Source of the DNA: Maritimibacter harenae
GTDB taxonomy: Bacteria; Pseudomonadota; Alphaproteobacteria; Rhodobacterales; Rhodobacteraceae
Direction of reading: 5' to 3'
DNA length: 51,146 bases
Assembly (NCBI RefSeq): GCF_009882975.1
Contig: NZ_WTUX01000003.1
Span: 12,527 to 63,672 of the forward strand
Shown here: in pieces, positions 1 to 51,146 of the stretch
Numbering within the stretch: the first letter of the stretch is position 1
Layout of the letters: each line of letters starts with the position of its first letter
Notes under the pieces: model-generated
What the model saw: only the letters and a program-made list of their open reading frames with translations
What the model was told of the DNA's origin: nothing
The model's database searches: none
Translations under genes and position numbers: made by a program

Positions 1-262
1 TTTTTCGCCGGATGACATCTTGCAGCATTTCCCGGTCCAGCGTCAGGTCGGCCACGATCTTCTTCAACCGGCCGTTCTCATCTTCCAACTGCTTCAACCG
101 CGTCATCTCGGTCGGCAGCAAGCCGGCATACTTCTTCTTCCAGTTGAAGTAGGTTGCCTGGCTGATCCCAGCTTTGCGACAGATCTCAGCCACCGGCGTG
201 CCTTCCTCGCCCTGCTTGATGATGAATGCCTTCTGCGCGTCCGAAAACTTCGATGCCTTCAT
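1..262 (-). CDS. IS3-family transposase OrfA, partial
   Basis: The 87 visible residues start MKASKFSDAQKAFIIKQGEE and contain a helix-turn-helix (PVAEICRKAGISQATYFNWK, residues about 23-42). A leucine-rich coiled coil follows and runs to DREMLQDVIRRK at the window edge. This is the standard OrfA of IS3 elements of the IS407 type, which binds the element ends and is joined to OrfB by programmed frameshifting. The ATG at 262 has purine-rich sequence (GAGAGGAG) upstream on the minus strand. The stop and OrfB are beyond position 1, so I cannot tell whether the element is intact. It marks the left border of the island as mobile DNA. Confidence 0.9.
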   Translation of the reverse strand, partial: MKASKFSDAQKAFIIKQGEEGTPVAEICRKAGISQATYFNWKKKYAGLLPTEMTRLKQLEDENGRLKKIVADLTLDREMLQDVIRRK

Positions 263-343
263 GTGATTCCACTCCTCTCCCAGCCGGGAAATCGTAGCGG
301 AAAACTCTACCTTCAAGCGGTCCAGTTTGCGGGGATCAGATCA
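1..343 (-). mobile_element. end of an IS3-family insertion sequence (cut by window edge)
   Basis: The left edge carries the 5' part of a transposase OrfA reading out of the window, followed upstream (to the right) by about 80 bp of non-coding DNA. On the minus strand that DNA begins near 343 with TGATCTGATCCCC, which resembles the TGA-started terminal repeats of IS407-type IS3 elements. The other terminus lies outside the window, so the exact boundary and any target-site duplication cannot be confirmed. Confidence 0.45.
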
Positions 344-539
344 GCCCATCCACATTGGCGCACATTACCGGATCGCTTCGAGGGCGCACTGCCACTCAAT
401 CTGACCCTTTGAGCGCAGCGCGTTGGCAGTCCATCCAGCTGGTGGACACGCGGATTTCCGCGAGTAGGGTTTTTCTGTTCTGGCGAGCTCCGTGCCTTTG
501 TTGTTATGGTTCACTACGCGCCACGGGAGGGGCGCCCCA

Positions 540-722
540 ATGACAGACCTGAAAGAACGCCATGCACAGGTGATCAAGAGTTTGCTTCCGGTATTGGAGC
601 GCAGAATCGAACGGGCACTTGAGAAATCGCAGCCCGAAGAGGCGAATGCGCTGCTTCGAGAGGTCAGGCACAACCAAGAAATACTCGCCGAGCTTGAGGC
701 TGAAACCGCATTGGCAAGCTGA
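540..722 (+). CDS. small coiled-coil protein, copy 1 of a paralogous pair
   Basis: This 60-residue protein begins MTDLKERHAQVIKSLLPVLE. It is almost wholly charged, alpha-helical and heptad-like, with no signal peptide or membrane segment. A GGGAGGGG Shine-Dalgarno about 10 bases ahead favours ATG 540 over an upstream in-frame start at 492. It is clearly related to the 65-residue protein at 1099-1296: both share DL, HA-V, L-P-LERRIE, EA--L-REV-H and LA-L at matching spacing. I do not recognise the family and assign no function. The two copies sit 376 bp apart in the same orientation, between an IS end and a LysR gene. Conservation between the copies is the main argument that both are real genes. 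Confidence 0.7.
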   Translation: MTDLKERHAQVIKSLLPVLERRIERALEKSQPEEANALLREVRHNQEILAELEAETALAS

Positions 723-1098
723 CAAGTAGCCGTTGATGTGTGCCCCTGGCATGCCCCTCTGGCAGCATGTGTGCCCGCAGTCCCGGTAGCTCTCTGATTG
801 CGGCCTGCACGCTACGAGGTCTCTCGCGAAACTACGAATTCCACCTTTCGATAGTGAGTAGGCCAACAATTGTTGCCGACGGGCGGGCCTGCGACGTGCA
901 GACTCGGGGCGATTCTTACGCTCATTTTGGAGGTCCCGGAATTACAGAAGCTCGTCCCCGCGGCGCGCGCACCCGATGCGCTGCACAATTTCACCAGCTT
1001 GCTTTGAGCAATGCCAAATCTTCGGATCTACCGCACAACGTCGCGTGGTTCCCGTTCGGCAATCCCTTGCCCGGTGATGCCGTCGATGGGACCGCGTC
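723..1098. other. 376-bp gap between the two small paralogues
   Basis: I see no confident gene here. It holds a perfect 12-bp palindrome CAACAATTGTTG at 864-875. An open stretch, roughly 870-1007 on the plus strand, ends in codons reading LEVPELQKLVPAARAPDALH before a TGA, but it has no convincing start or ribosome site. It may be the promoter region of the second paralogue plus a gene relic. Confidence 0.3.
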
Positions 1099-1296
1099 AT
1101 GAGTGATCTGAACCAACAACACGCGAGAGTTTTGGAGAACTTGATTCCGCAACTCGAACGCAGGATCGAGCAGGCGCGCGAAGAATCCAGGCACGCCGAG
1201 GCGGAAGAGCTCCGCCGAGAAGTGATGCACCATCGCCAAGTCTTGGCCAGCCTTCAGTCGAAGCCAGCACATGGCGACGATAATCTGGAAACCTGA
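1099..1296 (+). CDS. small coiled-coil protein, copy 2 of a paralogous pair
   Basis: This 65-residue protein begins MSDLNQQHARVLENLIPQLE. It has the same helical, charged layout as the protein at 540-722, with identical anchor residues (DL near the start, LERRIE in the centre, EA--L-REV-H, then LA-L). It carries a short extra tail, KPAHGDDNLET. The ribosome site is weak (GATGGGA). There is no signal peptide, no transmembrane segment and no cysteine. Function is unknown. The two copies differ at many positions, so the duplication is not recent. A regulatory or chaperone-like helical role is possible but unsupported. Confidence 0.65.
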   Translation: MSDLNQQHARVLENLIPQLERRIEQAREESRHAEAEELRREVMHHRQVLASLQSKPAHGDDNLET

Positions 1297-1556
1297 TCTC
1301 ATCGGAACCGGCCTGAGGGTCACCGCATTGCCCTTCGGGAGGACATGGCTCCATATGTCCTCCGGTCCGCTCAATAGCACGCGTTTCCCTTCGCGTGGGA
1401 GCAGATGGCAACACTGCGCATCGGCCGCTTCCATGCGAATCGATGCTCTTTTTGCGCTAGGGAGCGCAACCATCGTCCCGCTGCGCTTGAGGGCGTCCTA
1501 AGTACAGGATAATTGCGCTGCTGACATAGCGGTTTCGCACATCCCAGTATTTTGTA

Positions 1557-2399
1557 GTGTTGGACTATGGATCGCTGACAGAGGCCGCCAATGCGATGCA
1601 CCTGAGCCAGTCGGCACTGAGCTATACTCTCGGGCGCCTGCGCGAGTCATTCGGTGATGCGCTTTTCGTGCAGCAAGGTCGGGGTTTTGTGCCGACTGGG
1701 CGGTGTATCATGCTGGTGCCGCAAGTGCGCAGGCTCCTGGAAGATTTCGAGAAGCTGCTAAAACCGCGCGATTTCGATCCGGCGACGTCGGATCGGGTCA
1801 TTCGGATCTGCTGCAATTACTACGAACGCGCCGTGCTGCTGCCCGCGTTGATCCAGCGCATTCGGCGCAGCGGCGCCAATCTCAGGATCGAGATTTCCAC
1901 GGCAGACACGAACGGACATCTGACGCTACTGGACGGGCATGCAGACATCCTGTTGTCCCCGATTGTTGCGGATGAATCGGGGCTCATGGTGCGTCGTCTC
2001 TTCGCGGAAGAATTCGTCTGCTTCCTCAAGGCCGACGATCCGCGCCGAGATCGGCTTGATATGGCGTGCTATCTTCCCGCCGATCAGGTGGTCGTGGATT
2101 ATGAAGGGTGGCAGTCGTTCTATCTCACGCGGCTTGCGCAAATGGGACACCAAACAACCCGGGTCGTGTCGCTGCCCTCATTCGGGGCGGTGCGCGAGCT
2201 GATTTCGATCGGTGGGTTCCTCATCACAGTGCCGTCACGCGCGGCCCACCTGTTCGAGCCGGAGTGTGCTTCCCGGCCATTGCCATTCGACGCGGCATTT
2301 GAGTTGCAGCTGTTCTGGCCTGAAAGGGATCAGGCGGACCCGTTCTCGATCTGGCTGCGCAACCTTGTCGTCGAAAGCTGCATGGCCATTGCGGCGTGA
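1557..2399 (+). CDS. LysR-family regulator (NodD/LinR-like), N-terminus short
   Basis: The protein has 280 residues from a GTG start. The winged helix (GSLTEAANAMHLSQSALSYT, residues about 5-24) is typical of the NodD/LinR/PcpR branch, and a periplasmic-binding-protein-like effector domain fills the rest. Family members usually have 12-20 more residues before this point. Reading upstream in frame gives plausible LysR residues (QYFV) but soon meets TAG at 1527, with no ATG between. The first helix may therefore be truncated, or the gene may start at a rare codon. It converges on the LigM-1 gene with 6 bp between stops. Its target is unknown, since no gene is divergently transcribed from its 5' side. 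Confidence 0.8.
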   Translation: MLDYGSLTEAANAMHLSQSALSYTLGRLRESFGDALFVQQGRGFVPTGRCIMLVPQVRRLLEDFEKLLKPRDFDPATSDRVIRICCNYYERAVLLPALIQRIRRSGANLRIEISTADTNGHLTLLDGHADILLSPIVADESGLMVRRLFAEEFVCFLKADDPRRDRLDMACYLPADQVVVDYEGWQSFYLTRLAQMGHQTTRVVSLPSFGAVRELISIGGFLITVPSRAAHLFEPECASRPLPFDAAFELQLFWPERDQADPFSIWLRNLVVESCMAIAA

Positions 2400-2405
2400 G
2401 CGAAC

Positions 2406-3680
2406 CTAGCGGCCAAGGTCACCGCGCCGTCGATCGGTCTTGTAGGGGGCGGGTGCGACCGTCGCCGAAATCAGCCTTTGCGGCGTACCGGGGCTGCCCC
2501 AGAGGATATTAACCTTCGTGCCCGGCTGCGCCACTTCGGGCGCGACGAAGGCGAGCGAGAGCACCTTTCGGAAGTAGTAGCTGTAGCCCGGCGTCGAGGA
2601 GATACCGACGAAACGACCGTCGATCTGCACCTCGTCGGCCCACGTCACCCAGCGCGTCGGATGGGGAATTTCAATTTGGTCATAGGGCGTCGTTTCGCCA
2701 AAGAGCGAGTTGTAGATTTCGGTCACGTCGTGCGGGTCGAACTCCAGTGTCACGCGTTGCCGGTTCGGGTTCTCGGCCTCGTGTTCCAGCGCGGCACGGC
2801 CCGTGAAGTCGTGGTCGAAGCGGATGCTTTTGCCCCAGCCGAGATCATAGGGCGACATGAACAGGTCGCTGATGTCGTCGGGGTCGTAGCTGCCGCGCAG
2901 CACCGGCGGGATTTTCCATCCCGTGAACCGTTTGAGGAAGGCTTGGTAGCCCTCCATCCCCGGACCATGCGAGGCGGGGAGGTAATGCCAGCCGCCGGTT
3001 GGAAAGGCCGCTTCCAGATGGTTTATCATCGCGGTTCGGCGCCCGAGTTGGCGGATGCCGAACGCCTCACCGGCTTCGAGGATCGCGGCGCGCACCACCT
3101 CGGCGTCCTCGGCCGCGCCGTGGAATTCGAACCCAATCTCTCCAGCCATACCCTGTCGTACGGCAAAGGTCTGACGCCCCGCTATCCGGAATTCGCCAAA
3201 ATGCATGAACTTGATGTCCGTCATTTCGGCCCCCGTCACCTTTTGGCACAGGGCCAGCGCGTTTGGTCCGGACACCTGAAATTGAAAGGTGTCGATGATG
3301 CGCGAGGTCGCATCGTAGTGGCCGCTTTCGAGGATGTAGGCAGTCCAGCGCGCGGGCGTCGACTGGACGCGGTATGTGTCTTCGGACATCCGCATCAGCA
3401 CGCCCTCGGCGACCACTTTGCCTGCCTCCGTGCACTGAACGACATGCTTGGCCTGCCCGATCGCGAATTTGCCGAAGCCGTTGACCGAGGTATCCTGAAA
3501 CACCTTGAGCGCGTCAGGCCCGGAAACTTCGAGGTCGACGAGAAAGGACCAGTCGCCCAGATAGCAGGTGGACTTCCACGACATCTGTTCATCGCGCCAG
3601 TCGGTATATTCCGGGCCGCCCCACCCCCGATGATAGTCCGGAGTAGCCGCGCGGAGTCGTTCGACGTCTTTACGTGTCAT
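2406..3680 (-). CDS. LigM/DesA-like aromatic O-demethylase-family protein (GcvT fold), copy 1
   Basis: The protein has 424 residues and no signal peptide, so it is cytoplasmic. Layout follows the tetrahydrofolate-dependent demethylases LigM and DesA: an N-terminal W(R)DEQ-SWK segment (about 28-36), GPDALK (53-58), a central RQGMAGEIGFEFHG (about 174-187), RRTAMINHLEAAFPTG, GWGKSIRFDHDF-GR, then a C-terminal GYSYYFRKVLSLA barrel. Known family members move a methyl group from a methoxy-aromatic acid to tetrahydrofolate; DmdA and GcvT are more distant relatives. The substrate here is unknown. It starts one base after the GMC1 stop (TGAGATG), so the two are translationally coupled. It is the closest of the four local copies to the one at 33285. 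Confidence 0.85.
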   Translation of the reverse strand: MTRKDVERLRAATPDYHRGWGGPEYTDWRDEQMSWKSTCYLGDWSFLVDLEVSGPDALKVFQDTSVNGFGKFAIGQAKHVVQCTEAGKVVAEGVLMRMSEDTYRVQSTPARWTAYILESGHYDATSRIIDTFQFQVSGPNALALCQKVTGAEMTDIKFMHFGEFRIAGRQTFAVRQGMAGEIGFEFHGAAEDAEVVRAAILEAGEAFGIRQLGRRTAMINHLEAAFPTGGWHYLPASHGPGMEGYQAFLKRFTGWKIPPVLRGSYDPDDISDLFMSPYDLGWGKSIRFDHDFTGRAALEHEAENPNRQRVTLEFDPHDVTEIYNSLFGETTPYDQIEIPHPTRWVTWADEVQIDGRFVGISSTPGYSYYFRKVLSLAFVAPEVAQPGTKVNILWGSPGTPQRLISATVAPAPYKTDRRRGDLGR

Positions 3681-3681
3681 C

Positions 3682-5295
3682 TCATTGTTCCTTTGCCTGT
3701 GCGGTGCGGATCATGTCGGCCGCTTTTTCGGCTATCATAACCACGACGGCATTGGGTGGGCCGCTGACGATCTCGGGCATGATCGAGGCATCGACCACCC
3801 GTAGAGCCTGCGTGCCCCGTACCCGAAGTTCGCCGTCCACGACGCCATCGGGGTCGTCCGCTGGAGCCATCTTGCAGGTGCCGACGGGATGATGTGCCGT
3901 CGAGGCATGAGCGCGGATATGCGCGTCAATTTCTACGTCGGTCTGAACTTCGGTGCCGGGCAGTGTCTCGCGTTCGACAAACGGCGCGACGGCGGGGTGT
4001 TCAGTCAGGCGCCGGACCAGCCGGAAGCCCGAGCGAAGCGCCTTCCAGTCGCGTTCAGAGGTTAGGAAGTTCTGGAATATCTTTGGTGCCGTCTTCGGGT
4101 CGGGTGAGACCGTTTGGACGCGACCGCGGCTTTCGGGTTTCATCAGAAGGACGCGGTACCCGAAGCCATCCTTTTGCGGTTTCGCAAGATATTGCTGCGG
4201 CGCGAGCGGCGCTGCGCGAAACAGGATGGTCAGGTCGCAGCTTTCCCCGGACACTTCGGAGCGGACGAATGCCTTGGTTCCCATCGGCAGCGAGGTGGCC
4301 ATTCCGGTGCCCTTGATCAGCGCCTCGCCGACCATTCTTACGAAGCGGTCGAAGCGCAGGGATTTCAGGAAGGGGCCGGTTTCCTTGCGGTCATATTCGA
4401 GACCGATCGTCATGTGGTCGTGCAGGTTCTTGCCTACACCCGGCACGTCGGCCACAGGGTCGATCCCGATGGCCTTCAATTCGGCGGGATCCCCGATGCC
4501 GGAGAGCGCCAGCAAATGCGGGGAGTTGATTGCACCGCCAGCCAGGATGACCTCACGCCGGGCGCGCGCCTCGGTCACGCTGCCGCGCCGGTCATAGCGC
4601 ACGCCTATGGCGCGGGTGCCTTCAAACAGAACACGTTCGGCCAAAGCCCGTGTCACCACTTTCAGGTTGGGGCGTTTCATAGCGGGTTTCAGATAAGCGA
4701 CCGAGGTGCTGCAGCGTAGACCGTTCTTGATCGTCCATTGGGGTATGGCGAAGCCTTCCTGACGCTCGCCATTGTAGTCTTCGTTGAAGGGGAATTGGAG
4801 CCCTTTGCCCGCTTCCATCCAACCCTCAACCAGCGGGTCTGTGAGGCCGTTGCGCCGGGTGATCAGCGGGCCTTCGCCTCCGCGCAGGTGGTTGGGGCCG
4901 TCTTCCCATGTCTCGGACTTTCGAAAGTAGGGCAACACATCCGCAAAGGACCATCCCGGCAAGCCAGCCTCGGCCCAATCGTCGTAGTCTTTCGGATGGC
5001 CACGACCATAGGCCATGCCGTTGGTCGAGGACGATCCGCCGATGACTTTACCTCGCGTGCATTCGATGCTGCGCCCGTTCAGCTCCGGCTCTGGCTCGGT
5101 GTCGTAGCCCCAGTCGAAATATCGGCGCGAGAAGATTCGGCCCCAGGCAAGAGGGATCTTGATATAGGGGCTGTTATCCCATCCCCCGGCTTCAAGAAGC
5201 AGCACCGAAACATCCGGATCCTCGGTCAGACGATTGGCGAGCACGCAACCCGCCGAACCGGCGCCCACCACAATATAGTCGAAAGTGTCTTCCAT
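3682..5295 (-). CDS. GMC-family alcohol oxidoreductase 1
   Basis: The protein has 537 residues with an N-terminal FAD-binding dinucleotide fold (VVGAGSAGCVLANRLTEDP), then the GMC signatures RGKVIGGSSSTNGMAYGRG (about 80-98) and GGAINSPHLLALSGIG (about 253-268). The C-terminal catalytic His is in AHHPVGTCKM and the catalytic Asn in GPPNAVVVMIAEKA. GMC enzymes oxidise primary or secondary alcohols to aldehydes or ketones and pass electrons to oxygen, quinone or a dye-like acceptor. In phenylcoumaran catabolism two GMC enzymes oxidise lignin-dimer side-chain alcohols, which fits the neighbours here. The ATG at 5295 follows AGGAACGAGA. It forms an operon with LigM-1 and probably with the small ORF upstream. 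Confidence 0.93.
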   Translation of the reverse strand: MEDTFDYIVVGAGSAGCVLANRLTEDPDVSVLLLEAGGWDNSPYIKIPLAWGRIFSRRYFDWGYDTEPEPELNGRSIECTRGKVIGGSSSTNGMAYGRGHPKDYDDWAEAGLPGWSFADVLPYFRKSETWEDGPNHLRGGEGPLITRRNGLTDPLVEGWMEAGKGLQFPFNEDYNGERQEGFAIPQWTIKNGLRCSTSVAYLKPAMKRPNLKVVTRALAERVLFEGTRAIGVRYDRRGSVTEARARREVILAGGAINSPHLLALSGIGDPAELKAIGIDPVADVPGVGKNLHDHMTIGLEYDRKETGPFLKSLRFDRFVRMVGEALIKGTGMATSLPMGTKAFVRSEVSGESCDLTILFRAAPLAPQQYLAKPQKDGFGYRVLLMKPESRGRVQTVSPDPKTAPKIFQNFLTSERDWKALRSGFRLVRRLTEHPAVAPFVERETLPGTEVQTDVEIDAHIRAHASTAHHPVGTCKMAPADDPDGVVDGELRVRGTQALRVVDASIMPEIVSGPPNAVVVMIAEKAADMIRTAQAKEQ

Positions 5296-5389
5296 TCTCG
5301 TTCCTGTCTTCTGTCCCCATTTGAGGGCGAGGTGCCGTTGTTCGGCCGGTCCTTTGAAGGGTGGGTGAGGGCCTCCGGCCGGCCCCGTC

Positions 5390-5530
5390 TTATGTTTCTT
5401 GATCGCCGGCGCCGGATACTGCCTGTGTGCGCGTCACACGGAACATATCTTGGGCTCCGTGTGCGCGGGCGTTCATTCCTTTCACATGCGCGCCGCAGAA
5501 CATGTTTGAGCCAATGCGCTCCATGGCCAT
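5390..5530 (-). CDS. candidate 46-residue leader protein upstream of GMC1
   Basis: The reading frame starts MAMERIGSNMFCGAHVKGMN and ends in SGAGDQET followed by TAA. A strong Shine-Dalgarno GGAGGAG lies 8 bases before the ATG. Its start is 28 nt from the tandem IclR-type operator at 5558-5592. The other operator-linked genes begin about 20-70 nt from their operator, whereas GMC1 itself would be 263 nt away. That makes this small ORF the natural first cistron. No known family is recognised; it has one Cys and two His and no membrane segment. A GC-rich hairpin-prone stretch (5367-5388) separates it from GMC1. It could be a leader peptide, a small partner protein or chance. Confidence 0.45.
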   Translation of the reverse strand: MAMERIGSNMFCGAHVKGMNARAHGAQDMFRVTRTQAVSGAGDQET

Positions 5531-5557
5531 TTCCCCATCTCCTCCACTTGGGAGTAA

Positions 5558-5592
5558 TTCCGTTGAGTAGGCTTACATTCCGATGAGTGATT
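5558..5592. promoter_or_regulatory. tandem IclR-type operators, GMC1 side
   Basis: TTCCGTTGAGTAGGC (5558-5572) and TTCCGATGAGTGATT (5578-5592) have centres 20 bp apart. Both keep the left half TTCCG and the central T-GAGT. The right halves are degenerate compared with the consensus TTCCRTTNARTGGRA drawn from the other module A promoters. Confidence 0.6.
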
Positions 5593-5655
5593 TGCAACCC
5601 TGTTTTGATCGCTAGCGGACAGGCGCGGCGAAGTGGATATGATTTCAGAAAGTGA

Positions 5656-5670
5656 TTCCGTTCAATGGGA
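5656..5670. promoter_or_regulatory. IclR-type operator, iclR side
   Basis: TTCCGTTCAATGGGA is a near-perfect 15-bp palindrome around C5663, 113 nt before the IclR start. No good partner is visible 20 bp to either side, unlike the other sites. It probably serves autoregulation of the IclR gene. Confidence 0.65.
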
Positions 5671-5783
5671 TTGAGTGCGCCAGCAAAGACCCATAGTGTG
5701 GGGCAATGACACGGGCGAACCTCTAGTTCGCGCCGGGGCGGTGATCCGGCTCGCATAAGGTCGGCAACAGTGAAGGATAGGCG

Positions 5784-6569
5784 ATGAAAGACGATTTGCT
5801 TGGACCGGTCGTGCGCGCGTTTCGCGTCGTGAATGCCATGGCTGAGGCCGGCGAGGATCTGTCGGGAAAACAGCTATCCGATCAGCTGGAGCTGCCGCCC
5901 AGCACCGTCCATCGACTATTGCAACTGCTCGCCAAGCTGGACATCGTCGAGCAGAATCCAGACGACCACAAGTATCGCCCCGGTTCGCAGCTTTTGCGGA
6001 TCGCCTTTTCCATCGTCCGGCGCTCGGACGTGGCGAGTATGGGCGACAAGTACCTGCGTGGCATCGTCGATGAACTGAACGCGACCTGCGTCTTGTGGAT
6101 GCTGATTCCTGAGGCCGATCTGGTCGTGACGGCGGGGGTTGCCCGGTCGAGTCATCCGCTCGATTTCGTCGACATCGCCTTTGCGCCGCGTGGATTGGCA
6201 TGGGGCGCGGTGGGTCGGGCGGTGCTCGCCCATCTTCCTGACAGTGTCGTTGAGCGTGTAGCCCAGAATGCCGGACCGTCGCCGACCGGCAAGGCGCTGG
6301 AACCGCTCGACGAATTCAAGGCGAACCTCGCCCAGATCCGGGAACAGGGATATGCCTTTTCCGAGGGTCATACGATCTCGGAGGCCGTGGGCGTGGCGGT
6401 ACCGATCTTTGGTCACAACGGCACGGTTGTTGCATGTTATGCCGCAACGCTGCCGATGAGCCGCTTCAAGCCGGCAATGAAAAAAAAGATGGTCGAGGTG
6501 GTAACTGCAGGGGCCAGGAAACTATCGCTCGATCTGGGGTACAGTGGGACGTCGGCCGCGGCAAAGTGA
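5784..6569 (+). CDS. IclR-family transcriptional regulator (likely master of module A)
   Basis: The protein has 261 residues. The N-terminal winged helix-turn-helix (LSGKQLSDQLELPPSTVHRL, about 26-45) is followed by the IclR effector domain with its usual GRAVLAHLP and SEAVGVAVPIFGHNGTVVAC segments. IclR proteins bind short palindromes, usually as dimers of dimers, and respond to pathway metabolites. It is the only IclR gene in the window. A palindrome with TTCC/GGAA halves recurs at its own promoter and at every nearby catabolic promoter, usually in pairs 20 bp apart. This suggests it controls the genes from 2.4 to 25.8 kb. A terminator hairpin follows at 6588. The activator or repressor mode cannot be read from sequence. 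Confidence 0.93.
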   Translation: MKDDLLGPVVRAFRVVNAMAEAGEDLSGKQLSDQLELPPSTVHRLLQLLAKLDIVEQNPDDHKYRPGSQLLRIAFSIVRRSDVASMGDKYLRGIVDELNATCVLWMLIPEADLVVTAGVARSSHPLDFVDIAFAPRGLAWGAVGRAVLAHLPDSVVERVAQNAGPSPTGKALEPLDEFKANLAQIREQGYAFSEGHTISEAVGVAVPIFGHNGTVVACYAATLPMSRFKPAMKKKMVEVVTAGARKLSLDLGYSGTSAAAK

Positions 6570-6587
6570 TGCGCCCATGGCCAAACA

Positions 6588-6615
6588 GGCCGGGATGATC
6601 CCGGCCCGTTTTCCT
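6588..6615 (+). terminator. terminator after IclR gene, probably bidirectional
   Basis: The perfect 9-bp stem GGCCGGGAT / ATCCCGGCC has a single-base nominal loop (really a shorter stem with a larger loop) and is followed by GTTTTCCTTT. It lies between the convergent IclR and SMP-30-like genes. Confidence 0.8.
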
Positions 6616-6634
6616 TTAGCAGCCAGCGAAGGCG

Positions 6635-7711
6635 TCATTCCGCGGAAATCGTCCCGATCCTGTCAAACCGGGTAGTGCCGATCCAATATGCGTCGCCGAC
6701 CTCAACGGCCGTTGTGCCGGAGCCGAAATCCTCGTCATCGTAGGAGATGACTTCGGTCATCTCCATGCTTTCGGGGTCGATACGCAGGACCTTGAAAGGC
6801 ACGGGGCAGGCCGGTGCCGGGCTTCCCATGCATCCGGCATATTCGACCGTTTCCGCGACCCATTGGCCGGTAGCGAGGATTTCGCCGTTCTCAGCCCAGT
6901 GCAGGTTGTCGGTCAGAACCCCGGTGTCGATGACCATCGGCTCGACGCTCGACCCTTCGCCGCGCGGGATACGGTGCAAGCGGCGCGCGGCCCATTCCGC
7001 AACGTAGTATGCGTCACCCTCCGGCGAGACGAGCACGCCGTTGGGGCCCGACATGGTGGTGCCTTCGACCTCGGACCAACCGGCGTCGGCATGCCATTCA
7101 TAGACGTATCCGGTGTCGTTCACGCCCAGCAGATCCTCGACCCATTTCTCGTTGCGCGTATCGGTGAACTTGGTCGTTGCGATGCCGCCTTCGGGCAGCA
7201 CGGCCACGGCATTCAGGTTCGACCCTTCGGGCGCTACGATACAGCCCGCCCATGTCAGGGTCGGTGCGGCGCCGTCGGACAACGCGATGTCGATCACTTC
7301 GACCGTCTCGCGTCCACCATGGTTGATGGCGTAAAGCCGTGGTGTCTCGCCCGAGGTGTCCAGCGTCATGCCGTGACCCCGGAAGTCCGCCGAAGACGGC
7401 TTGCCCGGGCAATCCGAAAAGGTCGCGTCCGCGGCCGTTTCCATATCGTCAGGCCCGACCGGCTGCCACATTCTGTTGGCGCTGTTGATCAGGTAGAACA
7501 TGCCCTCGGTATCGCCCGGTCCACCGATGCGGCTGGACAGGACCCAAGTGTCATCCAGTTTGACGAGGTCTTCGGCATTGGTCGGTCCGCACAGCAGGTG
7601 GGGATCGCCGCCGCAGGCGTCGGGCATCGCCTTCTGTGCCCAGAGGGGGGCGGAAATCAGCGTCGCCGCCCCAGCTAACACTGCATTGTGGAATATGATC
7701 TTGCGTTTCAT
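6635..7711 (-). CDS. exported SMP-30/gluconolactonase-like beta-propeller protein
   Basis: The protein has 358 residues. The N-terminus is a clear Sec signal peptide (K-R-K, hydrophobic core, cleavage near APLWAQ/KAMP), so the protein should be periplasmic. The body has propeller-like repeats with SGPNGVLVSPEG, DNLHWAENGEILATG and a terminal YWIGTTRFDRIG, like SMP-30, strictosidine-synthase and paraoxonase-type six-bladed propellers. These often hydrolyse lactones or esters with a bound calcium. Several cysteines (CGG, CPG, CIV, CMG, CPV) could form disulfides. It is the last gene of the MmgE/PrpD-DUF3237 operon, with ATG 7711 behind GGGAGG. An exported hydrolase in the pathway could act on an ester or lactone before uptake. 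The substrate is not deducible. Confidence 0.75.
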   Translation of the reverse strand: MKRKIIFHNAVLAGAATLISAPLWAQKAMPDACGGDPHLLCGPTNAEDLVKLDDTWVLSSRIGGPGDTEGMFYLINSANRMWQPVGPDDMETAADATFSDCPGKPSSADFRGHGMTLDTSGETPRLYAINHGGRETVEVIDIALSDGAAPTLTWAGCIVAPEGSNLNAVAVLPEGGIATTKFTDTRNEKWVEDLLGVNDTGYVYEWHADAGWSEVEGTTMSGPNGVLVSPEGDAYYVAEWAARRLHRIPRGEGSSVEPMVIDTGVLTDNLHWAENGEILATGQWVAETVEYAGCMGSPAPACPVPFKVLRIDPESMEMTEVISYDDEDFGSGTTAVEVGDAYWIGTTRFDRIGTISAE

Positions 7712-7771
7712 ATGAACCTCCCTGTGTATGAAACGAAGCGCGCCGCACTGTGCGCGGTCTTTCCCGCGACT

Positions 7772-8260
7772 TCAGGTCACGGCGAAATAGTCGAATATCG
7801 TGTGGTCCTCACGCCGATCGGCGGTGCCGATGACCACGGTCCGAGTTAGCCAGTCGTGCGGTCCCTCGGGCGCGTCGAAAATCGGATGCAGTCGGAAATA
7901 GTATTCGGAGGGATCTAACACCTCGTTGGCGCGCAGGCGTTCGTTCACATCGGCCGTGGCGTGGCGATACCCCATGTTGTTGATGTAGATATACGTCCCA
8001 TCCTCGGCTTGAAGCACATAATGCGCGTTAAGATTTACCGTCTCGTCGCGGCGAAACAGCGGGTAGTCGCCGCCGGTTCCGCCCAGAACCCTGCCAGTCA
8101 GCCGTGGACCCGTGATCTCGCCATGGTCGATGCCTGTGAAGCCGCGGCCAACACCGGCGGGCCCCGGGCCGAACCGCTGCCGTTCCTTCATGAAGATCGT
8201 CATCCGGAAGATGAATTCGAGGCCGGGGGCTCGGAGGTCGTGGGGCATCGAGGTGGTCAT
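7772..8260 (-). CDS. DUF3237-family protein
   Basis: The protein has 162 residues and no signal peptide. It shows the DUF3237 pattern: early GRGFTGIDHGEITGPRLTGR, central RRDETVNLNAHYVLQAEDGT followed by YIYINNMGYRH, then YYFRLHPIFDAPEGPHDWLT and a final FDYFAV. The family is a small beta-barrel. My recollection, which I could not verify here, is that the phenylcoumaran decarboxylases PhcF and PhcG of Sphingobium are of this type, which would fit a lignin-dimer pathway. It lies between MmgE/PrpD and the SMP-30-like gene in one operon, with a GAAAGGA ribosome site. A decarboxylase or isomerase role is possible; DUF3237 membership itself is the firm part. Confidence 0.8.
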   Translation of the reverse strand: MTTSMPHDLRAPGLEFIFRMTIFMKERQRFGPGPAGVGRGFTGIDHGEITGPRLTGRVLGGTGGDYPLFRRDETVNLNAHYVLQAEDGTYIYINNMGYRHATADVNERLRANEVLDPSEYYFRLHPIFDAPEGPHDWLTRTVVIGTADRREDHTIFDYFAVT

Positions 8261-8283
8261 GGAGTATCCTTTCGTTTCGGGTC

Positions 8284-8304
8284 CCGCCCGGCGAAACCGG
8301 GCGG
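8284..8304 (-). other. intercistronic hairpin
   Basis: CCGCCCGG and CCGGGCGG form a perfect 8-bp stem around a 5-base loop between the MmgE/PrpD stop and the DUF3237 start. No T-run follows on the minus strand, so it is more likely an mRNA-stabilising or processing hairpin than a full terminator. Confidence 0.55.
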
Positions 8305-8315
8305 AAAAATGCGGG

Positions 8316-9686
8316 TCACGACAGGGCTTGTGTGAGGGTCGCGACGTTATCCAGTGTTTCGAGCGTTTCGATCAGCCTGATGATTTCGTCGATATCGCGG
8401 GTCTCGGCGCCACGAGCCGCATAGGCGGCACAGGCGCGGAACTTGGTCTCCAGCGCGTCCAGTGACATCGGGTTCGAAGGGTGACCGAGAGGATTGACGA
8501 CCTCGCCGGAGAGGGTGGTTCCGTCCGTCATCGTCAGCGTGACCGCGCCACGGGTCGATTGCCGATGAGTCCAGTCGTGGCGCACGTTGTAGCGTGTCGC
8601 TTCGGCCAGACGCAGGACCGACGGGTCGTTCAATGCGTCCTCGGCGAAATCTTCGAGGCCCACGCGCCCTTTGGTCAGAGCGACGCCCAGCGTGAAGGGG
8701 ATCGAGAATTTGGCGGCAGGCCCGGCCTCGGGGCGGTTACGCTGGTCGCGAGGTTCAATGATCGTCACGAAAAAGGGGCTGACGTCGACATGAACTTCGT
8801 CGATGTCGTCGGCGCTGAATTGATGTTCGCTGTGTAGGGTCAGGGCAGCATCAACGAAGGCATGGCTGCCACGGCAGGAGGGCCAGGGTTTGAAGCTGAC
8901 GCGGGTGCCTTCGAAGACCTCGCCCAATCCCTTGAGGATTGCCGCAGTGTCGAAACGTCCGCCCGCGAAGAGCGCGTAGTATCCGGCTGGCCCGTCGAAG
9001 ACGTTTTCGAAGCCGTTGACGCCGTCGCGCGCGAGGATCGCCGCCGTAACGCCGGCCTGCGCGTTGTAGGCATCACGGGTCGCGCGGAAATGCGACTTGC
9101 GGAACAGCTGCACTGCGCCACTGCCGTTTACCTGATTGAAGGTCAGGGAGAACGCCTGCTCGACCTGCTCTGCCGTCAGGCCGAGCAGCCTCGCTGATGC
9201 GGCGGTCGCACCATAGGCGCCGATCAGCGGTGTCACCAGAAACCCATGCTCCGATTCCGGACTTTCGTCAAACCCGAGCGCGATGCGGCAGGTGATATCG
9301 GCGCCGAGGGCGACGGCGTTCAGCACCTCGGCCCCGGATGCGCCGATCATCTCGCCCACGGCCAATGCGGCGGGCACGACGGCCGCGTGCGGATGAACCA
9401 GCGTTTCGTCGTGGGTGTCTTCGTAGTCGAGCGCATGGGCCAGCGCACCATTGGCGAAAGCGGCCAGCGTGACGGGCGCCTTGAAGCCATGGCCGATGAC
9501 GCTGGCATGATGCCCGCCGGCGGCGCGCGCCAGTTCGACGAAAGGCGTGGCATCCGTGGCCAGAGATCCGGCGGCGAGCATTACGCCGGTCTGATCGAGA
9601 ATACTCTGCTTGGTATGCAGCGCGTCATCCGGGGAAATCGCGCCGCCGGATGCAACATGTTCGCTGAGGATTTTGGTGAGATCCAA
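8316..9686 (-). CDS. MmgE/PrpD-family protein
   Basis: The protein has 456 residues. Family features are ANGALAHALDYEDTHDETLV (about 78-97) with HPHAAVVPAALAVGE, the FKPWPSCRGSHAFVDAAL segment (about 265-282) and a C-terminal lid domain ending in a long helix. The family includes 2-methylcitrate dehydratase and cis-aconitate decarboxylase, plus many catabolic-cluster members of unknown substrate. Start is TTG 9686: an AAGGGA ribosome site lies 8 bases ahead and the tandem operators at 9726-9760 are 40 nt upstream. It heads the operon MmgE/PrpD-DUF3237-SMP-30. No other methylcitrate-cycle gene is nearby, so a propionate role is unlikely. A hydratase or decarboxylase step on a pathway acid is the better guess. 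Confidence 0.88.
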   Translation of the reverse strand: MDLTKILSEHVASGGAISPDDALHTKQSILDQTGVMLAAGSLATDATPFVELARAAGGHHASVIGHGFKAPVTLAAFANGALAHALDYEDTHDETLVHPHAAVVPAALAVGEMIGASGAEVLNAVALGADITCRIALGFDESPESEHGFLVTPLIGAYGATAASARLLGLTAEQVEQAFSLTFNQVNGSGAVQLFRKSHFRATRDAYNAQAGVTAAILARDGVNGFENVFDGPAGYYALFAGGRFDTAAILKGLGEVFEGTRVSFKPWPSCRGSHAFVDAALTLHSEHQFSADDIDEVHVDVSPFFVTIIEPRDQRNRPEAGPAAKFSIPFTLGVALTKGRVGLEDFAEDALNDPSVLRLAEATRYNVRHDWTHRQSTRGAVTLTMTDGTTLSGEVVNPLGHPSNPMSLDALETKFRACAAYAARGAETRDIDEIIRLIETLETLDNVATLTQALS

Positions 9687-9900
9687 GCTGCGTGTCCCTT
9701 CGCCAAAGGCTCGTTCATCCGAGCTGTCCGCTGAGTGAAATCAAATCCCATTCAGTAGGAACATGTCAACATTTGTTCGTTGTTCGCGTTCGAGAATCTC
9801 CTACAAACAACGGAGAATGCGGGGTGATAGAGGACAACGCCGCTGCGGCTGTCCGTGGCGGTTCAACCTTCAATTCGTCGATAGCCTTTCCGCGAAACGC
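9687..9900. promoter_or_regulatory. promoter region of the MmgE/PrpD operon
   Basis: This 214-bp gap lies between two minus-strand operons. It holds the tandem IclR-type operators at 9726-9760 and, at 9831-9853, an imperfect hairpin (GGACA...TGTCC) that may end the NTF2-like transcript. No coding sequence is supported. Confidence 0.55.
9726..9760. promoter_or_regulatory. tandem IclR-type operators, MmgE/PrpD promoter
   Basis: GTCCGCTGAGTGAAA (9726-9740) and TCCCATTCAGTAGGA (9746-9760) have centres exactly 20 bp apart. The second is a near-palindrome. Both fit the consensus TTCCRTTNARTGGRA with two to four mismatches. Confidence 0.7.
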
Positions 9901-10563
9901 CTAGCGCCGTGTCACGGGGCGCGCGGAGGGTGAGGTCGGGGATGCGCCCGTTGTCGGATGCGGATAGTGGAACGGCACCCAGATGCGCCCAAGCTGCGGG
10001 TCGATGGGATGCGACGGTTCGGTCGGTGGCATCGCGTCATCGACCGGGATGCTGTCGTACCAGATATCGCCCGTCGTCGGGATGACGGCGTAGAAGGTAG
10101 CGGCCCACCAGACGGACTTGAGTTTCCACACTCCGCCATCCTTGACGAAGGTGTTTTCGTATACGCCTTCGGCCCAGCGAAGCCGCTCGTGGTGATCGCC
10201 CTTGCTCATCTGGATCAGCGCGCGGGCCCGGCAGGCGGCCGTGCCATCCCCGGCGAGCGTGATCACCGGCTGCAATTGCAGGTGGTTGGCCACCTGGTTC
10301 TTCTCAAGCCCCCAGATGCCAGCACCCATTGAGTCCGCGAGGAATGCGCGCATCGCATCCTTGCCGACGTATTTCCCGCGCTGTCCGATTTCGATGCTGG
10401 GCGCTTCATCGGTGAACAGATCGATGATCTCGTCCCACATGCGATTGTCGAGGTAATAGCCGTAGATGTATTCAAGCTGCGTGATCGCGTCCTTGTCGCG
10501 AAGCGAAGTGACTTCGGCTTCGAGCGCCACGATACGGTCGAGCAGGTCTGCGGTGTCGATCAT
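9901..10563 (-). CDS. NTF2-like/SnoaL-like protein, copy 1
   Basis: The protein has 220 residues. An N-terminal helix (LLDRIVALEAEVTSLRDKDA) precedes the SnoaL-like cone fold with YIYGYYLDNRMWDEIIDLFT, PSIEIGQRGKYVGKDAMRAF and GGVWKLKSVWWAATFYA. The proline-rich tail (HPIDPQLGRIWVPFHYPHP) is conserved in the copy at 27391. NTF2-fold enzymes include cofactor-free isomerases, cyclases and lyases; the diarylpropane lyase LdpA of sphingomonads is one acting on lignin dimers. ATG 10563 is chosen over upstream in-frame starts because the family motif begins soon after and it sits 22 bp behind the aldehyde dehydrogenase stop. It forms a two-gene operon with that enzyme. Exact chemistry is unknown. 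Confidence 0.82.
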   Translation of the reverse strand: MIDTADLLDRIVALEAEVTSLRDKDAITQLEYIYGYYLDNRMWDEIIDLFTDEAPSIEIGQRGKYVGKDAMRAFLADSMGAGIWGLEKNQVANHLQLQPVITLAGDGTAACRARALIQMSKGDHHERLRWAEGVYENTFVKDGGVWKLKSVWWAATFYAVIPTTGDIWYDSIPVDDAMPPTEPSHPIDPQLGRIWVPFHYPHPTTGASPTSPSARPVTRR

Positions 10564-10585
10564 GGTCTGGCCACCCATCGCGCGA

Positions 10586-12058
10586 TCAAAGCTTCTGGAC
10601 AAAGGGTTGCGGCGCGTCTTCACCGTAGTTCATCCAGACCGCCTTTTTGTGAAGGTAGTCATAGACGTGGTCCTTTCCGTTCTCGCTCCCAAGGCCCGAG
10701 CGCTTGTAACCGCCGAGCGGGGTCATGTAGCTGGCCGCGCGATACATGTTGACCCAGACCTGCCCCGCCTGAAGCGCATGGGAGAAGCGGAAAGCCCGCT
10801 GCATGTTCTGGGTCCAGACCCCCGAGGCGAGGCCATAGAGCGTGTCGTTTGCGATCGAGAGCGCGTGATCGTCGTCATCGAAGGGTATAATGGACAAGAG
10901 CGGTCCGAAGATCTCTTCCTGTGCGATACGCATGTCGTTTTTTACGCCTGTATAGATGGTCGGCTGCACGAACTGGCCATCTCCGTCGAGCGGCGTGCCG
11001 CCCACGACGCATTCTGCGCCATCGGATCGAGCGATGTCGAAGTAACTAAGAACCCGTTCGTATTGAGGGCGCGTGGCGATTGGCCCCATGTGGGTATCGG
11101 GGGCCATTGGATCGCCCAGTTTGATGCTCTTGGCAAAATCTACGAGCCTTTCGACGACCTGATCGTGGATGGAACGCTGGACCAGAAGCCGTGAACCGGC
11201 CACGCAGCTTTGCCCGCTGGCCGCGAATATGCCCGAGACCGCACCGAGGATCGCATTGTCGAGGTCGGCATCCTCGAAAATGATGTTCGGGGACTTTCCG
11301 CCCAGTTCGAGCACGGTCTTCTTGAATGTCTTGGCGGCGACTTCGTTGATCCGCTGACCGGTCGATGTGCCGCCGGTGAAGGCGACGCAGCCCACGTCAG
11401 GGTGCCCGACGAAGTAGTCGCCGATCTCGTGTCCAAACCCGCTGATCACGTTCAGGACGCCCTTGGGAAAGCCAGCGCGCTCGAACAGTTCGGCCAGCGC
11501 GAGGGTCGAGGCTGAGGTGAATTCGGACGGCTTCACGACCACGGTGCACCCCGCGGCCAGCGCAGCGCCGATCTTGCCCGCCGCGATCAAAAGCGGAGAG
11601 TTCCACGGCGTGATCACCGCGACGACGCCGATTGGTTCAAGCCGCGTGTAATTGTGGATGTTCGGCTTTTCGACCGGGATCACGGCGCCCTCGATCTTAT
11701 CCGCCATGCCGCCGTAGTAGTAATAGAACTGTGCAGTATAGCGGATTTGCAGGCTGGTCTCGTTCAAGAGCTTGCCGTTGTCGCGCGTTTCGATTTCGGC
11801 GAGCCGATCCGCCTCTTCCACGATGAGATCGCCGAGTTTGCGCAGGAGTGCGCCGCGCTGACTGGCCGACATCGCGGGCCAGTCGCCGGTCGTCAGAGCC
11901 GACTTCGCCGCAGCGACGGCAGCATCGACATCAGCGGTGGTGCCATGCGGGATAGAGGCCCAGGAGCGGCCAGTAAAAGGATTGTCCGAATCGAAGCGTT
12001 TGCCGCCGTCGGCCTCGACCCAGTTCCCGCCCACGAACATCTTGTAGTTCGCATTCAT
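10586..12058 (-). CDS. aldehyde dehydrogenase 1, NAD(P)-dependent
   Basis: The protein has 490 residues, the usual length. It carries the Rossmann cofactor segment with VAVITPWNSPLL and VVVKPSEFTS, the general base Glu in LELGGKSPN (about 255-263), the catalytic Cys in ASGQSCVAGSRL (about 289-300) and EEIFGP near 390. It oxidises an aldehyde to its acid, plausibly the product of the GMC alcohol oxidoreductase. ATG 12058 (MNANYKMFVGGNW) is chosen because the longer reading frame would run through the operator pair at 12082-12116. A GGGAG plus AAGG ribosome site precedes it. It is transcribed divergently from the enoyl-CoA hydratase and followed by NTF2-like copy 1. Confidence 0.93.
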   Translation of the reverse strand: MNANYKMFVGGNWVEADGGKRFDSDNPFTGRSWASIPHGTTADVDAAVAAAKSALTTGDWPAMSASQRGALLRKLGDLIVEEADRLAEIETRDNGKLLNETSLQIRYTAQFYYYYGGMADKIEGAVIPVEKPNIHNYTRLEPIGVVAVITPWNSPLLIAAGKIGAALAAGCTVVVKPSEFTSASTLALAELFERAGFPKGVLNVISGFGHEIGDYFVGHPDVGCVAFTGGTSTGQRINEVAAKTFKKTVLELGGKSPNIIFEDADLDNAILGAVSGIFAASGQSCVAGSRLLVQRSIHDQVVERLVDFAKSIKLGDPMAPDTHMGPIATRPQYERVLSYFDIARSDGAECVVGGTPLDGDGQFVQPTIYTGVKNDMRIAQEEIFGPLLSIIPFDDDDHALSIANDTLYGLASGVWTQNMQRAFRFSHALQAGQVWVNMYRAASYMTPLGGYKRSGLGSENGKDHVYDYLHKKAVWMNYGEDAPQPFVQKL

Positions 12059-12081
12059 CCTTGGCCACTCCCGTTCTTCAG

Positions 12082-12116
12082 TTCTATTCACTGGGATTGT
12101 GTGCCATTCAATGGTA
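12082..12116. promoter_or_regulatory. tandem IclR-type operators, shared ALDH1/ECH1 promoter
   Basis: TTCTATTCACTGGGA (12082-12096) and TGCCATTCAATGGTA (12102-12116) have centres exactly 20 bp apart. The second is palindromic except at one position pair. The pair sits in the 117-bp gap between divergent genes and may control both. Confidence 0.8.
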
Positions 12117-12175
12117 TGGAGTGTCAACCTCCCGAAAGTGCCGCACCGCGTCGCGCCGAGCAGAAAGGAACGCCC

Positions 12176-12994
12176 ATGAGAGGGACTAGCGACATAACCA
12201 TAGATCGGCTGGGCGATGTGTGCCGTATCGCGATCAATCGCCCCTCGAGCCGGAACGCGCTGCGCCGGGAGACCTTTGAGGCCTTGCGCTCGGCGCTCGC
12301 GGACCTCGCCGAAGAAGGCGCTGCGCGGGCCCTCATACTGACGGGAACGGGCGATGCGTTCTGTGCTGGGGCGGATTTGTCCGACCCGATGATGGGCGCT
12401 GACCTTGCGCCCGAAGATCGGGCTGCCGCTTGTGAGGCGGCGCTTGGCGGGCTGATGAACGGACTTGTTCGCGATCTGCGCGATGCGCCATTTCCGATTA
12501 TAGGCGCGGTGAACGGCATCGCGGCAGGTGGCGGGGTCGGATTGGCGCTGGCCGCCGATTTAACGATTGCCGCGACCGGGGCCGATTTCATCATGACCTT
12601 CACGCCCAAGCTCGGCCTCGTACCCGACCTTGGCCTTAGCTGGCACCTGGCCCATCGACTGGGACGCAGCCGCGCAATGGGTTTGGTTCTGACCGGCGCG
12701 CGCCTGTCTGCGACGGAAGCAAAAGATCTCGGGCTGATCTGGTCCGTAGTAGATGCCGATGGGCTGGAGGCGCAGGCGCTGGAGCTGGCTCAAACCCTCG
12801 CCGCCGGGCCGACAGGCGCGCAGGTCACCGCGCGGCGACTTCTGGATGGGGCCATCACCCGGGATCTGGATGCGCAACTGGATGCGGAGGCGGCGGCGCA
12901 GGCATCGCTGGTCGGGTCGGATGACGCAATCGAGGCGCTGACGGCCTTTGCCGAGCGGCGTCCCCCCAATTTCAGAAAATCTTCCCCCGGATAG
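12176..12994 (+). CDS. enoyl-CoA hydratase/isomerase family protein 1
   Basis: The protein has 272 residues with a crotonase fold: RPSSRNALRRETFEAL, the first oxyanion-hole segment GDAFCAGADLSDP (about 58-70), the second AVNGIAAGGGVGLALAADLT (about 107-126), and MTFTPKLGLVPDLGLSWHL where hydratases place catalytic acids. This copy has Leu and Asp rather than the classical paired Glu there, so it may be an isomerase or a hydratase with altered chemistry. ATG 12176 follows AGAAAGGA; longer versions would overlap the divergent promoter. It stands alone between two operator pairs and likely acts on the CoA thioester made by the ligase downstream. Confidence 0.88.
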   Translation: MRGTSDITIDRLGDVCRIAINRPSSRNALRRETFEALRSALADLAEEGAARALILTGTGDAFCAGADLSDPMMGADLAPEDRAAACEAALGGLMNGLVRDLRDAPFPIIGAVNGIAAGGGVGLALAADLTIAATGADFIMTFTPKLGLVPDLGLSWHLAHRLGRSRAMGLVLTGARLSATEAKDLGLIWSVVDADGLEAQALELAQTLAAGPTGAQVTARRLLDGAITRDLDAQLDAEAAAQASLVGSDDAIEALTAFAERRPPNFRKSSPG

Positions 12995-13015
12995 GCCGCT
13001 GTGAAGTAGTTGACA

Positions 13016-13050
13016 TTCTAGTAAATGGGAATGTATTCTATTGAGTGGAA
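13016..13050. promoter_or_regulatory. tandem IclR-type operators, CoA-ligase operon
   Basis: TTCTAGTAAATGGGA (13016-13030) and TTCTATTGAGTGGAA (13036-13050) have centres exactly 20 bp apart. The pair ends 34 nt before the CoA-ligase start and strongly matches the shared consensus. Confidence 0.8.
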
Positions 13051-13084
13051 TAATTTCTGCGCCAGCTTTGATGGAGGCTCGTCG

Positions 13085-14623
13085 ATGGAATTCCAGATTT
13101 CGCAAGGGCTGCGCCGCGCCGCGCAGGTGAATCCGGCAGGCATCGCAACGATCTGCGGCGACAGGCGCAAGACTTGGGCGGAAACCTATGATCGCGTGAC
13201 GCGGTTGGCGGCGGGCTTTGTCGCCATGGGTGTGGCCCCCGGCGACCGTGTGGCGATCCTGTCGGAAAACACCGATCTGTTCTTCGAAGCCTATTACGCA
13301 ATCTGGTGGTGCGGTGCCGTTGCGACGCCCATCAACATGCGCCTCGCCCCGGCTGAAGTGGCCTACCGGCTCGAAGATGCGGGGGTTCGGCTCCTGATGT
13401 TTGATGATGCCCATGTCGATCTGGTCGCCGAGCTTCCGTCGGACCTCATGACAGGCATTGCCACGATCCGGCTCGCCGCGGCGCCGATGGACGGGGTCGC
13501 GACTTCGGATTCGCTGATCGCGTCCCACGCGCCGGCACCGGATGCGGGGGCGGGTGGCGATGATCTGGCATTCATCGTGTACACCGGTGGAAGCACCGGG
13601 CGCGCCAAGGGCGTAATGCTGACCCACACGAATATCTGCGTAAACGGACTCTCGGCACAGCAGACCATCGGTTATGAGCGCAGCAGCGTGTTCCTGCATG
13701 CGGGGCCGATGTCGCACCTTGCAGATGGGATGTCCGTCTTCGGGGTCACGTTGGCGACGGGAACGCACGTCTTTTCCCCGCGGTTCACGGTCGACGGGTG
13801 CCTCGGTCTGATCGCTGAACACCGGGTGACGCACCTGTGCGTGGTGCCCACGATGGTCGCCATGCTGGTCGAAGGGGCCGAGAACAGTGCGCGAGACCTG
13901 TCCAGCCTGACGCAGATTCAGTTCGGCTCGTCGCCTATGCCGGACGGGACGCTCAAGCGGGCGGTGGCGCTTTGGCCGGACATACTGTTCCTGCACGGCT
14001 ATGGCATGACGGAAACGTCACCGCTGATCACGATGCACCCGCTCGAGACCCGCCGCCCGGATGTGGCAGGAGATCTGTTGAGGTCCTGCGGGCAGGCAGT
14101 GCCACATCTCGACTTGCGGATCGTGGACGACACCGGGGCCGATCTGCCACCGGGCGAGATCGGCGAATTGGTCGTGCGCGGACCGACCGTGATGAAGGGC
14201 TACTGGAACTTGCCGGACGTGACGGCAAGAGCGCTGCGCGACGGTTGGATGCATACCGAGGATGCCGCCTACATGGACGAGAACGGGTACGTTTACGTGG
14301 TGGACCGGCTCAAGGACATGATCATCTCGGGTGGCGAGAACATCTATTCGACCGAGGTCGAGAATGCCCTGTCCGAGATCGAGGATGTCGCGCAAGTCGC
14401 GGTGATCGGCCTGCCGCATGACAAATGGGGCGAGGTCGTTCACGCCGTGATAACGCCCGCACCCGGTGCGACGCCGGATGAGGCGTCGGTGATCGCGGCC
14501 TGCAAGGCCCGCATCGCAAGCTACAAATGCCCCAAGTCGGTGACGTTCAGAACCGACCCGATGCCGCTCACCAACGCCGGTAAGATCGACAAGAAGGTGC
14601 TGCGTGAAGGCGCGAAGCGATGA
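13085..14623 (+). CDS. acyl/aryl-CoA ligase (AMP-forming)
   Basis: The protein has 512 residues of the ANL superfamily: adenylate-binding loop FIVYTGGSTGRAKGVML (about 163-179), A5 motif HGYGMTETSPLI, the hinge Asp in DGWMHTEDAAYMDENGYVYV, DRLKDMIISGGENIYSTEVE (A8) and the catalytic Lys in LTNAGKIDKKVL near the end. It activates a carboxylic acid with ATP and CoA. The substrate may be the acid made by the aldehyde dehydrogenases; medium-chain or aryl-propanoid acids are plausible. ATG 13085 has GGAGGC 8 bases ahead, and the longer frame would include the operators. It heads the operon ligase-thiolase-FadJ-like-quinone reductase-thioesterase. Confidence 0.92.
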   Translation: MEFQISQGLRRAAQVNPAGIATICGDRRKTWAETYDRVTRLAAGFVAMGVAPGDRVAILSENTDLFFEAYYAIWWCGAVATPINMRLAPAEVAYRLEDAGVRLLMFDDAHVDLVAELPSDLMTGIATIRLAAAPMDGVATSDSLIASHAPAPDAGAGGDDLAFIVYTGGSTGRAKGVMLTHTNICVNGLSAQQTIGYERSSVFLHAGPMSHLADGMSVFGVTLATGTHVFSPRFTVDGCLGLIAEHRVTHLCVVPTMVAMLVEGAENSARDLSSLTQIQFGSSPMPDGTLKRAVALWPDILFLHGYGMTETSPLITMHPLETRRPDVAGDLLRSCGQAVPHLDLRIVDDTGADLPPGEIGELVVRGPTVMKGYWNLPDVTARALRDGWMHTEDAAYMDENGYVYVVDRLKDMIISGGENIYSTEVENALSEIEDVAQVAVIGLPHDKWGEVVHAVITPAPGATPDEASVIAACKARIASYKCPKSVTFRTDPMPLTNAGKIDKKVLREGAKR

Positions 14624-14692
14624 GGGGGTCGTCCGACGCCCCGAAACCTCCAATACGTGCAGCCTGCCAGCCATGACCAGAAGGAGAAGGCC

Positions 14693-15907
14693 TTGAGCGA
14701 CGCCTATATTTTCGATGCGGTGCGCACGCCGCGCGGCAAGGGGCGCCCCGATGGTGCATTGCACAGTCTGACGCCGATCGACCTCGGCGCGCAGGTTTTG
14801 CGCGCACTCGATGCGCGGACCGGATTTTCGAAGGCCGACCCAGAGGATGTGGTCTTCGGCTGCGGCGACGGGGTCAACGATCAGGGTGCGAATATTGCCC
14901 GCTCGTCGGTTCTGCTGGCCGGGTTGCCTGACAGCATTCCGGGGTCGACCGTAAGCCGCTTTTGTTCGTCGGGCCTCGATGCGGTGAACATCGCGGCATC
15001 GAAGGTGATGTCGGGTCAGGCCGACGTGATGGTCGCCGGCGGGGTCGAGATGATGTCGATCATCCCCATTGCCGGAACCGGAGGGCCGAATGGCTCTGAC
15101 GCCTTTTTCAACAACCTGTCGTTCAACGCGCCACTTGGCATCGCTGCCGACTTGCTCGCGACCCTTCGCGGCCACACGCGTGAGGCGGTCGATGCCTATG
15201 CCGCCGAGTCTCAAGCGCGCGCAGCCCGTGCGTGGCAAGAGGATCGCTTTGCTAAATCGGTTTGTCCAGTCATCGACATTAACGATGACGTCGTGCTGGA
15301 CCGAGACGAGTATATGCGCCCCGGCACATCGGCTCAGGATCTCGCCGTACTGCGCCCGGCCTTCGAGGCTTTCGGGCAAAAGGGTGGCTACGAGGCGATC
15401 GTGCGCCAGCGCTATCCGGAAGTGCTGAACCTGTCGCACATCCACACCGCTGGCAATTCGTCAGGTATCGTGGACGGCGCGGCAGCGATGCTGATCGGCA
15501 CGCGGGAGGCGGGCGAAAAGCTTGGTCTTGCGCCGCGCGCTGTGATCCGCAGCCATGCATCGGTCGCGATGGACCCCTGCTTGATGCTTGCTTCGCCAGT
15601 GGATGCGACACAGCGCGCTCTCGCTCGAGTTGGTAAGACGCTGGCCGACGTGGACCTTTTCGAAGTGAACGAAGCCTTCGCCTCGGTTGTGCTCGATTTT
15701 CTCGCGCGAACGGGTGTCAGCCATGAGCGGGTGAACGTGAACGGTGGTGGCGTCGCGATGGGCCATCCCATTGGCGCGACCGGGGTCATCCTCGTGAACA
15801 CATTGATCGACGAAATGGAAAGGTCCGGCGCGACCAGCGGTCTGGCCACCCTTTGCGTGGGACTGGGCATGGGCGTTGCGACCTATATCGAACGTGCGGA
15901 GCATTAA
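14693..15907 (+). CDS. thiolase (acetyl-CoA acyltransferase family)
   Basis: The protein has 404 residues. The nucleophilic Cys is in STVSRFCSSGLDAVNIAA (about residue 86), the catalytic His in VNGGGVAMGHPIGATG (about 347-362), and the second Cys in ATLCVGLGMGVA at the end. Thiolases release acetyl-CoA from 3-ketoacyl-CoA. Start is TTG 14693 (LSDAYIFDAVRTPRG), because AAGGAGAAGG ends just ahead and homologous thiolases begin at this point; an ATG at 14657 would add 12 unlike residues. The FadJ-like gene follows after one base. It forms the last step of side-chain beta-oxidation in this operon. Confidence 0.93.
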   Translation: MSDAYIFDAVRTPRGKGRPDGALHSLTPIDLGAQVLRALDARTGFSKADPEDVVFGCGDGVNDQGANIARSSVLLAGLPDSIPGSTVSRFCSSGLDAVNIAASKVMSGQADVMVAGGVEMMSIIPIAGTGGPNGSDAFFNNLSFNAPLGIAADLLATLRGHTREAVDAYAAESQARAARAWQEDRFAKSVCPVIDINDDVVLDRDEYMRPGTSAQDLAVLRPAFEAFGQKGGYEAIVRQRYPEVLNLSHIHTAGNSSGIVDGAAAMLIGTREAGEKLGLAPRAVIRSHASVAMDPCLMLASPVDATQRALARVGKTLADVDLFEVNEAFASVVLDFLARTGVSHERVNVNGGGVAMGHPIGATGVILVNTLIDEMERSGATSGLATLCVGLGMGVATYIERAEH

Positions 15908-15908
15908 C

Positions 15909-18014
15909 ATGATCGAATGTGATATCGGAACAGACGGCATCGCCATCCTGACCGTCGCGACACCTGGCCCGGTCAATGCCCTGTCCAGAGCGTTCAACGT
16001 GGCGTTCGATGAGGCGGTGGAGGCGGTCCTGGCCGACGACTTGGTTCGGGCCGTCATCGTCACCTCGTCCAAGAACGACTTTGCCATCGGGGGCGATCTG
16101 GACGAGTTGCGAGCTGCGATGACGCCTGCCGCCGTGGCTCAAATCGTCGATCCGTTCAATGCCGCCCTGAGGCGGCTTGAGACTTGCGGGAAACCGGTCG
16201 TCGCGGCCATGACCGGTTCGGCGCTAGGCGGGGGCTATGAGCTCGCGCTGGCCTGTAATCACCGCATCGCCGCCGACCGCCCCCGCGCGGTCTTTGGCCT
16301 TCCCGAAGCGGGGCTCGGTCTCATGCCCGGCGCAGGTGGCACGCAAAGATTGCCGCGGCTGATCGGGATCGCGCCCGCGGCCGATCTGATGCTCCGCGGG
16401 CGGGTTTTGTCCGGGGCCGACGCGCTCAAGGCCGGTCTGATCGACGAGTTGGTTGCACCTGAGGACTTGATCCCGGCCGCGCGCCGCTGGCTGGACAGTG
16501 CGCCCGAGCCGACCCAGCCGTGGGATCGGCACGGCTTTTCCGCCCCCGGCGACGATCCGAATTCCCGGCCCGGCCGCATGTTCTTTGCCGCGCAATGGGC
16601 CAAGGTCCGGGCGAGGTCCGCCGGAACCAACGCGGCTGCCATGGCCATCCTGCATGTGTTGCATCACGGTATGGAACGGCGGCTCGACCCCGCGCTGATC
16701 GTCGAACGTCGGCAGTTCTTGCGGATTGCCGCATCGCTGGAGGCCAAGAATACGGTTCGGTCCCTGTTCTACGGCTTGCGCGCTGCTGCGCCGAAACCCG
16801 AAACCGCGGTTGGGCACGATCTGCGCAAGCTCGGTGTGGTTGGTGGCGGTGCGATGGGGTGCGGCATTGCATTTTCGGCGGCGCGTGCCGGGTACGACGT
16901 GGCTCTGATCGATGTTTCGGACGAGCAGGCGCGGGCTGCTCTTGCGCGCATCGGCAAGATCGGTGCGCGACAGGTGGAACGCGGACACCTGACGCATGGA
17001 GAGTGCGACACGTTGCTTGCCAGGATCAGCACGGGCGTTGACTACGCCGCGTTGAGCGACGCCGATCTCGCGGTCGAAGCGGTGTTCGAGCAGCCCGCGC
17101 TGAAACGCGACGTTATCGCGCGGATGGCTGCTGCGCTACCTGCAGGGGCAACGATTGCCTCCAACACCTCGACCATTCCGATTGCGCAACTGGCTCGTGA
17201 TCTGGACGACCCCGGACGCATGGTGGGCATGCACTTCTTCGCACCGGTCGAAACCATGAAGCTGCTCGAAATCATTCATGGCCCCGACAGCACCGCCCGT
17301 GCCCGAGCGGATGCGCAGACACTGGCCAAGGACCTGCGCAAAGCGGTAATCGTGGTAAACGATGGCCTCGGGTTCTACACCAGCCGGCTCGTGTCGAGCC
17401 TATCGAGCGAGGCGATGACGATGGTCGCGGAAGGTATCGCGCCGCAGATCGCGGATCGAATGATGACCAACGCGGGCTTTGCCATCGGGCCGATGTCGCT
17501 GGCCGATCTGACCACCCTTCCGCTGCTGCGCGACATCATGCTGTCGATGAGCGGCGAAGGTCGCCCGGTGTCGATGACCGGCTCTCGCGCCGTCGAGGCG
17601 CTGGAGGCTATGGTCGCCGCCGGTCGCATCGGCAAGGCAAGCGGCGCGGGGATTTATGACTACGACCCCGCCAACGGCCAGCGGCTCTGGCCCGGGCTTG
17701 GTGGCCTGTTTGTGCCCGCGACGCTCGCCCCCGAGTTGATTGCGCAGCGGCTCTTGAACACCCAGACGCTGGAAGCGGTGCGCGCCCTTGAGGATGGGAC
17801 GGTCACCGATCCGTTGACGGCGGATATGGCTGCGGTGACAGGCTGGGCCTATCCTGCACATCTGGGCGGCCCGTTTGCATATGTCGACACGGTTGGCGCA
17901 GCGACCTTTGTTCGGGAGTGCGACACGCTCGCGGATCGGTTCGGCGAACGCTTTGCCGTGCCCGGGACGCTACGCGACATGGCGCGGTCCTCGGCACGGT
18001 TTCACACGATCTGA
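15909..18014 (+). CDS. FadJ/FadB-like bifunctional enoyl-CoA hydratase / 3-hydroxyacyl-CoA dehydrogenase
   Basis: The protein has 701 residues. The N-terminal crotonase domain has GSALGGGYELALACNHRIAA (about 109-128) and the two expected acidic positions around LPEAGLGLMPGAGGTQRLPR. The NAD-binding dehydrogenase starts near 315 (VVGGGAMGCGIAFSAARAGY), with the catalytic HFFAPVETMKLLEIIHG (about 440-456) and two C-terminal helical domains. This is the peroxisomal-multifunctional-enzyme-like single-chain form. It hydrates a 2-enoyl-CoA and oxidises the 3-hydroxy product. It is separated from the thiolase by one base and followed 55 bp later by the quinone reductase. Confidence 0.93.
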   Translation: MIECDIGTDGIAILTVATPGPVNALSRAFNVAFDEAVEAVLADDLVRAVIVTSSKNDFAIGGDLDELRAAMTPAAVAQIVDPFNAALRRLETCGKPVVAAMTGSALGGGYELALACNHRIAADRPRAVFGLPEAGLGLMPGAGGTQRLPRLIGIAPAADLMLRGRVLSGADALKAGLIDELVAPEDLIPAARRWLDSAPEPTQPWDRHGFSAPGDDPNSRPGRMFFAAQWAKVRARSAGTNAAAMAILHVLHHGMERRLDPALIVERRQFLRIAASLEAKNTVRSLFYGLRAAAPKPETAVGHDLRKLGVVGGGAMGCGIAFSAARAGYDVALIDVSDEQARAALARIGKIGARQVERGHLTHGECDTLLARISTGVDYAALSDADLAVEAVFEQPALKRDVIARMAAALPAGATIASNTSTIPIAQLARDLDDPGRMVGMHFFAPVETMKLLEIIHGPDSTARARADAQTLAKDLRKAVIVVNDGLGFYTSRLVSSLSSEAMTMVAEGIAPQIADRMMTNAGFAIGPMSLADLTTLPLLRDIMLSMSGEGRPVSMTGSRAVEALEAMVAAGRIGKASGAGIYDYDPANGQRLWPGLGGLFVPATLAPELIAQRLLNTQTLEAVRALEDGTVTDPLTADMAAVTGWAYPAHLGGPFAYVDTVGAATFVRECDTLADRFGERFAVPGTLRDMARSSARFHTI

Positions 18015-18069
18015 GCGCTGGTCGCCGGATCGGCGGCCAGCAAATACCGAAGTTGAGAGGAGACGGGAA

Positions 18070-19086
18070 ATGAAAGCTGCAATCGTCGATCCGATGGGAT
18101 TGGAGAACCTTCACATCGTGGATCTGCCGGAACCACAGGCGGGGCCGGGAGAAGTCGTCGTTGCGATGAAGGCGGCGAGCCTGAACTTCCGCGACCTGCT
18201 TGCAGTCAAGGGCGGCTACGGTTCAATGCAAAAGCAGGAAAAGCTGATCCCGCTCTCGGACGGCGCGGGCGAAGTGATCGCGGTTGGCCCCGGCGTCAGT
18301 GCGTGGAAGGCCGGAGACCGGGTCTTGGGCTGCTTTTTCCCTGACTGGCAGGCCGGTCCGCTGCGCCGAGAGGCGGTGGGCACCGATCTGGGAGGCGGCT
18401 ATGACGGGGTTGCGGTCGAGAAGCGGGTGTTTCGGTCAGATGCGCTCGTGCCGCTGCCCGACGATCTGAGCTTTGTCGAAGGGGCCGCGCTGCCGTGCGC
18501 GGCGGCGACAGCCTGGAATGCCGTCATCGAAAAAGGCGGTGTGGGTCCGGGCGACAGGGTCCTCATCCAAGGCACGGGCGGGGTGTCGCTTTTTGCGCTT
18601 CAATTCGCCAAGATGGCGGGGGCCGAGGTGTTTGCAATTTCCTCCAGCGCCGAAAAGCTCGCCCTGATGCAGGCGCAGGGCGCTCAGCATCTGGTGAACT
18701 ACAAGGACGAACCGGAGTGGGGCAAAGCTGTCATGAAACTGAGCCGCGGGCGCGGCATGACACATGCCATCGAAATCGGTGGAGCGGAAACGCTGAAGCA
18801 AACGATGCGTTCGATGGCGCCTGGCGGTTTCATCGCCATGATCGGTATGGTGACAGGACCCAAGGCCGAGATGAACCTGCCGATCATCGCGATGCAGGAA
18901 TTCAAGCTGGAAGGCGCGACCGCAGGGAGCCGGCTTTCCCTTCAGCGTCTCGTGGATGCGATGGCCGCGAACGGGGTCAAGCCGGTGATCGAGGACAAAC
19001 GGTTCGGTCTCGACGATCTGAAGGCCGGATTGGAGTACCTTGCTCGCGGCGAACATGTGGGCAAGGTCTGCATAGATATTGGATGA
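18070..19086 (+). CDS. quinone oxidoreductase-like (zinc-free MDR family) protein
   Basis: The protein has 338 residues of the medium-chain dehydrogenase/reductase fold. The N-terminal GroES-like domain has SLNFRDLLAVKGGY, and the NADPH-binding motif reads VLIQGTGGVSLFALQFAKMA (about 160-179). It lacks the zinc-ligand Cys/His set of alcohol dehydrogenases, matching quinone oxidoreductases and enoyl reductases. In this operon it could reduce an enoyl-CoA or an alpha,beta-unsaturated ketone side chain. A GAGGAGACGGGA ribosome site precedes ATG 18070. Its stop abuts the thioesterase start. Confidence 0.88.
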   Translation: MKAAIVDPMGLENLHIVDLPEPQAGPGEVVVAMKAASLNFRDLLAVKGGYGSMQKQEKLIPLSDGAGEVIAVGPGVSAWKAGDRVLGCFFPDWQAGPLRREAVGTDLGGGYDGVAVEKRVFRSDALVPLPDDLSFVEGAALPCAAATAWNAVIEKGGVGPGDRVLIQGTGGVSLFALQFAKMAGAEVFAISSSAEKLALMQAQGAQHLVNYKDEPEWGKAVMKLSRGRGMTHAIEIGGAETLKQTMRSMAPGGFIAMIGMVTGPKAEMNLPIIAMQEFKLEGATAGSRLSLQRLVDAMAANGVKPVIEDKRFGLDDLKAGLEYLARGEHVGKVCIDIG

Positions 19087-19545
19087 ATGATGTCCAGCGA
19101 CACGCCACAGCCTGACAATCCCGATCACGCGTTGGTTCTCAACTTTATCGCCGGGTCGGGTGAGCCAGTGCCACTGGACACGAGTCCCCTGCTCCAAGCG
19201 CTGAACGGGGTCCTTCTGGTGCATGATCCCGACACGCTCAGCCTCACTTTCGAGTTCGCGCCCGGCCCGTTGTTTCGTCAAGGGGCGGGGTTCGTGCAAG
19301 GGGGGGCGATTGCCGCGATGCTGGACTTTGCGATGGCCTTTGCCGGAATGGCGGTTATCCCGCCGGACAAAAGCGTGACGACTACCGCGATGACTTCCAG
19401 CTTTCATGCAGGGGCACGCGCGGAGCGTTACATCGTCATCGGGCGGATCGACAAGCCGGGGCGGCGCTTCCTGTTCGCCTCGGCGACAATTGAGGCGGAG
19501 GGGCGCGTCATCGCGCAGGCCACGTCGGGGCTGCTTGTAATTTAG
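19087..19545 (+). CDS. PaaI-family hotdog thioesterase
   Basis: The protein has 152 residues with a single hotdog domain. The hallmark GAGFVQGGAIAAMLDFAMAF (about 67-86) places the catalytic Asp/helix region as in PaaI and related acyl-CoA thioesterases, and the end TIEAEGRVIAQATSGLLVI is the standard last strand. It hydrolyses acyl- or aroyl-CoA and could release the shortened aromatic acid after beta-oxidation or rescue trapped CoA. It starts directly at the preceding stop (TGAATG), is the last gene of the operon, and its final 4 bases overlap the convergent enoyl-CoA hydratase 2. Confidence 0.88.
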   Translation: MMSSDTPQPDNPDHALVLNFIAGSGEPVPLDTSPLLQALNGVLLVHDPDTLSLTFEFAPGPLFRQGAGFVQGGAIAAMLDFAMAFAGMAVIPPDKSVTTTAMTSSFHAGARAERYIVIGRIDKPGRRFLFASATIEAEGRVIAQATSGLLVI

Positions 19546-20312
19546 GGCAGGTTGCTGAAATCGGGCCGCTTCTTGGCAAAGAAAGCGCGCAGGCCCTCGG
19601 CGGCTTCAGGGGAGTCGCCAATCGCGATCGCTGACTTGAGTGCTTGTGCGGTCGCCTCGGTTTCCGGAATGTGAAGTGCGGCACGCATTTCGTTCTTGAT
19701 CGTGGCGAGCGTCGCCTTCGGCCCCATGGCAAGTTTGCGCGCCAGTGCGCGCGCCGCGTCCAGCGCTTCGCCCTGCGCTGTGCGACGGGACAGAAGGCCC
19801 CAGTTCATCGCCGTCTCGGCATCAATCTCGCGCCCCGTGAGGATCAGGTCCAAGGCCCGGTCATAGCCGATCCTGCGCGGCAAGCGGACGGTGCCGCCCA
19901 AGGCCGGGAACACGCCGAGGCGTACCTCGGGAAAGGAAAAGCGGGCACTTTCCGAGGCCACAATGAAATCGCAGCACAGAACCAGCTCGGCCCCGCCGCC
20001 CATCGCTAGCCCTTCAACCGCCGCGATGGTCGGTATCGCCTGCGCGGCCAAGCGTTCGAACGCCACCGACTGCGCGGAGAGCAGCGCGCCCGGCCCATTG
20101 CTCGCGCCGCGTAGCTCCGCCAGTTCCGCAACATCCGACCCGGCGGAAAAGCCACCATTTGCCCCTGTCACGATGATGACTCGGCAGTCTGCGAGTGCGG
20201 CGTCGCCAAGTTTTTCTGCAAGAGCGCGTGCCATGTCGCTGTCGATCGCGTTCATCGGCGGACGGTTCAATTCAAGGGTCATGACGCCCTCGTCAATCGT
20301 CGTTTCAATCAT
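19542..20312 (-). CDS. enoyl-CoA hydratase/isomerase family protein 2
   Basis: The protein has 256 residues with a crotonase fold: NRPPMNAIDSDMARAL, GANGGFSAGSDVAELAELRG (about 50-69), VEGLAMGGGAELVLCCDF (about 98-115) and FSFPEVRLGVFPALGGTVRL with one of the two catalytic acids (the Glu of PEV). The end AFFAKKRPDFSNLP is typical. It is convergent with the thioesterase (4-bp overlap) and divergent from the BKACE gene across an operator pair at 20363-20397. It may act on a different intermediate from hydratase 1 or the fused hydratase. Confidence 0.9.
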   Translation of the reverse strand: MIETTIDEGVMTLELNRPPMNAIDSDMARALAEKLGDAALADCRVIIVTGANGGFSAGSDVAELAELRGASNGPGALLSAQSVAFERLAAQAIPTIAAVEGLAMGGGAELVLCCDFIVASESARFSFPEVRLGVFPALGGTVRLPRRIGYDRALDLILTGREIDAETAMNWGLLSRRTAQGEALDAARALARKLAMGPKATLATIKNEMRAALHIPETEATAQALKSAIAIGDSPEAAEGLRAFFAKKRPDFSNLP

Positions 20313-20362
20313 TCGGGTCAGCCTCTCCTGACGTGCCCTTTGCCAGGGTGATTTTTTGAGTG

Positions 20363-20397
20363 TTCCGTTGAACGGAATGTGTTGCCACTGAGCGGAT
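20363..20397. promoter_or_regulatory. tandem IclR-type operators, ECH2/BKACE divergent promoter
   Basis: TTCCGTTGAACGGAA (20363-20377) is a perfect 15-bp palindrome. TGCCACTGAGCGGAT (20383-20397) is a partial copy. Centres are exactly 20 bp apart. The pair lies in the gap between divergent genes. Confidence 0.85.
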
Positions 20398-20467
20398 TAT
20401 TATGCAAGACTTCCGTCGAAGCAAGACAGATACTGGGCGACTCGCTGCCCGGGCGAGGGAGAGATAC

Positions 20468-21349
20468 ATGTCGAAATCGACCATCATCACATGCGCTGTC
20501 ACCGGAGCGGGCGACACGCCGGGAAAGAACCCGGCGGTGCCAGTGACGCCTGAGGAAATCGCGACCTCCTCCATCGACGCGGCCAAGGCTGGGGCCGCGA
20601 TCCTGCATATCCATGTGCGTGATCCCGAGACCGGCCGGGCCACGGGCGATCCGGCGCTGTTTCGCGAGGTGGTCGAACGGATTCGCGACAGCGGATGCGA
20701 CGCGATCCTGAACCTCACCACGGGCGAGGGCGGGATGCTGGAGATCGGTGTACGGACCTTTGGCGGCAATATCCTTGCCGAGGAGGTGAGCACGCCCGAA
20801 CAACGCTTTGCCCATGTGGCCGACACCCAGCCCGAGATGTGTACCATCGACATGGGGACGATGAATGTGGGCCACAACATATTTGTAAACACCACCGCCG
20901 ATGTGACCCGGCTGGCCGAGTTGAGCCTCGAGGCCGGGGTCATGCCGGAGCTTGAGGTCTTTGACGCGGGCCAGATACAATTTTCGAAAGAGCTTCTTGC
21001 CGCGGGAAAGGTAAAGGGGCCGGCCTTTTTTCAGTTGTGTCTTGGCGTGCCAGGCGGTAGCCCGGCGACGGCTGAAACGCTGGTCTACATGAAGTCGCTT
21101 TTGCCGCCGGACAGCGAATGGGCGGCCTTCGGCCTCGGGCCGCAGCAGTTCCCGATGGTGGCGCAATGCGTCATCTCTGGCGGTCACGCGCGGGTCGGGT
21201 TGGAGGACAACCTGTATCTGGAAAGCGGCAAGCTGGCCCCATCGAACGCGGCCATGGTCGAGAAGGCCGGTCAGATCATCACGCTTTTGGGCAACAATGT
21301 CGCGTCGCCCGAAGAGGCCCGCGCCATCTTGTCCATGACGGCCGTCTAG
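20468..21349 (+). CDS. BKACE-family beta-keto acid cleavage enzyme (DUF849)
   Basis: The protein has 293 residues forming a TIM barrel. The typical opening IITCAVTGAGDTPGKNPAVP is followed by metal-ligand HIHVRDPETGRATGD (His-X-His, about 48-62), LNLTTGEGG, PELEVFDAGQI and the end segment GGHARVGLEDNLYL. BKACE enzymes condense a beta-keto acid with acetyl-CoA to give acetoacetate plus a new acyl-CoA; Kce of lysine fermentation is the type member. ATG 20468 is preceded by GAGGGAGAG; the longer frame would start nearly in the operator. The SDR follows after 9 bp. In this setting it could finish a beta-keto acid side chain that bypasses the thiolase. Confidence 0.92.
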   Translation: MSKSTIITCAVTGAGDTPGKNPAVPVTPEEIATSSIDAAKAGAAILHIHVRDPETGRATGDPALFREVVERIRDSGCDAILNLTTGEGGMLEIGVRTFGGNILAEEVSTPEQRFAHVADTQPEMCTIDMGTMNVGHNIFVNTTADVTRLAELSLEAGVMPELEVFDAGQIQFSKELLAAGKVKGPAFFQLCLGVPGGSPATAETLVYMKSLLPPDSEWAAFGLGPQQFPMVAQCVISGGHARVGLEDNLYLESGKLAPSNAAMVEKAGQIITLLGNNVASPEEARAILSMTAV

Positions 21350-21358
21350 GGGCAGGCG

Positions 21359-22186
21359 ATGTCGTCCACGGCACAGACTGCCATTGGGCCCGAGCGCAAG
21401 GCGGTGATCGTCGGCGGGGCGGGCGGGATCGGTTTCGCCTTTGCCCGCTTGCTCTATGCATCCGGGGCGACCGTCGCGCTACTGGATCTTGATGCCCAGC
21501 GGCTTGAGCAGGCCGCGTCCGACCTTGGCTCGGTCGGCGACGGTCAGATCTTGATGCGTGCGCTCGACATTTCGGACCCCGAGGCGGTTCAGGCGGCGCG
21601 GGACGCAATAACGGCGCAAATCGGCCCGCCCGATCTGCTGGTAAACGCAGCCGGGCTTCTGATCCGCGGCGTTCCCGTGGCCGAGATCCCGCATGAGGCA
21701 TGGCGCCGTGTTCTGGACGTCAATCTGCTTGGGGTCGTGAACGCGGTGCGGAGCTTCTTGCCGGACCTGAAGCAGGCAGAAGGGCCGGCGCATATCATAA
21801 CCGTCGCTTCGATTTCCGGGTTCTTTGCAGGGGACCGCCGAATCGGTGCCTATGCCACCTCGAAATTCGCGGTCGTCGGCTACAGTGAGGCGCTCGCCGA
21901 AGAACTGACCGGGTCGAACGTCACCATCACCCTCGTGGCGCCAGGTCAGGTCGCGACCGATTTCTACCGGAACTCGGCCCCGGCGACCCAAAGATTCGGT
22001 ATGGCGGGCCGTATGACGGAAACGCCGGAAGACATACGCAACGGTATGGACCCCGCGCGCGTCGCATCGCTGGCGCTGGACGCTGCCAGTCGTGGTCAGC
22101 TCTACGCCATGACCCACGCGGACCTGCGTCCCCTCGTCGAAGCGCGACAGGCAAGAGTGCTCTCGGGGTTCGAGGGGCGTTCATGA
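21359..22186 (+). CDS. short-chain dehydrogenase/reductase
   Basis: The protein has 275 residues of the classical SDR fold: cofactor motif VGGAGGIGFAFARL (about 18-31) with Asp after the second strand (DLDAQRL) suggesting NAD preference, NAAG near 102, Ser in VASISGFF, and the catalytic YATSK (about 161-165). It converts a secondary alcohol to a ketone or the reverse. The overall layout is like that of lignin C-alpha dehydrogenases such as LigD, but so is that of many SDRs. Paired with BKACE it may make the keto group that BKACE needs. It is the second gene of the BKACE operon. Confidence 0.9.
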   Translation: MSSTAQTAIGPERKAVIVGGAGGIGFAFARLLYASGATVALLDLDAQRLEQAASDLGSVGDGQILMRALDISDPEAVQAARDAITAQIGPPDLLVNAAGLLIRGVPVAEIPHEAWRRVLDVNLLGVVNAVRSFLPDLKQAEGPAHIITVASISGFFAGDRRIGAYATSKFAVVGYSEALAEELTGSNVTITLVAPGQVATDFYRNSAPATQRFGMAGRMTETPEDIRNGMDPARVASLALDAASRGQLYAMTHADLRPLVEARQARVLSGFEGRS

Positions 22187-22252
22187 TCGGCTCCACCCAC
22201 CAAATCACCAGGCCCTTACCGGATAATGATTGCACGAACAGGTCCGCCCGGA

Positions 22253-22287
22253 TACTGTTTAGTAGAATTAAATTCCATTTAATGGAA
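22253..22287. promoter_or_regulatory. tandem IclR-type operators, TRAP transporter promoter
   Basis: TACTGTTTAGTAGAA (22253-22267) and the perfect palindrome TTCCATTTAATGGAA (22273-22287) have centres exactly 20 bp apart, just 20 nt before the GTG start of the TRAP operon. This ties substrate uptake to the same regulator. Confidence 0.85.
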
Positions 22288-22307
22288 GTTCGCAGAGGGG
22301 GAGCTTT

Positions 22308-22868
22308 GTGACGCGAGAGTCAGCGAAAGGTGGGCATCCCGCCGCCGTCTTGTACGAGAGGCTGTCGGCGAGCCTGTATTGGATTGCCGGCGTCGTCCTC
22401 GTCGTGATGGTCTTGCATATCTTTGCGAATGCCATTTCGCGCTGGGTCCTAGGGTCGGAATTGCCGGGTACGCTTGAAATCACAAGGTATTTCTACATGG
22501 TCGCGCTGATCTTTCTGCCGCTGCCTCTCGTCACCCTGATGAACCGGCACCTTGAAGCCGACGTGGTCGCAAGCATGATGTCGCCGCGGGTCAACCGTAT
22601 GCTCACGATCTGTGCCAACTTCATTATGGCTGTGTTTTGCGCGATGCTTGCTTGGTTCATGTTGCTTCAGGCGATCGACAAGACGGCTGATGGTGCGACA
22701 GCGATGATTGCGCGTGGGTTCATGGCTGTCTGGCCCGGCTACTGGCCGCTTCCCATCGCCCTGTCGCTTATGTCGATCCAGTCCCTCGTGATCGGGTTCG
22801 TCCGGATCGCGCGCCCGGCGCCGACCGACGAGAGCCAAAACGACGCACATAAGGACCGTTCCAAATGA
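22308..22868 (+). CDS. TRAP transporter small membrane subunit (DctQ-like), system 1
   Basis: The protein has 186 residues with four predicted membrane helices (about 22-42, 60-80, 102-122 and 142-162), as expected for DctQ. The start is GTG 22308 behind GGGGGAG. It bridges the substrate-binding protein and the large permease in an ion-driven tripartite importer. It overlaps the DctM-like gene by 4 bp (ATGA). The operon is DctQ-DctM-DctP, then possibly the SnoaL-like gene. Confidence 0.9.
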   Translation: MTRESAKGGHPAAVLYERLSASLYWIAGVVLVVMVLHIFANAISRWVLGSELPGTLEITRYFYMVALIFLPLPLVTLMNRHLEADVVASMMSPRVNRMLTICANFIMAVFCAMLAWFMLLQAIDKTADGATAMIARGFMAVWPGYWPLPIALSLMSIQSLVIGFVRIARPAPTDESQNDAHKDRSK

Positions 22869-24157
22869 CTGCCGTTGCAATTGGCTTCATCTGCGTCGCG
22901 GCGGCGATTTTCCTGATGCTCCTGCGGGTGCCGATTGGCGTCGCGCTTGGTGCGCCTTCGATTCTCGGCATTTATTTTGCCGCAGGGTGGCGCCCACTGG
23001 TCGCGACCTTGTCCTCGGCCCCATATGAATTCGCGGCGAGCTGGGAGCTGTCGGCGGTGCCGATGTTCATCCTGATGGGCTCTACCGCGTTCGCCACGGG
23101 CATGACGGACTCGCTGTTTCAGGCCGCTCGTATGTGGTTCGGGCGGCTTCCCGGTGGTCTTGCCATCGCGTCGAACTGGGCCTGCGCGGGGTTTTCGGCG
23201 GCGTCGGGCTCCAGCCTTGCAACGACGCTGACCATGGGGCAGATCGCCATCCCGGTGATGCGCCGTTACGGCTATGATCCGGGTCTGGCAACCGGCGTCG
23301 TCGCGGCGGCGGGTACGCTCGGATCGCTAATCCCGCCCAGTATCCTGCTCGTCATCTATGGCATCTTCGCGGGGGTCTCGATTCCCAAGTTGTTCCTGGC
23401 CGCCATCATACCGGGCCTTTTGACCGCAGGAGTTTATACCGCGACGATCCTTATGCGGTGCAAGCTGAAGCCCTCGCTCGCGCCGGTGCCGGAAGAGACC
23501 TATACGATGGGGGAAAAGCTGCGCGCCCTTGCTGGCGTCTGGCCGCTGCCCCTGATCGTGGTCCTCGTAATTGGCAGCATGTATGCCGGGATCGCCACCG
23601 CGACGGAAGCCGGTGCAATGGGCGTATTTATCACCGCCGTTATCGCGCTCGTCCGGCGCCAGATGAACCTGCGGGTGGTGAAAGAGGCGATCATCGCGAC
23701 GCTGAACGCGAGCACATCGATCTTTTTCGTGGCCATCGGCGCGGTCCTCATGACCCGGCTCATGGCCTATACGGGGGTGCCGAATTTCCTGGCCTCGTCG
23801 CTGGGAACGAACGTGTCGCCCGCGACATTGCTTATCGCGACGCTAGTGCTTTACCTCGTGCTCGGCATGTTCATCGACAGTATCGGCATGGTGCTGTTGA
23901 CGCTCCCCGTGCTTCTTCCGATCTTCAATGCTGCGGGGCTGGACTTGATCTGGTTCGGTATCCTGTTGGTCAAGTTTGTCGAGATCGGGCTGATCACGCC
24001 CCCCGTCGGCATGAACGTGTTTGCGGTCAGATCCATCACCCCGGATCTTCCCGTTCTAACGATTTTCAAAGGCGCAGGCTGGTTCTTTTTGGCCGAGCTG
24101 TTCGTGTTGGTCATCCTGATGATCTTCCCGTCCATCTCCCTGTTCCTTGTACAGTGA
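22865..24157 (+). CDS. TRAP transporter large permease (DctM-like), system 1
   Basis: The protein has 430 residues and about twelve hydrophobic segments, the usual DctM length. Family signatures include RVPIGVALGAPSILGIYF near the N-terminus, GSSLATTLTMGQIAIPVM, AAGTLGSLIPPSILLVIYG and a C-terminal LITPPVGMNVFAV. It forms the sodium- or proton-coupled channel of the importer in the inner membrane. It overlaps DctQ by 4 bp and is followed 24 bp later by the binding protein. Confidence 0.95.
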   Translation: MTAVAIGFICVAAAIFLMLLRVPIGVALGAPSILGIYFAAGWRPLVATLSSAPYEFAASWELSAVPMFILMGSTAFATGMTDSLFQAARMWFGRLPGGLAIASNWACAGFSAASGSSLATTLTMGQIAIPVMRRYGYDPGLATGVVAAAGTLGSLIPPSILLVIYGIFAGVSIPKLFLAAIIPGLLTAGVYTATILMRCKLKPSLAPVPEETYTMGEKLRALAGVWPLPLIVVLVIGSMYAGIATATEAGAMGVFITAVIALVRRQMNLRVVKEAIIATLNASTSIFFVAIGAVLMTRLMAYTGVPNFLASSLGTNVSPATLLIATLVLYLVLGMFIDSIGMVLLTLPVLLPIFNAAGLDLIWFGILLVKFVEIGLITPPVGMNVFAVRSITPDLPVLTIFKGAGWFFLAELFVLVILMIFPSISLFLVQ

Positions 24158-24181
24158 ATCCAAACCAGAGGAGGAAAAACA

Positions 24182-25288
24182 ATGCTTAAACAGTCACTTA
24201 CAGTCCTGACCTTAACGGCGGCTTTGGGAACCGCTGCATCCGCATCCGCCCAGGAGATCACGTTCAACTCTTGGCTGCCGCCGCAGGAGCCGATCAACTC
24301 TGTTGGAATGGTGCCCTTCTGGGAGCGCGTCTCTGAGGCCACAAATGGCGAGGTGACCGGCAAAATGTTCTTTGCGGGTCAGCTCATGGGCCAAGGCGAG
24401 ACCTTTGATGGAGTGAGCGATCAGGCCGTCGGCGGCGGACAGGTCATCGCGGCCTTTGCGCCGAACAAGGTGCCACACCTAGCAACCATCGAACAATTCC
24501 GCGCGATCAGCCCCGATCCACGCGCAACCGCGGCGGCGATGACGGAAACTGCGCTGCTCGACTGCCCCGAATGCCTTGAAGAGGCAGCCGAGAATGATCT
24601 CGTACCGTTGGGGGGCCATTCGAACCCGACGTATTACCTGATGTGTTCGACCGAAGTGGAATCGGTCGAGGATCTCAACGGGTTGCGCCTCCGTGCGCCG
24701 AGCCGCTTCGACCAGCAGGTCGCGACCAGCTTTGGAATGTCGCCAGTGAGCATTCCCTTCCCGGAGCTTGCGACTGGATTCCAGCGCGGCGTGGTTGATT
24801 GCGCGATGCTGTCGCGTCTCTGGCTCGACGTTTTCAAGTTCGGCGAAGTAGTCAAGACCATCGTCGACGGCACATTTGGCGCCTCGGCCTATCCGATGAT
24901 GGTCAGTTTCAACAAGGAAGTGTGGGATGGCCTGTCTGACGACGCCCGAGCGGCGATAAAGGGTAACATGCCTCAGGTCATCGCGGCCGCGACGATCACA
25001 ATGATGCAAGCCGACGCACCGGCTGTAGAGAATGCCAAAGCCAATGGCATGAAGATCGTCGATCTCGGGGGCGAGTTCCAGACCGCGTTTGACGCTTATG
25101 TCGGGAGCGAAGAGGAAAGCATCCGCAACGCATTCGAACCGTTGGGGGTTGAAAACTTCGACGCGCTGCTGGCCAGCTATCAAGAGAACTACAGCAAATG
25201 GGAAGGTCTGCTTGCAGACGTCGGTGAAGACATCGACGCGTTTGCCGGGCTTCTTAAATCCGAGATCTACGACAACCTATCGTACTGA
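24182..25288 (+). CDS. TRAP substrate-binding protein (DctP-like), system 1
   Basis: The protein has 368 residues. A Sec signal peptide (TLTAALGTAASASAQ, cleavage near residue 24) leads into ITFNSWLPPQEPINSVGMVP. The central segment VEDLNGLRLRAPSRFDQQVA carries the Arg that in DctP proteins usually salt-bridges a carboxylate ligand. Several Cys residues (DCPEC, LMCST, VDCAM) are more than usual for this family. It binds the pathway substrate, probably an organic acid, in the periplasm. A GAGGAGG ribosome site lies ahead of ATG 24182. A strong hairpin follows at 25300. Confidence 0.93.
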   Translation: MLKQSLTVLTLTAALGTAASASAQEITFNSWLPPQEPINSVGMVPFWERVSEATNGEVTGKMFFAGQLMGQGETFDGVSDQAVGGGQVIAAFAPNKVPHLATIEQFRAISPDPRATAAAMTETALLDCPECLEEAAENDLVPLGGHSNPTYYLMCSTEVESVEDLNGLRLRAPSRFDQQVATSFGMSPVSIPFPELATGFQRGVVDCAMLSRLWLDVFKFGEVVKTIVDGTFGASAYPMMVSFNKEVWDGLSDDARAAIKGNMPQVIAAATITMMQADAPAVENAKANGMKIVDLGGEFQTAFDAYVGSEEESIRNAFEPLGVENFDALLASYQENYSKWEGLLADVGEDIDAFAGLLKSEIYDNLSY

Positions 25289-25299
25289 TCTCTCCTCCC

Positions 25300-25336
25300 G
25301 GTGCGGTGCGGCCCTAGGCTGCGCCGCACCAAATTA
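25300..25336 (+). terminator. hairpin after TRAP system 1
   Basis: GGTGCGG pairs with CCGCACC, with further pairing of GCGGCC with GGCTGC around CTA (25300-25330), followed by AAATTATT. It may end most TRAP transcripts or attenuate reading into the SnoaL-like gene. Confidence 0.55.
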
Positions 25337-25357
25337 TTCTCGCATCGGACCCGTGAC

Positions 25358-25771
25358 ATGGACGACCAGACCTTATTGAACCATGCCGCCTGTGAACAGG
25401 TGCTGCATCGGTTCGTGGACCGGCTCGACGCTCGCGATGTCGAGGGCGTGATCTCGCTGACCCAACCCGATATGATCTGGATTGCGGAAGCGCGATTCGA
25501 AGGACACGACGCCATCCGTGCCAGACTGCATGGGCGGCCCGAAGCGCTGCGGACATTTCATATCCTGAGCAGTATCGTAATCGACTTTCCAGAATCGCAC
25601 GTCGCAGTGTCACGTTCGCATTTGACAGTCTACGCCAACGATCCTGATGAAGGCGAGCAAAGTGCCATGCAGTTGCGGGTTGGCGCGATTTATCACGATC
25701 GCCTCACGCGCCGCGGCGGGCTTTGGCGCATCTCGGAAAAGAGCATCGAACTCGTCGGCAACTGGCCTTGA
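25358..25771 (+). CDS. SnoaL-like (NTF2-fold) protein, small form
   Basis: The protein has 137 residues. The helix ACEQVLHRFVDRLDARDVEGVISL and later strand pattern (EGHDAIRARLHGR, GGLWRISEKSIELVGNWP) match a single SnoaL-like domain without the long tails of the other local copies. It may be an isomerase, dehydratase or lyase of the pathway, or only a ligand-binding protein. Its ribosome site is poor, so it may depend on read-through from the TRAP operon past the hairpin at 25300. It converges on LysR 2, whose stop is 25 bp away. Confidence 0.75.
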   Translation: MDDQTLLNHAACEQVLHRFVDRLDARDVEGVISLTQPDMIWIAEARFEGHDAIRARLHGRPEALRTFHILSSIVIDFPESHVAVSRSHLTVYANDPDEGEQSAMQLRVGAIYHDRLTRRGGLWRISEKSIELVGNWP

Positions 25772-25795
25772 GCCGGGCCAGCCGCGTACCGCTCC

Positions 25796-26677
25796 CTATG
25801 ACCTGAGGATTTCCACAAGCTCCCGCAGCAGGGCCCGGCGGCGTGTAGCCTCGCGCCAGACGACATAGACGCCGAGCGCCGGCACGGGTGGCGACAGCGC
25901 GATCTGGCGAAGTCCCGCGGTTTGCCCCGTTTCGGACACCGTTGCTTCAAACATGCAGACAAAGCCGGTATTGCGGGACGCGCTGCTGAGGATCAATCCG
26001 AACTCGTCCGTTTCTAGCGCTATTGGTCCGGGAGCAACGCCGATCTCGATCAGGGCGATGTCGATTTCGCGACGCAAGGGATGCTCCTGCGTCAGGTGTA
26101 TTGCGGGCGTCTGAACGAGGTCTTGGGGGCGAACGATGCCAGGGGCCGCGAGTGGGTGCGACTGACCCACGAAGATGGCCAAAGGCTCGGTCGCGATCCG
26201 TTCTAATAGCGGATGGTCGACCGGCCGGGCGCCGTAGAAGAACGCCATATCCGCCTGCCGCGATTCGACTTGTTCGATCAGCCCTGAAATCGTGTGGTTC
26301 GCGGTGTCGATCATTAGCGTGCGATCCGGGTGGCGCGCGCGCAGGTCTTCGATGGCGTTCGCCGCGCCGCGCAGTAGAAACGGCGGCGCGATCACGCGAA
26401 GGAGACGCTCTGGTCCCTCGGAAAACGTGCTTTCGAAATCATGATACTCACCCAGCAGACTTCGCCCGCGCACAAAGGCTTCGCGGCCGGCTTCAGTCAG
26501 AACCGGGCGACTGCCAGCGCGGCGTTCGAAAAGTAGCACGCCGAGACGATCTTCCATCGCGCGGATATGCTCGCTCACCACGACCTGCGATAATCCCATC
26601 GCTTGTGCACATGCGCGAAAGCTGCCGTGTTCGACGGCCCCGACGAATATTTCAAGCTGGCGTAGCGTCGTCTTCAT
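25796..26677 (-). CDS. LysR-family regulator 2
   Basis: The protein has 293 residues. The standard N-terminus TLRQLEIFVGAVEHGSFRAC and HTH (AQAMGLSQVVVSEHIRAMED, about 22-41) are followed by the effector domain. It is related to LysR 3 at 31199 along its whole length, including a shared ILS and CMFE/CMFA segment in the second subdomain. It is divergent from the cupin-NTF2-GMC2-ALDH2 operon, the usual LysR arrangement, and probably controls it. A perfect 9-bp inverted repeat at 26683-26706 begins 6 nt from its ATG, suggesting autorepression. Confidence 0.92.
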   Translation of the reverse strand: MKTTLRQLEIFVGAVEHGSFRACAQAMGLSQVVVSEHIRAMEDRLGVLLFERRAGSRPVLTEAGREAFVRGRSLLGEYHDFESTFSEGPERLLRVIAPPFLLRGAANAIEDLRARHPDRTLMIDTANHTISGLIEQVESRQADMAFFYGARPVDHPLLERIATEPLAIFVGQSHPLAAPGIVRPQDLVQTPAIHLTQEHPLRREIDIALIEIGVAPGPIALETDEFGLILSSASRNTGFVCMFEATVSETGQTAGLRQIALSPPVPALGVYVVWREATRRRALLRELVEILRS

Positions 26678-26682
26678 GCGTC

Positions 26683-26706
26683 ACCGATAGGGCTTAACCT
26701 ATCGGT
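26683..26706. promoter_or_regulatory. perfect inverted repeat, candidate LysR 2 operator
   Basis: ACCGATAGG and CCTATCGGT form a perfect 9-bp inverted repeat with a 6-bp spacer. It lies between the divergent LysR 2 gene and the cupin operon. The core GGCTTAACC resembles GGCTTAAGCC at 32177-32186 next to the related LysR 3. Confidence 0.65.
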
Positions 26707-26830
26707 TGATAGTCAATTGCTGCCTTCCGAACAAGGGGGCCGACTTCTTACCTTCCGAGCCACGAATGGGAGGATCAACGATGCCAACAATGCGAAACAC
26801 CGAACTTTGCTGTGCCCAAGGAGGCCTCGC

Positions 26831-27379
26831 ATGAGTTTCGATCAGACCAAGTCAAAGCTTGTCGGGCTCGATGCCGGTGCGAACGGGGCCGCGCCCGACG
26901 CGCTGCACATCGGGACGGACAATCGCCCGTTCGCGGATGATTTCGGAGCCGAGGGGATCAGCCTTCAGCTTCTCCAAGCGGACGTCGAGGCGGGCACCTT
27001 CGCCGTGCGCATCCGATTTCAGCCGGGCGTTCAGTTACCGCCACATCACCACACGGGGCTCGTCTACGCGGTCACCCTCTCGGGCGAATGGTCCTATCTC
27101 GAATATCCGGAGTCACCTGCCAGCACCGCAGGTTCGTTCCTGTACGAGCCGCCCGGCTCGATCCACACGCTTAAGGTTGCCGACCACAACGAGGGCATCA
27201 CAGATGTGGTCTTCGTGGTGCATGGCGCGATGCTGATCCTGGATGAGGCCGGGAACGTCGAAGCCGTGCTCGACGCGGCCAGTCACCTGCGGGACTGGCC
27301 CGTAGCGCTGCGAGAGCAGGGCAAGACCGTTCCGGCCGTCATCGGCGGAAGCCAAATCGGCTATATCGAGCCGAATTGA
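26831..27379 (+). CDS. cupin of the 2,4'-dihydroxyacetophenone dioxygenase-like family
   Basis: The protein has 182 residues. Cupin motif 1 contains the metal-binding HHH cluster (VQLPPHHHTGLVYAVTLSGE, about 65-84), and motif 2 reads AGSFLYEPPGSIHTLKV (about 98-114) with the last His ligand. This pattern is that of the dioxygenase that splits 2,4'-dihydroxyacetophenone into 4-hydroxybenzoate and formate with a non-haem metal. If that chemistry holds, a natural substrate here would be an alpha-hydroxylated acetovanillone-like ketone, giving vanillate-type acids. ATG 26831 follows AAGGAGG. It is the first gene of the operon cupin-NTF2-GMC2-ALDH2, divergent from LysR 2. Confidence 0.8.
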   Translation: MSFDQTKSKLVGLDAGANGAAPDALHIGTDNRPFADDFGAEGISLQLLQADVEAGTFAVRIRFQPGVQLPPHHHTGLVYAVTLSGEWSYLEYPESPASTAGSFLYEPPGSIHTLKVADHNEGITDVVFVVHGAMLILDEAGNVEAVLDAASHLRDWPVALREQGKTVPAVIGGSQIGYIEPN

Positions 27380-27390
27380 GCGCGCCCGAC

Positions 27391-28056
27391 ATGACGGATT
27401 CGATTAACGCAAGCATGGCGGCGCTGGAAGAGCGACTCGCCCGTGTCGAGGACATCGGCGAGATCGAGCGGCTCCACTACCAGTATGGCTACTACCTCGA
27501 CAATCGCATGTGGGGCGAGGTGGCGGAAACGTTCTGCGACGATTCCCCTTCGATCGAGATCGGTCAGCGCGGGCTTTATGTCGGCAAGGACAGAGTGCGC
27601 CGTTTCCTGACCGAGGTGCTGGGCGGCGGGCGTTGGGGCCTGCTGCAAGACGAGATCATCAACCACATCCAATTGCAGCTTGTCACCACGCTAGCAGACG
27701 ACCGGATGAGCGCCGAGGTGCGATCCCGTGCGCTGGTCCAAGGCAATTCGCCTCCGGGATCTGGCAAGATGCTGCTGGCCGAGGGTATCTATGAGAACCG
27801 GTTCGTCCGCGAAAGCGGGCACTGGAAGATCAAGCATGTCGGTTGGGTGCCCACCTATTACTTCGAAGTCGCAGGCTTCGACGGCGCCGTGTTCGACAGC
27901 GGCCCGGAAAGCACAGCCTTTCCGCCTGATCGTTCCGCACCGCCCCGGGACGCCGGGCTCGGACGTCGCTTCAAGCCGTTCCATTACCGCCACCCGTTGA
28001 CTGGGGATGTGGTGCCGTCGCCGTCTGGCGAGATGCCCGGGGGCGATGAGCCATGA
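27391..28056 (+). CDS. NTF2-like/SnoaL-like protein, copy 3
   Basis: The protein has 221 residues and is clearly paralogous to the one at 9901-10563. Shared are an N-terminal helix, YGYYLDNRMW, SPSIEIGQRGLYVGKDRVRR, a central NHIQLQLVTTLA and the tail RFKPFHYRHPLTGDVVPSPS. The same enzyme possibilities apply: cofactor-free lyase, isomerase or decarboxylase. A TTG at 27376 overlapping the cupin stop is an alternative start; ATG 27391 is preferred because it matches the other copies in length. It overlaps GMC2 by 4 bp (ATGA), so its product is probably made in step with that enzyme. Confidence 0.85.
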   Translation: MTDSINASMAALEERLARVEDIGEIERLHYQYGYYLDNRMWGEVAETFCDDSPSIEIGQRGLYVGKDRVRRFLTEVLGGGRWGLLQDEIINHIQLQLVTTLADDRMSAEVRSRALVQGNSPPGSGKMLLAEGIYENRFVRESGHWKIKHVGWVPTYYFEVAGFDGAVFDSGPESTAFPPDRSAPPRDAGLGRRFKPFHYRHPLTGDVVPSPSGEMPGGDEP

Positions 28057-29687
28057 CAAACTATGATTTCGTGATCTTGGGCGCGGGTACGGCAGGGTGC
28101 GTCCTCGCGAACCGTTTAAGCGAAGATCCTACCGTGAATGTCCTCTTGCTAGAGGCCGGCGGTTCCGATCGGTCCCTCATGGTTCGGGTACCCGTCGCAT
28201 GGCACCCGGCGTCCGAGACGCCGCGCTTTGGCTGGGGGTACGAGAGCGAACCGGAAAAGGACACGGCCAACCGGAAACTGGACCAGCCACGCGGTCGGCT
28301 GCTCGGCGGCACATCGTCCATAAACGGTATGATGTATTCGCGCGGCAACCGGGCGGATTACGACGATTGGGCAGCGATGGGGCTTGCAGGATGGTCCTAC
28401 GACGACGTGTTGCCCTACTTTTGCCGGTCCGAGACGAACTGGCGCGGCGAGGGCAGGTTTCACGGCGGCTCCGGTCCCTTAGGTGTCGACCGGAATCCGC
28501 GCGACCCCATGATTTATCCCAAAATGATCTCGACGGCGCGGGCCCTGGGCTACGACGAGGTGGAAGATTTCCACGGGCCGCGCCAGGCCGGATTCGGCAT
28601 GCCCGACTTCACCGTTCGTGGCGGGGCCCGTGAGAGCAGTGCGACAGCCTATCTTTCGCCCGCGCGGGGGCGCCGGAACCTGACGATCAAAACCGGGGCC
28701 CATGCCTTGCGTGTCAAGATAGAGAACGGGTGCGCGGTCTCCGTCGAGTATCTCCAGAATGGCACGCGCCGGAGCACCAAGGGGGGCGAGGTGATCCTGT
28801 GCGGCGGAGCCTTCAATTCACCGCAACTGCTCAACCTCTCTGGAGTCGGCCACGAGGACGATCTTGCACGTGTTGGTGTCGAGACGCTTCATCATTTGCC
28901 GACCGTGGGGCGTGACCTTCAGGACCATCCCCTTGTGGCCGCCGTCTTCCGCGCGGCGCAGCCTTTAGGCTTCGATGCCATGCTGCGGCTCGATCGTCTG
29001 GCGACCCATGCGATGCGCTGGGGCCTGACCAAATCGGGGCCGTTGGGTGAAGCGCCCTTGTCCGTGCAAGCCTATCTGAACACGCATTCCGGGGGCGACC
29101 GGCCGGACACGCAGTTTCAGGTGAGCCATGTGTCCTTCATGGCGCGGCCGTGGTTTCCTGGCTGGCGCCCCGGCGCGGGGCATGAGTTCACCGCCGCCGC
29201 CATGCAGCTTCGCCCGGAAGGTCGCGGGAGCGTGACGCTTCGGTCTTCGGACCCGTTGGACAAGCCCATGATCCGGCTCGGTCTCTTGACCCATGAGGCA
29301 GATCGGCATGCAGCGCATGAGATGCTTGCCTTCATACGCAGGTTCTTTGCGACAGCGCCACTGAGCGAAATGATCGCCGAGGAACTGATGCCGGGACCGC
29401 GGGCGAAAGATCTGGATGCGCATCTGAGTCAAACGATCCAGACCGGGATGCACCCGACATCGACCTGCGCCATGGGCGTGGACCCCGAAACCTCGGTGGT
29501 CGATGCAGACCTTCGGGTTCACGGGATCGACGGCCTGCGGGTGGTCGATGCCTCGGTGATGCCGCGGATCGTCAGCGGCAACACCTCCGCCCCCACGATG
29601 ATGATCGCCGAAAAGGCGTCGGACCTGATCCTCGGGCAAACGCCGGAACAGGCCATTCACACACAAGAAACAGAGGATGTGACATGA
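28053..29687 (+). CDS. GMC-family alcohol oxidoreductase 2
   Basis: The protein has 544 residues: FAD motif ILGAGTAGCVLANRLSEDP, signature PRGRLLGGTSSINGMMYSRG (about 79-98), GGAFNSPQLLNLSGVGHEDD and C-terminal catalytic His in GMHPTSTCAMG. Where most members have a second catalytic Asn or His (GMC1 has PPNA), this one has NTSA, so a Ser replaces the usual Asn. This could change substrate or lower activity. It is related to GMC1 but not a recent copy. It is coupled by 4-bp overlaps to the NTF2-like gene before it and to aldehyde dehydrogenase 2 after it. Together they could oxidise an alcohol through the aldehyde to the acid. Confidence 0.93.
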   Translation: MTNYDFVILGAGTAGCVLANRLSEDPTVNVLLLEAGGSDRSLMVRVPVAWHPASETPRFGWGYESEPEKDTANRKLDQPRGRLLGGTSSINGMMYSRGNRADYDDWAAMGLAGWSYDDVLPYFCRSETNWRGEGRFHGGSGPLGVDRNPRDPMIYPKMISTARALGYDEVEDFHGPRQAGFGMPDFTVRGGARESSATAYLSPARGRRNLTIKTGAHALRVKIENGCAVSVEYLQNGTRRSTKGGEVILCGGAFNSPQLLNLSGVGHEDDLARVGVETLHHLPTVGRDLQDHPLVAAVFRAAQPLGFDAMLRLDRLATHAMRWGLTKSGPLGEAPLSVQAYLNTHSGGDRPDTQFQVSHVSFMARPWFPGWRPGAGHEFTAAAMQLRPEGRGSVTLRSSDPLDKPMIRLGLLTHEADRHAAHEMLAFIRRFFATAPLSEMIAEELMPGPRAKDLDAHLSQTIQTGMHPTSTCAMGVDPETSVVDADLRVHGIDGLRVVDASVMPRIVSGNTSAPTMMIAEKASDLILGQTPEQAIHTQETEDVT

Positions 29688-31147
29688 ACGCACAGGCCGA
29701 CATTAGCATCGCCCAGCCGCACCAGCTTTACATCGGTGGGGTCTGGCAAGATGCAGCAAAAGGTGGCCGGATCGAGGTGATCTCGGCCCATTCCGAAGAA
29801 GTGGTCGCGACCGTGGCCGAGGCGGGCGAGGCCGATATGAACGCCGCCGTAGCGGCCGCCCGCCGCGCCTTCGACGCAGGGCCCTGGCCGCGTATGACAC
29901 CAGCAGAGCGTGCGGGTTACCTTACAAGAATGTCCGAAGTTCTCGAGCGGCGCCTCGCTGAGATCGAGCGCGCCTGGGTCGAACAGATCGGGGCGCTCGC
30001 GAAAGAAGCGCCTTTCGTGATCGGGGGCGGTAAGGGCTGGTTCGATTACTATGCGGGACTGGCGGAAACGTTCGCTTTCGAGAAGCGTCAACCGCTGACC
30101 GATGGCCCCGGCGAGGCGGTCGTGGTACGCGAACCGGTGGGCGTTGCCGCCCTGATTGCGCCTTGGAACAACCCTTTCGGGATCATGGCGGGCAAGCTGG
30201 CGCCGGCTCTGCTGGCGGGTTGCACGACCATCCTTAAACCCGCTCCGGAAACCCCGCTCGAGGCCTACATAATCGCCGAGGTCGCCGAGGAGGTCGGGCT
30301 GCCTAAGGGGGTCGTGAATCTTGTCACCGCCGGTCGGCAGGCGTCAGACTACCTCGTACGCCACGGGGGCGTCGACAAGGTCAGCTTCACAGGCTCGGTC
30401 CAGGCAGGCAAGCGGATCGCTTCGGTCTGCGGCGAGCGGCTGGCGCGCTGCACACTTGAGCTGGGCGGCAAATCGGCGGCTATCGTGCTGGACGATTGCG
30501 ACATCGACATGGTGTCCAAAACGCTGGCGCGCGTGATCTCGATCTCGGCGGGTCAGGTCTGCGCAACCCTGAGCCGGGCAATCGTTCCGGCGCATATGCA
30601 TGACAAACTTGCCGAGGCCATTGCAGCCGAAATGGCCACGATCCGTGTCGGCCATCCCGATGACCCCGAGGCCGAAATGGGACCGCTTGCGATGGACCGG
30701 CAGCGGGCGCGGGTCGAGGAATACATCGCGCTCGGCCGGAGCGAAGGCGCGCAGATCCTGCACGGCGGTGCCCGACCCGCCGCGTTGGAGCGTGGCTACT
30801 ATATCGAGCCGACGCTGTTTTCGGGCGTCGCGCCGGGGATGCGCATCGCGCAGGAAGAAATCTTCGGCCCGGTCCTCGGCCTCATGACCTACGAGTCCGA
30901 GGAGGAAGCGCTGGCCATCGCGAATGACAGCCCGTTTGGCCTCTATGGTGCCGTGTTTACCGGCGACAGCGACCGCGCCTATCGGATCGCTCGTGGCGTG
31001 AGAACGGGGACCGTCGCGCATAATGGCTTCCGGTTTGATCCGGCGCTGCCCTTTGGCGGGTTCAAGCAGTCCGGTGTTGGGCGCGAAGGCGGTGAGTCAG
31101 GGCTTCTGAGCTTCACGGAAACCAAGTCGATCATTCTGCCTGTGTAA
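29684..31147 (+). CDS. aldehyde dehydrogenase 2
   Basis: The protein has 487 residues. The cofactor region has ALIAPWNNPFGIMAGKLAPA and ILKPAPETP, the general base Glu is in LELGGKSAAIVLDD (about 256-269), the catalytic Cys in SAGQVCATLSRAIV (about 288-301) and EEIFGPVLGL near 389. It probably oxidises the aldehyde produced by GMC2, whose stop it overlaps (ATGA). It ends the operon; a strong terminator follows at 31174. It is not closely similar to aldehyde dehydrogenase 1. Confidence 0.94.
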   Translation: MNAQADISIAQPHQLYIGGVWQDAAKGGRIEVISAHSEEVVATVAEAGEADMNAAVAAARRAFDAGPWPRMTPAERAGYLTRMSEVLERRLAEIERAWVEQIGALAKEAPFVIGGGKGWFDYYAGLAETFAFEKRQPLTDGPGEAVVVREPVGVAALIAPWNNPFGIMAGKLAPALLAGCTTILKPAPETPLEAYIIAEVAEEVGLPKGVVNLVTAGRQASDYLVRHGGVDKVSFTGSVQAGKRIASVCGERLARCTLELGGKSAAIVLDDCDIDMVSKTLARVISISAGQVCATLSRAIVPAHMHDKLAEAIAAEMATIRVGHPDDPEAEMGPLAMDRQRARVEEYIALGRSEGAQILHGGARPAALERGYYIEPTLFSGVAPGMRIAQEEIFGPVLGLMTYESEEEALAIANDSPFGLYGAVFTGDSDRAYRIARGVRTGTVAHNGFRFDPALPFGGFKQSGVGREGGESGLLSFTETKSIILPV

Positions 31148-31173
31148 ACCGGATTTTCGTGCCGATTGACGGC

Positions 31174-31200
31174 GCGGGGCTTATGCCCCGCCCCTTTTCT
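31174..31200 (+). terminator. terminator between ALDH2 and LysR 3
   Basis: GCGGGGC-TTAT-GCCCCGC (31174-31191) is followed by CCCTTTTCT. This is a classical intrinsic terminator in the gap between convergent genes. Confidence 0.88.
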
Positions 31201-32104
31201 ATCTCTCGGACTGCGTTAGTTTCTGGATCAACCGCCGCATAATCCGGTTCGACATCGCACGTTCGGAATAGGCCCGGTAGACTGCCAGCCTTGGCAGTTC
31301 GAATGTTGTTTCCAGTCGAACGAGACCATGCGACTTCGCCACCTTCTCGGCCTCGTCCGCGAACATGCAGGTGACCGCATCGGACCCGGCGGTCGTGCTG
31401 AGAATGAAGGCGTAGTCGTCGGTTTCGACCAGAACATCCGAAAACCGAATGCCTGCGTGATCGAGCGCGCCCCGGATCAGGGCCTGCAGGTAATTGTCAT
31501 GGGCCAGATGCAGGGTCGGGTAGGGCGCGAGCATGTCCCTTTCGACCGGCTGCTGATCGACCAGCGGGTGATCCGACCGGACGAACAAAGCCAATAGCTG
31601 ATCGCCGGTGAAATCCCCCGGCGGCACCTCGAACCCCTGACCCCAGTACGTATAGCCGATGTCGATTGACCCGTTGGCGAGCCCTTGACGTAGCTGACTG
31701 GGTGTCTGAAGCCGCAGGTCGCGGTCGACTTGGGTATGCGGCACTCCGGAGAGGAATGCATCGATCGCGCGCTGGAGTTTCGACGCGATATATGAATACA
31801 CGGCCATTCGGATCACCAGCGGCGCGTCGCTTGAGGGCCGATCGCCGCTTTCGGCAAGAATGGCGCGCGAGAGGGCCTCAATCTTCATCGCGCGTTCATG
31901 GACACGCTGACCCATCGGGGTGAGCATGGCGGGCTTACCCGGTGCGCGGTCAAACAACTTGCCGCCAACGGCTTCTTCCAACGCCTTCATCTGGTCGCTG
32001 ATCGCGGCCTGACTGACGCCGAGCCGCATGGCACAGGCGTTGAAACTGCCTGCCTCCACGACTTCGACGAACACTTCGAGCTGGCGAAGCGAAAGCGCAG
32101 TCAT
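31199..32104 (-). CDS. LysR-family regulator 3
   Basis: The protein has 301 residues. The N-terminus SLRQLEVFVEVVEAGSFNAC and HTH (AMRLGVSQAAISDQMKALEE) are standard for the family, with a full effector domain after them. It is the nearest relative of LysR 2 in the window. It is divergent from the NmrA-like/LigM-2 genes and probably regulates them. A GGGAGGA ribosome site precedes ATG 32104. The 154-bp intergenic region contains GGTATAAGCC (32127-32136) and GGCTTAAGCC (32177-32186), likely half- and full sites. Confidence 0.92.
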   Translation of the reverse strand: MTALSLRQLEVFVEVVEAGSFNACAMRLGVSQAAISDQMKALEEAVGGKLFDRAPGKPAMLTPMGQRVHERAMKIEALSRAILAESGDRPSSDAPLVIRMAVYSYIASKLQRAIDAFLSGVPHTQVDRDLRLQTPSQLRQGLANGSIDIGYTYWGQGFEVPPGDFTGDQLLALFVRSDHPLVDQQPVERDMLAPYPTLHLAHDNYLQALIRGALDHAGIRFSDVLVETDDYAFILSTTAGSDAVTCMFADEAEKVAKSHGLVRLETTFELPRLAVYRAYSERAMSNRIMRRLIQKLTQSER

Positions 32105-32125
32105 AACGATGTCCTCCCTACTGAA

Positions 32126-32186
32126 AGGTATAAGCCAAAACTTGTGCCATTCAAAGCCTCAGCTTGTTTCCCAGCGGGCTTAAGCC
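32126..32186. promoter_or_regulatory. candidate LysR 3 operators
   Basis: AGGTATAAGCC (32126-32136) and the perfect palindrome GGCTTAAGCC (32177-32186) lie between LysR 3 and the NmrA-like gene. They share a GGCTTA core with the repeat near LysR 2, fitting related regulators with related sites. Confidence 0.45.
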
Positions 32187-32258
32187 GGCGTTACTCTCTC
32201 AGGTGTGATGCAGGAGGGCATGGCCGAAGCGCCCCAACCGGTCGCGAGGGAGGACAAG

Positions 32259-33194
32259 ATGAAAACTCTGATTACCGGGGCCTCGGGCCCCTACGGGTCC
32301 AGCGTTGCGCAGGGCCTGATCGATGGTGGCATGCCTGCCGCGAACCTGATCCTGACGACGCGTTCGCCAGAAAAGCTCGCCAATTTCGCGGCTCTCGGTG
32401 CTGACGTGCGGCACGCAGACTTCGATGACCGGGCCAGCCTCGATACCGCCTTTGCAGGTGCCGAGCGGGCGCTCTTTATTTCGACCAATCGCGTAGGCCA
32501 GCGGGAACGTCAGCACGGCAATGCTGTCGCCGCTCTCGCGGCCGCCGGAGTGCGGCATATCGTTTACACGTCCTTCGTCGGGCGTGAGGGGGCGCAATCA
32601 CTCGCCATGGCCGACCACCGAATGACCGAGGCGCTCATTCGCGAGACGGGCATCGAATTCACCTTCATGCGTAATTCGCAATACGCCGACGCCATGCGCG
32701 ATGCCGCAGCACCAGGTGCGGCGCGCTCCGGTCGCTGGATCACAGCCGCGGCGGACGGGCGCATCGCGCTGGTGACCAAGGCCGATTGTATCGCGGCTTG
32801 CGTTGCAGTGATGGGTGGTGAGGGGTTCGAGAACAAGGTCTATCACCTCACCGGGCCGGACCTTTTGAGCTACCGCGACCTTGCCGGATACACCGCGATG
32901 CTGTCGGGGCGCGACATCTCGTACGAGATCGTTGACGAGGAGGGCCTTTACCAGTTCTTCGACAGTCTAGGCATTCCCCGCACGGCGCAGGACGACCTCG
33001 TGGTCGATGGCTTCGGCTGGTGTTCGGAAGACATGGTGTCCTTCGACTTCACCGTTGCGGCCGGCGACTTCGCGATCCTGACCGATGACGTGCAGACGCT
33101 GACGGGCCGTCCGCCCCGTGACGTCAAAAGCTTCTTTGCCGAGCGCGCCGACGTGCTGCGCGGCCTTGCCCAAGAGGCCATGGAGAACACCTGA
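32259..33194 (+). CDS. NmrA-like NAD(P)-binding protein
   Basis: The protein has 311 residues of the atypical SDR/NmrA type. The nucleotide motif is TLITGASGPYGSSVAQGLID at the start, followed by LILTTRSPEKLANF (Arg suggests NADP), RHIVYTSFVG near 95-104 and the family segment EFTFMRNSQYADAM. Relatives include the quinone reductase QorB and redox-sensing NmrA proteins. It may be an NADPH-dependent reductase for a quinone or aromatic ketone produced in module B. ATG 32259 follows GGGAGGA. The LigM-2 gene follows 90 bp later and may be co-transcribed. Confidence 0.85.
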   Translation: MKTLITGASGPYGSSVAQGLIDGGMPAANLILTTRSPEKLANFAALGADVRHADFDDRASLDTAFAGAERALFISTNRVGQRERQHGNAVAALAAAGVRHIVYTSFVGREGAQSLAMADHRMTEALIRETGIEFTFMRNSQYADAMRDAAAPGAARSGRWITAAADGRIALVTKADCIAACVAVMGGEGFENKVYHLTGPDLLSYRDLAGYTAMLSGRDISYEIVDEEGLYQFFDSLGIPRTAQDDLVVDGFGWCSEDMVSFDFTVAAGDFAILTDDVQTLTGRPPRDVKSFFAERADVLRGLAQEAMENT

Positions 33195-33284
33195 CTTCGT
33201 CGCGCCACATGGCCGACACCACACCGCGCCTCCGGGCGTGAACCATGGCGCATGCGCGCCTGTCTCAAATGGGAGGAGACGAGA

Positions 33285-34574
33285 ATGTCCAAGGAAGTTA
33301 TTCAGTTTCTGCGTATGACCCCGCCGGGCTATCATCCCGGTTTTGGCGGCCCGGAATTCACCGATTGGATGGACGAACAGATGTCGTGGAAGACCACCGC
33401 CTACATCGGCGACTGGTCGTTCCTGTGGGATGTCGAACTGTCCGGCCCCGATGCCGAAAAGCTTCTGAAATCCATCTGCACCAACTCGTTCGAGAACTTC
33501 ACCCCCGGCAAGGCGAAGCACGCCATCATGTGCAACGACGCGGGTCAGGTTGCGGGCGAAGGCGTGCTCATGCGCATGTCTGATGACACGTTCCGCACGC
33601 AATCCGCCTCGGCGTTCTGGGCGGCCTATCAGGCCGAGGAAAGCGGGCTCGACGTGAAATGGCGCGAGATCAAGACTTTCCAGCTTCAGGTCTCCGGGCC
33701 CGCAGCACTTTCGATCTGTCAGAAGGTCACGGGCGAGACGCTGGACGACATCAAGTTCATGCATTTCCGCGAGATGAAGATTGCGGGCTGCACCGTCTAT
33801 GCGCTGCGTCAGGGCATGGCGGGCGAGCCGGGGTTCGAGTTCCACGGCGACGAGGCCGATATCGAAACCGTGCGCGCCGCCATTCTTGAGGCGGGCGAAG
33901 AATTCGGCATCCGCCGCCTTGGCCGCCGCACGGCGATGATAAACCACCTCGAAGCAGCCTTTCCGACCGGCGCGTGGCACTACCTGATGGCGCATTTCCT
34001 GCCGCAGGATCAGGGCTTTTTCCCCTTCCTCGGCGCGAATTTCGACACCGGTGGCGTGTTGCCTGTGCTGCGCGGCTCACTCGAGCCCGAGGACGTGAAT
34101 GAAATCCTCTTCACGCCCTATGAGCTTGGCTGGGGCAAGATGGTGAAGTTCGACCATGACTTCAAAGGTCGGGACGCGCTGGAAAAAGCCGTGAACGAAC
34201 CGTCGCGCTGCCGCGTGACGCTGGAGTTCAACAGCGAGGATGTCGTCGACATCTATGCCTCGCTGTTCCAAGAGGGCGAGCACTATGACTACCTCGACAT
34301 CCCGACCCCCCATCGCTGGATGGTCTGGGCGGACGAGGTGCAGAAGGACGGGGCCAAGGTCGGCATCTCCTCCACCCCCGGCTACAGCTACTACTTCCGC
34401 AAAGTGCTCGCCCTCGCTTTCCTCGACGAAACGCAGGCGGGGATCGGCAACGAGGTCGAGATTGTCTGGGGGGCGCCGGGTCATCCGAAGAAGCTGATCC
34501 GCGCCAAAGTCTGCCCTGCGCCCTACAAGCAGGACAACCGCCGTGCCGAGATGAAAACGCTCGAGACCGCCTGA
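33285..34574 (+). CDS. LigM/DesA-like aromatic O-demethylase-family protein (GcvT fold), copy 2
   Basis: The protein has 429 residues. It shows WMDEQMSWKTTAYIGDWSF (about 26-44), SGPDAEKLLKSICTNSFENF, RQGMAGEPGFEFHGDE (about 180-195), RRLGRRTAMINHLEAAFPTG, GWGKMVKFDHDFKGRDALE and GYSYYFRKVLALAF. It is the closest relative of copy 1; long blocks are nearly identical. It differs in the segment after the AAFPTG motif that should line the substrate site, so the two may act on different methyl donors. ATG 33285 sits behind GGGAGGAGACGAG. An aldehyde dehydrogenase pseudogene follows at 34613. Confidence 0.86.
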   Translation: MSKEVIQFLRMTPPGYHPGFGGPEFTDWMDEQMSWKTTAYIGDWSFLWDVELSGPDAEKLLKSICTNSFENFTPGKAKHAIMCNDAGQVAGEGVLMRMSDDTFRTQSASAFWAAYQAEESGLDVKWREIKTFQLQVSGPAALSICQKVTGETLDDIKFMHFREMKIAGCTVYALRQGMAGEPGFEFHGDEADIETVRAAILEAGEEFGIRRLGRRTAMINHLEAAFPTGAWHYLMAHFLPQDQGFFPFLGANFDTGGVLPVLRGSLEPEDVNEILFTPYELGWGKMVKFDHDFKGRDALEKAVNEPSRCRVTLEFNSEDVVDIYASLFQEGEHYDYLDIPTPHRWMVWADEVQKDGAKVGISSTPGYSYYFRKVLALAFLDETQAGIGNEVEIVWGAPGHPKKLIRAKVCPAPYKQDNRRAEMKTLETA

Positions 34575-34612
34575 ACCGACCTCGGCGCCAATGCAGAAGC
34601 GCGAGCAATGAC

Positions 34613-35935
34613 ATGAATGAGCACAGCACTCTTGCTCACATCGATTATGGCGCGTTGGCGTCGGAGCTAGAGGGGGGCGACCCGCCCCCTCTTCATCGGC
34701 GGACGCTTTGTCGAGGCTGCAGACGGCGCAAGCTTCGAGGTTGAAAATCCGGCGACGGGCGAGTTTTTTGCCCGCGCCGCCCAAGGCAGTGCCACGGATA
34801 TCGACCGGGCTCTTCGCGCTGCACGCTGTGCATTCGACGAAGGGCCGTGGCCAAATATGTCCCCCGTCGAGCGCGAGCGGGTGCTGCACCGTCTCGCGGA
34901 TCTGGTTGAGGCGAATGCCGAGCGGCTTGCCGCCGTCGAGACGCTGGACAACGGCATGCCACAGGGGCTTGCCCGCGACGGTGCGCTCCCGATGGGGATC
35001 CAGGCGCTTCGGCACTACGCGGGCTGGCCGACCAAGCTCACCGGCGACACGGTGCCGCTGTCCGCCGAGGGCAAATGGCACGCCTACACCATGCGCGAAC
35101 CCGGGGGTGTCGTGGGCGCGATCTGTGCGTGGAACTTCCCGGTCTCGATGGCCTGTGGCAAGCTCGCCCCTGCACTCGCCGCCGGATGTACCGTCGTCCT
35201 GAAACCCGCCGAACAGACGCCGCTGTCCGCGATCCTTCTGGCCGAGCTTGTCGCCGAGGCGGGTGTGCCTGAAGGCGTGGTGAACATCGTGACCGGCTTC
35301 GGGCGCGAAGCGGGACAGGCGCTTGTGTATCATCCTATGGCCGACAAGATCAGCTTTACGGGCTCGACAGCCACGGGGCGCCATATCCTTGAAACCAAGA
35401 CGAAATCCCTGAAGCGGGTGACGCTGGAGCTTGGCGGCGAGTCGCCCAACATGATCTTCGCCGATGCCGATCTCGAGGCGGCGATCCCTGCTGCCGCGAT
35501 GGCCTTCATCGGTGCGTCCGGACAGGTCTGCGTCGCCCGCTCGCGCCTGTTCATCGAACGCAGCGTGTTCGAAGAGGTCTCGAAAGGCATCGCCGAGTTC
35601 GCCGCCGGGCTGAAAGTCGGCAATGGCGCGGACCCTGAAACGGTCATCGGCCCACTGGTCAGCCAGACACAGTTCGACCGGGTGAAAGGTTTTCTCGATC
35701 TCGGGAGCACAGAAGGCGCACGCAGGCTGGGCGGCGGCACACAAGGTGGCTACTTCGTGAAACCCACAGTGCTCGCCGATGTGGACGGCCAGTCGCGCCT
35801 TATGCGCGAGGAAATCTTCGGCCCCGTGGTGGTTGCGACACCTTTCGATGTGGATGACCTGTCCGCCGCCGCCGCGCTTGCCAATGACACTTTCCGTTCA
35901 CGACCCGCGCACAGCTTCACGGCTGCTGGGTGTCG
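34613..35935 (+). pseudogene. aldehyde dehydrogenase pseudogene A
   Basis: From ATG 34613 the frame reads MNEHSTLAHIDYGALASELE. Around 34675-34695, in a G/C-rich run, homology moves to another frame (PLFIGGRFVEAADGASF onward). It then continues without break through the Glu motif LELGGESPN and Cys motif GASGQVCVARSRL to EEIFGPVVVATPFDVDD. Near 35890, after AAALANDT, similarity stops and roughly the last 90 residues are missing; unrelated sequence follows. The frameshift plus lost C-terminus, which forms part of the oligomer and active site, make it non-functional. The catalytic residues are still intact, so decay is fairly recent. It lies directly after LigM-2 and was probably part of that operon. 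Confidence 0.85.
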
Positions 35936-35985
35936 CGGGCGGAGTTCGACATGAGAAAGAGCGTCGCAGCAGGCGCAGGAGGAAA

Positions 35986-36990
35986 ATGACCATGGACGCG
36001 GATCTTCTTATCGGTGGCGCGGGGCAATCCGCGCAGTCGGGCCTGACGTTCGACAGGGCCAATCCGGTTTCGGGCGCGGCGGTCACGGTGGCCGCTGCCG
36101 CCCGTCGCGAGGATGTTGAGCGCGTCGTGAGCGCCGCGGAGGAGGCGTTCGCGACGTGCGCCACAGCAGCCCGGGGGACCGGCGTTCGATCTTCACCAAG
36201 GCGGCCGCACTGATGCGCGCGCGCAACGATGAGTTTATCGCCGTCGGGATGGCCGAGACCGGAGCGACGGCGCCGTGGCTCGGGTTCAAAGTGGAGACGG
36301 CGGCCCAGTTCTTCGAGGAGGCGACGGCCTGCTTGACCTTCCTCACTGGTGAGACGTTTCCGGTGAACAAGCCGGGCACCTACGCCATCGGGTGTCGCGA
36401 ACCGGTCGGCGTGCTCGTCGGCATGGCGACGTGGAATGCGTCGGTCATACTCGCCGCCCGCGCCGTGGCCGTGCCCATTGCCTGCGGCAACACCATGGTC
36501 CTGAATTCCTCCGAGGGCTGCCCCAGACTGCACCATATGGTTGCGCAGGTTCTGGTCGATGCCGACTTGCCCGATGGCGTGATCAACTTGGTCAGTCGCG
36601 CGCGCGAAGATGCTTCTGATGTGGTGAGCGCCCTCATCGAGCACCCCTCGGTGCGCCGCATAAACTTCACCGGCTCCACACATGTGGGTGTTATCGCCGA
36701 AACCGAGGCGCGAGACGGATCACGCAATCTCACTCGCCAATCAGAGCGAGTTCGGCCTCGCCGCCTCGGTCTATGGCAGCGACGTCGGGCGGGCGATGCA
36801 GATCGCGCGCCAGATTGACGCTGGGATGTGCCGGATCAACGGACCAACCGTCTACGATGGGCCGCAGTTGCCCTTTGGAGGCGTGAAATCGAGCGGCTAT
36901 GGCCGCTTTGGTTGACGCCGTGGGATCGAAGAGATCACGGAACTGCGGCTCGTGACCGTCGAGGACCCGCAACAGCACTTTCCGTTCTAG
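35986..36990 (+). pseudogene. aldehyde dehydrogenase pseudogene B (vanillin-dehydrogenase-like)
   Basis: The start MTMDADLLIGG (ATG 35986 behind AGGAGGAAA) shifts frame near 36165-36185 to read SIFTKAAALMRARNDEFIAV and onward to INFTGSTHVGVIAETEA. Near 36700 an internal deletion joins this to the C-terminal part (HAISLANQSEFGLAASVYGS), removing the Glu and Cys catalytic motifs. A TGA at 36913 then interrupts the last exchange (GRFG, stop, RRGIEEITELRLVTVEDPQQ) before the original TAG at 36988. NGPTVYDGPQLPFGGVKSSG is typical of the vanillin and salicylaldehyde dehydrogenase branch. Three independent lesions make this a dead gene, and an older one than pseudogene A. Confidence 0.85.
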
Positions 36991-37005
36991 GCCGGTCTGC
37001 CGGGC

Positions 37006-37806
37006 CTATTCACCCGACAGCAATAGGGAGAAGAATTGGGCGGCGGTGGATATGCCAAGTTTGCGAAATGCTCTTTGCCGGAACGTCCTGATCGTCGTGA
37101 AGGCGAGACCGGTCTCCTGAGCGATAGCAGCCGAGGACAGGCCCGCGGCGATCAGGTCACAGACCTCTGCCTCGCGCTCGGACAGATCTGCGAAGCCCGG
37201 AATTCCCTTGCGTTTGAGGGAAAGCACGCGTTGTCGACGTGGCATTGCCTGGTGTGGCGTCAGAGCGGGTAGCTTGTGCCGCACCATGACCAATTCAAGT
37301 AGGAGCGGCATCACCGCCTCAAGCCGTGACTCTTCGGCGTCCAAGATGGGTCCATCCTCGCCCGAGCGAAAGAAACTGACGAGGTAGCTTCCGTCATCCC
37401 GATAACGAAGACAGGTTACGCGCTCGACGAAGTTCTGTTGTTGGTACATGCGCCAGCGCGGATCGGCCGGGGTAAGCTTGGTCCGCAGGAACCGCAGATC
37501 GCTCCCGCTGGATACCGCCGCGTCCAGCATCCTCCGATAATCGGGAGCATGGCCAGTTGTCGAAAGCGCTTGTTGAACGTTGTTACGCATGACGTATTCG
37601 CTCCCCTCTGTTTCCAACAATGTCAGGATGGGGCGGTCGATATCGTTGCCCGGCAGGATGAAGACGCAGACCGTTCGGAAACGGCAGGCGAGGGACGCCA
37701 CCTCGAGCAGTTTACGGCCATACTCTACCGTTTCGATCCGCGCGAGCGCTCCAGCCACCGAGCGCGCCAGATCGGACATTTCCGCCGCTTGTATTTCGCT
37801 TGCCAA
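37006..37806 (-). CDS. LuxR-type HTH transcriptional regulator
   Basis: The protein has 266 residues. The C-terminal GerE/LuxR domain (DLSEREAEVCDLIAAGLSSA, then AIAQETGLAFTTIRTFRQRA, about 206-250) is clear. The N-terminal 190 residues are not recognised and lack the autoinducer-domain signature residues, so this is not a typical quorum sensor. They may form a GAF/PAS-like sensor. Start is TTG 37806 because AGGAGG lies at ideal distance; an internal ATG at 37776 is an alternative. It is divergent from LigM-3 across 232 bp that contain an inverted repeat at 37978-37998, so it probably regulates module C. Confidence 0.85.
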   Translation of the reverse strand: MASEIQAAEMSDLARSVAGALARIETVEYGRKLLEVASLACRFRTVCVFILPGNDIDRPILTLLETEGSEYVMRNNVQQALSTTGHAPDYRRMLDAAVSSGSDLRFLRTKLTPADPRWRMYQQQNFVERVTCLRYRDDGSYLVSFFRSGEDGPILDAEESRLEAVMPLLLELVMVRHKLPALTPHQAMPRRQRVLSLKRKGIPGFADLSEREAEVCDLIAAGLSSAAIAQETGLAFTTIRTFRQRAFRKLGISTAAQFFSLLLSGE

Positions 37807-37977
37807 GTCGGCCTCCTGGTCACTGCAGATTTGTCCTCTATTTGTATTACAGACAGCATGCCCGCGCTAGGAATATGGTCGGGGTGCACCTGCGCCGAAA
37901 ATGGCGCGGATAGCCTGACGATCCGGTAGAGCCCCGGCAGGCGATGCAGAAAACTAGCGAATGTCCCGGAAGAGGGC

Positions 37978-37998
37978 GGTTGGCATGGCGTGCCAGCC
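37978..37998. promoter_or_regulatory. candidate LuxR-type operator
   Basis: GGTTGGCA-TGGCG-TGCCAGCC is an inverted repeat with 7 of 8 positions matching, 41 nt before LigM-3. Its size and position suit a LuxR-family dimer, but binding is inferred only. Confidence 0.45.
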
Positions 37999-38038
37999 GA
38001 CGAGACAAGTGTGTTCGCATGAGGGAGGAATAAACAAG

Positions 38039-39364
38039 ATGGCAACGTCGCCATTCGCACAGGCTGTGGCTTTTGACTATGACCCAGGCCACGGCCTGCA
38101 CATGATTTCCGGCGCGTTCGTGCGGCCTTGGGAGTTCGCGGGCTGGAAGTCCGAAAGCCTGTCGTGGAAACGCGGTTGCTACATCCATGCAGGTCTGTCC
38201 GGCGAAGGAGCGCGGCTGCGCTATCACGGTCCGCAAGCGGCGGAATTTCTTGCCTCGATCTGCACGAATAGCATGGCGACCTTCCGGGTCGGGCGAGCCA
38301 AGCATGTCGTGATGTGCACCAGCGACGGCCTGATCGCCGCGCACGGCATCTTGCAAAGGTTGGCTGAAGACGATTTCAGGCTGTTTGCATCGGGTCCCTG
38401 GGCCGCTTTCCAACATTCGAAGACGGCTTTCGACGTGCAGCAAACCATCGAAACGCCGTTCCTATTTCAAGTGGCCGGTCCGAAATCGCTCGACGTGTTG
38501 AACGATGTGAGCGGGGACGATCTGGGTGACATCGGCTTCTTGCGGTTCCGGGACACGACAATCGCGGGACACCGGGTTCAGGTCATGCGCGCGGGCATGG
38601 CCGGGACGCTCGCCTATGAGCTTCACGGACCCATCGAAGCTGGTCCTGAGATCTTTCGCAGGGTCGTCGCGGCAGGCGAACCCCACGGCATTCAACGCCT
38701 CGGATGGAAGACCTACCCGGTCAACCACGTTGAAGGCGGCTTTCCGCAGGCGACATGGACTTTTGCATCCGCTGCGCCAGAAGAACCGGGGTTCCTTGAC
38801 TACGTCTCCGGGTCGCAGGGCACGCGTTGGCGCGACCCCGCCGTGTCGGGAAGCGCGGATCACGCGGACATGCGCGCCAGATACCGCACGCCGAGCGAGG
38901 TCGGATGGGAAAACTCCGTCCGCTTCGACCACGATTTCCTTGGCCGGGCGGCAGTCGAGCTCGATCTGGCAGATGCAAGGCGCACCATCGTCACGCTCGA
39001 ATGGAATCCACAGGATATTATCGACATCTACGCCTCTCTGTTCGAAGAGGGCGAAGAGTACGAATATGTAGAATTGCCAAGCTCACCTCACTTTCGGCTG
39101 GCGCTAGCGCATGCCGACCGCGTTCTCGTCGGCGGTCGTGATGTCGGCGTCGCCTCCGGCCTCGCCTACAGCTATTGGTATCGCAAAATGCTGTCGCACT
39201 GCACGATCGACCGCGCCTGTGCCGAGATCGGGACCGATGTGACGGTTCTGTGGGGGAATCCGGGCGGTCGGATCAAGGAGGTCCGCGCCCGCGTCGCCCG
39301 CTTCCCATACCTCGATAAAGACAGAAATCAGTCTGTTCAAACCGCGTCGGACGGCGCTCGCTAA
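38039..39364 (+). CDS. LigM/DesA-like demethylase-family protein (GcvT fold), copy 3, divergent
   Basis: The protein has 441 residues. The family framework is kept (ESLSWKRGCYIHAGLSG, FLASICTNSMATF, MRAGMAGTLAYELHGPIEAG, WENSVRFDHDFLGRAA, LAYSYWYRKMLSHCTID). The active-site blocks differ, however: copies 1 and 2 have RRTAMINHLEAAFPTG where this has WKTYPVNHVEGGFPQA, and LAYE replaces GFEF. It is therefore the most divergent of the four and likely has a different methyl donor. ATG 38039 follows GAGGGAGGAA. It begins the operon LigM-3, NTF2-like copy 4, TRAP system 2. Confidence 0.83.
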   Translation: MATSPFAQAVAFDYDPGHGLHMISGAFVRPWEFAGWKSESLSWKRGCYIHAGLSGEGARLRYHGPQAAEFLASICTNSMATFRVGRAKHVVMCTSDGLIAAHGILQRLAEDDFRLFASGPWAAFQHSKTAFDVQQTIETPFLFQVAGPKSLDVLNDVSGDDLGDIGFLRFRDTTIAGHRVQVMRAGMAGTLAYELHGPIEAGPEIFRRVVAAGEPHGIQRLGWKTYPVNHVEGGFPQATWTFASAAPEEPGFLDYVSGSQGTRWRDPAVSGSADHADMRARYRTPSEVGWENSVRFDHDFLGRAAVELDLADARRTIVTLEWNPQDIIDIYASLFEEGEEYEYVELPSSPHFRLALAHADRVLVGGRDVGVASGLAYSYWYRKMLSHCTIDRACAEIGTDVTVLWGNPGGRIKEVRARVARFPYLDKDRNQSVQTASDGAR

Positions 39365-39387
39365 AAATTACGCACAGGAGGAGAGAC

Positions 39388-40038
39388 ATGGACAACGAAC
39401 TGGAAGCTCTGAAGCGGGAGGTCGCTGAACTGCGCGACACGACGAACGACTTGATGCGCTTGAAGGATCACAACGAGATCTGCGAACTGACGTCTTACTA
39501 CACGCACATTTATCACATGCTGAAGAACGAGGAGTGCCCAGAGCTGTGGGCGCAGAAGGTCGATGATGTGAGCATCGAGATCTTCGACGGTGGTGTTTAC
39601 GAGGGCATCGAGCAGGTTCGGGCCTTCTTCAAGGCCATGTCCAACAACATCGTTCGTCCCGGCTGGATGCAGCAACACCTCGCCCTGAACCCCGTCGTCA
39701 AGATCAGCGAAGATCGGCAGCGTGCCAAGGGCCTGTTCCATTCGCCAGGTATCGTCAGCCGCTTCCGTAAGGAGAAACTGACCGCATACTGGAACTGGTG
39801 CAAGTACGACATCAGTTATGTCCGCGAAGACGATGCCTGGAAATTCCACAAGCTTCGTGCCCGCCTGACTTTCCAGTCGCCCTACCACAAAGGCTGGGTG
39901 AAGGAGCCCGTGGCGTCAAGCTCGGCGGGTTTCTCGGGGATAACGCCGACCCACCCGACCACGTATCACATGCCGTACAACCCGTACCGCATCAATGTGT
40001 TCGAGCCGTCACCGCCCATGCAAGAGGACGTCGAATAG
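39388..40038 (+). CDS. NTF2-like/SnoaL-like protein, copy 4
   Basis: The protein has 216 residues. An N-terminal coiled helix (LEALKREVAELRDTTNDLMR) leads to a SnoaL-like fold with ICELTSYYTHIYHMLKNEEC, SIEIFDGGVYEGIEQVRAFF and DAWKFHKLRARLTFQSPYHK, then a proline/tyrosine-rich tail. It is a distant paralogue of copies 1 and 3, sharing the helix, the SIEI strand and the tail type. It directly follows LigM-3 (23 bp, AGGAGGAGAG ribosome site). A NTF2-like partner beside a demethylase or oxidoreductase is the recurring theme of this island. Enzyme or binding role is not resolved. Confidence 0.8.
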   Translation: MDNELEALKREVAELRDTTNDLMRLKDHNEICELTSYYTHIYHMLKNEECPELWAQKVDDVSIEIFDGGVYEGIEQVRAFFKAMSNNIVRPGWMQQHLALNPVVKISEDRQRAKGLFHSPGIVSRFRKEKLTAYWNWCKYDISYVREDDAWKFHKLRARLTFQSPYHKGWVKEPVASSSAGFSGITPTHPTTYHMPYNPYRINVFEPSPPMQEDVE

Positions 40039-40094
40039 GTTCGAACCGATCGGGGCGGCAGCCTGGCCGTCCCACAACTTGGAGGAGGAAAAGA

Positions 40095-41132
40095 ATGAAT
40101 ACGAATAGTCTGAAAGGAATTCTGGGCGGGGCTACGGCTCTCGTGCTTTCGCTCAACGGCGCCGCACACGCGACCGATATGACCATGTCGACGTGGCTGC
40201 CGCCGGCCCACATTCTGAGTACCGAGCTAGAAGGATGGGCCGCCAGCCTGGAGGAGGCGAGCGACGGCTCGCTAAACGTCGACATCTATCCGTCTCAGCA
40301 ACTTGGCGCTGCGCCTGACCATTACGACATGGCCCGCGATGGTATTGTCGACATGGCTTTGGTCTCTCCGGCTTACAATGCGGGCCGGTTCCCGATCTTC
40401 GCCTATGTCGAGATCCCGTTCAGCTTCGGCAACAGCACCACCGGCACACGCGCCTTTCACGAATGGTTTCTGGACTATGCCGGCGCAGAAATGGGCGATG
40501 TAAAAGTGTGCCTCATCACGCTTCATGCCCCAGGCCTGATGCATTTCGCCAAGGAGGGGGTGGAGACTCCAGAGGACCTGTCGGGTTTGCGTATGCGCCC
40601 GGCCGGGCCGACTGTCGCAGAATGGCTCACGCAGCAGGGCGCGAATATCGTTCCCTCGTCGCTGCCGGAAGTTCGGGAACTCGCAGATCGGAATGTCATC
40701 GACGGGACGACGCTGCCGTGGGACATGGCCGACTTCGGTATTCACGAGGCGCTGAGCTTCCACCTCGACATGCCGATGTATGTCGGCGCTCAGGTACATG
40801 TGATCAATCCGAGCTTCTACGACAGCCTGTCCGACGACGAAAGGGCAGCGGTCGACAGCCATTGCACGCCGGAGTGGTCCGAGCGGATTTCGACCGCTTG
40901 GTTCGACGAAGCGGAACGGTTCCGCGTTCAACTATCTGAAGATGACTCGCAGACGATCTACGCCATTTCGGCGGATCAGAAGGCCGCGTGGCGTGCCACG
41001 TCCGATCCGGTGCGCGATGCCGGATACGCGGCAGTTAGCGCGAAGTATGCCGACATAGACGGCGCTGAGATTGGCGCGATGCTCCAGGAAAAACTGGAGG
41101 CTGCCGGCGCGGCCTATGACAGTGTCGAGTGA
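40095..41132 (+). CDS. TRAP substrate-binding protein (DctP-like), system 2
   Basis: The protein has 345 residues. A signal peptide ends near NGAAHA/TDMTMS (residues about 26-27). The DctP fold shows MSTWLPPAHILSTELEGWAA, VETPEDLSGLRMRPAGPTVA with the ligand-contacting Arg, and PSSLPEVRELADRNVIDGTT. It binds the module C substrate in the periplasm. ATG 40095 has GGAGGAGG ahead. Unlike system 1, the binding protein comes first in the operon, and a perfect hairpin separates it from DctQ, which usually raises its expression over the membrane subunits. Confidence 0.93.
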   Translation: MNTNSLKGILGGATALVLSLNGAAHATDMTMSTWLPPAHILSTELEGWAASLEEASDGSLNVDIYPSQQLGAAPDHYDMARDGIVDMALVSPAYNAGRFPIFAYVEIPFSFGNSTTGTRAFHEWFLDYAGAEMGDVKVCLITLHAPGLMHFAKEGVETPEDLSGLRMRPAGPTVAEWLTQQGANIVPSSLPEVRELADRNVIDGTTLPWDMADFGIHEALSFHLDMPMYVGAQVHVINPSFYDSLSDDERAAVDSHCTPEWSERISTAWFDEAERFRVQLSEDDSQTIYAISADQKAAWRATSDPVRDAGYAAVSAKYADIDGAEIGAMLQEKLEAAGAAYDSVE

Positions 41133-41140
41133 AAAGTGCA

Positions 41141-41164
41141 CGGACCCGGCCTATGCCGGGTCCG
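41141..41164 (+). other. intercistronic hairpin after DctP 2
   Basis: CGGACCCGGC-CTAT-GCCGGGTCCG forms a perfect 10-bp stem with a 4-base loop, 17 nt before the DctQ start and with no T-run. It probably stabilises the upstream mRNA or partly terminates it, giving excess binding protein. Confidence 0.75.
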
Positions 41165-41181
41165 CCTGATTGGAGGATGTC

Positions 41182-41658
41182 ATGGCACGGGTCATTCGTT
41201 GGATTGAAGTATTTGCCGGATACTCGATCGGTGTGGTTGCGCTGCTGACCTTTTTTGAAGCCCTTCTGCGCTATGTGTTCCGGGTCCAAATTCCCGACGC
41301 CTACTCCTTTGCCGGGTTGCTTCAAGCTGTCGCTGTGTTCTGGGGCATCTCGACGGCGACCTACGCAGGCAGGCATATTACCGTCGACATCCTGTGGGAG
41401 GCGCTTCCAAAATCGCTCGCACGCTGGATCGACGTTTTCGCGGGGCTCGTGTCGCTGCTGTTTTTCGGACTGCTCAGCGTGATGTTGTTCCGCAAGATCC
41501 TGATCTCGGCAGGGAGCAGCGAGGCGACCAACCAACTTCATGTGCCGCTGTGGATTTTCATAGCCGCAGCTGCAATCGGCGTCTTTGCTGCGACTTTTCT
41601 CAATCTCGTTCGAATATTCGAACACCTCCGAAGCGCCACCAGAGTCAAGGAAAGCTAA
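41182..41658 (+). CDS. TRAP transporter small membrane subunit (DctQ-like), system 2
   Basis: The protein has 158 residues with four hydrophobic helices (about 10-30, 42-60, 88-108 and 125-145). ATG 41182 is chosen because GGAGGA lies 4-9 bases ahead; a TTG at 41170 would lie inside that ribosome site. It links the binding protein and large permease of TRAP system 2. The DctM gene starts 3 bp after its stop. Confidence 0.9.
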   Translation: MARVIRWIEVFAGYSIGVVALLTFFEALLRYVFRVQIPDAYSFAGLLQAVAVFWGISTATYAGRHITVDILWEALPKSLARWIDVFAGLVSLLFFGLLSVMLFRKILISAGSSEATNQLHVPLWIFIAAAAIGVFAATFLNLVRIFEHLRSATRVKES

Positions 41659-41661
41659 GTC

Positions 41662-42963
41662 ATGGAAGGCGAACTCGTCGCGATCCTCGGTTTCTCGGCA
41701 CTGTTCGTGCTGATGATCCTTCGCGTTCCCGTCGGCATCGCGATGGGTTTGGTGGGGGTGTTCGGTTTCATGGCGATGCGCGGGGTCGGTCCCGGACTGA
41801 ATCTCCTGCTGAACTCGCCGTTCAGAACTGCGAGCGATTACACGCTATCCGTCGTGCCCATGTTCGTCCTCATGGGAGTGTTCGCATCACGCTCCGGAAT
41901 GAGCAGCGAGCTATTTCGGGTGAGCCGTGCATTCGTCGGACATCGGCGCGGAGGGCTCGCGGTTTCGACTATTCTTGCCTGCGCAGGGTTCGCCGCCATA
42001 AATGGTTCATCCCTCGCGACTGCGGCGACCATGACGAAAATAGCCATGCCAGAGATGCGCAGAGAAGGATACGAAGCGAGTTTCGCCGCGGGCAGCATCG
42101 CCGCTGGCGGCACCCTCGGGATCATCATTCCGCCGTCCGTCGCAATGCTGGTCTACGCAATCTTGACTGAGCAGGACGTCGCCTCGCTCTTCATTGCGGG
42201 GATTCTTCCGGGCCTGCTTGCGGTTGCGCTCTACAGTGGCGCGATCTGGATCGTGTCGTTTCGCCGACCCGAGGCATTTCCCGTTGCGCAGCGCACCGAT
42301 CGGCGAGAGCGGATCATCGCGCTTCGAGACGTGTGGGCGACGCTCTTGCTGTTTTCGCTCGTCTTCGGGTCGATGTATCTCGGGGTCGTCACCGTAGCCG
42401 AGGCCGCGGCCCTTGGAGCGGTCGGAACCATGATCATCGGCGTACTGCGCGGACGTCTGGACTTTCCTGCTATTCGCGAATGTCTGATCGAAGCCTTGCG
42501 CACGACGGCGTCGATTTTCACAATCGCAATCGGTGCATTCCTTTTCGGCTATTTCCTGGCAATCACTCGTACCACGCAAAACCTGACCGGCTTCATAACC
42601 GCGCTCGACATGGCGCCAGCGATGATCATGGCGTTGCTCCTGCTGGGTTACCTGCTGTTGGGCGCCTTCGTGGACGAAATCGCAATCGTCATCCTGACCA
42701 TCCCGATCGTATACCCTGCGGTCATCGCGATGGGGTTCGATCCGATCTGGTTTGGGGTCATTATCGTCATGACGGTCTCGATCGGTCTCATCTCACCGCC
42801 GGTTGGTATGAACGTGTACGTCATCAACTCCATAGACCGAGAGATCGGTTTGGTCGGGATCTTCAAAGGTGTGATGCCTTTCCTTGCCGCCGACCTCGTC
42901 AGATTGCTTCTGCTCAGCATTTTTCCTGCAATTTCACTGCTCTTACCCAGCCTTATGCCCTGA
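41662..42963 (+). CDS. TRAP transporter large permease (DctM-like), system 2
   Basis: The protein has 433 residues and about twelve membrane segments. Signatures are RVPVGIAMGLVGVFGFMAMR, NGSSLATAATMTKIAMPEMR, AAGGTLGIIIPPSVAMLVYA, DEIAIVILTIPIVYPAVIAM and ISPPVGMNVYVI. It is the ion-coupled transport channel of module C. It ends the operon; GntR operators begin 17 bp after its stop. Confidence 0.95.
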   Translation: MEGELVAILGFSALFVLMILRVPVGIAMGLVGVFGFMAMRGVGPGLNLLLNSPFRTASDYTLSVVPMFVLMGVFASRSGMSSELFRVSRAFVGHRRGGLAVSTILACAGFAAINGSSLATAATMTKIAMPEMRREGYEASFAAGSIAAGGTLGIIIPPSVAMLVYAILTEQDVASLFIAGILPGLLAVALYSGAIWIVSFRRPEAFPVAQRTDRRERIIALRDVWATLLLFSLVFGSMYLGVVTVAEAAALGAVGTMIIGVLRGRLDFPAIRECLIEALRTTASIFTIAIGAFLFGYFLAITRTTQNLTGFITALDMAPAMIMALLLLGYLLLGAFVDEIAIVILTIPIVYPAVIAMGFDPIWFGVIIVMTVSIGLISPPVGMNVYVINSIDREIGLVGIFKGVMPFLAADLVRLLLLSIFPAISLLLPSLMP

Positions 42964-42976
42964 GCGGTGCCAAGGT

Positions 42977-43046
42977 CAGAACGTATACGTAATGTACGCC
43001 ATATCGCCATGATTGGCTCAATAATGGCAAAAACGTATACGTTCTG
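42977..43046. promoter_or_regulatory. pair of GntR-type operators
   Basis: CAGAACGTATACGT (42977-42990) and its inverse ACGTATACGTTCTG (43033-43046) face each other. Each is built on GTATAC, and the second contains the perfect 12-mer AACGTATACGTT. Centres are 52 bp apart, five helical turns. This fits the TNGTNNNACNA-type sites of FadR/FCD regulators and lies just before the GntR gene. Confidence 0.85.
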
Positions 43047-43083
43047 ACTTGAACTATCTTCTGTATGCTTTAAGAAAAAGGAT

Positions 43084-43842
43084 ATGGAGGAAACCGCCTT
43101 GAGCGAATCGGAAAGCACAAAGTCCCAGACACTCACGGCCTTTCTCGGGCTGCGCGGGCTGATCGTGGATGGAACGCTCGCGCCTGGGTCTCGGGTGTCA
43201 GAGCCGCTGATCGTGGAGCGGTTCGGCGTGTCGCGCACCCCGGCGCGCGCCGCCTTGGCGCAGCTTGCCGAAGAGGGCCTGCTCGCCAAGCGCGAGCGAA
43301 GCGGCTACGAGGTCAAATCGTATACGGAGCAAGATGTCTTTCAGGCGATCGAGATCCGCGGGATGCTGGAAGGCATGGCCGCCCGTCTCGCTGCCGAAGC
43401 CAATGTTTCCGCCTCGCACCTTCAGGCGATGGAGAGCGTCGTGACTGAGCTCGATGATGTCGTGGGGCGTCTTACGACCGACAGCGAGCAGACCGAGTAC
43501 GTCCACCTCAATAATGAATTTCACCGGCTTTTGCTGGAAGCGTCGGAAAGCGAGATGCTGGCCATGTCGCTGGAGCGGATAAAAGCGCTGCCATTCGGTT
43601 CGCCGAACGCTTTCGTTGAATCGCTTTCGCTTAACCATGCGGCGGTGAAGAAGGTGCTCATCATGGCGCAGGAGCAGCACCGCGCGATCGTGGAGTGCAT
43701 CCGGAAAGGCGAAGCCACGCGGGCCGAACGGCTGGCACATGAACATTCCTTCTGCGCGGCGCGATATCTTCAGCTGTTGCGCGCGAAGGACGAACCCATT
43801 CCTTGGATTGCCGAGAAGGCGAAGAGAGCCAACAGGAAATAA
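43084..43842 (+). CDS. GntR-family regulator (FadR/FCD type)
   Basis: The protein has 252 residues. The N-terminal winged helix (GSRVSEPLIVERFGVSRTPA, about 36-55) precedes an all-helical FCD effector domain with EIRGMLEGMAARLA and the metal/ligand-binding pattern of Asp/His residues (NEFHRLLLEAS, QEQHRAIVECI, HEHS). ATG 43084 is poorly placed for a ribosome site, whereas TTG 43099 has GGAGGA 8 bases ahead, so translation may start at LSESESTKSQ. It lies between module C and LigM-4 and probably represses its own gene and the LigM-4/ABC genes through the GTATAC operators. Confidence 0.93.
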   Translation: MEETALSESESTKSQTLTAFLGLRGLIVDGTLAPGSRVSEPLIVERFGVSRTPARAALAQLAEEGLLAKRERSGYEVKSYTEQDVFQAIEIRGMLEGMAARLAAEANVSASHLQAMESVVTELDDVVGRLTTDSEQTEYVHLNNEFHRLLLEASESEMLAMSLERIKALPFGSPNAFVESLSLNHAAVKKVLIMAQEQHRAIVECIRKGEATRAERLAHEHSFCAARYLQLLRAKDEPIPWIAEKAKRANRK

Positions 43843-43932
43843 TAACCCGAAATCGCCGGCGCGCCCCACCGCTTTGACCTCGTCGAAAGCGAACGGAGAT
43901 TCTGTGCCTGCTGTCAACTGGAGGAAGAAGAG

Positions 43933-45201
43933 ATGAACCAAGTAGATACATTGAGGCGCACGCCGGAAGGCTATTTCACGACGCGATGGGGCCAGCCCGA
44001 GTACACCGACTGGCAGGATGAAAGCATGTCCTGGAAGGAAGGGTGCTACATAGGCGACTGGTCGTTCCTTTGGGAGCGCCGGTTCCGGGGCCCGGACGCG
44101 CTCAAGCTGTTCGCGGACACCTCGGTTAACAACTTCGAGAAGTTCGAGCTCAATCAGTCCAAGCACGTCATTCACACCGACGAGAATGGCAAGCTGATCG
44201 CCGAGGGCATCCTGACGCGGCTGGGCGAGGACGAGTTCATGCATTTCGGCCGGGGCACTTTCTGGGTCGACTACAAGATGCGCCACGGCGACTACAACGC
44301 GACGTCTGAAGCCGACGACTGGTTCAATTTTCAGGTTCAGGGGCCCGACGCGATCCACGTCGTCGAAAAGGCCTGCGGACAGAAGCTGCGCGACGTGAAG
44401 TTCATGTATAACGGCCACATCAAGATCGCTGGCTGCGACGTAGTGGCACTGCGTCAGGGCATGGCCGGTGAACTCGGGTTCGAGCTTCAAGGCGACATCA
44501 ACAAAAGCCAGGAAGTTTACGACGCGATCCTCGAGGCCGGCCAGGAATTCGGCATCCGCAAACTTGGCGGGCGTGCGGCTTTCATCAACCACCTCGAAGC
44601 CTGCTTCCCGACCATCGTGACCGATTACCTCCCAGCGATCTTTGAACCGGAGATGGCCGGGTATCTTGAAGAGTTCCGTTCGGCGATGCCTGCCTTCGCC
44701 TCGACTTTCAACGTCGCGGGCAGCTTTGAGGGTCAGAAGGTTTCGGACTGGTATCGCAGCCCCGTTGAACTGGGCTGGGCCAATCGCATCCACCTTGGTC
44801 ACGATTTCATCGGTCGCGACGCGCTGGCCGAAGAAAAAGCCAACCCACGCAGGGTGATCCGCACCCTGGTTTGGAACCCTGAGGACGTGATTAAGGTCTT
44901 CGCCTCGCTTTTCGGCAAGGAAACGCCCTACGACTGGATGGAAATCCCGCGGGATCAGCGCGGCTTCATGTACTGCGACCGGGTTCTGAAGAACGGCAAA
45001 GACGTCGGCACGACCACCTCGCGCGGCTACTCGTATTTCTTTCGGGAAATGCTCTCGCTTTGCACGATCGATGTGGCCGAGGCCGAGATTGGCAATGAGG
45101 TGGAAGTCGTATGGGGCAACCCGGGACACCCGCAGATCAACATCCGGGCCACCGTCCAACCCGCCCCCTATAAGCAGGACAACCGTCGAGCATCTTACTG
45201 A
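43933..45201 (+). CDS. LigM/DesA-like aromatic O-demethylase-family protein (GcvT fold), copy 4
   Basis: The protein has 422 residues. It shows WQDESMSWKEGCYIGDWSF (about 26-44), GPDALKLFADTSVNNFEKFE, RQGMAGELGFELQGDINKS, RKLGGRAAFINHLEACFPTI, GWANRIHLGHDFIGRDALAE and GYSYFFREMLSLCTID. It is intermediate between copies 1/2 and copy 3. FELQ and GGRAAFINHLEACFPTI mark a distinct substrate pocket. A GGAGGAAGAAG ribosome site precedes ATG 43933. It follows the GntR gene and precedes a five-gene ABC importer, so import and demethylation of one substrate are probably co-regulated. Confidence 0.86.
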   Translation: MNQVDTLRRTPEGYFTTRWGQPEYTDWQDESMSWKEGCYIGDWSFLWERRFRGPDALKLFADTSVNNFEKFELNQSKHVIHTDENGKLIAEGILTRLGEDEFMHFGRGTFWVDYKMRHGDYNATSEADDWFNFQVQGPDAIHVVEKACGQKLRDVKFMYNGHIKIAGCDVVALRQGMAGELGFELQGDINKSQEVYDAILEAGQEFGIRKLGGRAAFINHLEACFPTIVTDYLPAIFEPEMAGYLEEFRSAMPAFASTFNVAGSFEGQKVSDWYRSPVELGWANRIHLGHDFIGRDALAEEKANPRRVIRTLVWNPEDVIKVFASLFGKETPYDWMEIPRDQRGFMYCDRVLKNGKDVGTTTSRGYSYFFREMLSLCTIDVAEAEIGNEVEVVWGNPGHPQINIRATVQPAPYKQDNRRASY

Positions 45202-45205
45202 CGTA

Positions 45206-45236
45206 GCAGCGTCCCGCTGCCTTGATGGGGCGCTGC
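45206..45236 (+). other. intercistronic hairpin before ABC importer
   Basis: GCAGCGTCCC (45206-45215) pairs with GGGGCGCTGC (45227-45236, one G-T pair) around an 11-base loop, right after the LigM-4 stop. There is no T-run. It may modulate expression between LigM-4 and the binding protein. Confidence 0.5.
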
Positions 45237-45293
45237 ATAGGACCGGCGGGCGCAAAGATGCGCTCGAACCGGATATTGGAAAGGGAGGACCCC

Positions 45294-46463
45294 ATGAAAC
45301 TCACGAAACTTCTACTAGCCGCCGCAGTGGCGGCCATTTCGACAGCGCCACTCATGGCCGAAACCGTCAAGGTCGGCGTGATCGGCCCCTTCTCGGGTCC
45401 GTTTTCAGGCTCGTTCGGAGAACCGTTCCGGCAAGGCGTGGAAACCTACGTTGCCATGAACGGGCAGCCAACAGACGACATCGAGGTCGAGTTCATCTAC
45501 CGCGACCTGCAAGCCCCTGATCCGGGGCGGGCGCGAGCCCTTGCGCAGGAACTGGTCGCGCGTGACGGAGTGCAATACTTGGCGGGCTTCGTGTTTACGC
45601 CGAATGCCATTGCGGCAGCGGGCATCTCTGCCCAAGCGAAAATACCTACGGTTATCTTCAACGCGTCGGCCTCGGCCGTGGTGTCGCAATCGCCGTACTA
45701 CGTGCGCACTTCGAACACGCTTCCGCAAGTGTCCGTCCCGACGGCGCAGAACGCGCTCGAAAAGGGATACCGTACCGTGGTGACGGCCGTGAGCGATTAC
45801 GGCCCTGGCGTGGATGCCGAAACCAGTTTCGTGAAAGCCTTCGAAGCGGGAGGTGGCGAGGTGCTAGAGACCATCCGCATGCCACTTTCGACGACTGATT
45901 TCGGCCCCTACCTGCAGTCGATCCAGTTGCAGGAGCCGGATGCGCTGTTCGTGTTCCTGCCCTACGGCCCGCCCACATACAGCTTCGTCAACGCTTACCG
46001 AAACAACGGTCTGGATGACGCGGGGATCGCCTTCGTCGGTACGTCCGAGACACAAGAAGTCGACCTGCAATCACTGGGTGAGGCTGCTATCGGGCTTGAA
46101 ACCGGCTACTTCTACTCCGCTGCGCACGAGTCGCCTGAGAACGAGGCGTTCAAGGAAAAGCTCGCGGAGCTGTTCCCGGACGCAGAGCCGAACCCAGCCA
46201 CGGTATCGGCTTTCGACGGCACTCATGCGCTTTACGAGATGATCCGCGCGACCGAAGGTCAGCCGGACCCGGACGCGGCCATCGCCGCCATCTCCGGAGC
46301 CAGCTGGGAAAGCCCGCGGGGCCCGATCACGATCGATGCCGAAACTCGGGATATCATCCAGAACGTGTATATCCGTGTGGTCGAGCAGGAAGAGAATGGT
46401 CGTCTCGTGAACCGCGAGATCAAGACCTACGAAGCACAGCCTGACTACGGCGTGCAGGACTAA
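45294..46463 (+). CDS. ABC importer substrate-binding protein (branched-chain/aromatic type)
   Basis: The protein has 389 residues. A signal peptide (KLLLAAAVAAISTAPLMA, cleavage near residue 22) is followed by the Leu/Ile/Val-binding-protein fold: VKVGVIGPFSGPFSGSFGEP, YLAGFVFTPNAIAAAGISAQ, VVTAVSDYGPGVDAETSFVK and VSAFDGTHALYEMIRATEGQ. Many members with this fold bind aromatic acids rather than amino acids. ATG 45294 follows AAGGGAGGA. It leads the SBP-LivH-LivM-LivG-LivF operon. Confidence 0.93.
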   Translation: MKLTKLLLAAAVAAISTAPLMAETVKVGVIGPFSGPFSGSFGEPFRQGVETYVAMNGQPTDDIEVEFIYRDLQAPDPGRARALAQELVARDGVQYLAGFVFTPNAIAAAGISAQAKIPTVIFNASASAVVSQSPYYVRTSNTLPQVSVPTAQNALEKGYRTVVTAVSDYGPGVDAETSFVKAFEAGGGEVLETIRMPLSTTDFGPYLQSIQLQEPDALFVFLPYGPPTYSFVNAYRNNGLDDAGIAFVGTSETQEVDLQSLGEAAIGLETGYFYSAAHESPENEAFKEKLAELFPDAEPNPATVSAFDGTHALYEMIRATEGQPDPDAAIAAISGASWESPRGPITIDAETRDIIQNVYIRVVEQEENGRLVNREIKTYEAQPDYGVQD

Positions 46464-46475
46464 GGGAACGGTCGC

Positions 46476-47348
46476 ATGCTCTCGCTCATCGCAAGCATCC
46501 TGATCGACGGCATTTCGTACGGGCTCGTCCTGTTCATGGTGTCGGTCGGTCTTACGGTCACTCTTGGCCTCATGCGGTTCGTGAACCTTGCCCACGGGAC
46601 GTTCGCGATGGTCGGGGGATATGCGGCCGCCACCTTTGTTACTGCGCTAGGACTACCCTACGTCCTCGCGCTGATTCTCGCGGCGGCGGTCGCGGGGATC
46701 ATTGCCTTCGGCCTTGAAATCGCGCTCGTGCGCCGCGTCTATGCCCGGCCCGAGCTGGACCAGGTTCTGTTGACAATCGGCCTCGTATTCATGGGGATCG
46801 CCCTGTCGGGCATGATCTTTGGCAATTCCCTGGTCCCGATCCGTCTGCCGGAGTTTCTTCGCGGATCGACCGATCTCGGTTTCCGCAGCATGCCGACGCA
46901 GCGGTTCGTTCCCCTGGTTTTGGGGCTCTTGTCACTCGCGGGGATCTGGCTTCTGTTTGAGCGCACGCGTTTCGGCGTCAAACTGAGGGCGACCGTGGAT
47001 AACCCGCGTGCCGCGGGTGAACTGGGGATCAACACCCGCCGGGTCTATGCCGCCGCATTCGCCATCGGCGCGGCGCTGGCCGGGCTAGGCGGGGTCGCCG
47101 GCGCGGAGCTCTTGCCTGTGGAGCCATATTATCCGCTGAAGTACCTCGTGCTCTTCCTTGCGGTCGTCGCCGTGGGCGGACCGGGCAATATGGCGGGCAG
47201 CTTCGTTGCCGCCATCCTGCTCGGGACAGTTGAAACCGCAGGCAAATACCTCGCCCCGGAATTCGCGACCATCGCGCTCTATGCACTCATGCTCATCGTG
47301 CTGAGCTGGCGGCCCGAGGGCCTGTTCCAGCGCAGCTCCAAGACCTAG
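46476..47348 (+). CDS. ABC importer permease, LivH-type
   Basis: The protein has 290 residues with about eight membrane helices. Signatures are YGLVLFMVSVGLTVTLGLMR and FVNLAHGTFAMVGGYAA near the start, VRRVYARPELDQVLLTIGLV in the middle, and GGVAGAELLPVEPYYPLKYL later. It pairs with the LivM-type subunit to form the inner-membrane channel. The LivM gene follows after 7 bp. Confidence 0.94.
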   Translation: MLSLIASILIDGISYGLVLFMVSVGLTVTLGLMRFVNLAHGTFAMVGGYAAATFVTALGLPYVLALILAAAVAGIIAFGLEIALVRRVYARPELDQVLLTIGLVFMGIALSGMIFGNSLVPIRLPEFLRGSTDLGFRSMPTQRFVPLVLGLLSLAGIWLLFERTRFGVKLRATVDNPRAAGELGINTRRVYAAAFAIGAALAGLGGVAGAELLPVEPYYPLKYLVLFLAVVAVGGPGNMAGSFVAAILLGTVETAGKYLAPEFATIALYALMLIVLSWRPEGLFQRSSKT

Positions 47349-47355
47349 GCCCGCC

Positions 47356-48315
47356 ATGACAAACACCCAACGAACCCTTGGCGCCGCCGCGGTCATACCG
47401 ATCGTCGCCGTGGCGCTGGTCGTGATCTTTCCTAACCAACAGGCGTTTCTGGCCCAGATCGCGATCACAGCGCTTCTCGTCCTGTCGCTCGATCTCGTTG
47501 TCGGCTTCGCGGGCCTTGCAACGCTGGGCCATGCGGCCATGTACGGTGCCGGGGCCTACGCCGCTGCGCTCTATTCCCTGCATGTCTGGGCCGAACCGTT
47601 GACCGGTCTTGTGGTAGGCATTCTTGCCGGCGGCCTCGTCGCACTGGTCTCGGCACTAATGCTGATGCGTGCCCACGGCCTGACCTTCCTGATGATGACC
47701 GTCGCGATCACGCAGATCATATACGAGATCGTCAACAAGTCGCGTGCCGTCACCGGCGGGGATGACGGGCTCTATGGCATCATGATGCAACCGCTCTTCG
47801 GCAGGTTCGAGTTCGATTTTTACGGGCGGCTCGCCTTTTGGTACGCGGCGGTCGTCCTGTGGCTTGTCTTCCTGCTTCTGCGTCACATCGCGGCCTCCCC
47901 CTTTGGTCTGACAGCCCGCGCGGTGCGCGATGACGGAGGTCGCGTGTCCTCCCTCGGCGGGGGTATTTTCGCCCACAGGGTCGCGCTTTACACCCTCTCC
48001 GGAGGTATCGCCGGCTTGGCAGGGGCGCTATCGGCCCAGACCGTGCAGGTGGTCGGGCTGAACACGCTGAGTGTCACGTATTCCGCCGAGATTCTTGTCA
48101 TGCTCGTCATGGGGGGAACAGGTCGCCTCTGGGGCGCCTTGCTGGGAGCCTTGGTGTTCATGATGATCCACCATTACGCGGCAGAGGTCGATCCGGTCCG
48201 CTGGATGCTCTTCATCGGGGCGATGCTTGTCATGATCGTCCTGTTCCTGCCGAAGGGCCTGTTCGGTGGCCTCGAAGCCGCGGTGAACCGTCTGCGCGAA
48301 GGGGCACGGACATGA
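47356..48315 (+). CDS. ABC importer permease, LivM-type
   Basis: The protein has 319 residues with eight to ten membrane helices. The family segments DLVVGFAGLATLGHAAMYGA and MGGTGRLWGALLGALVFMMI are present. It is the second channel subunit. Its last 4 bases overlap the LivG start (ATGA). Confidence 0.94.
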   Translation: MTNTQRTLGAAAVIPIVAVALVVIFPNQQAFLAQIAITALLVLSLDLVVGFAGLATLGHAAMYGAGAYAAALYSLHVWAEPLTGLVVGILAGGLVALVSALMLMRAHGLTFLMMTVAITQIIYEIVNKSRAVTGGDDGLYGIMMQPLFGRFEFDFYGRLAFWYAAVVLWLVFLLLRHIAASPFGLTARAVRDDGGRVSSLGGGIFAHRVALYTLSGGIAGLAGALSAQTVQVVGLNTLSVTYSAEILVMLVMGGTGRLWGALLGALVFMMIHHYAAEVDPVRWMLFIGAMLVMIVLFLPKGLFGGLEAAVNRLREGART

Positions 48316-49058
48316 ACAATCTTCTGGAAGTACGCAACCTGTCGAAATCCTTCGGTGGCTTGCAGGTTACCCGCAACGTGGATCTGACGATCGCCCCGGG
48401 CGACCGGGTGGCGTTGATAGGACCGAACGGCGCGGGAAAGACAACGCTCGTCAACTTGATCAGCGGTGTGCTGGACCCGACGGGCGGCGAGGTCATGCTC
48501 GACGGGAGCAAGGTCACGGCGCTGTCGCAACGGCAGCGCGCCCATCGCGGGTTGATCCGCACATTTCAGATTACGCGGTTGTTTCACAGCATGACTGTAG
48601 CGGACACGCTGCGCGTTGCCGCGATTCAGAAGAACGGCATGACCTATCGTTTCGGCTGGGGGGGTAGGAGCGCTGACCTGATCGAGAAGAGCGTCGAACG
48701 CGTGTTGACCGATCTGCGTTTGCAAGATCGCCGGGACAATGATGTCAGCCTGCTTGCCTACGGCGAGCAGCGACTGGTGGAGCTTGGCGTCGCGCTGATC
48801 ATGGAGCCGCGCGTGCTCATGTTGGATGAGCCGGCGGCGGGTGTTCCGCAAAGCGAAAGCCACATCATCATGGACGCGATCGAAAACCTGCCAGCGGAGC
48901 TGGGGGTCCTGTTCATCGAGCACGACATGGACCTCGTATTCCGCTTTGCACGTCGCATCATCGTTCTGGTGAGTGGCGGGGTGTTCTGCACGGGAACCCC
49001 GGACGAAATCGCAGCGAACGAGGACGTGCGGGCAATGTATCTGGGTGAGGCAAGCTGA
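48312..49058 (+). CDS. ABC importer ATPase, LivG-type
   Basis: The protein has 248 residues. It has Walker A GPNGAGKTT (about 37-45), an ABC signature region that reads LAYGEQ rather than LSGGQ (normal variation in LivG proteins), Walker B VLMLDEPAAG and the switch His in LFIEHDMD. It hydrolyses ATP to drive import. It overlaps LivF by one base (TGATG). Confidence 0.95.
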   Translation: MNNLLEVRNLSKSFGGLQVTRNVDLTIAPGDRVALIGPNGAGKTTLVNLISGVLDPTGGEVMLDGSKVTALSQRQRAHRGLIRTFQITRLFHSMTVADTLRVAAIQKNGMTYRFGWGGRSADLIEKSVERVLTDLRLQDRRDNDVSLLAYGEQRLVELGVALIMEPRVLMLDEPAAGVPQSESHIIMDAIENLPAELGVLFIEHDMDLVFRFARRIIVLVSGGVFCTGTPDEIAANEDVRAMYLGEAS

Positions 49059-49777
49059 TGGCGAAGGAAATCGCATGGAACAGCGTTGATGCGGGCTATG
49101 GTCGCACTGTTGCGGTGGAAGGTATCACGGTGCGGCTCAGCCCCGGTGAGAAACTGGGCATTCTCGGGCGCAACGGGGCAGGAAAGACCACGATCCTGCG
49201 CGCCATGATGGGGGACGCTAAAGTCCACCACGGAACGGTCGAAATCGACGGGGTCGACGTAACCGGCATGCCGGCCTACCAACGCAATCAACTTGGTGTC
49301 GCGGTCGTGCCGCAGACTCGTGACGTGTTCCGGTCGCTTACGGTGCGCGAAAACCTCATTGTCGCCAGCGCCGAGCGCGATCGGACCAAGCTGGCGGTGA
49401 AACTGTTCCCCAGGCTTGGCGAGAGGATGCAGAATCTCGGCGCCGATCTCAGCGGCGGCGAACAGCAAATGCTGTCCATCGCACGGGCAATCATGACGAA
49501 GCCCGACTTTTTAATGCTGGACGAGCCGCTCGAAGGTCTTTCGCCAACCCTGGCGCAAGACGTCATGAAGTCGGTACGGAAAATGGTCGAGGAAACAGGC
49601 CTCGGCTGCGTCCTTGTCGAGCAGCACGTGGCCACCGTTCTGGATTTCTGCGACCGCGCATTGGTAGTGCAGCGGGGTCAGATGGTCTTCTCGGGCACGA
49701 CCGATGAGTTGCGCGGCCGGCCGGACGTGCTGGAAAGTGCTATCGGCTTGTCGGCCGTCTCTTCAGAAAACGAATAG
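49058..49777 (+). CDS. ABC importer ATPase, LivF-type
   Basis: The protein has 239 residues. It has Walker A GRNGAGKTT (about 36-44), signature DLSGGEQQML (about 131-140), Walker B FLMLDEPLEGLSP and switch His in VLVEQHVATVL. It is the second ATPase of the importer and the last intact gene of the operon. An AGGAGA sequence at its stop may have served a following gene that is now lost. Confidence 0.95.
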   Translation: MAKEIAWNSVDAGYGRTVAVEGITVRLSPGEKLGILGRNGAGKTTILRAMMGDAKVHHGTVEIDGVDVTGMPAYQRNQLGVAVVPQTRDVFRSLTVRENLIVASAERDRTKLAVKLFPRLGERMQNLGADLSGGEQQMLSIARAIMTKPDFLMLDEPLEGLSPTLAQDVMKSVRKMVEETGLGCVLVEQHVATVLDFCDRALVVQRGQMVFSGTTDELRGRPDVLESAIGLSAVSSENE

Positions 49778-50099
49778 GAGACGCCTACGGCACAGACCAA
49801 TGTTATCACCCTGGCATCGTCGACGCACTAAGCACGATCCTCGCCGTCACGGAGCGAACATCAACCAAGCCGACTGGTCTTGACTCCTGATACTGATCAG
49901 AAATGAGTGCGAAATTTTTGGGGTTCCGTTATTTGAGCCGGCCGGACATGATTTCTATCCTGTTGCTCCAGTTGTAGCGCAGCTTGCCGTATCTGCGCGC
50001 GAGCGGCGATTAAAGGCGGCGAGCGTACTTCGCTAGCGCAGGCGGAACATGCGCGACACATTCCCAAATCGCATGAAGGGCCTCGCCGGAGCCGCGTGA
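49778..50099. other. gene-poor junction after ABC operon
   Basis: After the LivF stop, AGGAGACGCCT leads into ACGGCACAGACCAATG and a short open frame (AQTNVITLASSTH, stop). It looks like the first codons of a lost gene whose ATG became ACG. The only other recognisable item is the transposase scrap at 49929-49997. Confidence 0.35.
49929..49997 (-). pseudogene. IS5-family transposase remnant
   Basis: On the minus strand 49997-49929 reads RRYGKLRYNWSNRIEIMSGR, then LK and a stop. This matches the conserved C-terminal R-Y-RRNRIE-MFGRLK block of IS5/IS427-type transposases, which ends the catalytic domain. The preceding and following transposase sequence is not seen. It is a short relic, useful as a sign of past insertion at the right border. 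Confidence 0.6.
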
Positions 50100-50580
50100 T
50101 CATTGCCGATCGCCCCCGCCATTCGTCCTTGCGATGTCGTCCGCGATGGTCTCCCGAAGCCAGTCGCGAAACGCGACGAGCGGCGGGTAGTTCTCCATCT
50201 GCTGCTGGTAGACCAGGTATCCGACGCTACGCGACTTAACCGCCATGTCGGAAACCGTTACCAGCCGACCCTTGGCGAGGTCGTTTTTGATCAGTTGGAC
50301 CGGCGCGAGCGCGATGCCTAGTCCGCGTGATACCGTCTGCAGGAACATCGTGTAGTTCTCGAACGTGAGCAGAGGGCGGGACCGCAGCCCGGGCAGAGCT
50401 GGGATCTCGAAAAGGCTCGCCCAGATGACGCGTTCGGTGACGTGCAGCAGAACGTGGGTCTGGCGGAGCATGTCCTTGTCGTCGGCAAGCACGGCTTCGG
50501 CAATTTCAGGTGTCGCGATGGCGCGAAGATCCAGTTGGATCAGCCGTTCTCAACGAGCACCCCCCCCCCCCGGAACTTCT
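50100..50580 (-). pseudogene. LysR-family regulator remnant (GcvA-like)
   Basis: The last 130 or so residues of a LysR effector domain are readable: VTERVIWASLFEIPALPGLR, LLTFENYTMFLQTVSRGLGI followed by ALAPVQLI, and YPPLVAFRDWLRETI. Upstream the frame continues as LIQLDLRAIATPEIAEAVLA but meets a TGA beside a run of 12 cytosines (50560-50571). No helix-turn-helix is found in any frame beyond it. The gene is therefore broken, or the homopolymer length is misread. It would be divergent from the VanB-like gene, the position expected for that gene's regulator. Confidence 0.65.
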
Positions 50581-50971
50581 CAATGACGGCAGGAAGGATG
50601 CCGGGGCCGGAGCGAGGTTGCGAGGGGAATGCGGGTCGAGAATTCGACCGTGACGTCCGGGTGAACGTCTTCGGCCTCAAACGATCCCTCGTCGCACCGT
50701 TCGACCGCATGATCGACGATGACGCCATCTGGTCGTCCCGCTTCGACTTCGTGATGGTGCGCACGGGCACAGAAGCACTGTGATATGGACTTGCCCGGGT
50801 TTTGCGGAGAGCGTTTTCAGGTCAAAGGGTAGCAACTGAAAAGCGAACACATAGGCGGAAACAACTTTTCCATAACTCTTGACAACAAATTAGCAATCTA
50901 AATATATGTTCTCTGGCGCCCACGATCCGTATGACACGGGGTTCGGCGGGAGCGCTTGAAGGAGGTGGTTC
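50581..50971. promoter_or_regulatory. upstream region of the reductase gene
   Basis: Most of this stretch has no confident gene; fragments in either strand are ambiguous. A plausible sigma-70 promoter, TTGACA (50879-50884) with TATATG (50903-50908) at 18-bp spacing, points to the reductase at 50972. Confidence 0.5.
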
Positions 50972-51146
50972 ATGACCGATCTGACCATGCGCGTCGAAGC
51001 TCGGCGGCCGTTGACCGAGCAGATTTGCGAATTCACGCTCGCTCCTTTGGACGGTGCCGAGCTGCCGACGTTCGAGCCCGGGGCGCACGTGACGATAGAG
51101 ACGCCATCGAAGGCGATGCGCCGGTATTCGCTGATCAATGATGGCA
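50972..51146 (+). CDS. VanB-like oxidoreductase (Rieske oxygenase reductase), partial
   Basis: The 58 visible residues start MTDLTMRVEARRPLTEQICE. They include FEPGAHVTIETPSKAMRRYS, the FMN/FAD-binding RxYS motif of ferredoxin-reductase-type proteins such as vanillate O-demethylase reductase VanB and phthalate dioxygenase reductase. These pass electrons from NADH to a Rieske oxygenase that demethylates or hydroxylates aromatics. An ideal AAGGAGGTGG ribosome site precedes ATG 50972. The 3' end and any partner oxygenase lie beyond the window. It supports an aromatic-demethylation theme with a second, oxygen-dependent route. Confidence 0.85.
   Translation, partial: MTDLTMRVEARRPLTEQICEFTLAPLDGAELPTFEPGAHVTIETPSKAMRRYSLINDG

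Follow-up and report, generated by a model that had tools for sequence, protein, structure and literature searches.

The iclR gene and its neighbours

Module A of the window (the whole stretch of DNA analysed, 51,146 nucleotides) carries a single iclR gene (5784..6569, + strand, 261 aa), the only one of its cluster, which is surrounded by six pairs of palindromic sites, in agreement with the earlier note that an IclR gene lies among them. The predicted protein has an N-terminal HTH_IclR domain (PF09339; 1.9e-13, 50.4 bits against a cut-off of 22) and a C-terminal IclR_C effector domain (PF01614; 8.7e-16, residues 139-248). All seven NCBIfam models listed for the named subfamilies (BhcR, KdgR, PcaR/PcaU/PobR, IclR and AllR) score below their cut-offs, with BhcR the best at 90.5 of 350 bits. 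In addition, no close orthologue turned up at E<=1e-20 in any of the seven further genomes of the genus, nor in a single-protein scan of genome contigs, and the best identities elsewhere are 30-38% over the matched segment.

The genes assigned to the candidate targets, identified from Pfam matches, occupy both strands. Upstream of iclR, a minus-strand unit (2406..5295) consists of a GMC oxidoreductase (3682-5295), which passes the PRK02106 cut-off (a broad choline dehydrogenase subfamily), and a GcvT-fold O-demethylase-like protein (2406-3680), for which the best NCBIfam models, DesA and LigM, are both below cut-off and the structure match to LigM is 1.1e-57. Beyond iclR lie a minus-strand unit of MmgE/PrpD, DUF3237 and SGL-like genes (6635..9686; the SGL match is below cut-off) and a second one of ALDH1 and a SnoaL_4 protein (9901..12127 as longest ORFs, -), in which ALDH1, judged by eye, probably starts lower than its longest ORF, near 12060. 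These are followed by the enoyl-CoA hydratase ECH1 (12176..12994, +; ECH_1 3.1e-54) and a unit of CoA ligase, thiolase, ECH/3HCDH fusion, ADH and 4HBT (13085..19545, +), both with the start ATG set by eye. The remaining targets are a second enoyl-CoA hydratase, ECH2 (19542..20312, -), a BKACE and SDR unit (20402..22186, +), and the TRAP genes DctQ, DctM and DctP with a further SnoaL_4 gene (22308..25771, +).

Palindromic sites and their pairing

The earlier note listed 13 sites said to fit TTCCRTTNARTGGRA. Each of the 13 coordinates does hold a palindrome-like 15-mer, but the literal consensus is exact at only two of them, 5656 and 22273; on the better strand, 4 sites fit with at most one mismatch, 9 with at most two, 12 with at most three and all 13 with at most four. 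The pattern common to all 13 is NNCYRNTNANYRNNN. The palindrome pattern is real, and TTCCRTTNARTGGRA, which is too strict as a consensus, was dropped as a description of the sites. Two sites, 20363 and 22273, are perfect palindromes if the centre base is excepted, as had been reported.

Twelve of the sites form six pairs with centres exactly 20 bp apart, roughly two helical turns, and this claim stands unchanged. In the following, two single-site PWM scores are given for each candidate operator pair, together with the E-value from a genome search whose 35-bp model was trained on these same six pairs. Pair 1 (5558/5578; 5558..5592; 14.4 and 9.4; E=8.5e-4) occupies the divergent gap between GMC1 and iclR and ranks first when held out. 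Pair 2 (9726/9746; 9726..9760; 13.1 and 18.1; E=0.0015) lies upstream of the minus-strand MmgE/PrpD-DUF3237-SGL-like operon, and pair 3 (12082/12102; 12082..12116; 18.1 and 18.5; E=5.4e-4) in the divergent gap between ALDH1 (-) and ECH1 (+). Pair 4 (13016/13036; 13016..13050; 17.2 and 21.9; E=7.6e-4) precedes the CoA-ligase/thiolase/ECH-3HCDH/ADH/thioesterase operon, pair 5 (20363/20383; 20363..20397; 20.3 and 13.1; E=0.0018) separates ECH2 (-) from BKACE-SDR (+), and pair 6 (22253/22273; 22253..22287; 16.3 and 23.0; E=1.5e-4) precedes the TRAP operon DctQ-DctM-DctP-SnoaL_4. The matrix scores are graded, with 5558 the weakest and 22253 and 13016 the strongest. The thirteenth site, a candidate single operator (5656..5670) on the iclR side of the GMC1/iclR gap, is an exact consensus match with a PWM score of 20.2; its distances from the two pair-1 sites are 78 and 98 bp, and no partner was found for it at 18-22, 30-32 or 40-42 bp. 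Together with pair 1 it falls within the 5295-5784 gap, the regulator's own promoter region, which is the usual sign of autoregulation. Position 1365 (PWM 13.1) was considered and dropped, as no partner scoring above 1.0 was present at the same three distance ranges.

The sites were also said to be confined to the gene gaps of module A, which holds only if the starts of ALDH1 and the CoA ligase are set by eye downstream of the longest-ORF start. Modules B-D are devoid of any pair, as had been proposed, and contain a few single matches with three mismatches (28812, 37208, 40902 and 44929).

With up to three mismatches allowed, the literal pattern has 28 rows in the window, whereas 100 shuffles gave 13.25 +/- 3.99 and never more than 25. 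When a symmetric consensus was allowed at most two mismatches, it had 8 matches in the window, and the sole spacing among them within 10-40 is 20 (three pairs); with up to four mismatches there are 60 matches (shuffle mean 54), forming five pairs at 20 and one at 25, and in 30 shuffles at this stringency the mean was 0.13 pairs at 20 and no spacing was ever seen more than twice. Moreover, when each pair was left out of the model in turn, the held-out pair ranked first among the non-training positions of the window in all six cases, with pair scores of 20.0-36.9 and a runner-up of at most 12.3.

Putative promoter elements have been located beside three of the pairs. A minus-strand TTGACA at 9764-9769 is followed after 18 nt by TTTGAT at pair 2, another at 12122-12127 (-) adjoins pair 3 with no clear -10, and pair 4 spans TTGACA(13010)-18-TATTCT. 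These hexamers, each within 5 nt of its pair, are three of the nine in the window (0.06 would be expected within 15 nt); each reads toward a target gene, and each pair lies directly downstream of its hexamer, an arrangement that suggests promoter occlusion. Against occlusion at all pairs, a combined -35/-10 match of 10/12 is found beside pairs 2 and 4 only, the others reaching at most 8, and 263 bp separate pair 1 from the GMC start downstream of it, a long distance for simple occlusion. Counted over the whole region, promoter-like sites show no enrichment (5, with 3.5 in shuffles).

Exclusivity and recurrence

In the 4.25-Mb genome, the 35-bp six-pair model matches nothing beyond its six training pairs at E<=10. 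Single sites with up to two mismatches give 43 rows, against 17 for the reversed pattern, and the window holds 14 of the 43 (9 distinct sites) and all six rows with no or one mismatch. There are nine further iclR-like places in the genome, which counts against assigning the sites to the local IclR; none has such a pair in its 3.2-3.8-kb locus.

When 390 genomes of the order were searched with DNA alone (E<=0.05, with stricter filters and 17 scored candidates in each genome), further matches came from two genomes only, in both cases no more than 3 kb from an iclR gene. In G092 the pair is about 200 bp from the iclR gene, with an ABC substrate-binding gene in divergent orientation. In G347 it has a CoA-ligase gene on one side and a one-strand dctP-dctQ-dctM-iclR run on the other, about 2.9 kb from this iclR gene, which the window IclR finds only below the tblastn cut and which other homologues do find.

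In a sample of 60 iclR-homologue loci (1.13 Mb, including several near-duplicates), a 20-bp pair above the cut was present in 6 loci; the 54 loci that lack one count against the regulation proposed below. Two of the six pairs (L064 and L066) are within 2 kb of iclR and the other four are at 5.8-10.3 kb, and the pair in L077, one of the six, is weak and off-consensus. Pair counts at 19, 20 and 21 bp were 2, 6 and 3, with none at 20 in 10 shuffles; other spacings from 14 to 60 gave 0-2 pairs (2 each at 34 and 59), except for 3 at 39. The maximum of 20 block-shuffles reaches 15 in 42 of the 60 loci, so that single-site scores mean little and only position near iclR was used: the best single site is at least 15 in 18 loci, several of the loci being near-duplicates, and lies within 2 kb of iclR in 15 of these, where about 25% would be expected. 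Among the loci at 30% identity or more, also 18 in number, 7 have no site of at least 15.

Proposed regulation and alternative explanations

The proposal of a local IclR regulon gains support from exclusivity within the genome, the lack of a pair at the nine other iclR-like places, the iclR-linked recurrence and a published family rule, and the six pairs are very probably operators of the regulator encoded inside the cluster. We infer binding by the IclR protein of 5784-6569, a tetrameric state and repression from the arrangement of the sites; the identity of the inducer is a guess. One IclR dimer would occupy each 15-bp palindrome, and two dimers 20 bp apart would share one helical face and touch one another as a tetramer, contact which would render binding cooperative. 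Without inducer, IclR would cover promoter elements of several cluster operons, leading to joint repression of uptake (TRAP) and catabolism (CoA ligase, hydratases, thiolase, BKACE and aldehyde/alcohol oxidation), and a compound of the pathway might lift this repression, an aromatic acid or its product at the CoA stage being one possibility. The proposal as a whole, in which the six pairs and 5656 are operators of the local IclR with a cooperative tetramer, repression and relief by an inducer, is given a probability of about 0.82.

The same IclR might instead be an activator or a dual regulator, a possible though unlikely role. The family does include both (PMC8222616), pair 1 is well upstream of its gene and four of the six pairs have no full -35/-10 match alongside, but the position of pairs 2, 3 and 4 directly downstream of a target-directed TTGACA, with a weak -10 at 18 nt for pairs 2 and 4, favours a repressor. 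It is decidedly unlikely that the dimers bind independently and that the 20-bp spacing goes back to common ancestry of a promoter segment, without tetramer contact: duplication could have produced promoters within one cluster, but the pairs differ, with only 7 of 35 columns invariant across the six and none of these in the spacer or the six-base flanks, and the spacing recurs in loci with regulators 26-36% identical, as well as in 94 published groups (PMC8222616). Operators of another regulator, such as a different iclR-like protein or a LysR of the window (genes at 1557-2399, 25796-26677 and 31199-32104), are very improbable, given that pairs are missing from the nine other iclR-like loci and from the LysR-bearing modules, recur beside iclR genes in other genomes, and are accompanied by sites in the iclR promoter gap. 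It is scarcely credible that AT-rich promoter sequence yields the pattern by chance. The exact fit of the literal consensus at only two of 13 sites might speak for chance, but the shuffles and the held-out scoring argue strongly against it, and the genome exclusivity and 390-genome search tell against it as well.

If the paired sites are operators of the local IclR, the sharply bounded regulon would indicate which genes of the 51-kb stretch probably belong to a single pathway, and several promoters would be suited to the study of cooperative binding by IclR at a constant spacing. As the architecture is established, the value would lie mainly in naming pathway members and in a sensor for the pathway inducer. 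A bolder speculation, and a doubtful one, is that six graded tetramer operators switch, in order, the whole transport-to-acetyl-CoA pathway for an undescribed plant aromatic, probably methoxylated, the pathway (GMC, ALDH, SnoaL_4, MmgE/PrpD, BKACE and folate-dependent O-demethylase) being itself new.

Comparison with known IclR systems

Suvorova & Gelfand (2021; PMC8222616) report that 94 orthologous groups of IclR regulators have tandem palindromes with centres 18-22 nt apart, which they interpret as tetramers bound to one face of the DNA, for tandem sites an inference there too. Motif and tandem spacing in the window follow this published family rule, in line with the earlier statement that TTCC/GGAA half-sites and side-by-side dimers are usual for IclR proteins; six places have pairs at exactly 20, and the seventh, 5656, is single. 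Usual targets in that account include aromatic catabolism, and DctPQM is among the co-regulated transporters named. Compared by eye, the motif as a whole matches the odd palindrome TTYCRYW3RYGRAA of the group 1 subgroup WTT-11-AAW, with the differences that position 3 is always C here and position 4 either C or T (Y3 C4 as published) and that the centre base is free (TNA; published WWW). By our own alignment of the recognition helix, the present sites do not show the weak preference for C at position 10 of the motif that the same source assigns to His32. The portions available of PMC5343134, PMC12607616 and PMC12997858 contain nothing on this motif.

Among characterised regulators, GenR of Corynebacterium glutamicum, at ATTCC-N7(5)-GGAAT (PMC8222616 Table 1), shares the outer boxes and N7 spacing, but belongs to another phylum and has other targets. 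TtgV of Pseudomonas putida (protein-DNA complex PDB 2XRO, cited in PMC8222616) is of the same family, and its recognition-helix contact residues Ser, Thr and Arg are also present in the window IclR in our own alignment, although TtgV is an efflux regulator. PheR of Sphingobium (PMC13273656) is an IclR repressor of an aromatic operon with a 44-bp footprint and a Hill coefficient of 1.95, and its motif differs in having a GCAACG core. A plasmid cluster of Salipiger abyssi shares iclR (34% identical), TRAP, SDR, SMP-30, GMC and ALDH genes, a run preceded by a pair with 20-bp spacing, but has a P450, and its annotated stretch is without a CoA ligase or thiolase gene. The paired-operator architecture is already in print for the IclR family (PMC8222616), and the present locus would be a tidy local regulon of that kind.

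Paired palindromes and their putative target genes

A palindrome-like 15-mer is present at all 13 positions listed in the earlier note. The claim that these thirteen sites fit its written consensus held for their palindromic character, but an exact fit was found at only 2/13; on the better strand, the cumulative fit was 4/13 with ≤1 mismatch, 9/13 with ≤2, 12/13 with ≤3 and 13/13 with ≤4, and the pattern common to all thirteen is NNCYRNTNANYRNNN. The fixed spacing was borne out, with six pairs (starting at 5558, 9726, 12082, 13016, 20363 and 22253), each with centres exactly 20 bp apart. These occupy, in order, the gaps in front of the GMC oxidoreductase/O-demethylase-like genes and iclR, the MmgE/PrpD operon, ALDH1 and ECH1, the CoA-ligase operon, ECH2 and BKACE-SDR, and the TRAP operon. 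The pair at 5558 is the weakest and lies 263 bp from the GMC start, while the site at 5656, on the iclR side of the same gap, stands alone. No further pairs were found across the window.

With ≤2 mismatches, the symmetric consensus gave eight matches in the window, and among spacings of 10-40 bp only 20 occurred (three pairs); with ≤4 mismatches there were five pairs at 20 and one at 25. Shuffled sequences (n=30, ≤4 mismatches) gave a mean of 0.13 pairs at 20 and a maximum of two at any spacing. When each pair was withheld and scored from the remaining sites, it ranked first among non-training positions in 6/6 cases. A whole-genome scan, as the earlier note had proposed, was run with R1, a sequence-only 35-bp model of the six pairs. 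All nine of its matches in the 4.25-Mb genome (E<=10) fall on those pairs, each being matched on one strand or on both; because R1 was trained on these same six, the result denotes exclusivity, not discovery.

Candidate regulator and promoter geometry

Both IclR domains were detected in the protein encoded at 5784-6569 (+), which fell under the cut-off in all seven NCBIfam models matched. Nine other iclR-like places occur in the genome (E<=0.001), with no pairs in their 3.2-3.8-kb loci. Single palindromes (≤2 mismatches on both strands) at G000:C51:149783 and G000:C59:200303 lie away from every iclR-like place listed.

The window has nine TTGACA hexamers, of which three come within 5 nt of a pair, where 0.06 would be expected at ≤15 nt; each of the three is oriented toward a target gene. 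In the promoter at 13010 (TTGACA-18-TATTCT), one palindrome occupies the spacer and the second covers most of the -10; palindromes over spacer and -10 are the usual geometry of a repressor excluding RNA polymerase. From this arrangement, a repressor at these pairs would exclude RNA polymerase. Only at the pairs at 9726 and 13016 did the -35 and -10 elements together score 10 of 12, and promoter-like sites were not enriched over 5200-22400 (5 vs 3.5 in shuffles).

Recurrence in other genomes

The 20-bp pair was present in 5/10 of the first homologue loci (L052, L053, L056, L057, L059), one of the five being weak. In a 60-locus set (51 loci plus nine of the first ten, L056 being the same as L066), six loci had a pair at 20 at a higher cut, and there were two pairs at 19 and three at 21. 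The pair lay <2 kb from iclR in only 2/6 (L064, L066), and 5.8-10.3 kb away in the other four. In Salipiger it precedes a gene run with ALDH, GMC, SDR and TRAP genes that ends next to iclR, and in Neorhizobium it is flanked by a TctC gene on one side and, on the other, by two genes, the second of which is MmgE/PrpD. When 390 genomes of the order were searched by DNA sequence alone (E<=0.05), two further genomes matched: in G092 the pair lies between iclR (~200 bp off) and a divergent ABC substrate-binding gene, and in G347 between a CoA-ligase gene and the same-strand run dctP-dctQ-dctM-iclR, with iclR 2.9 kb off.

L065, on a contig labelled Streptomyces hygroscopicus, has the most similar IclR segment in the homologue search that supplied the 51 loci (38%). 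Upstream of it are sites at 9657-9671 and 9865-9879, 208 bp apart rather than 20; one is identical to window 20363-20377 and the second is also strong. In Novosphingobium homologues (L054:12771, L067:10771, L068:10772) a single TTCCGTATAATGGAA directly follows iclR; the L054 copy precedes a gene for a TonB-dependent receptor.

Possible pathway

The GcvT-fold protein is close to LigM/DesA, under both cut-offs, and the nearest solved chains to the SnoaL_4 protein at 9901-10623 are 8abt/8abu/8abv, which we take to be lignin-dimer lyases of the LdpA kind. Together with TRAP uptake, a CoA ligase, hydratases, a thiolase and BKACE, these suggest degradation of a methoxylated plant aromatic via a CoA ester, the substrate being a low-confidence guess. 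Against this reading, the GMC protein exceeds the cut-off set for PRK02106, a broad choline dehydrogenase subfamily, though not that of betA. Two more SnoaL_4 proteins are encoded at 25301-25771 and 27376-28056, the structure comparison covering the first of the three. A second set of GMC oxidoreductase, ALDH and GcvT-fold O-demethylase-like genes (28053-31147 and 33252-34574), near LysR genes and without IclR pairs, represents parallel enzymes apparently under different control.

Comparison with published IclR motifs

Suvorova & Gelfand 2021 (PMC8222616) describe tandem palindromes in 94 IclR orthologous groups, their centres separated by 18-22 nt, most often 19-21, a spacing interpreted there as a tetramer on one DNA face. 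Motif, spacing and interpretation are thus already established for the family, and the pairs described here are a new instance. Their motif fits the group 1 subgroup WTTYCRYW3RYGRAAW, but has C3/Y4 where the published subgroup has Y3/C4, and its centre base is free; the GenR entry in Table 1 of that paper is ATTCC-N7(5)-GGAAT.
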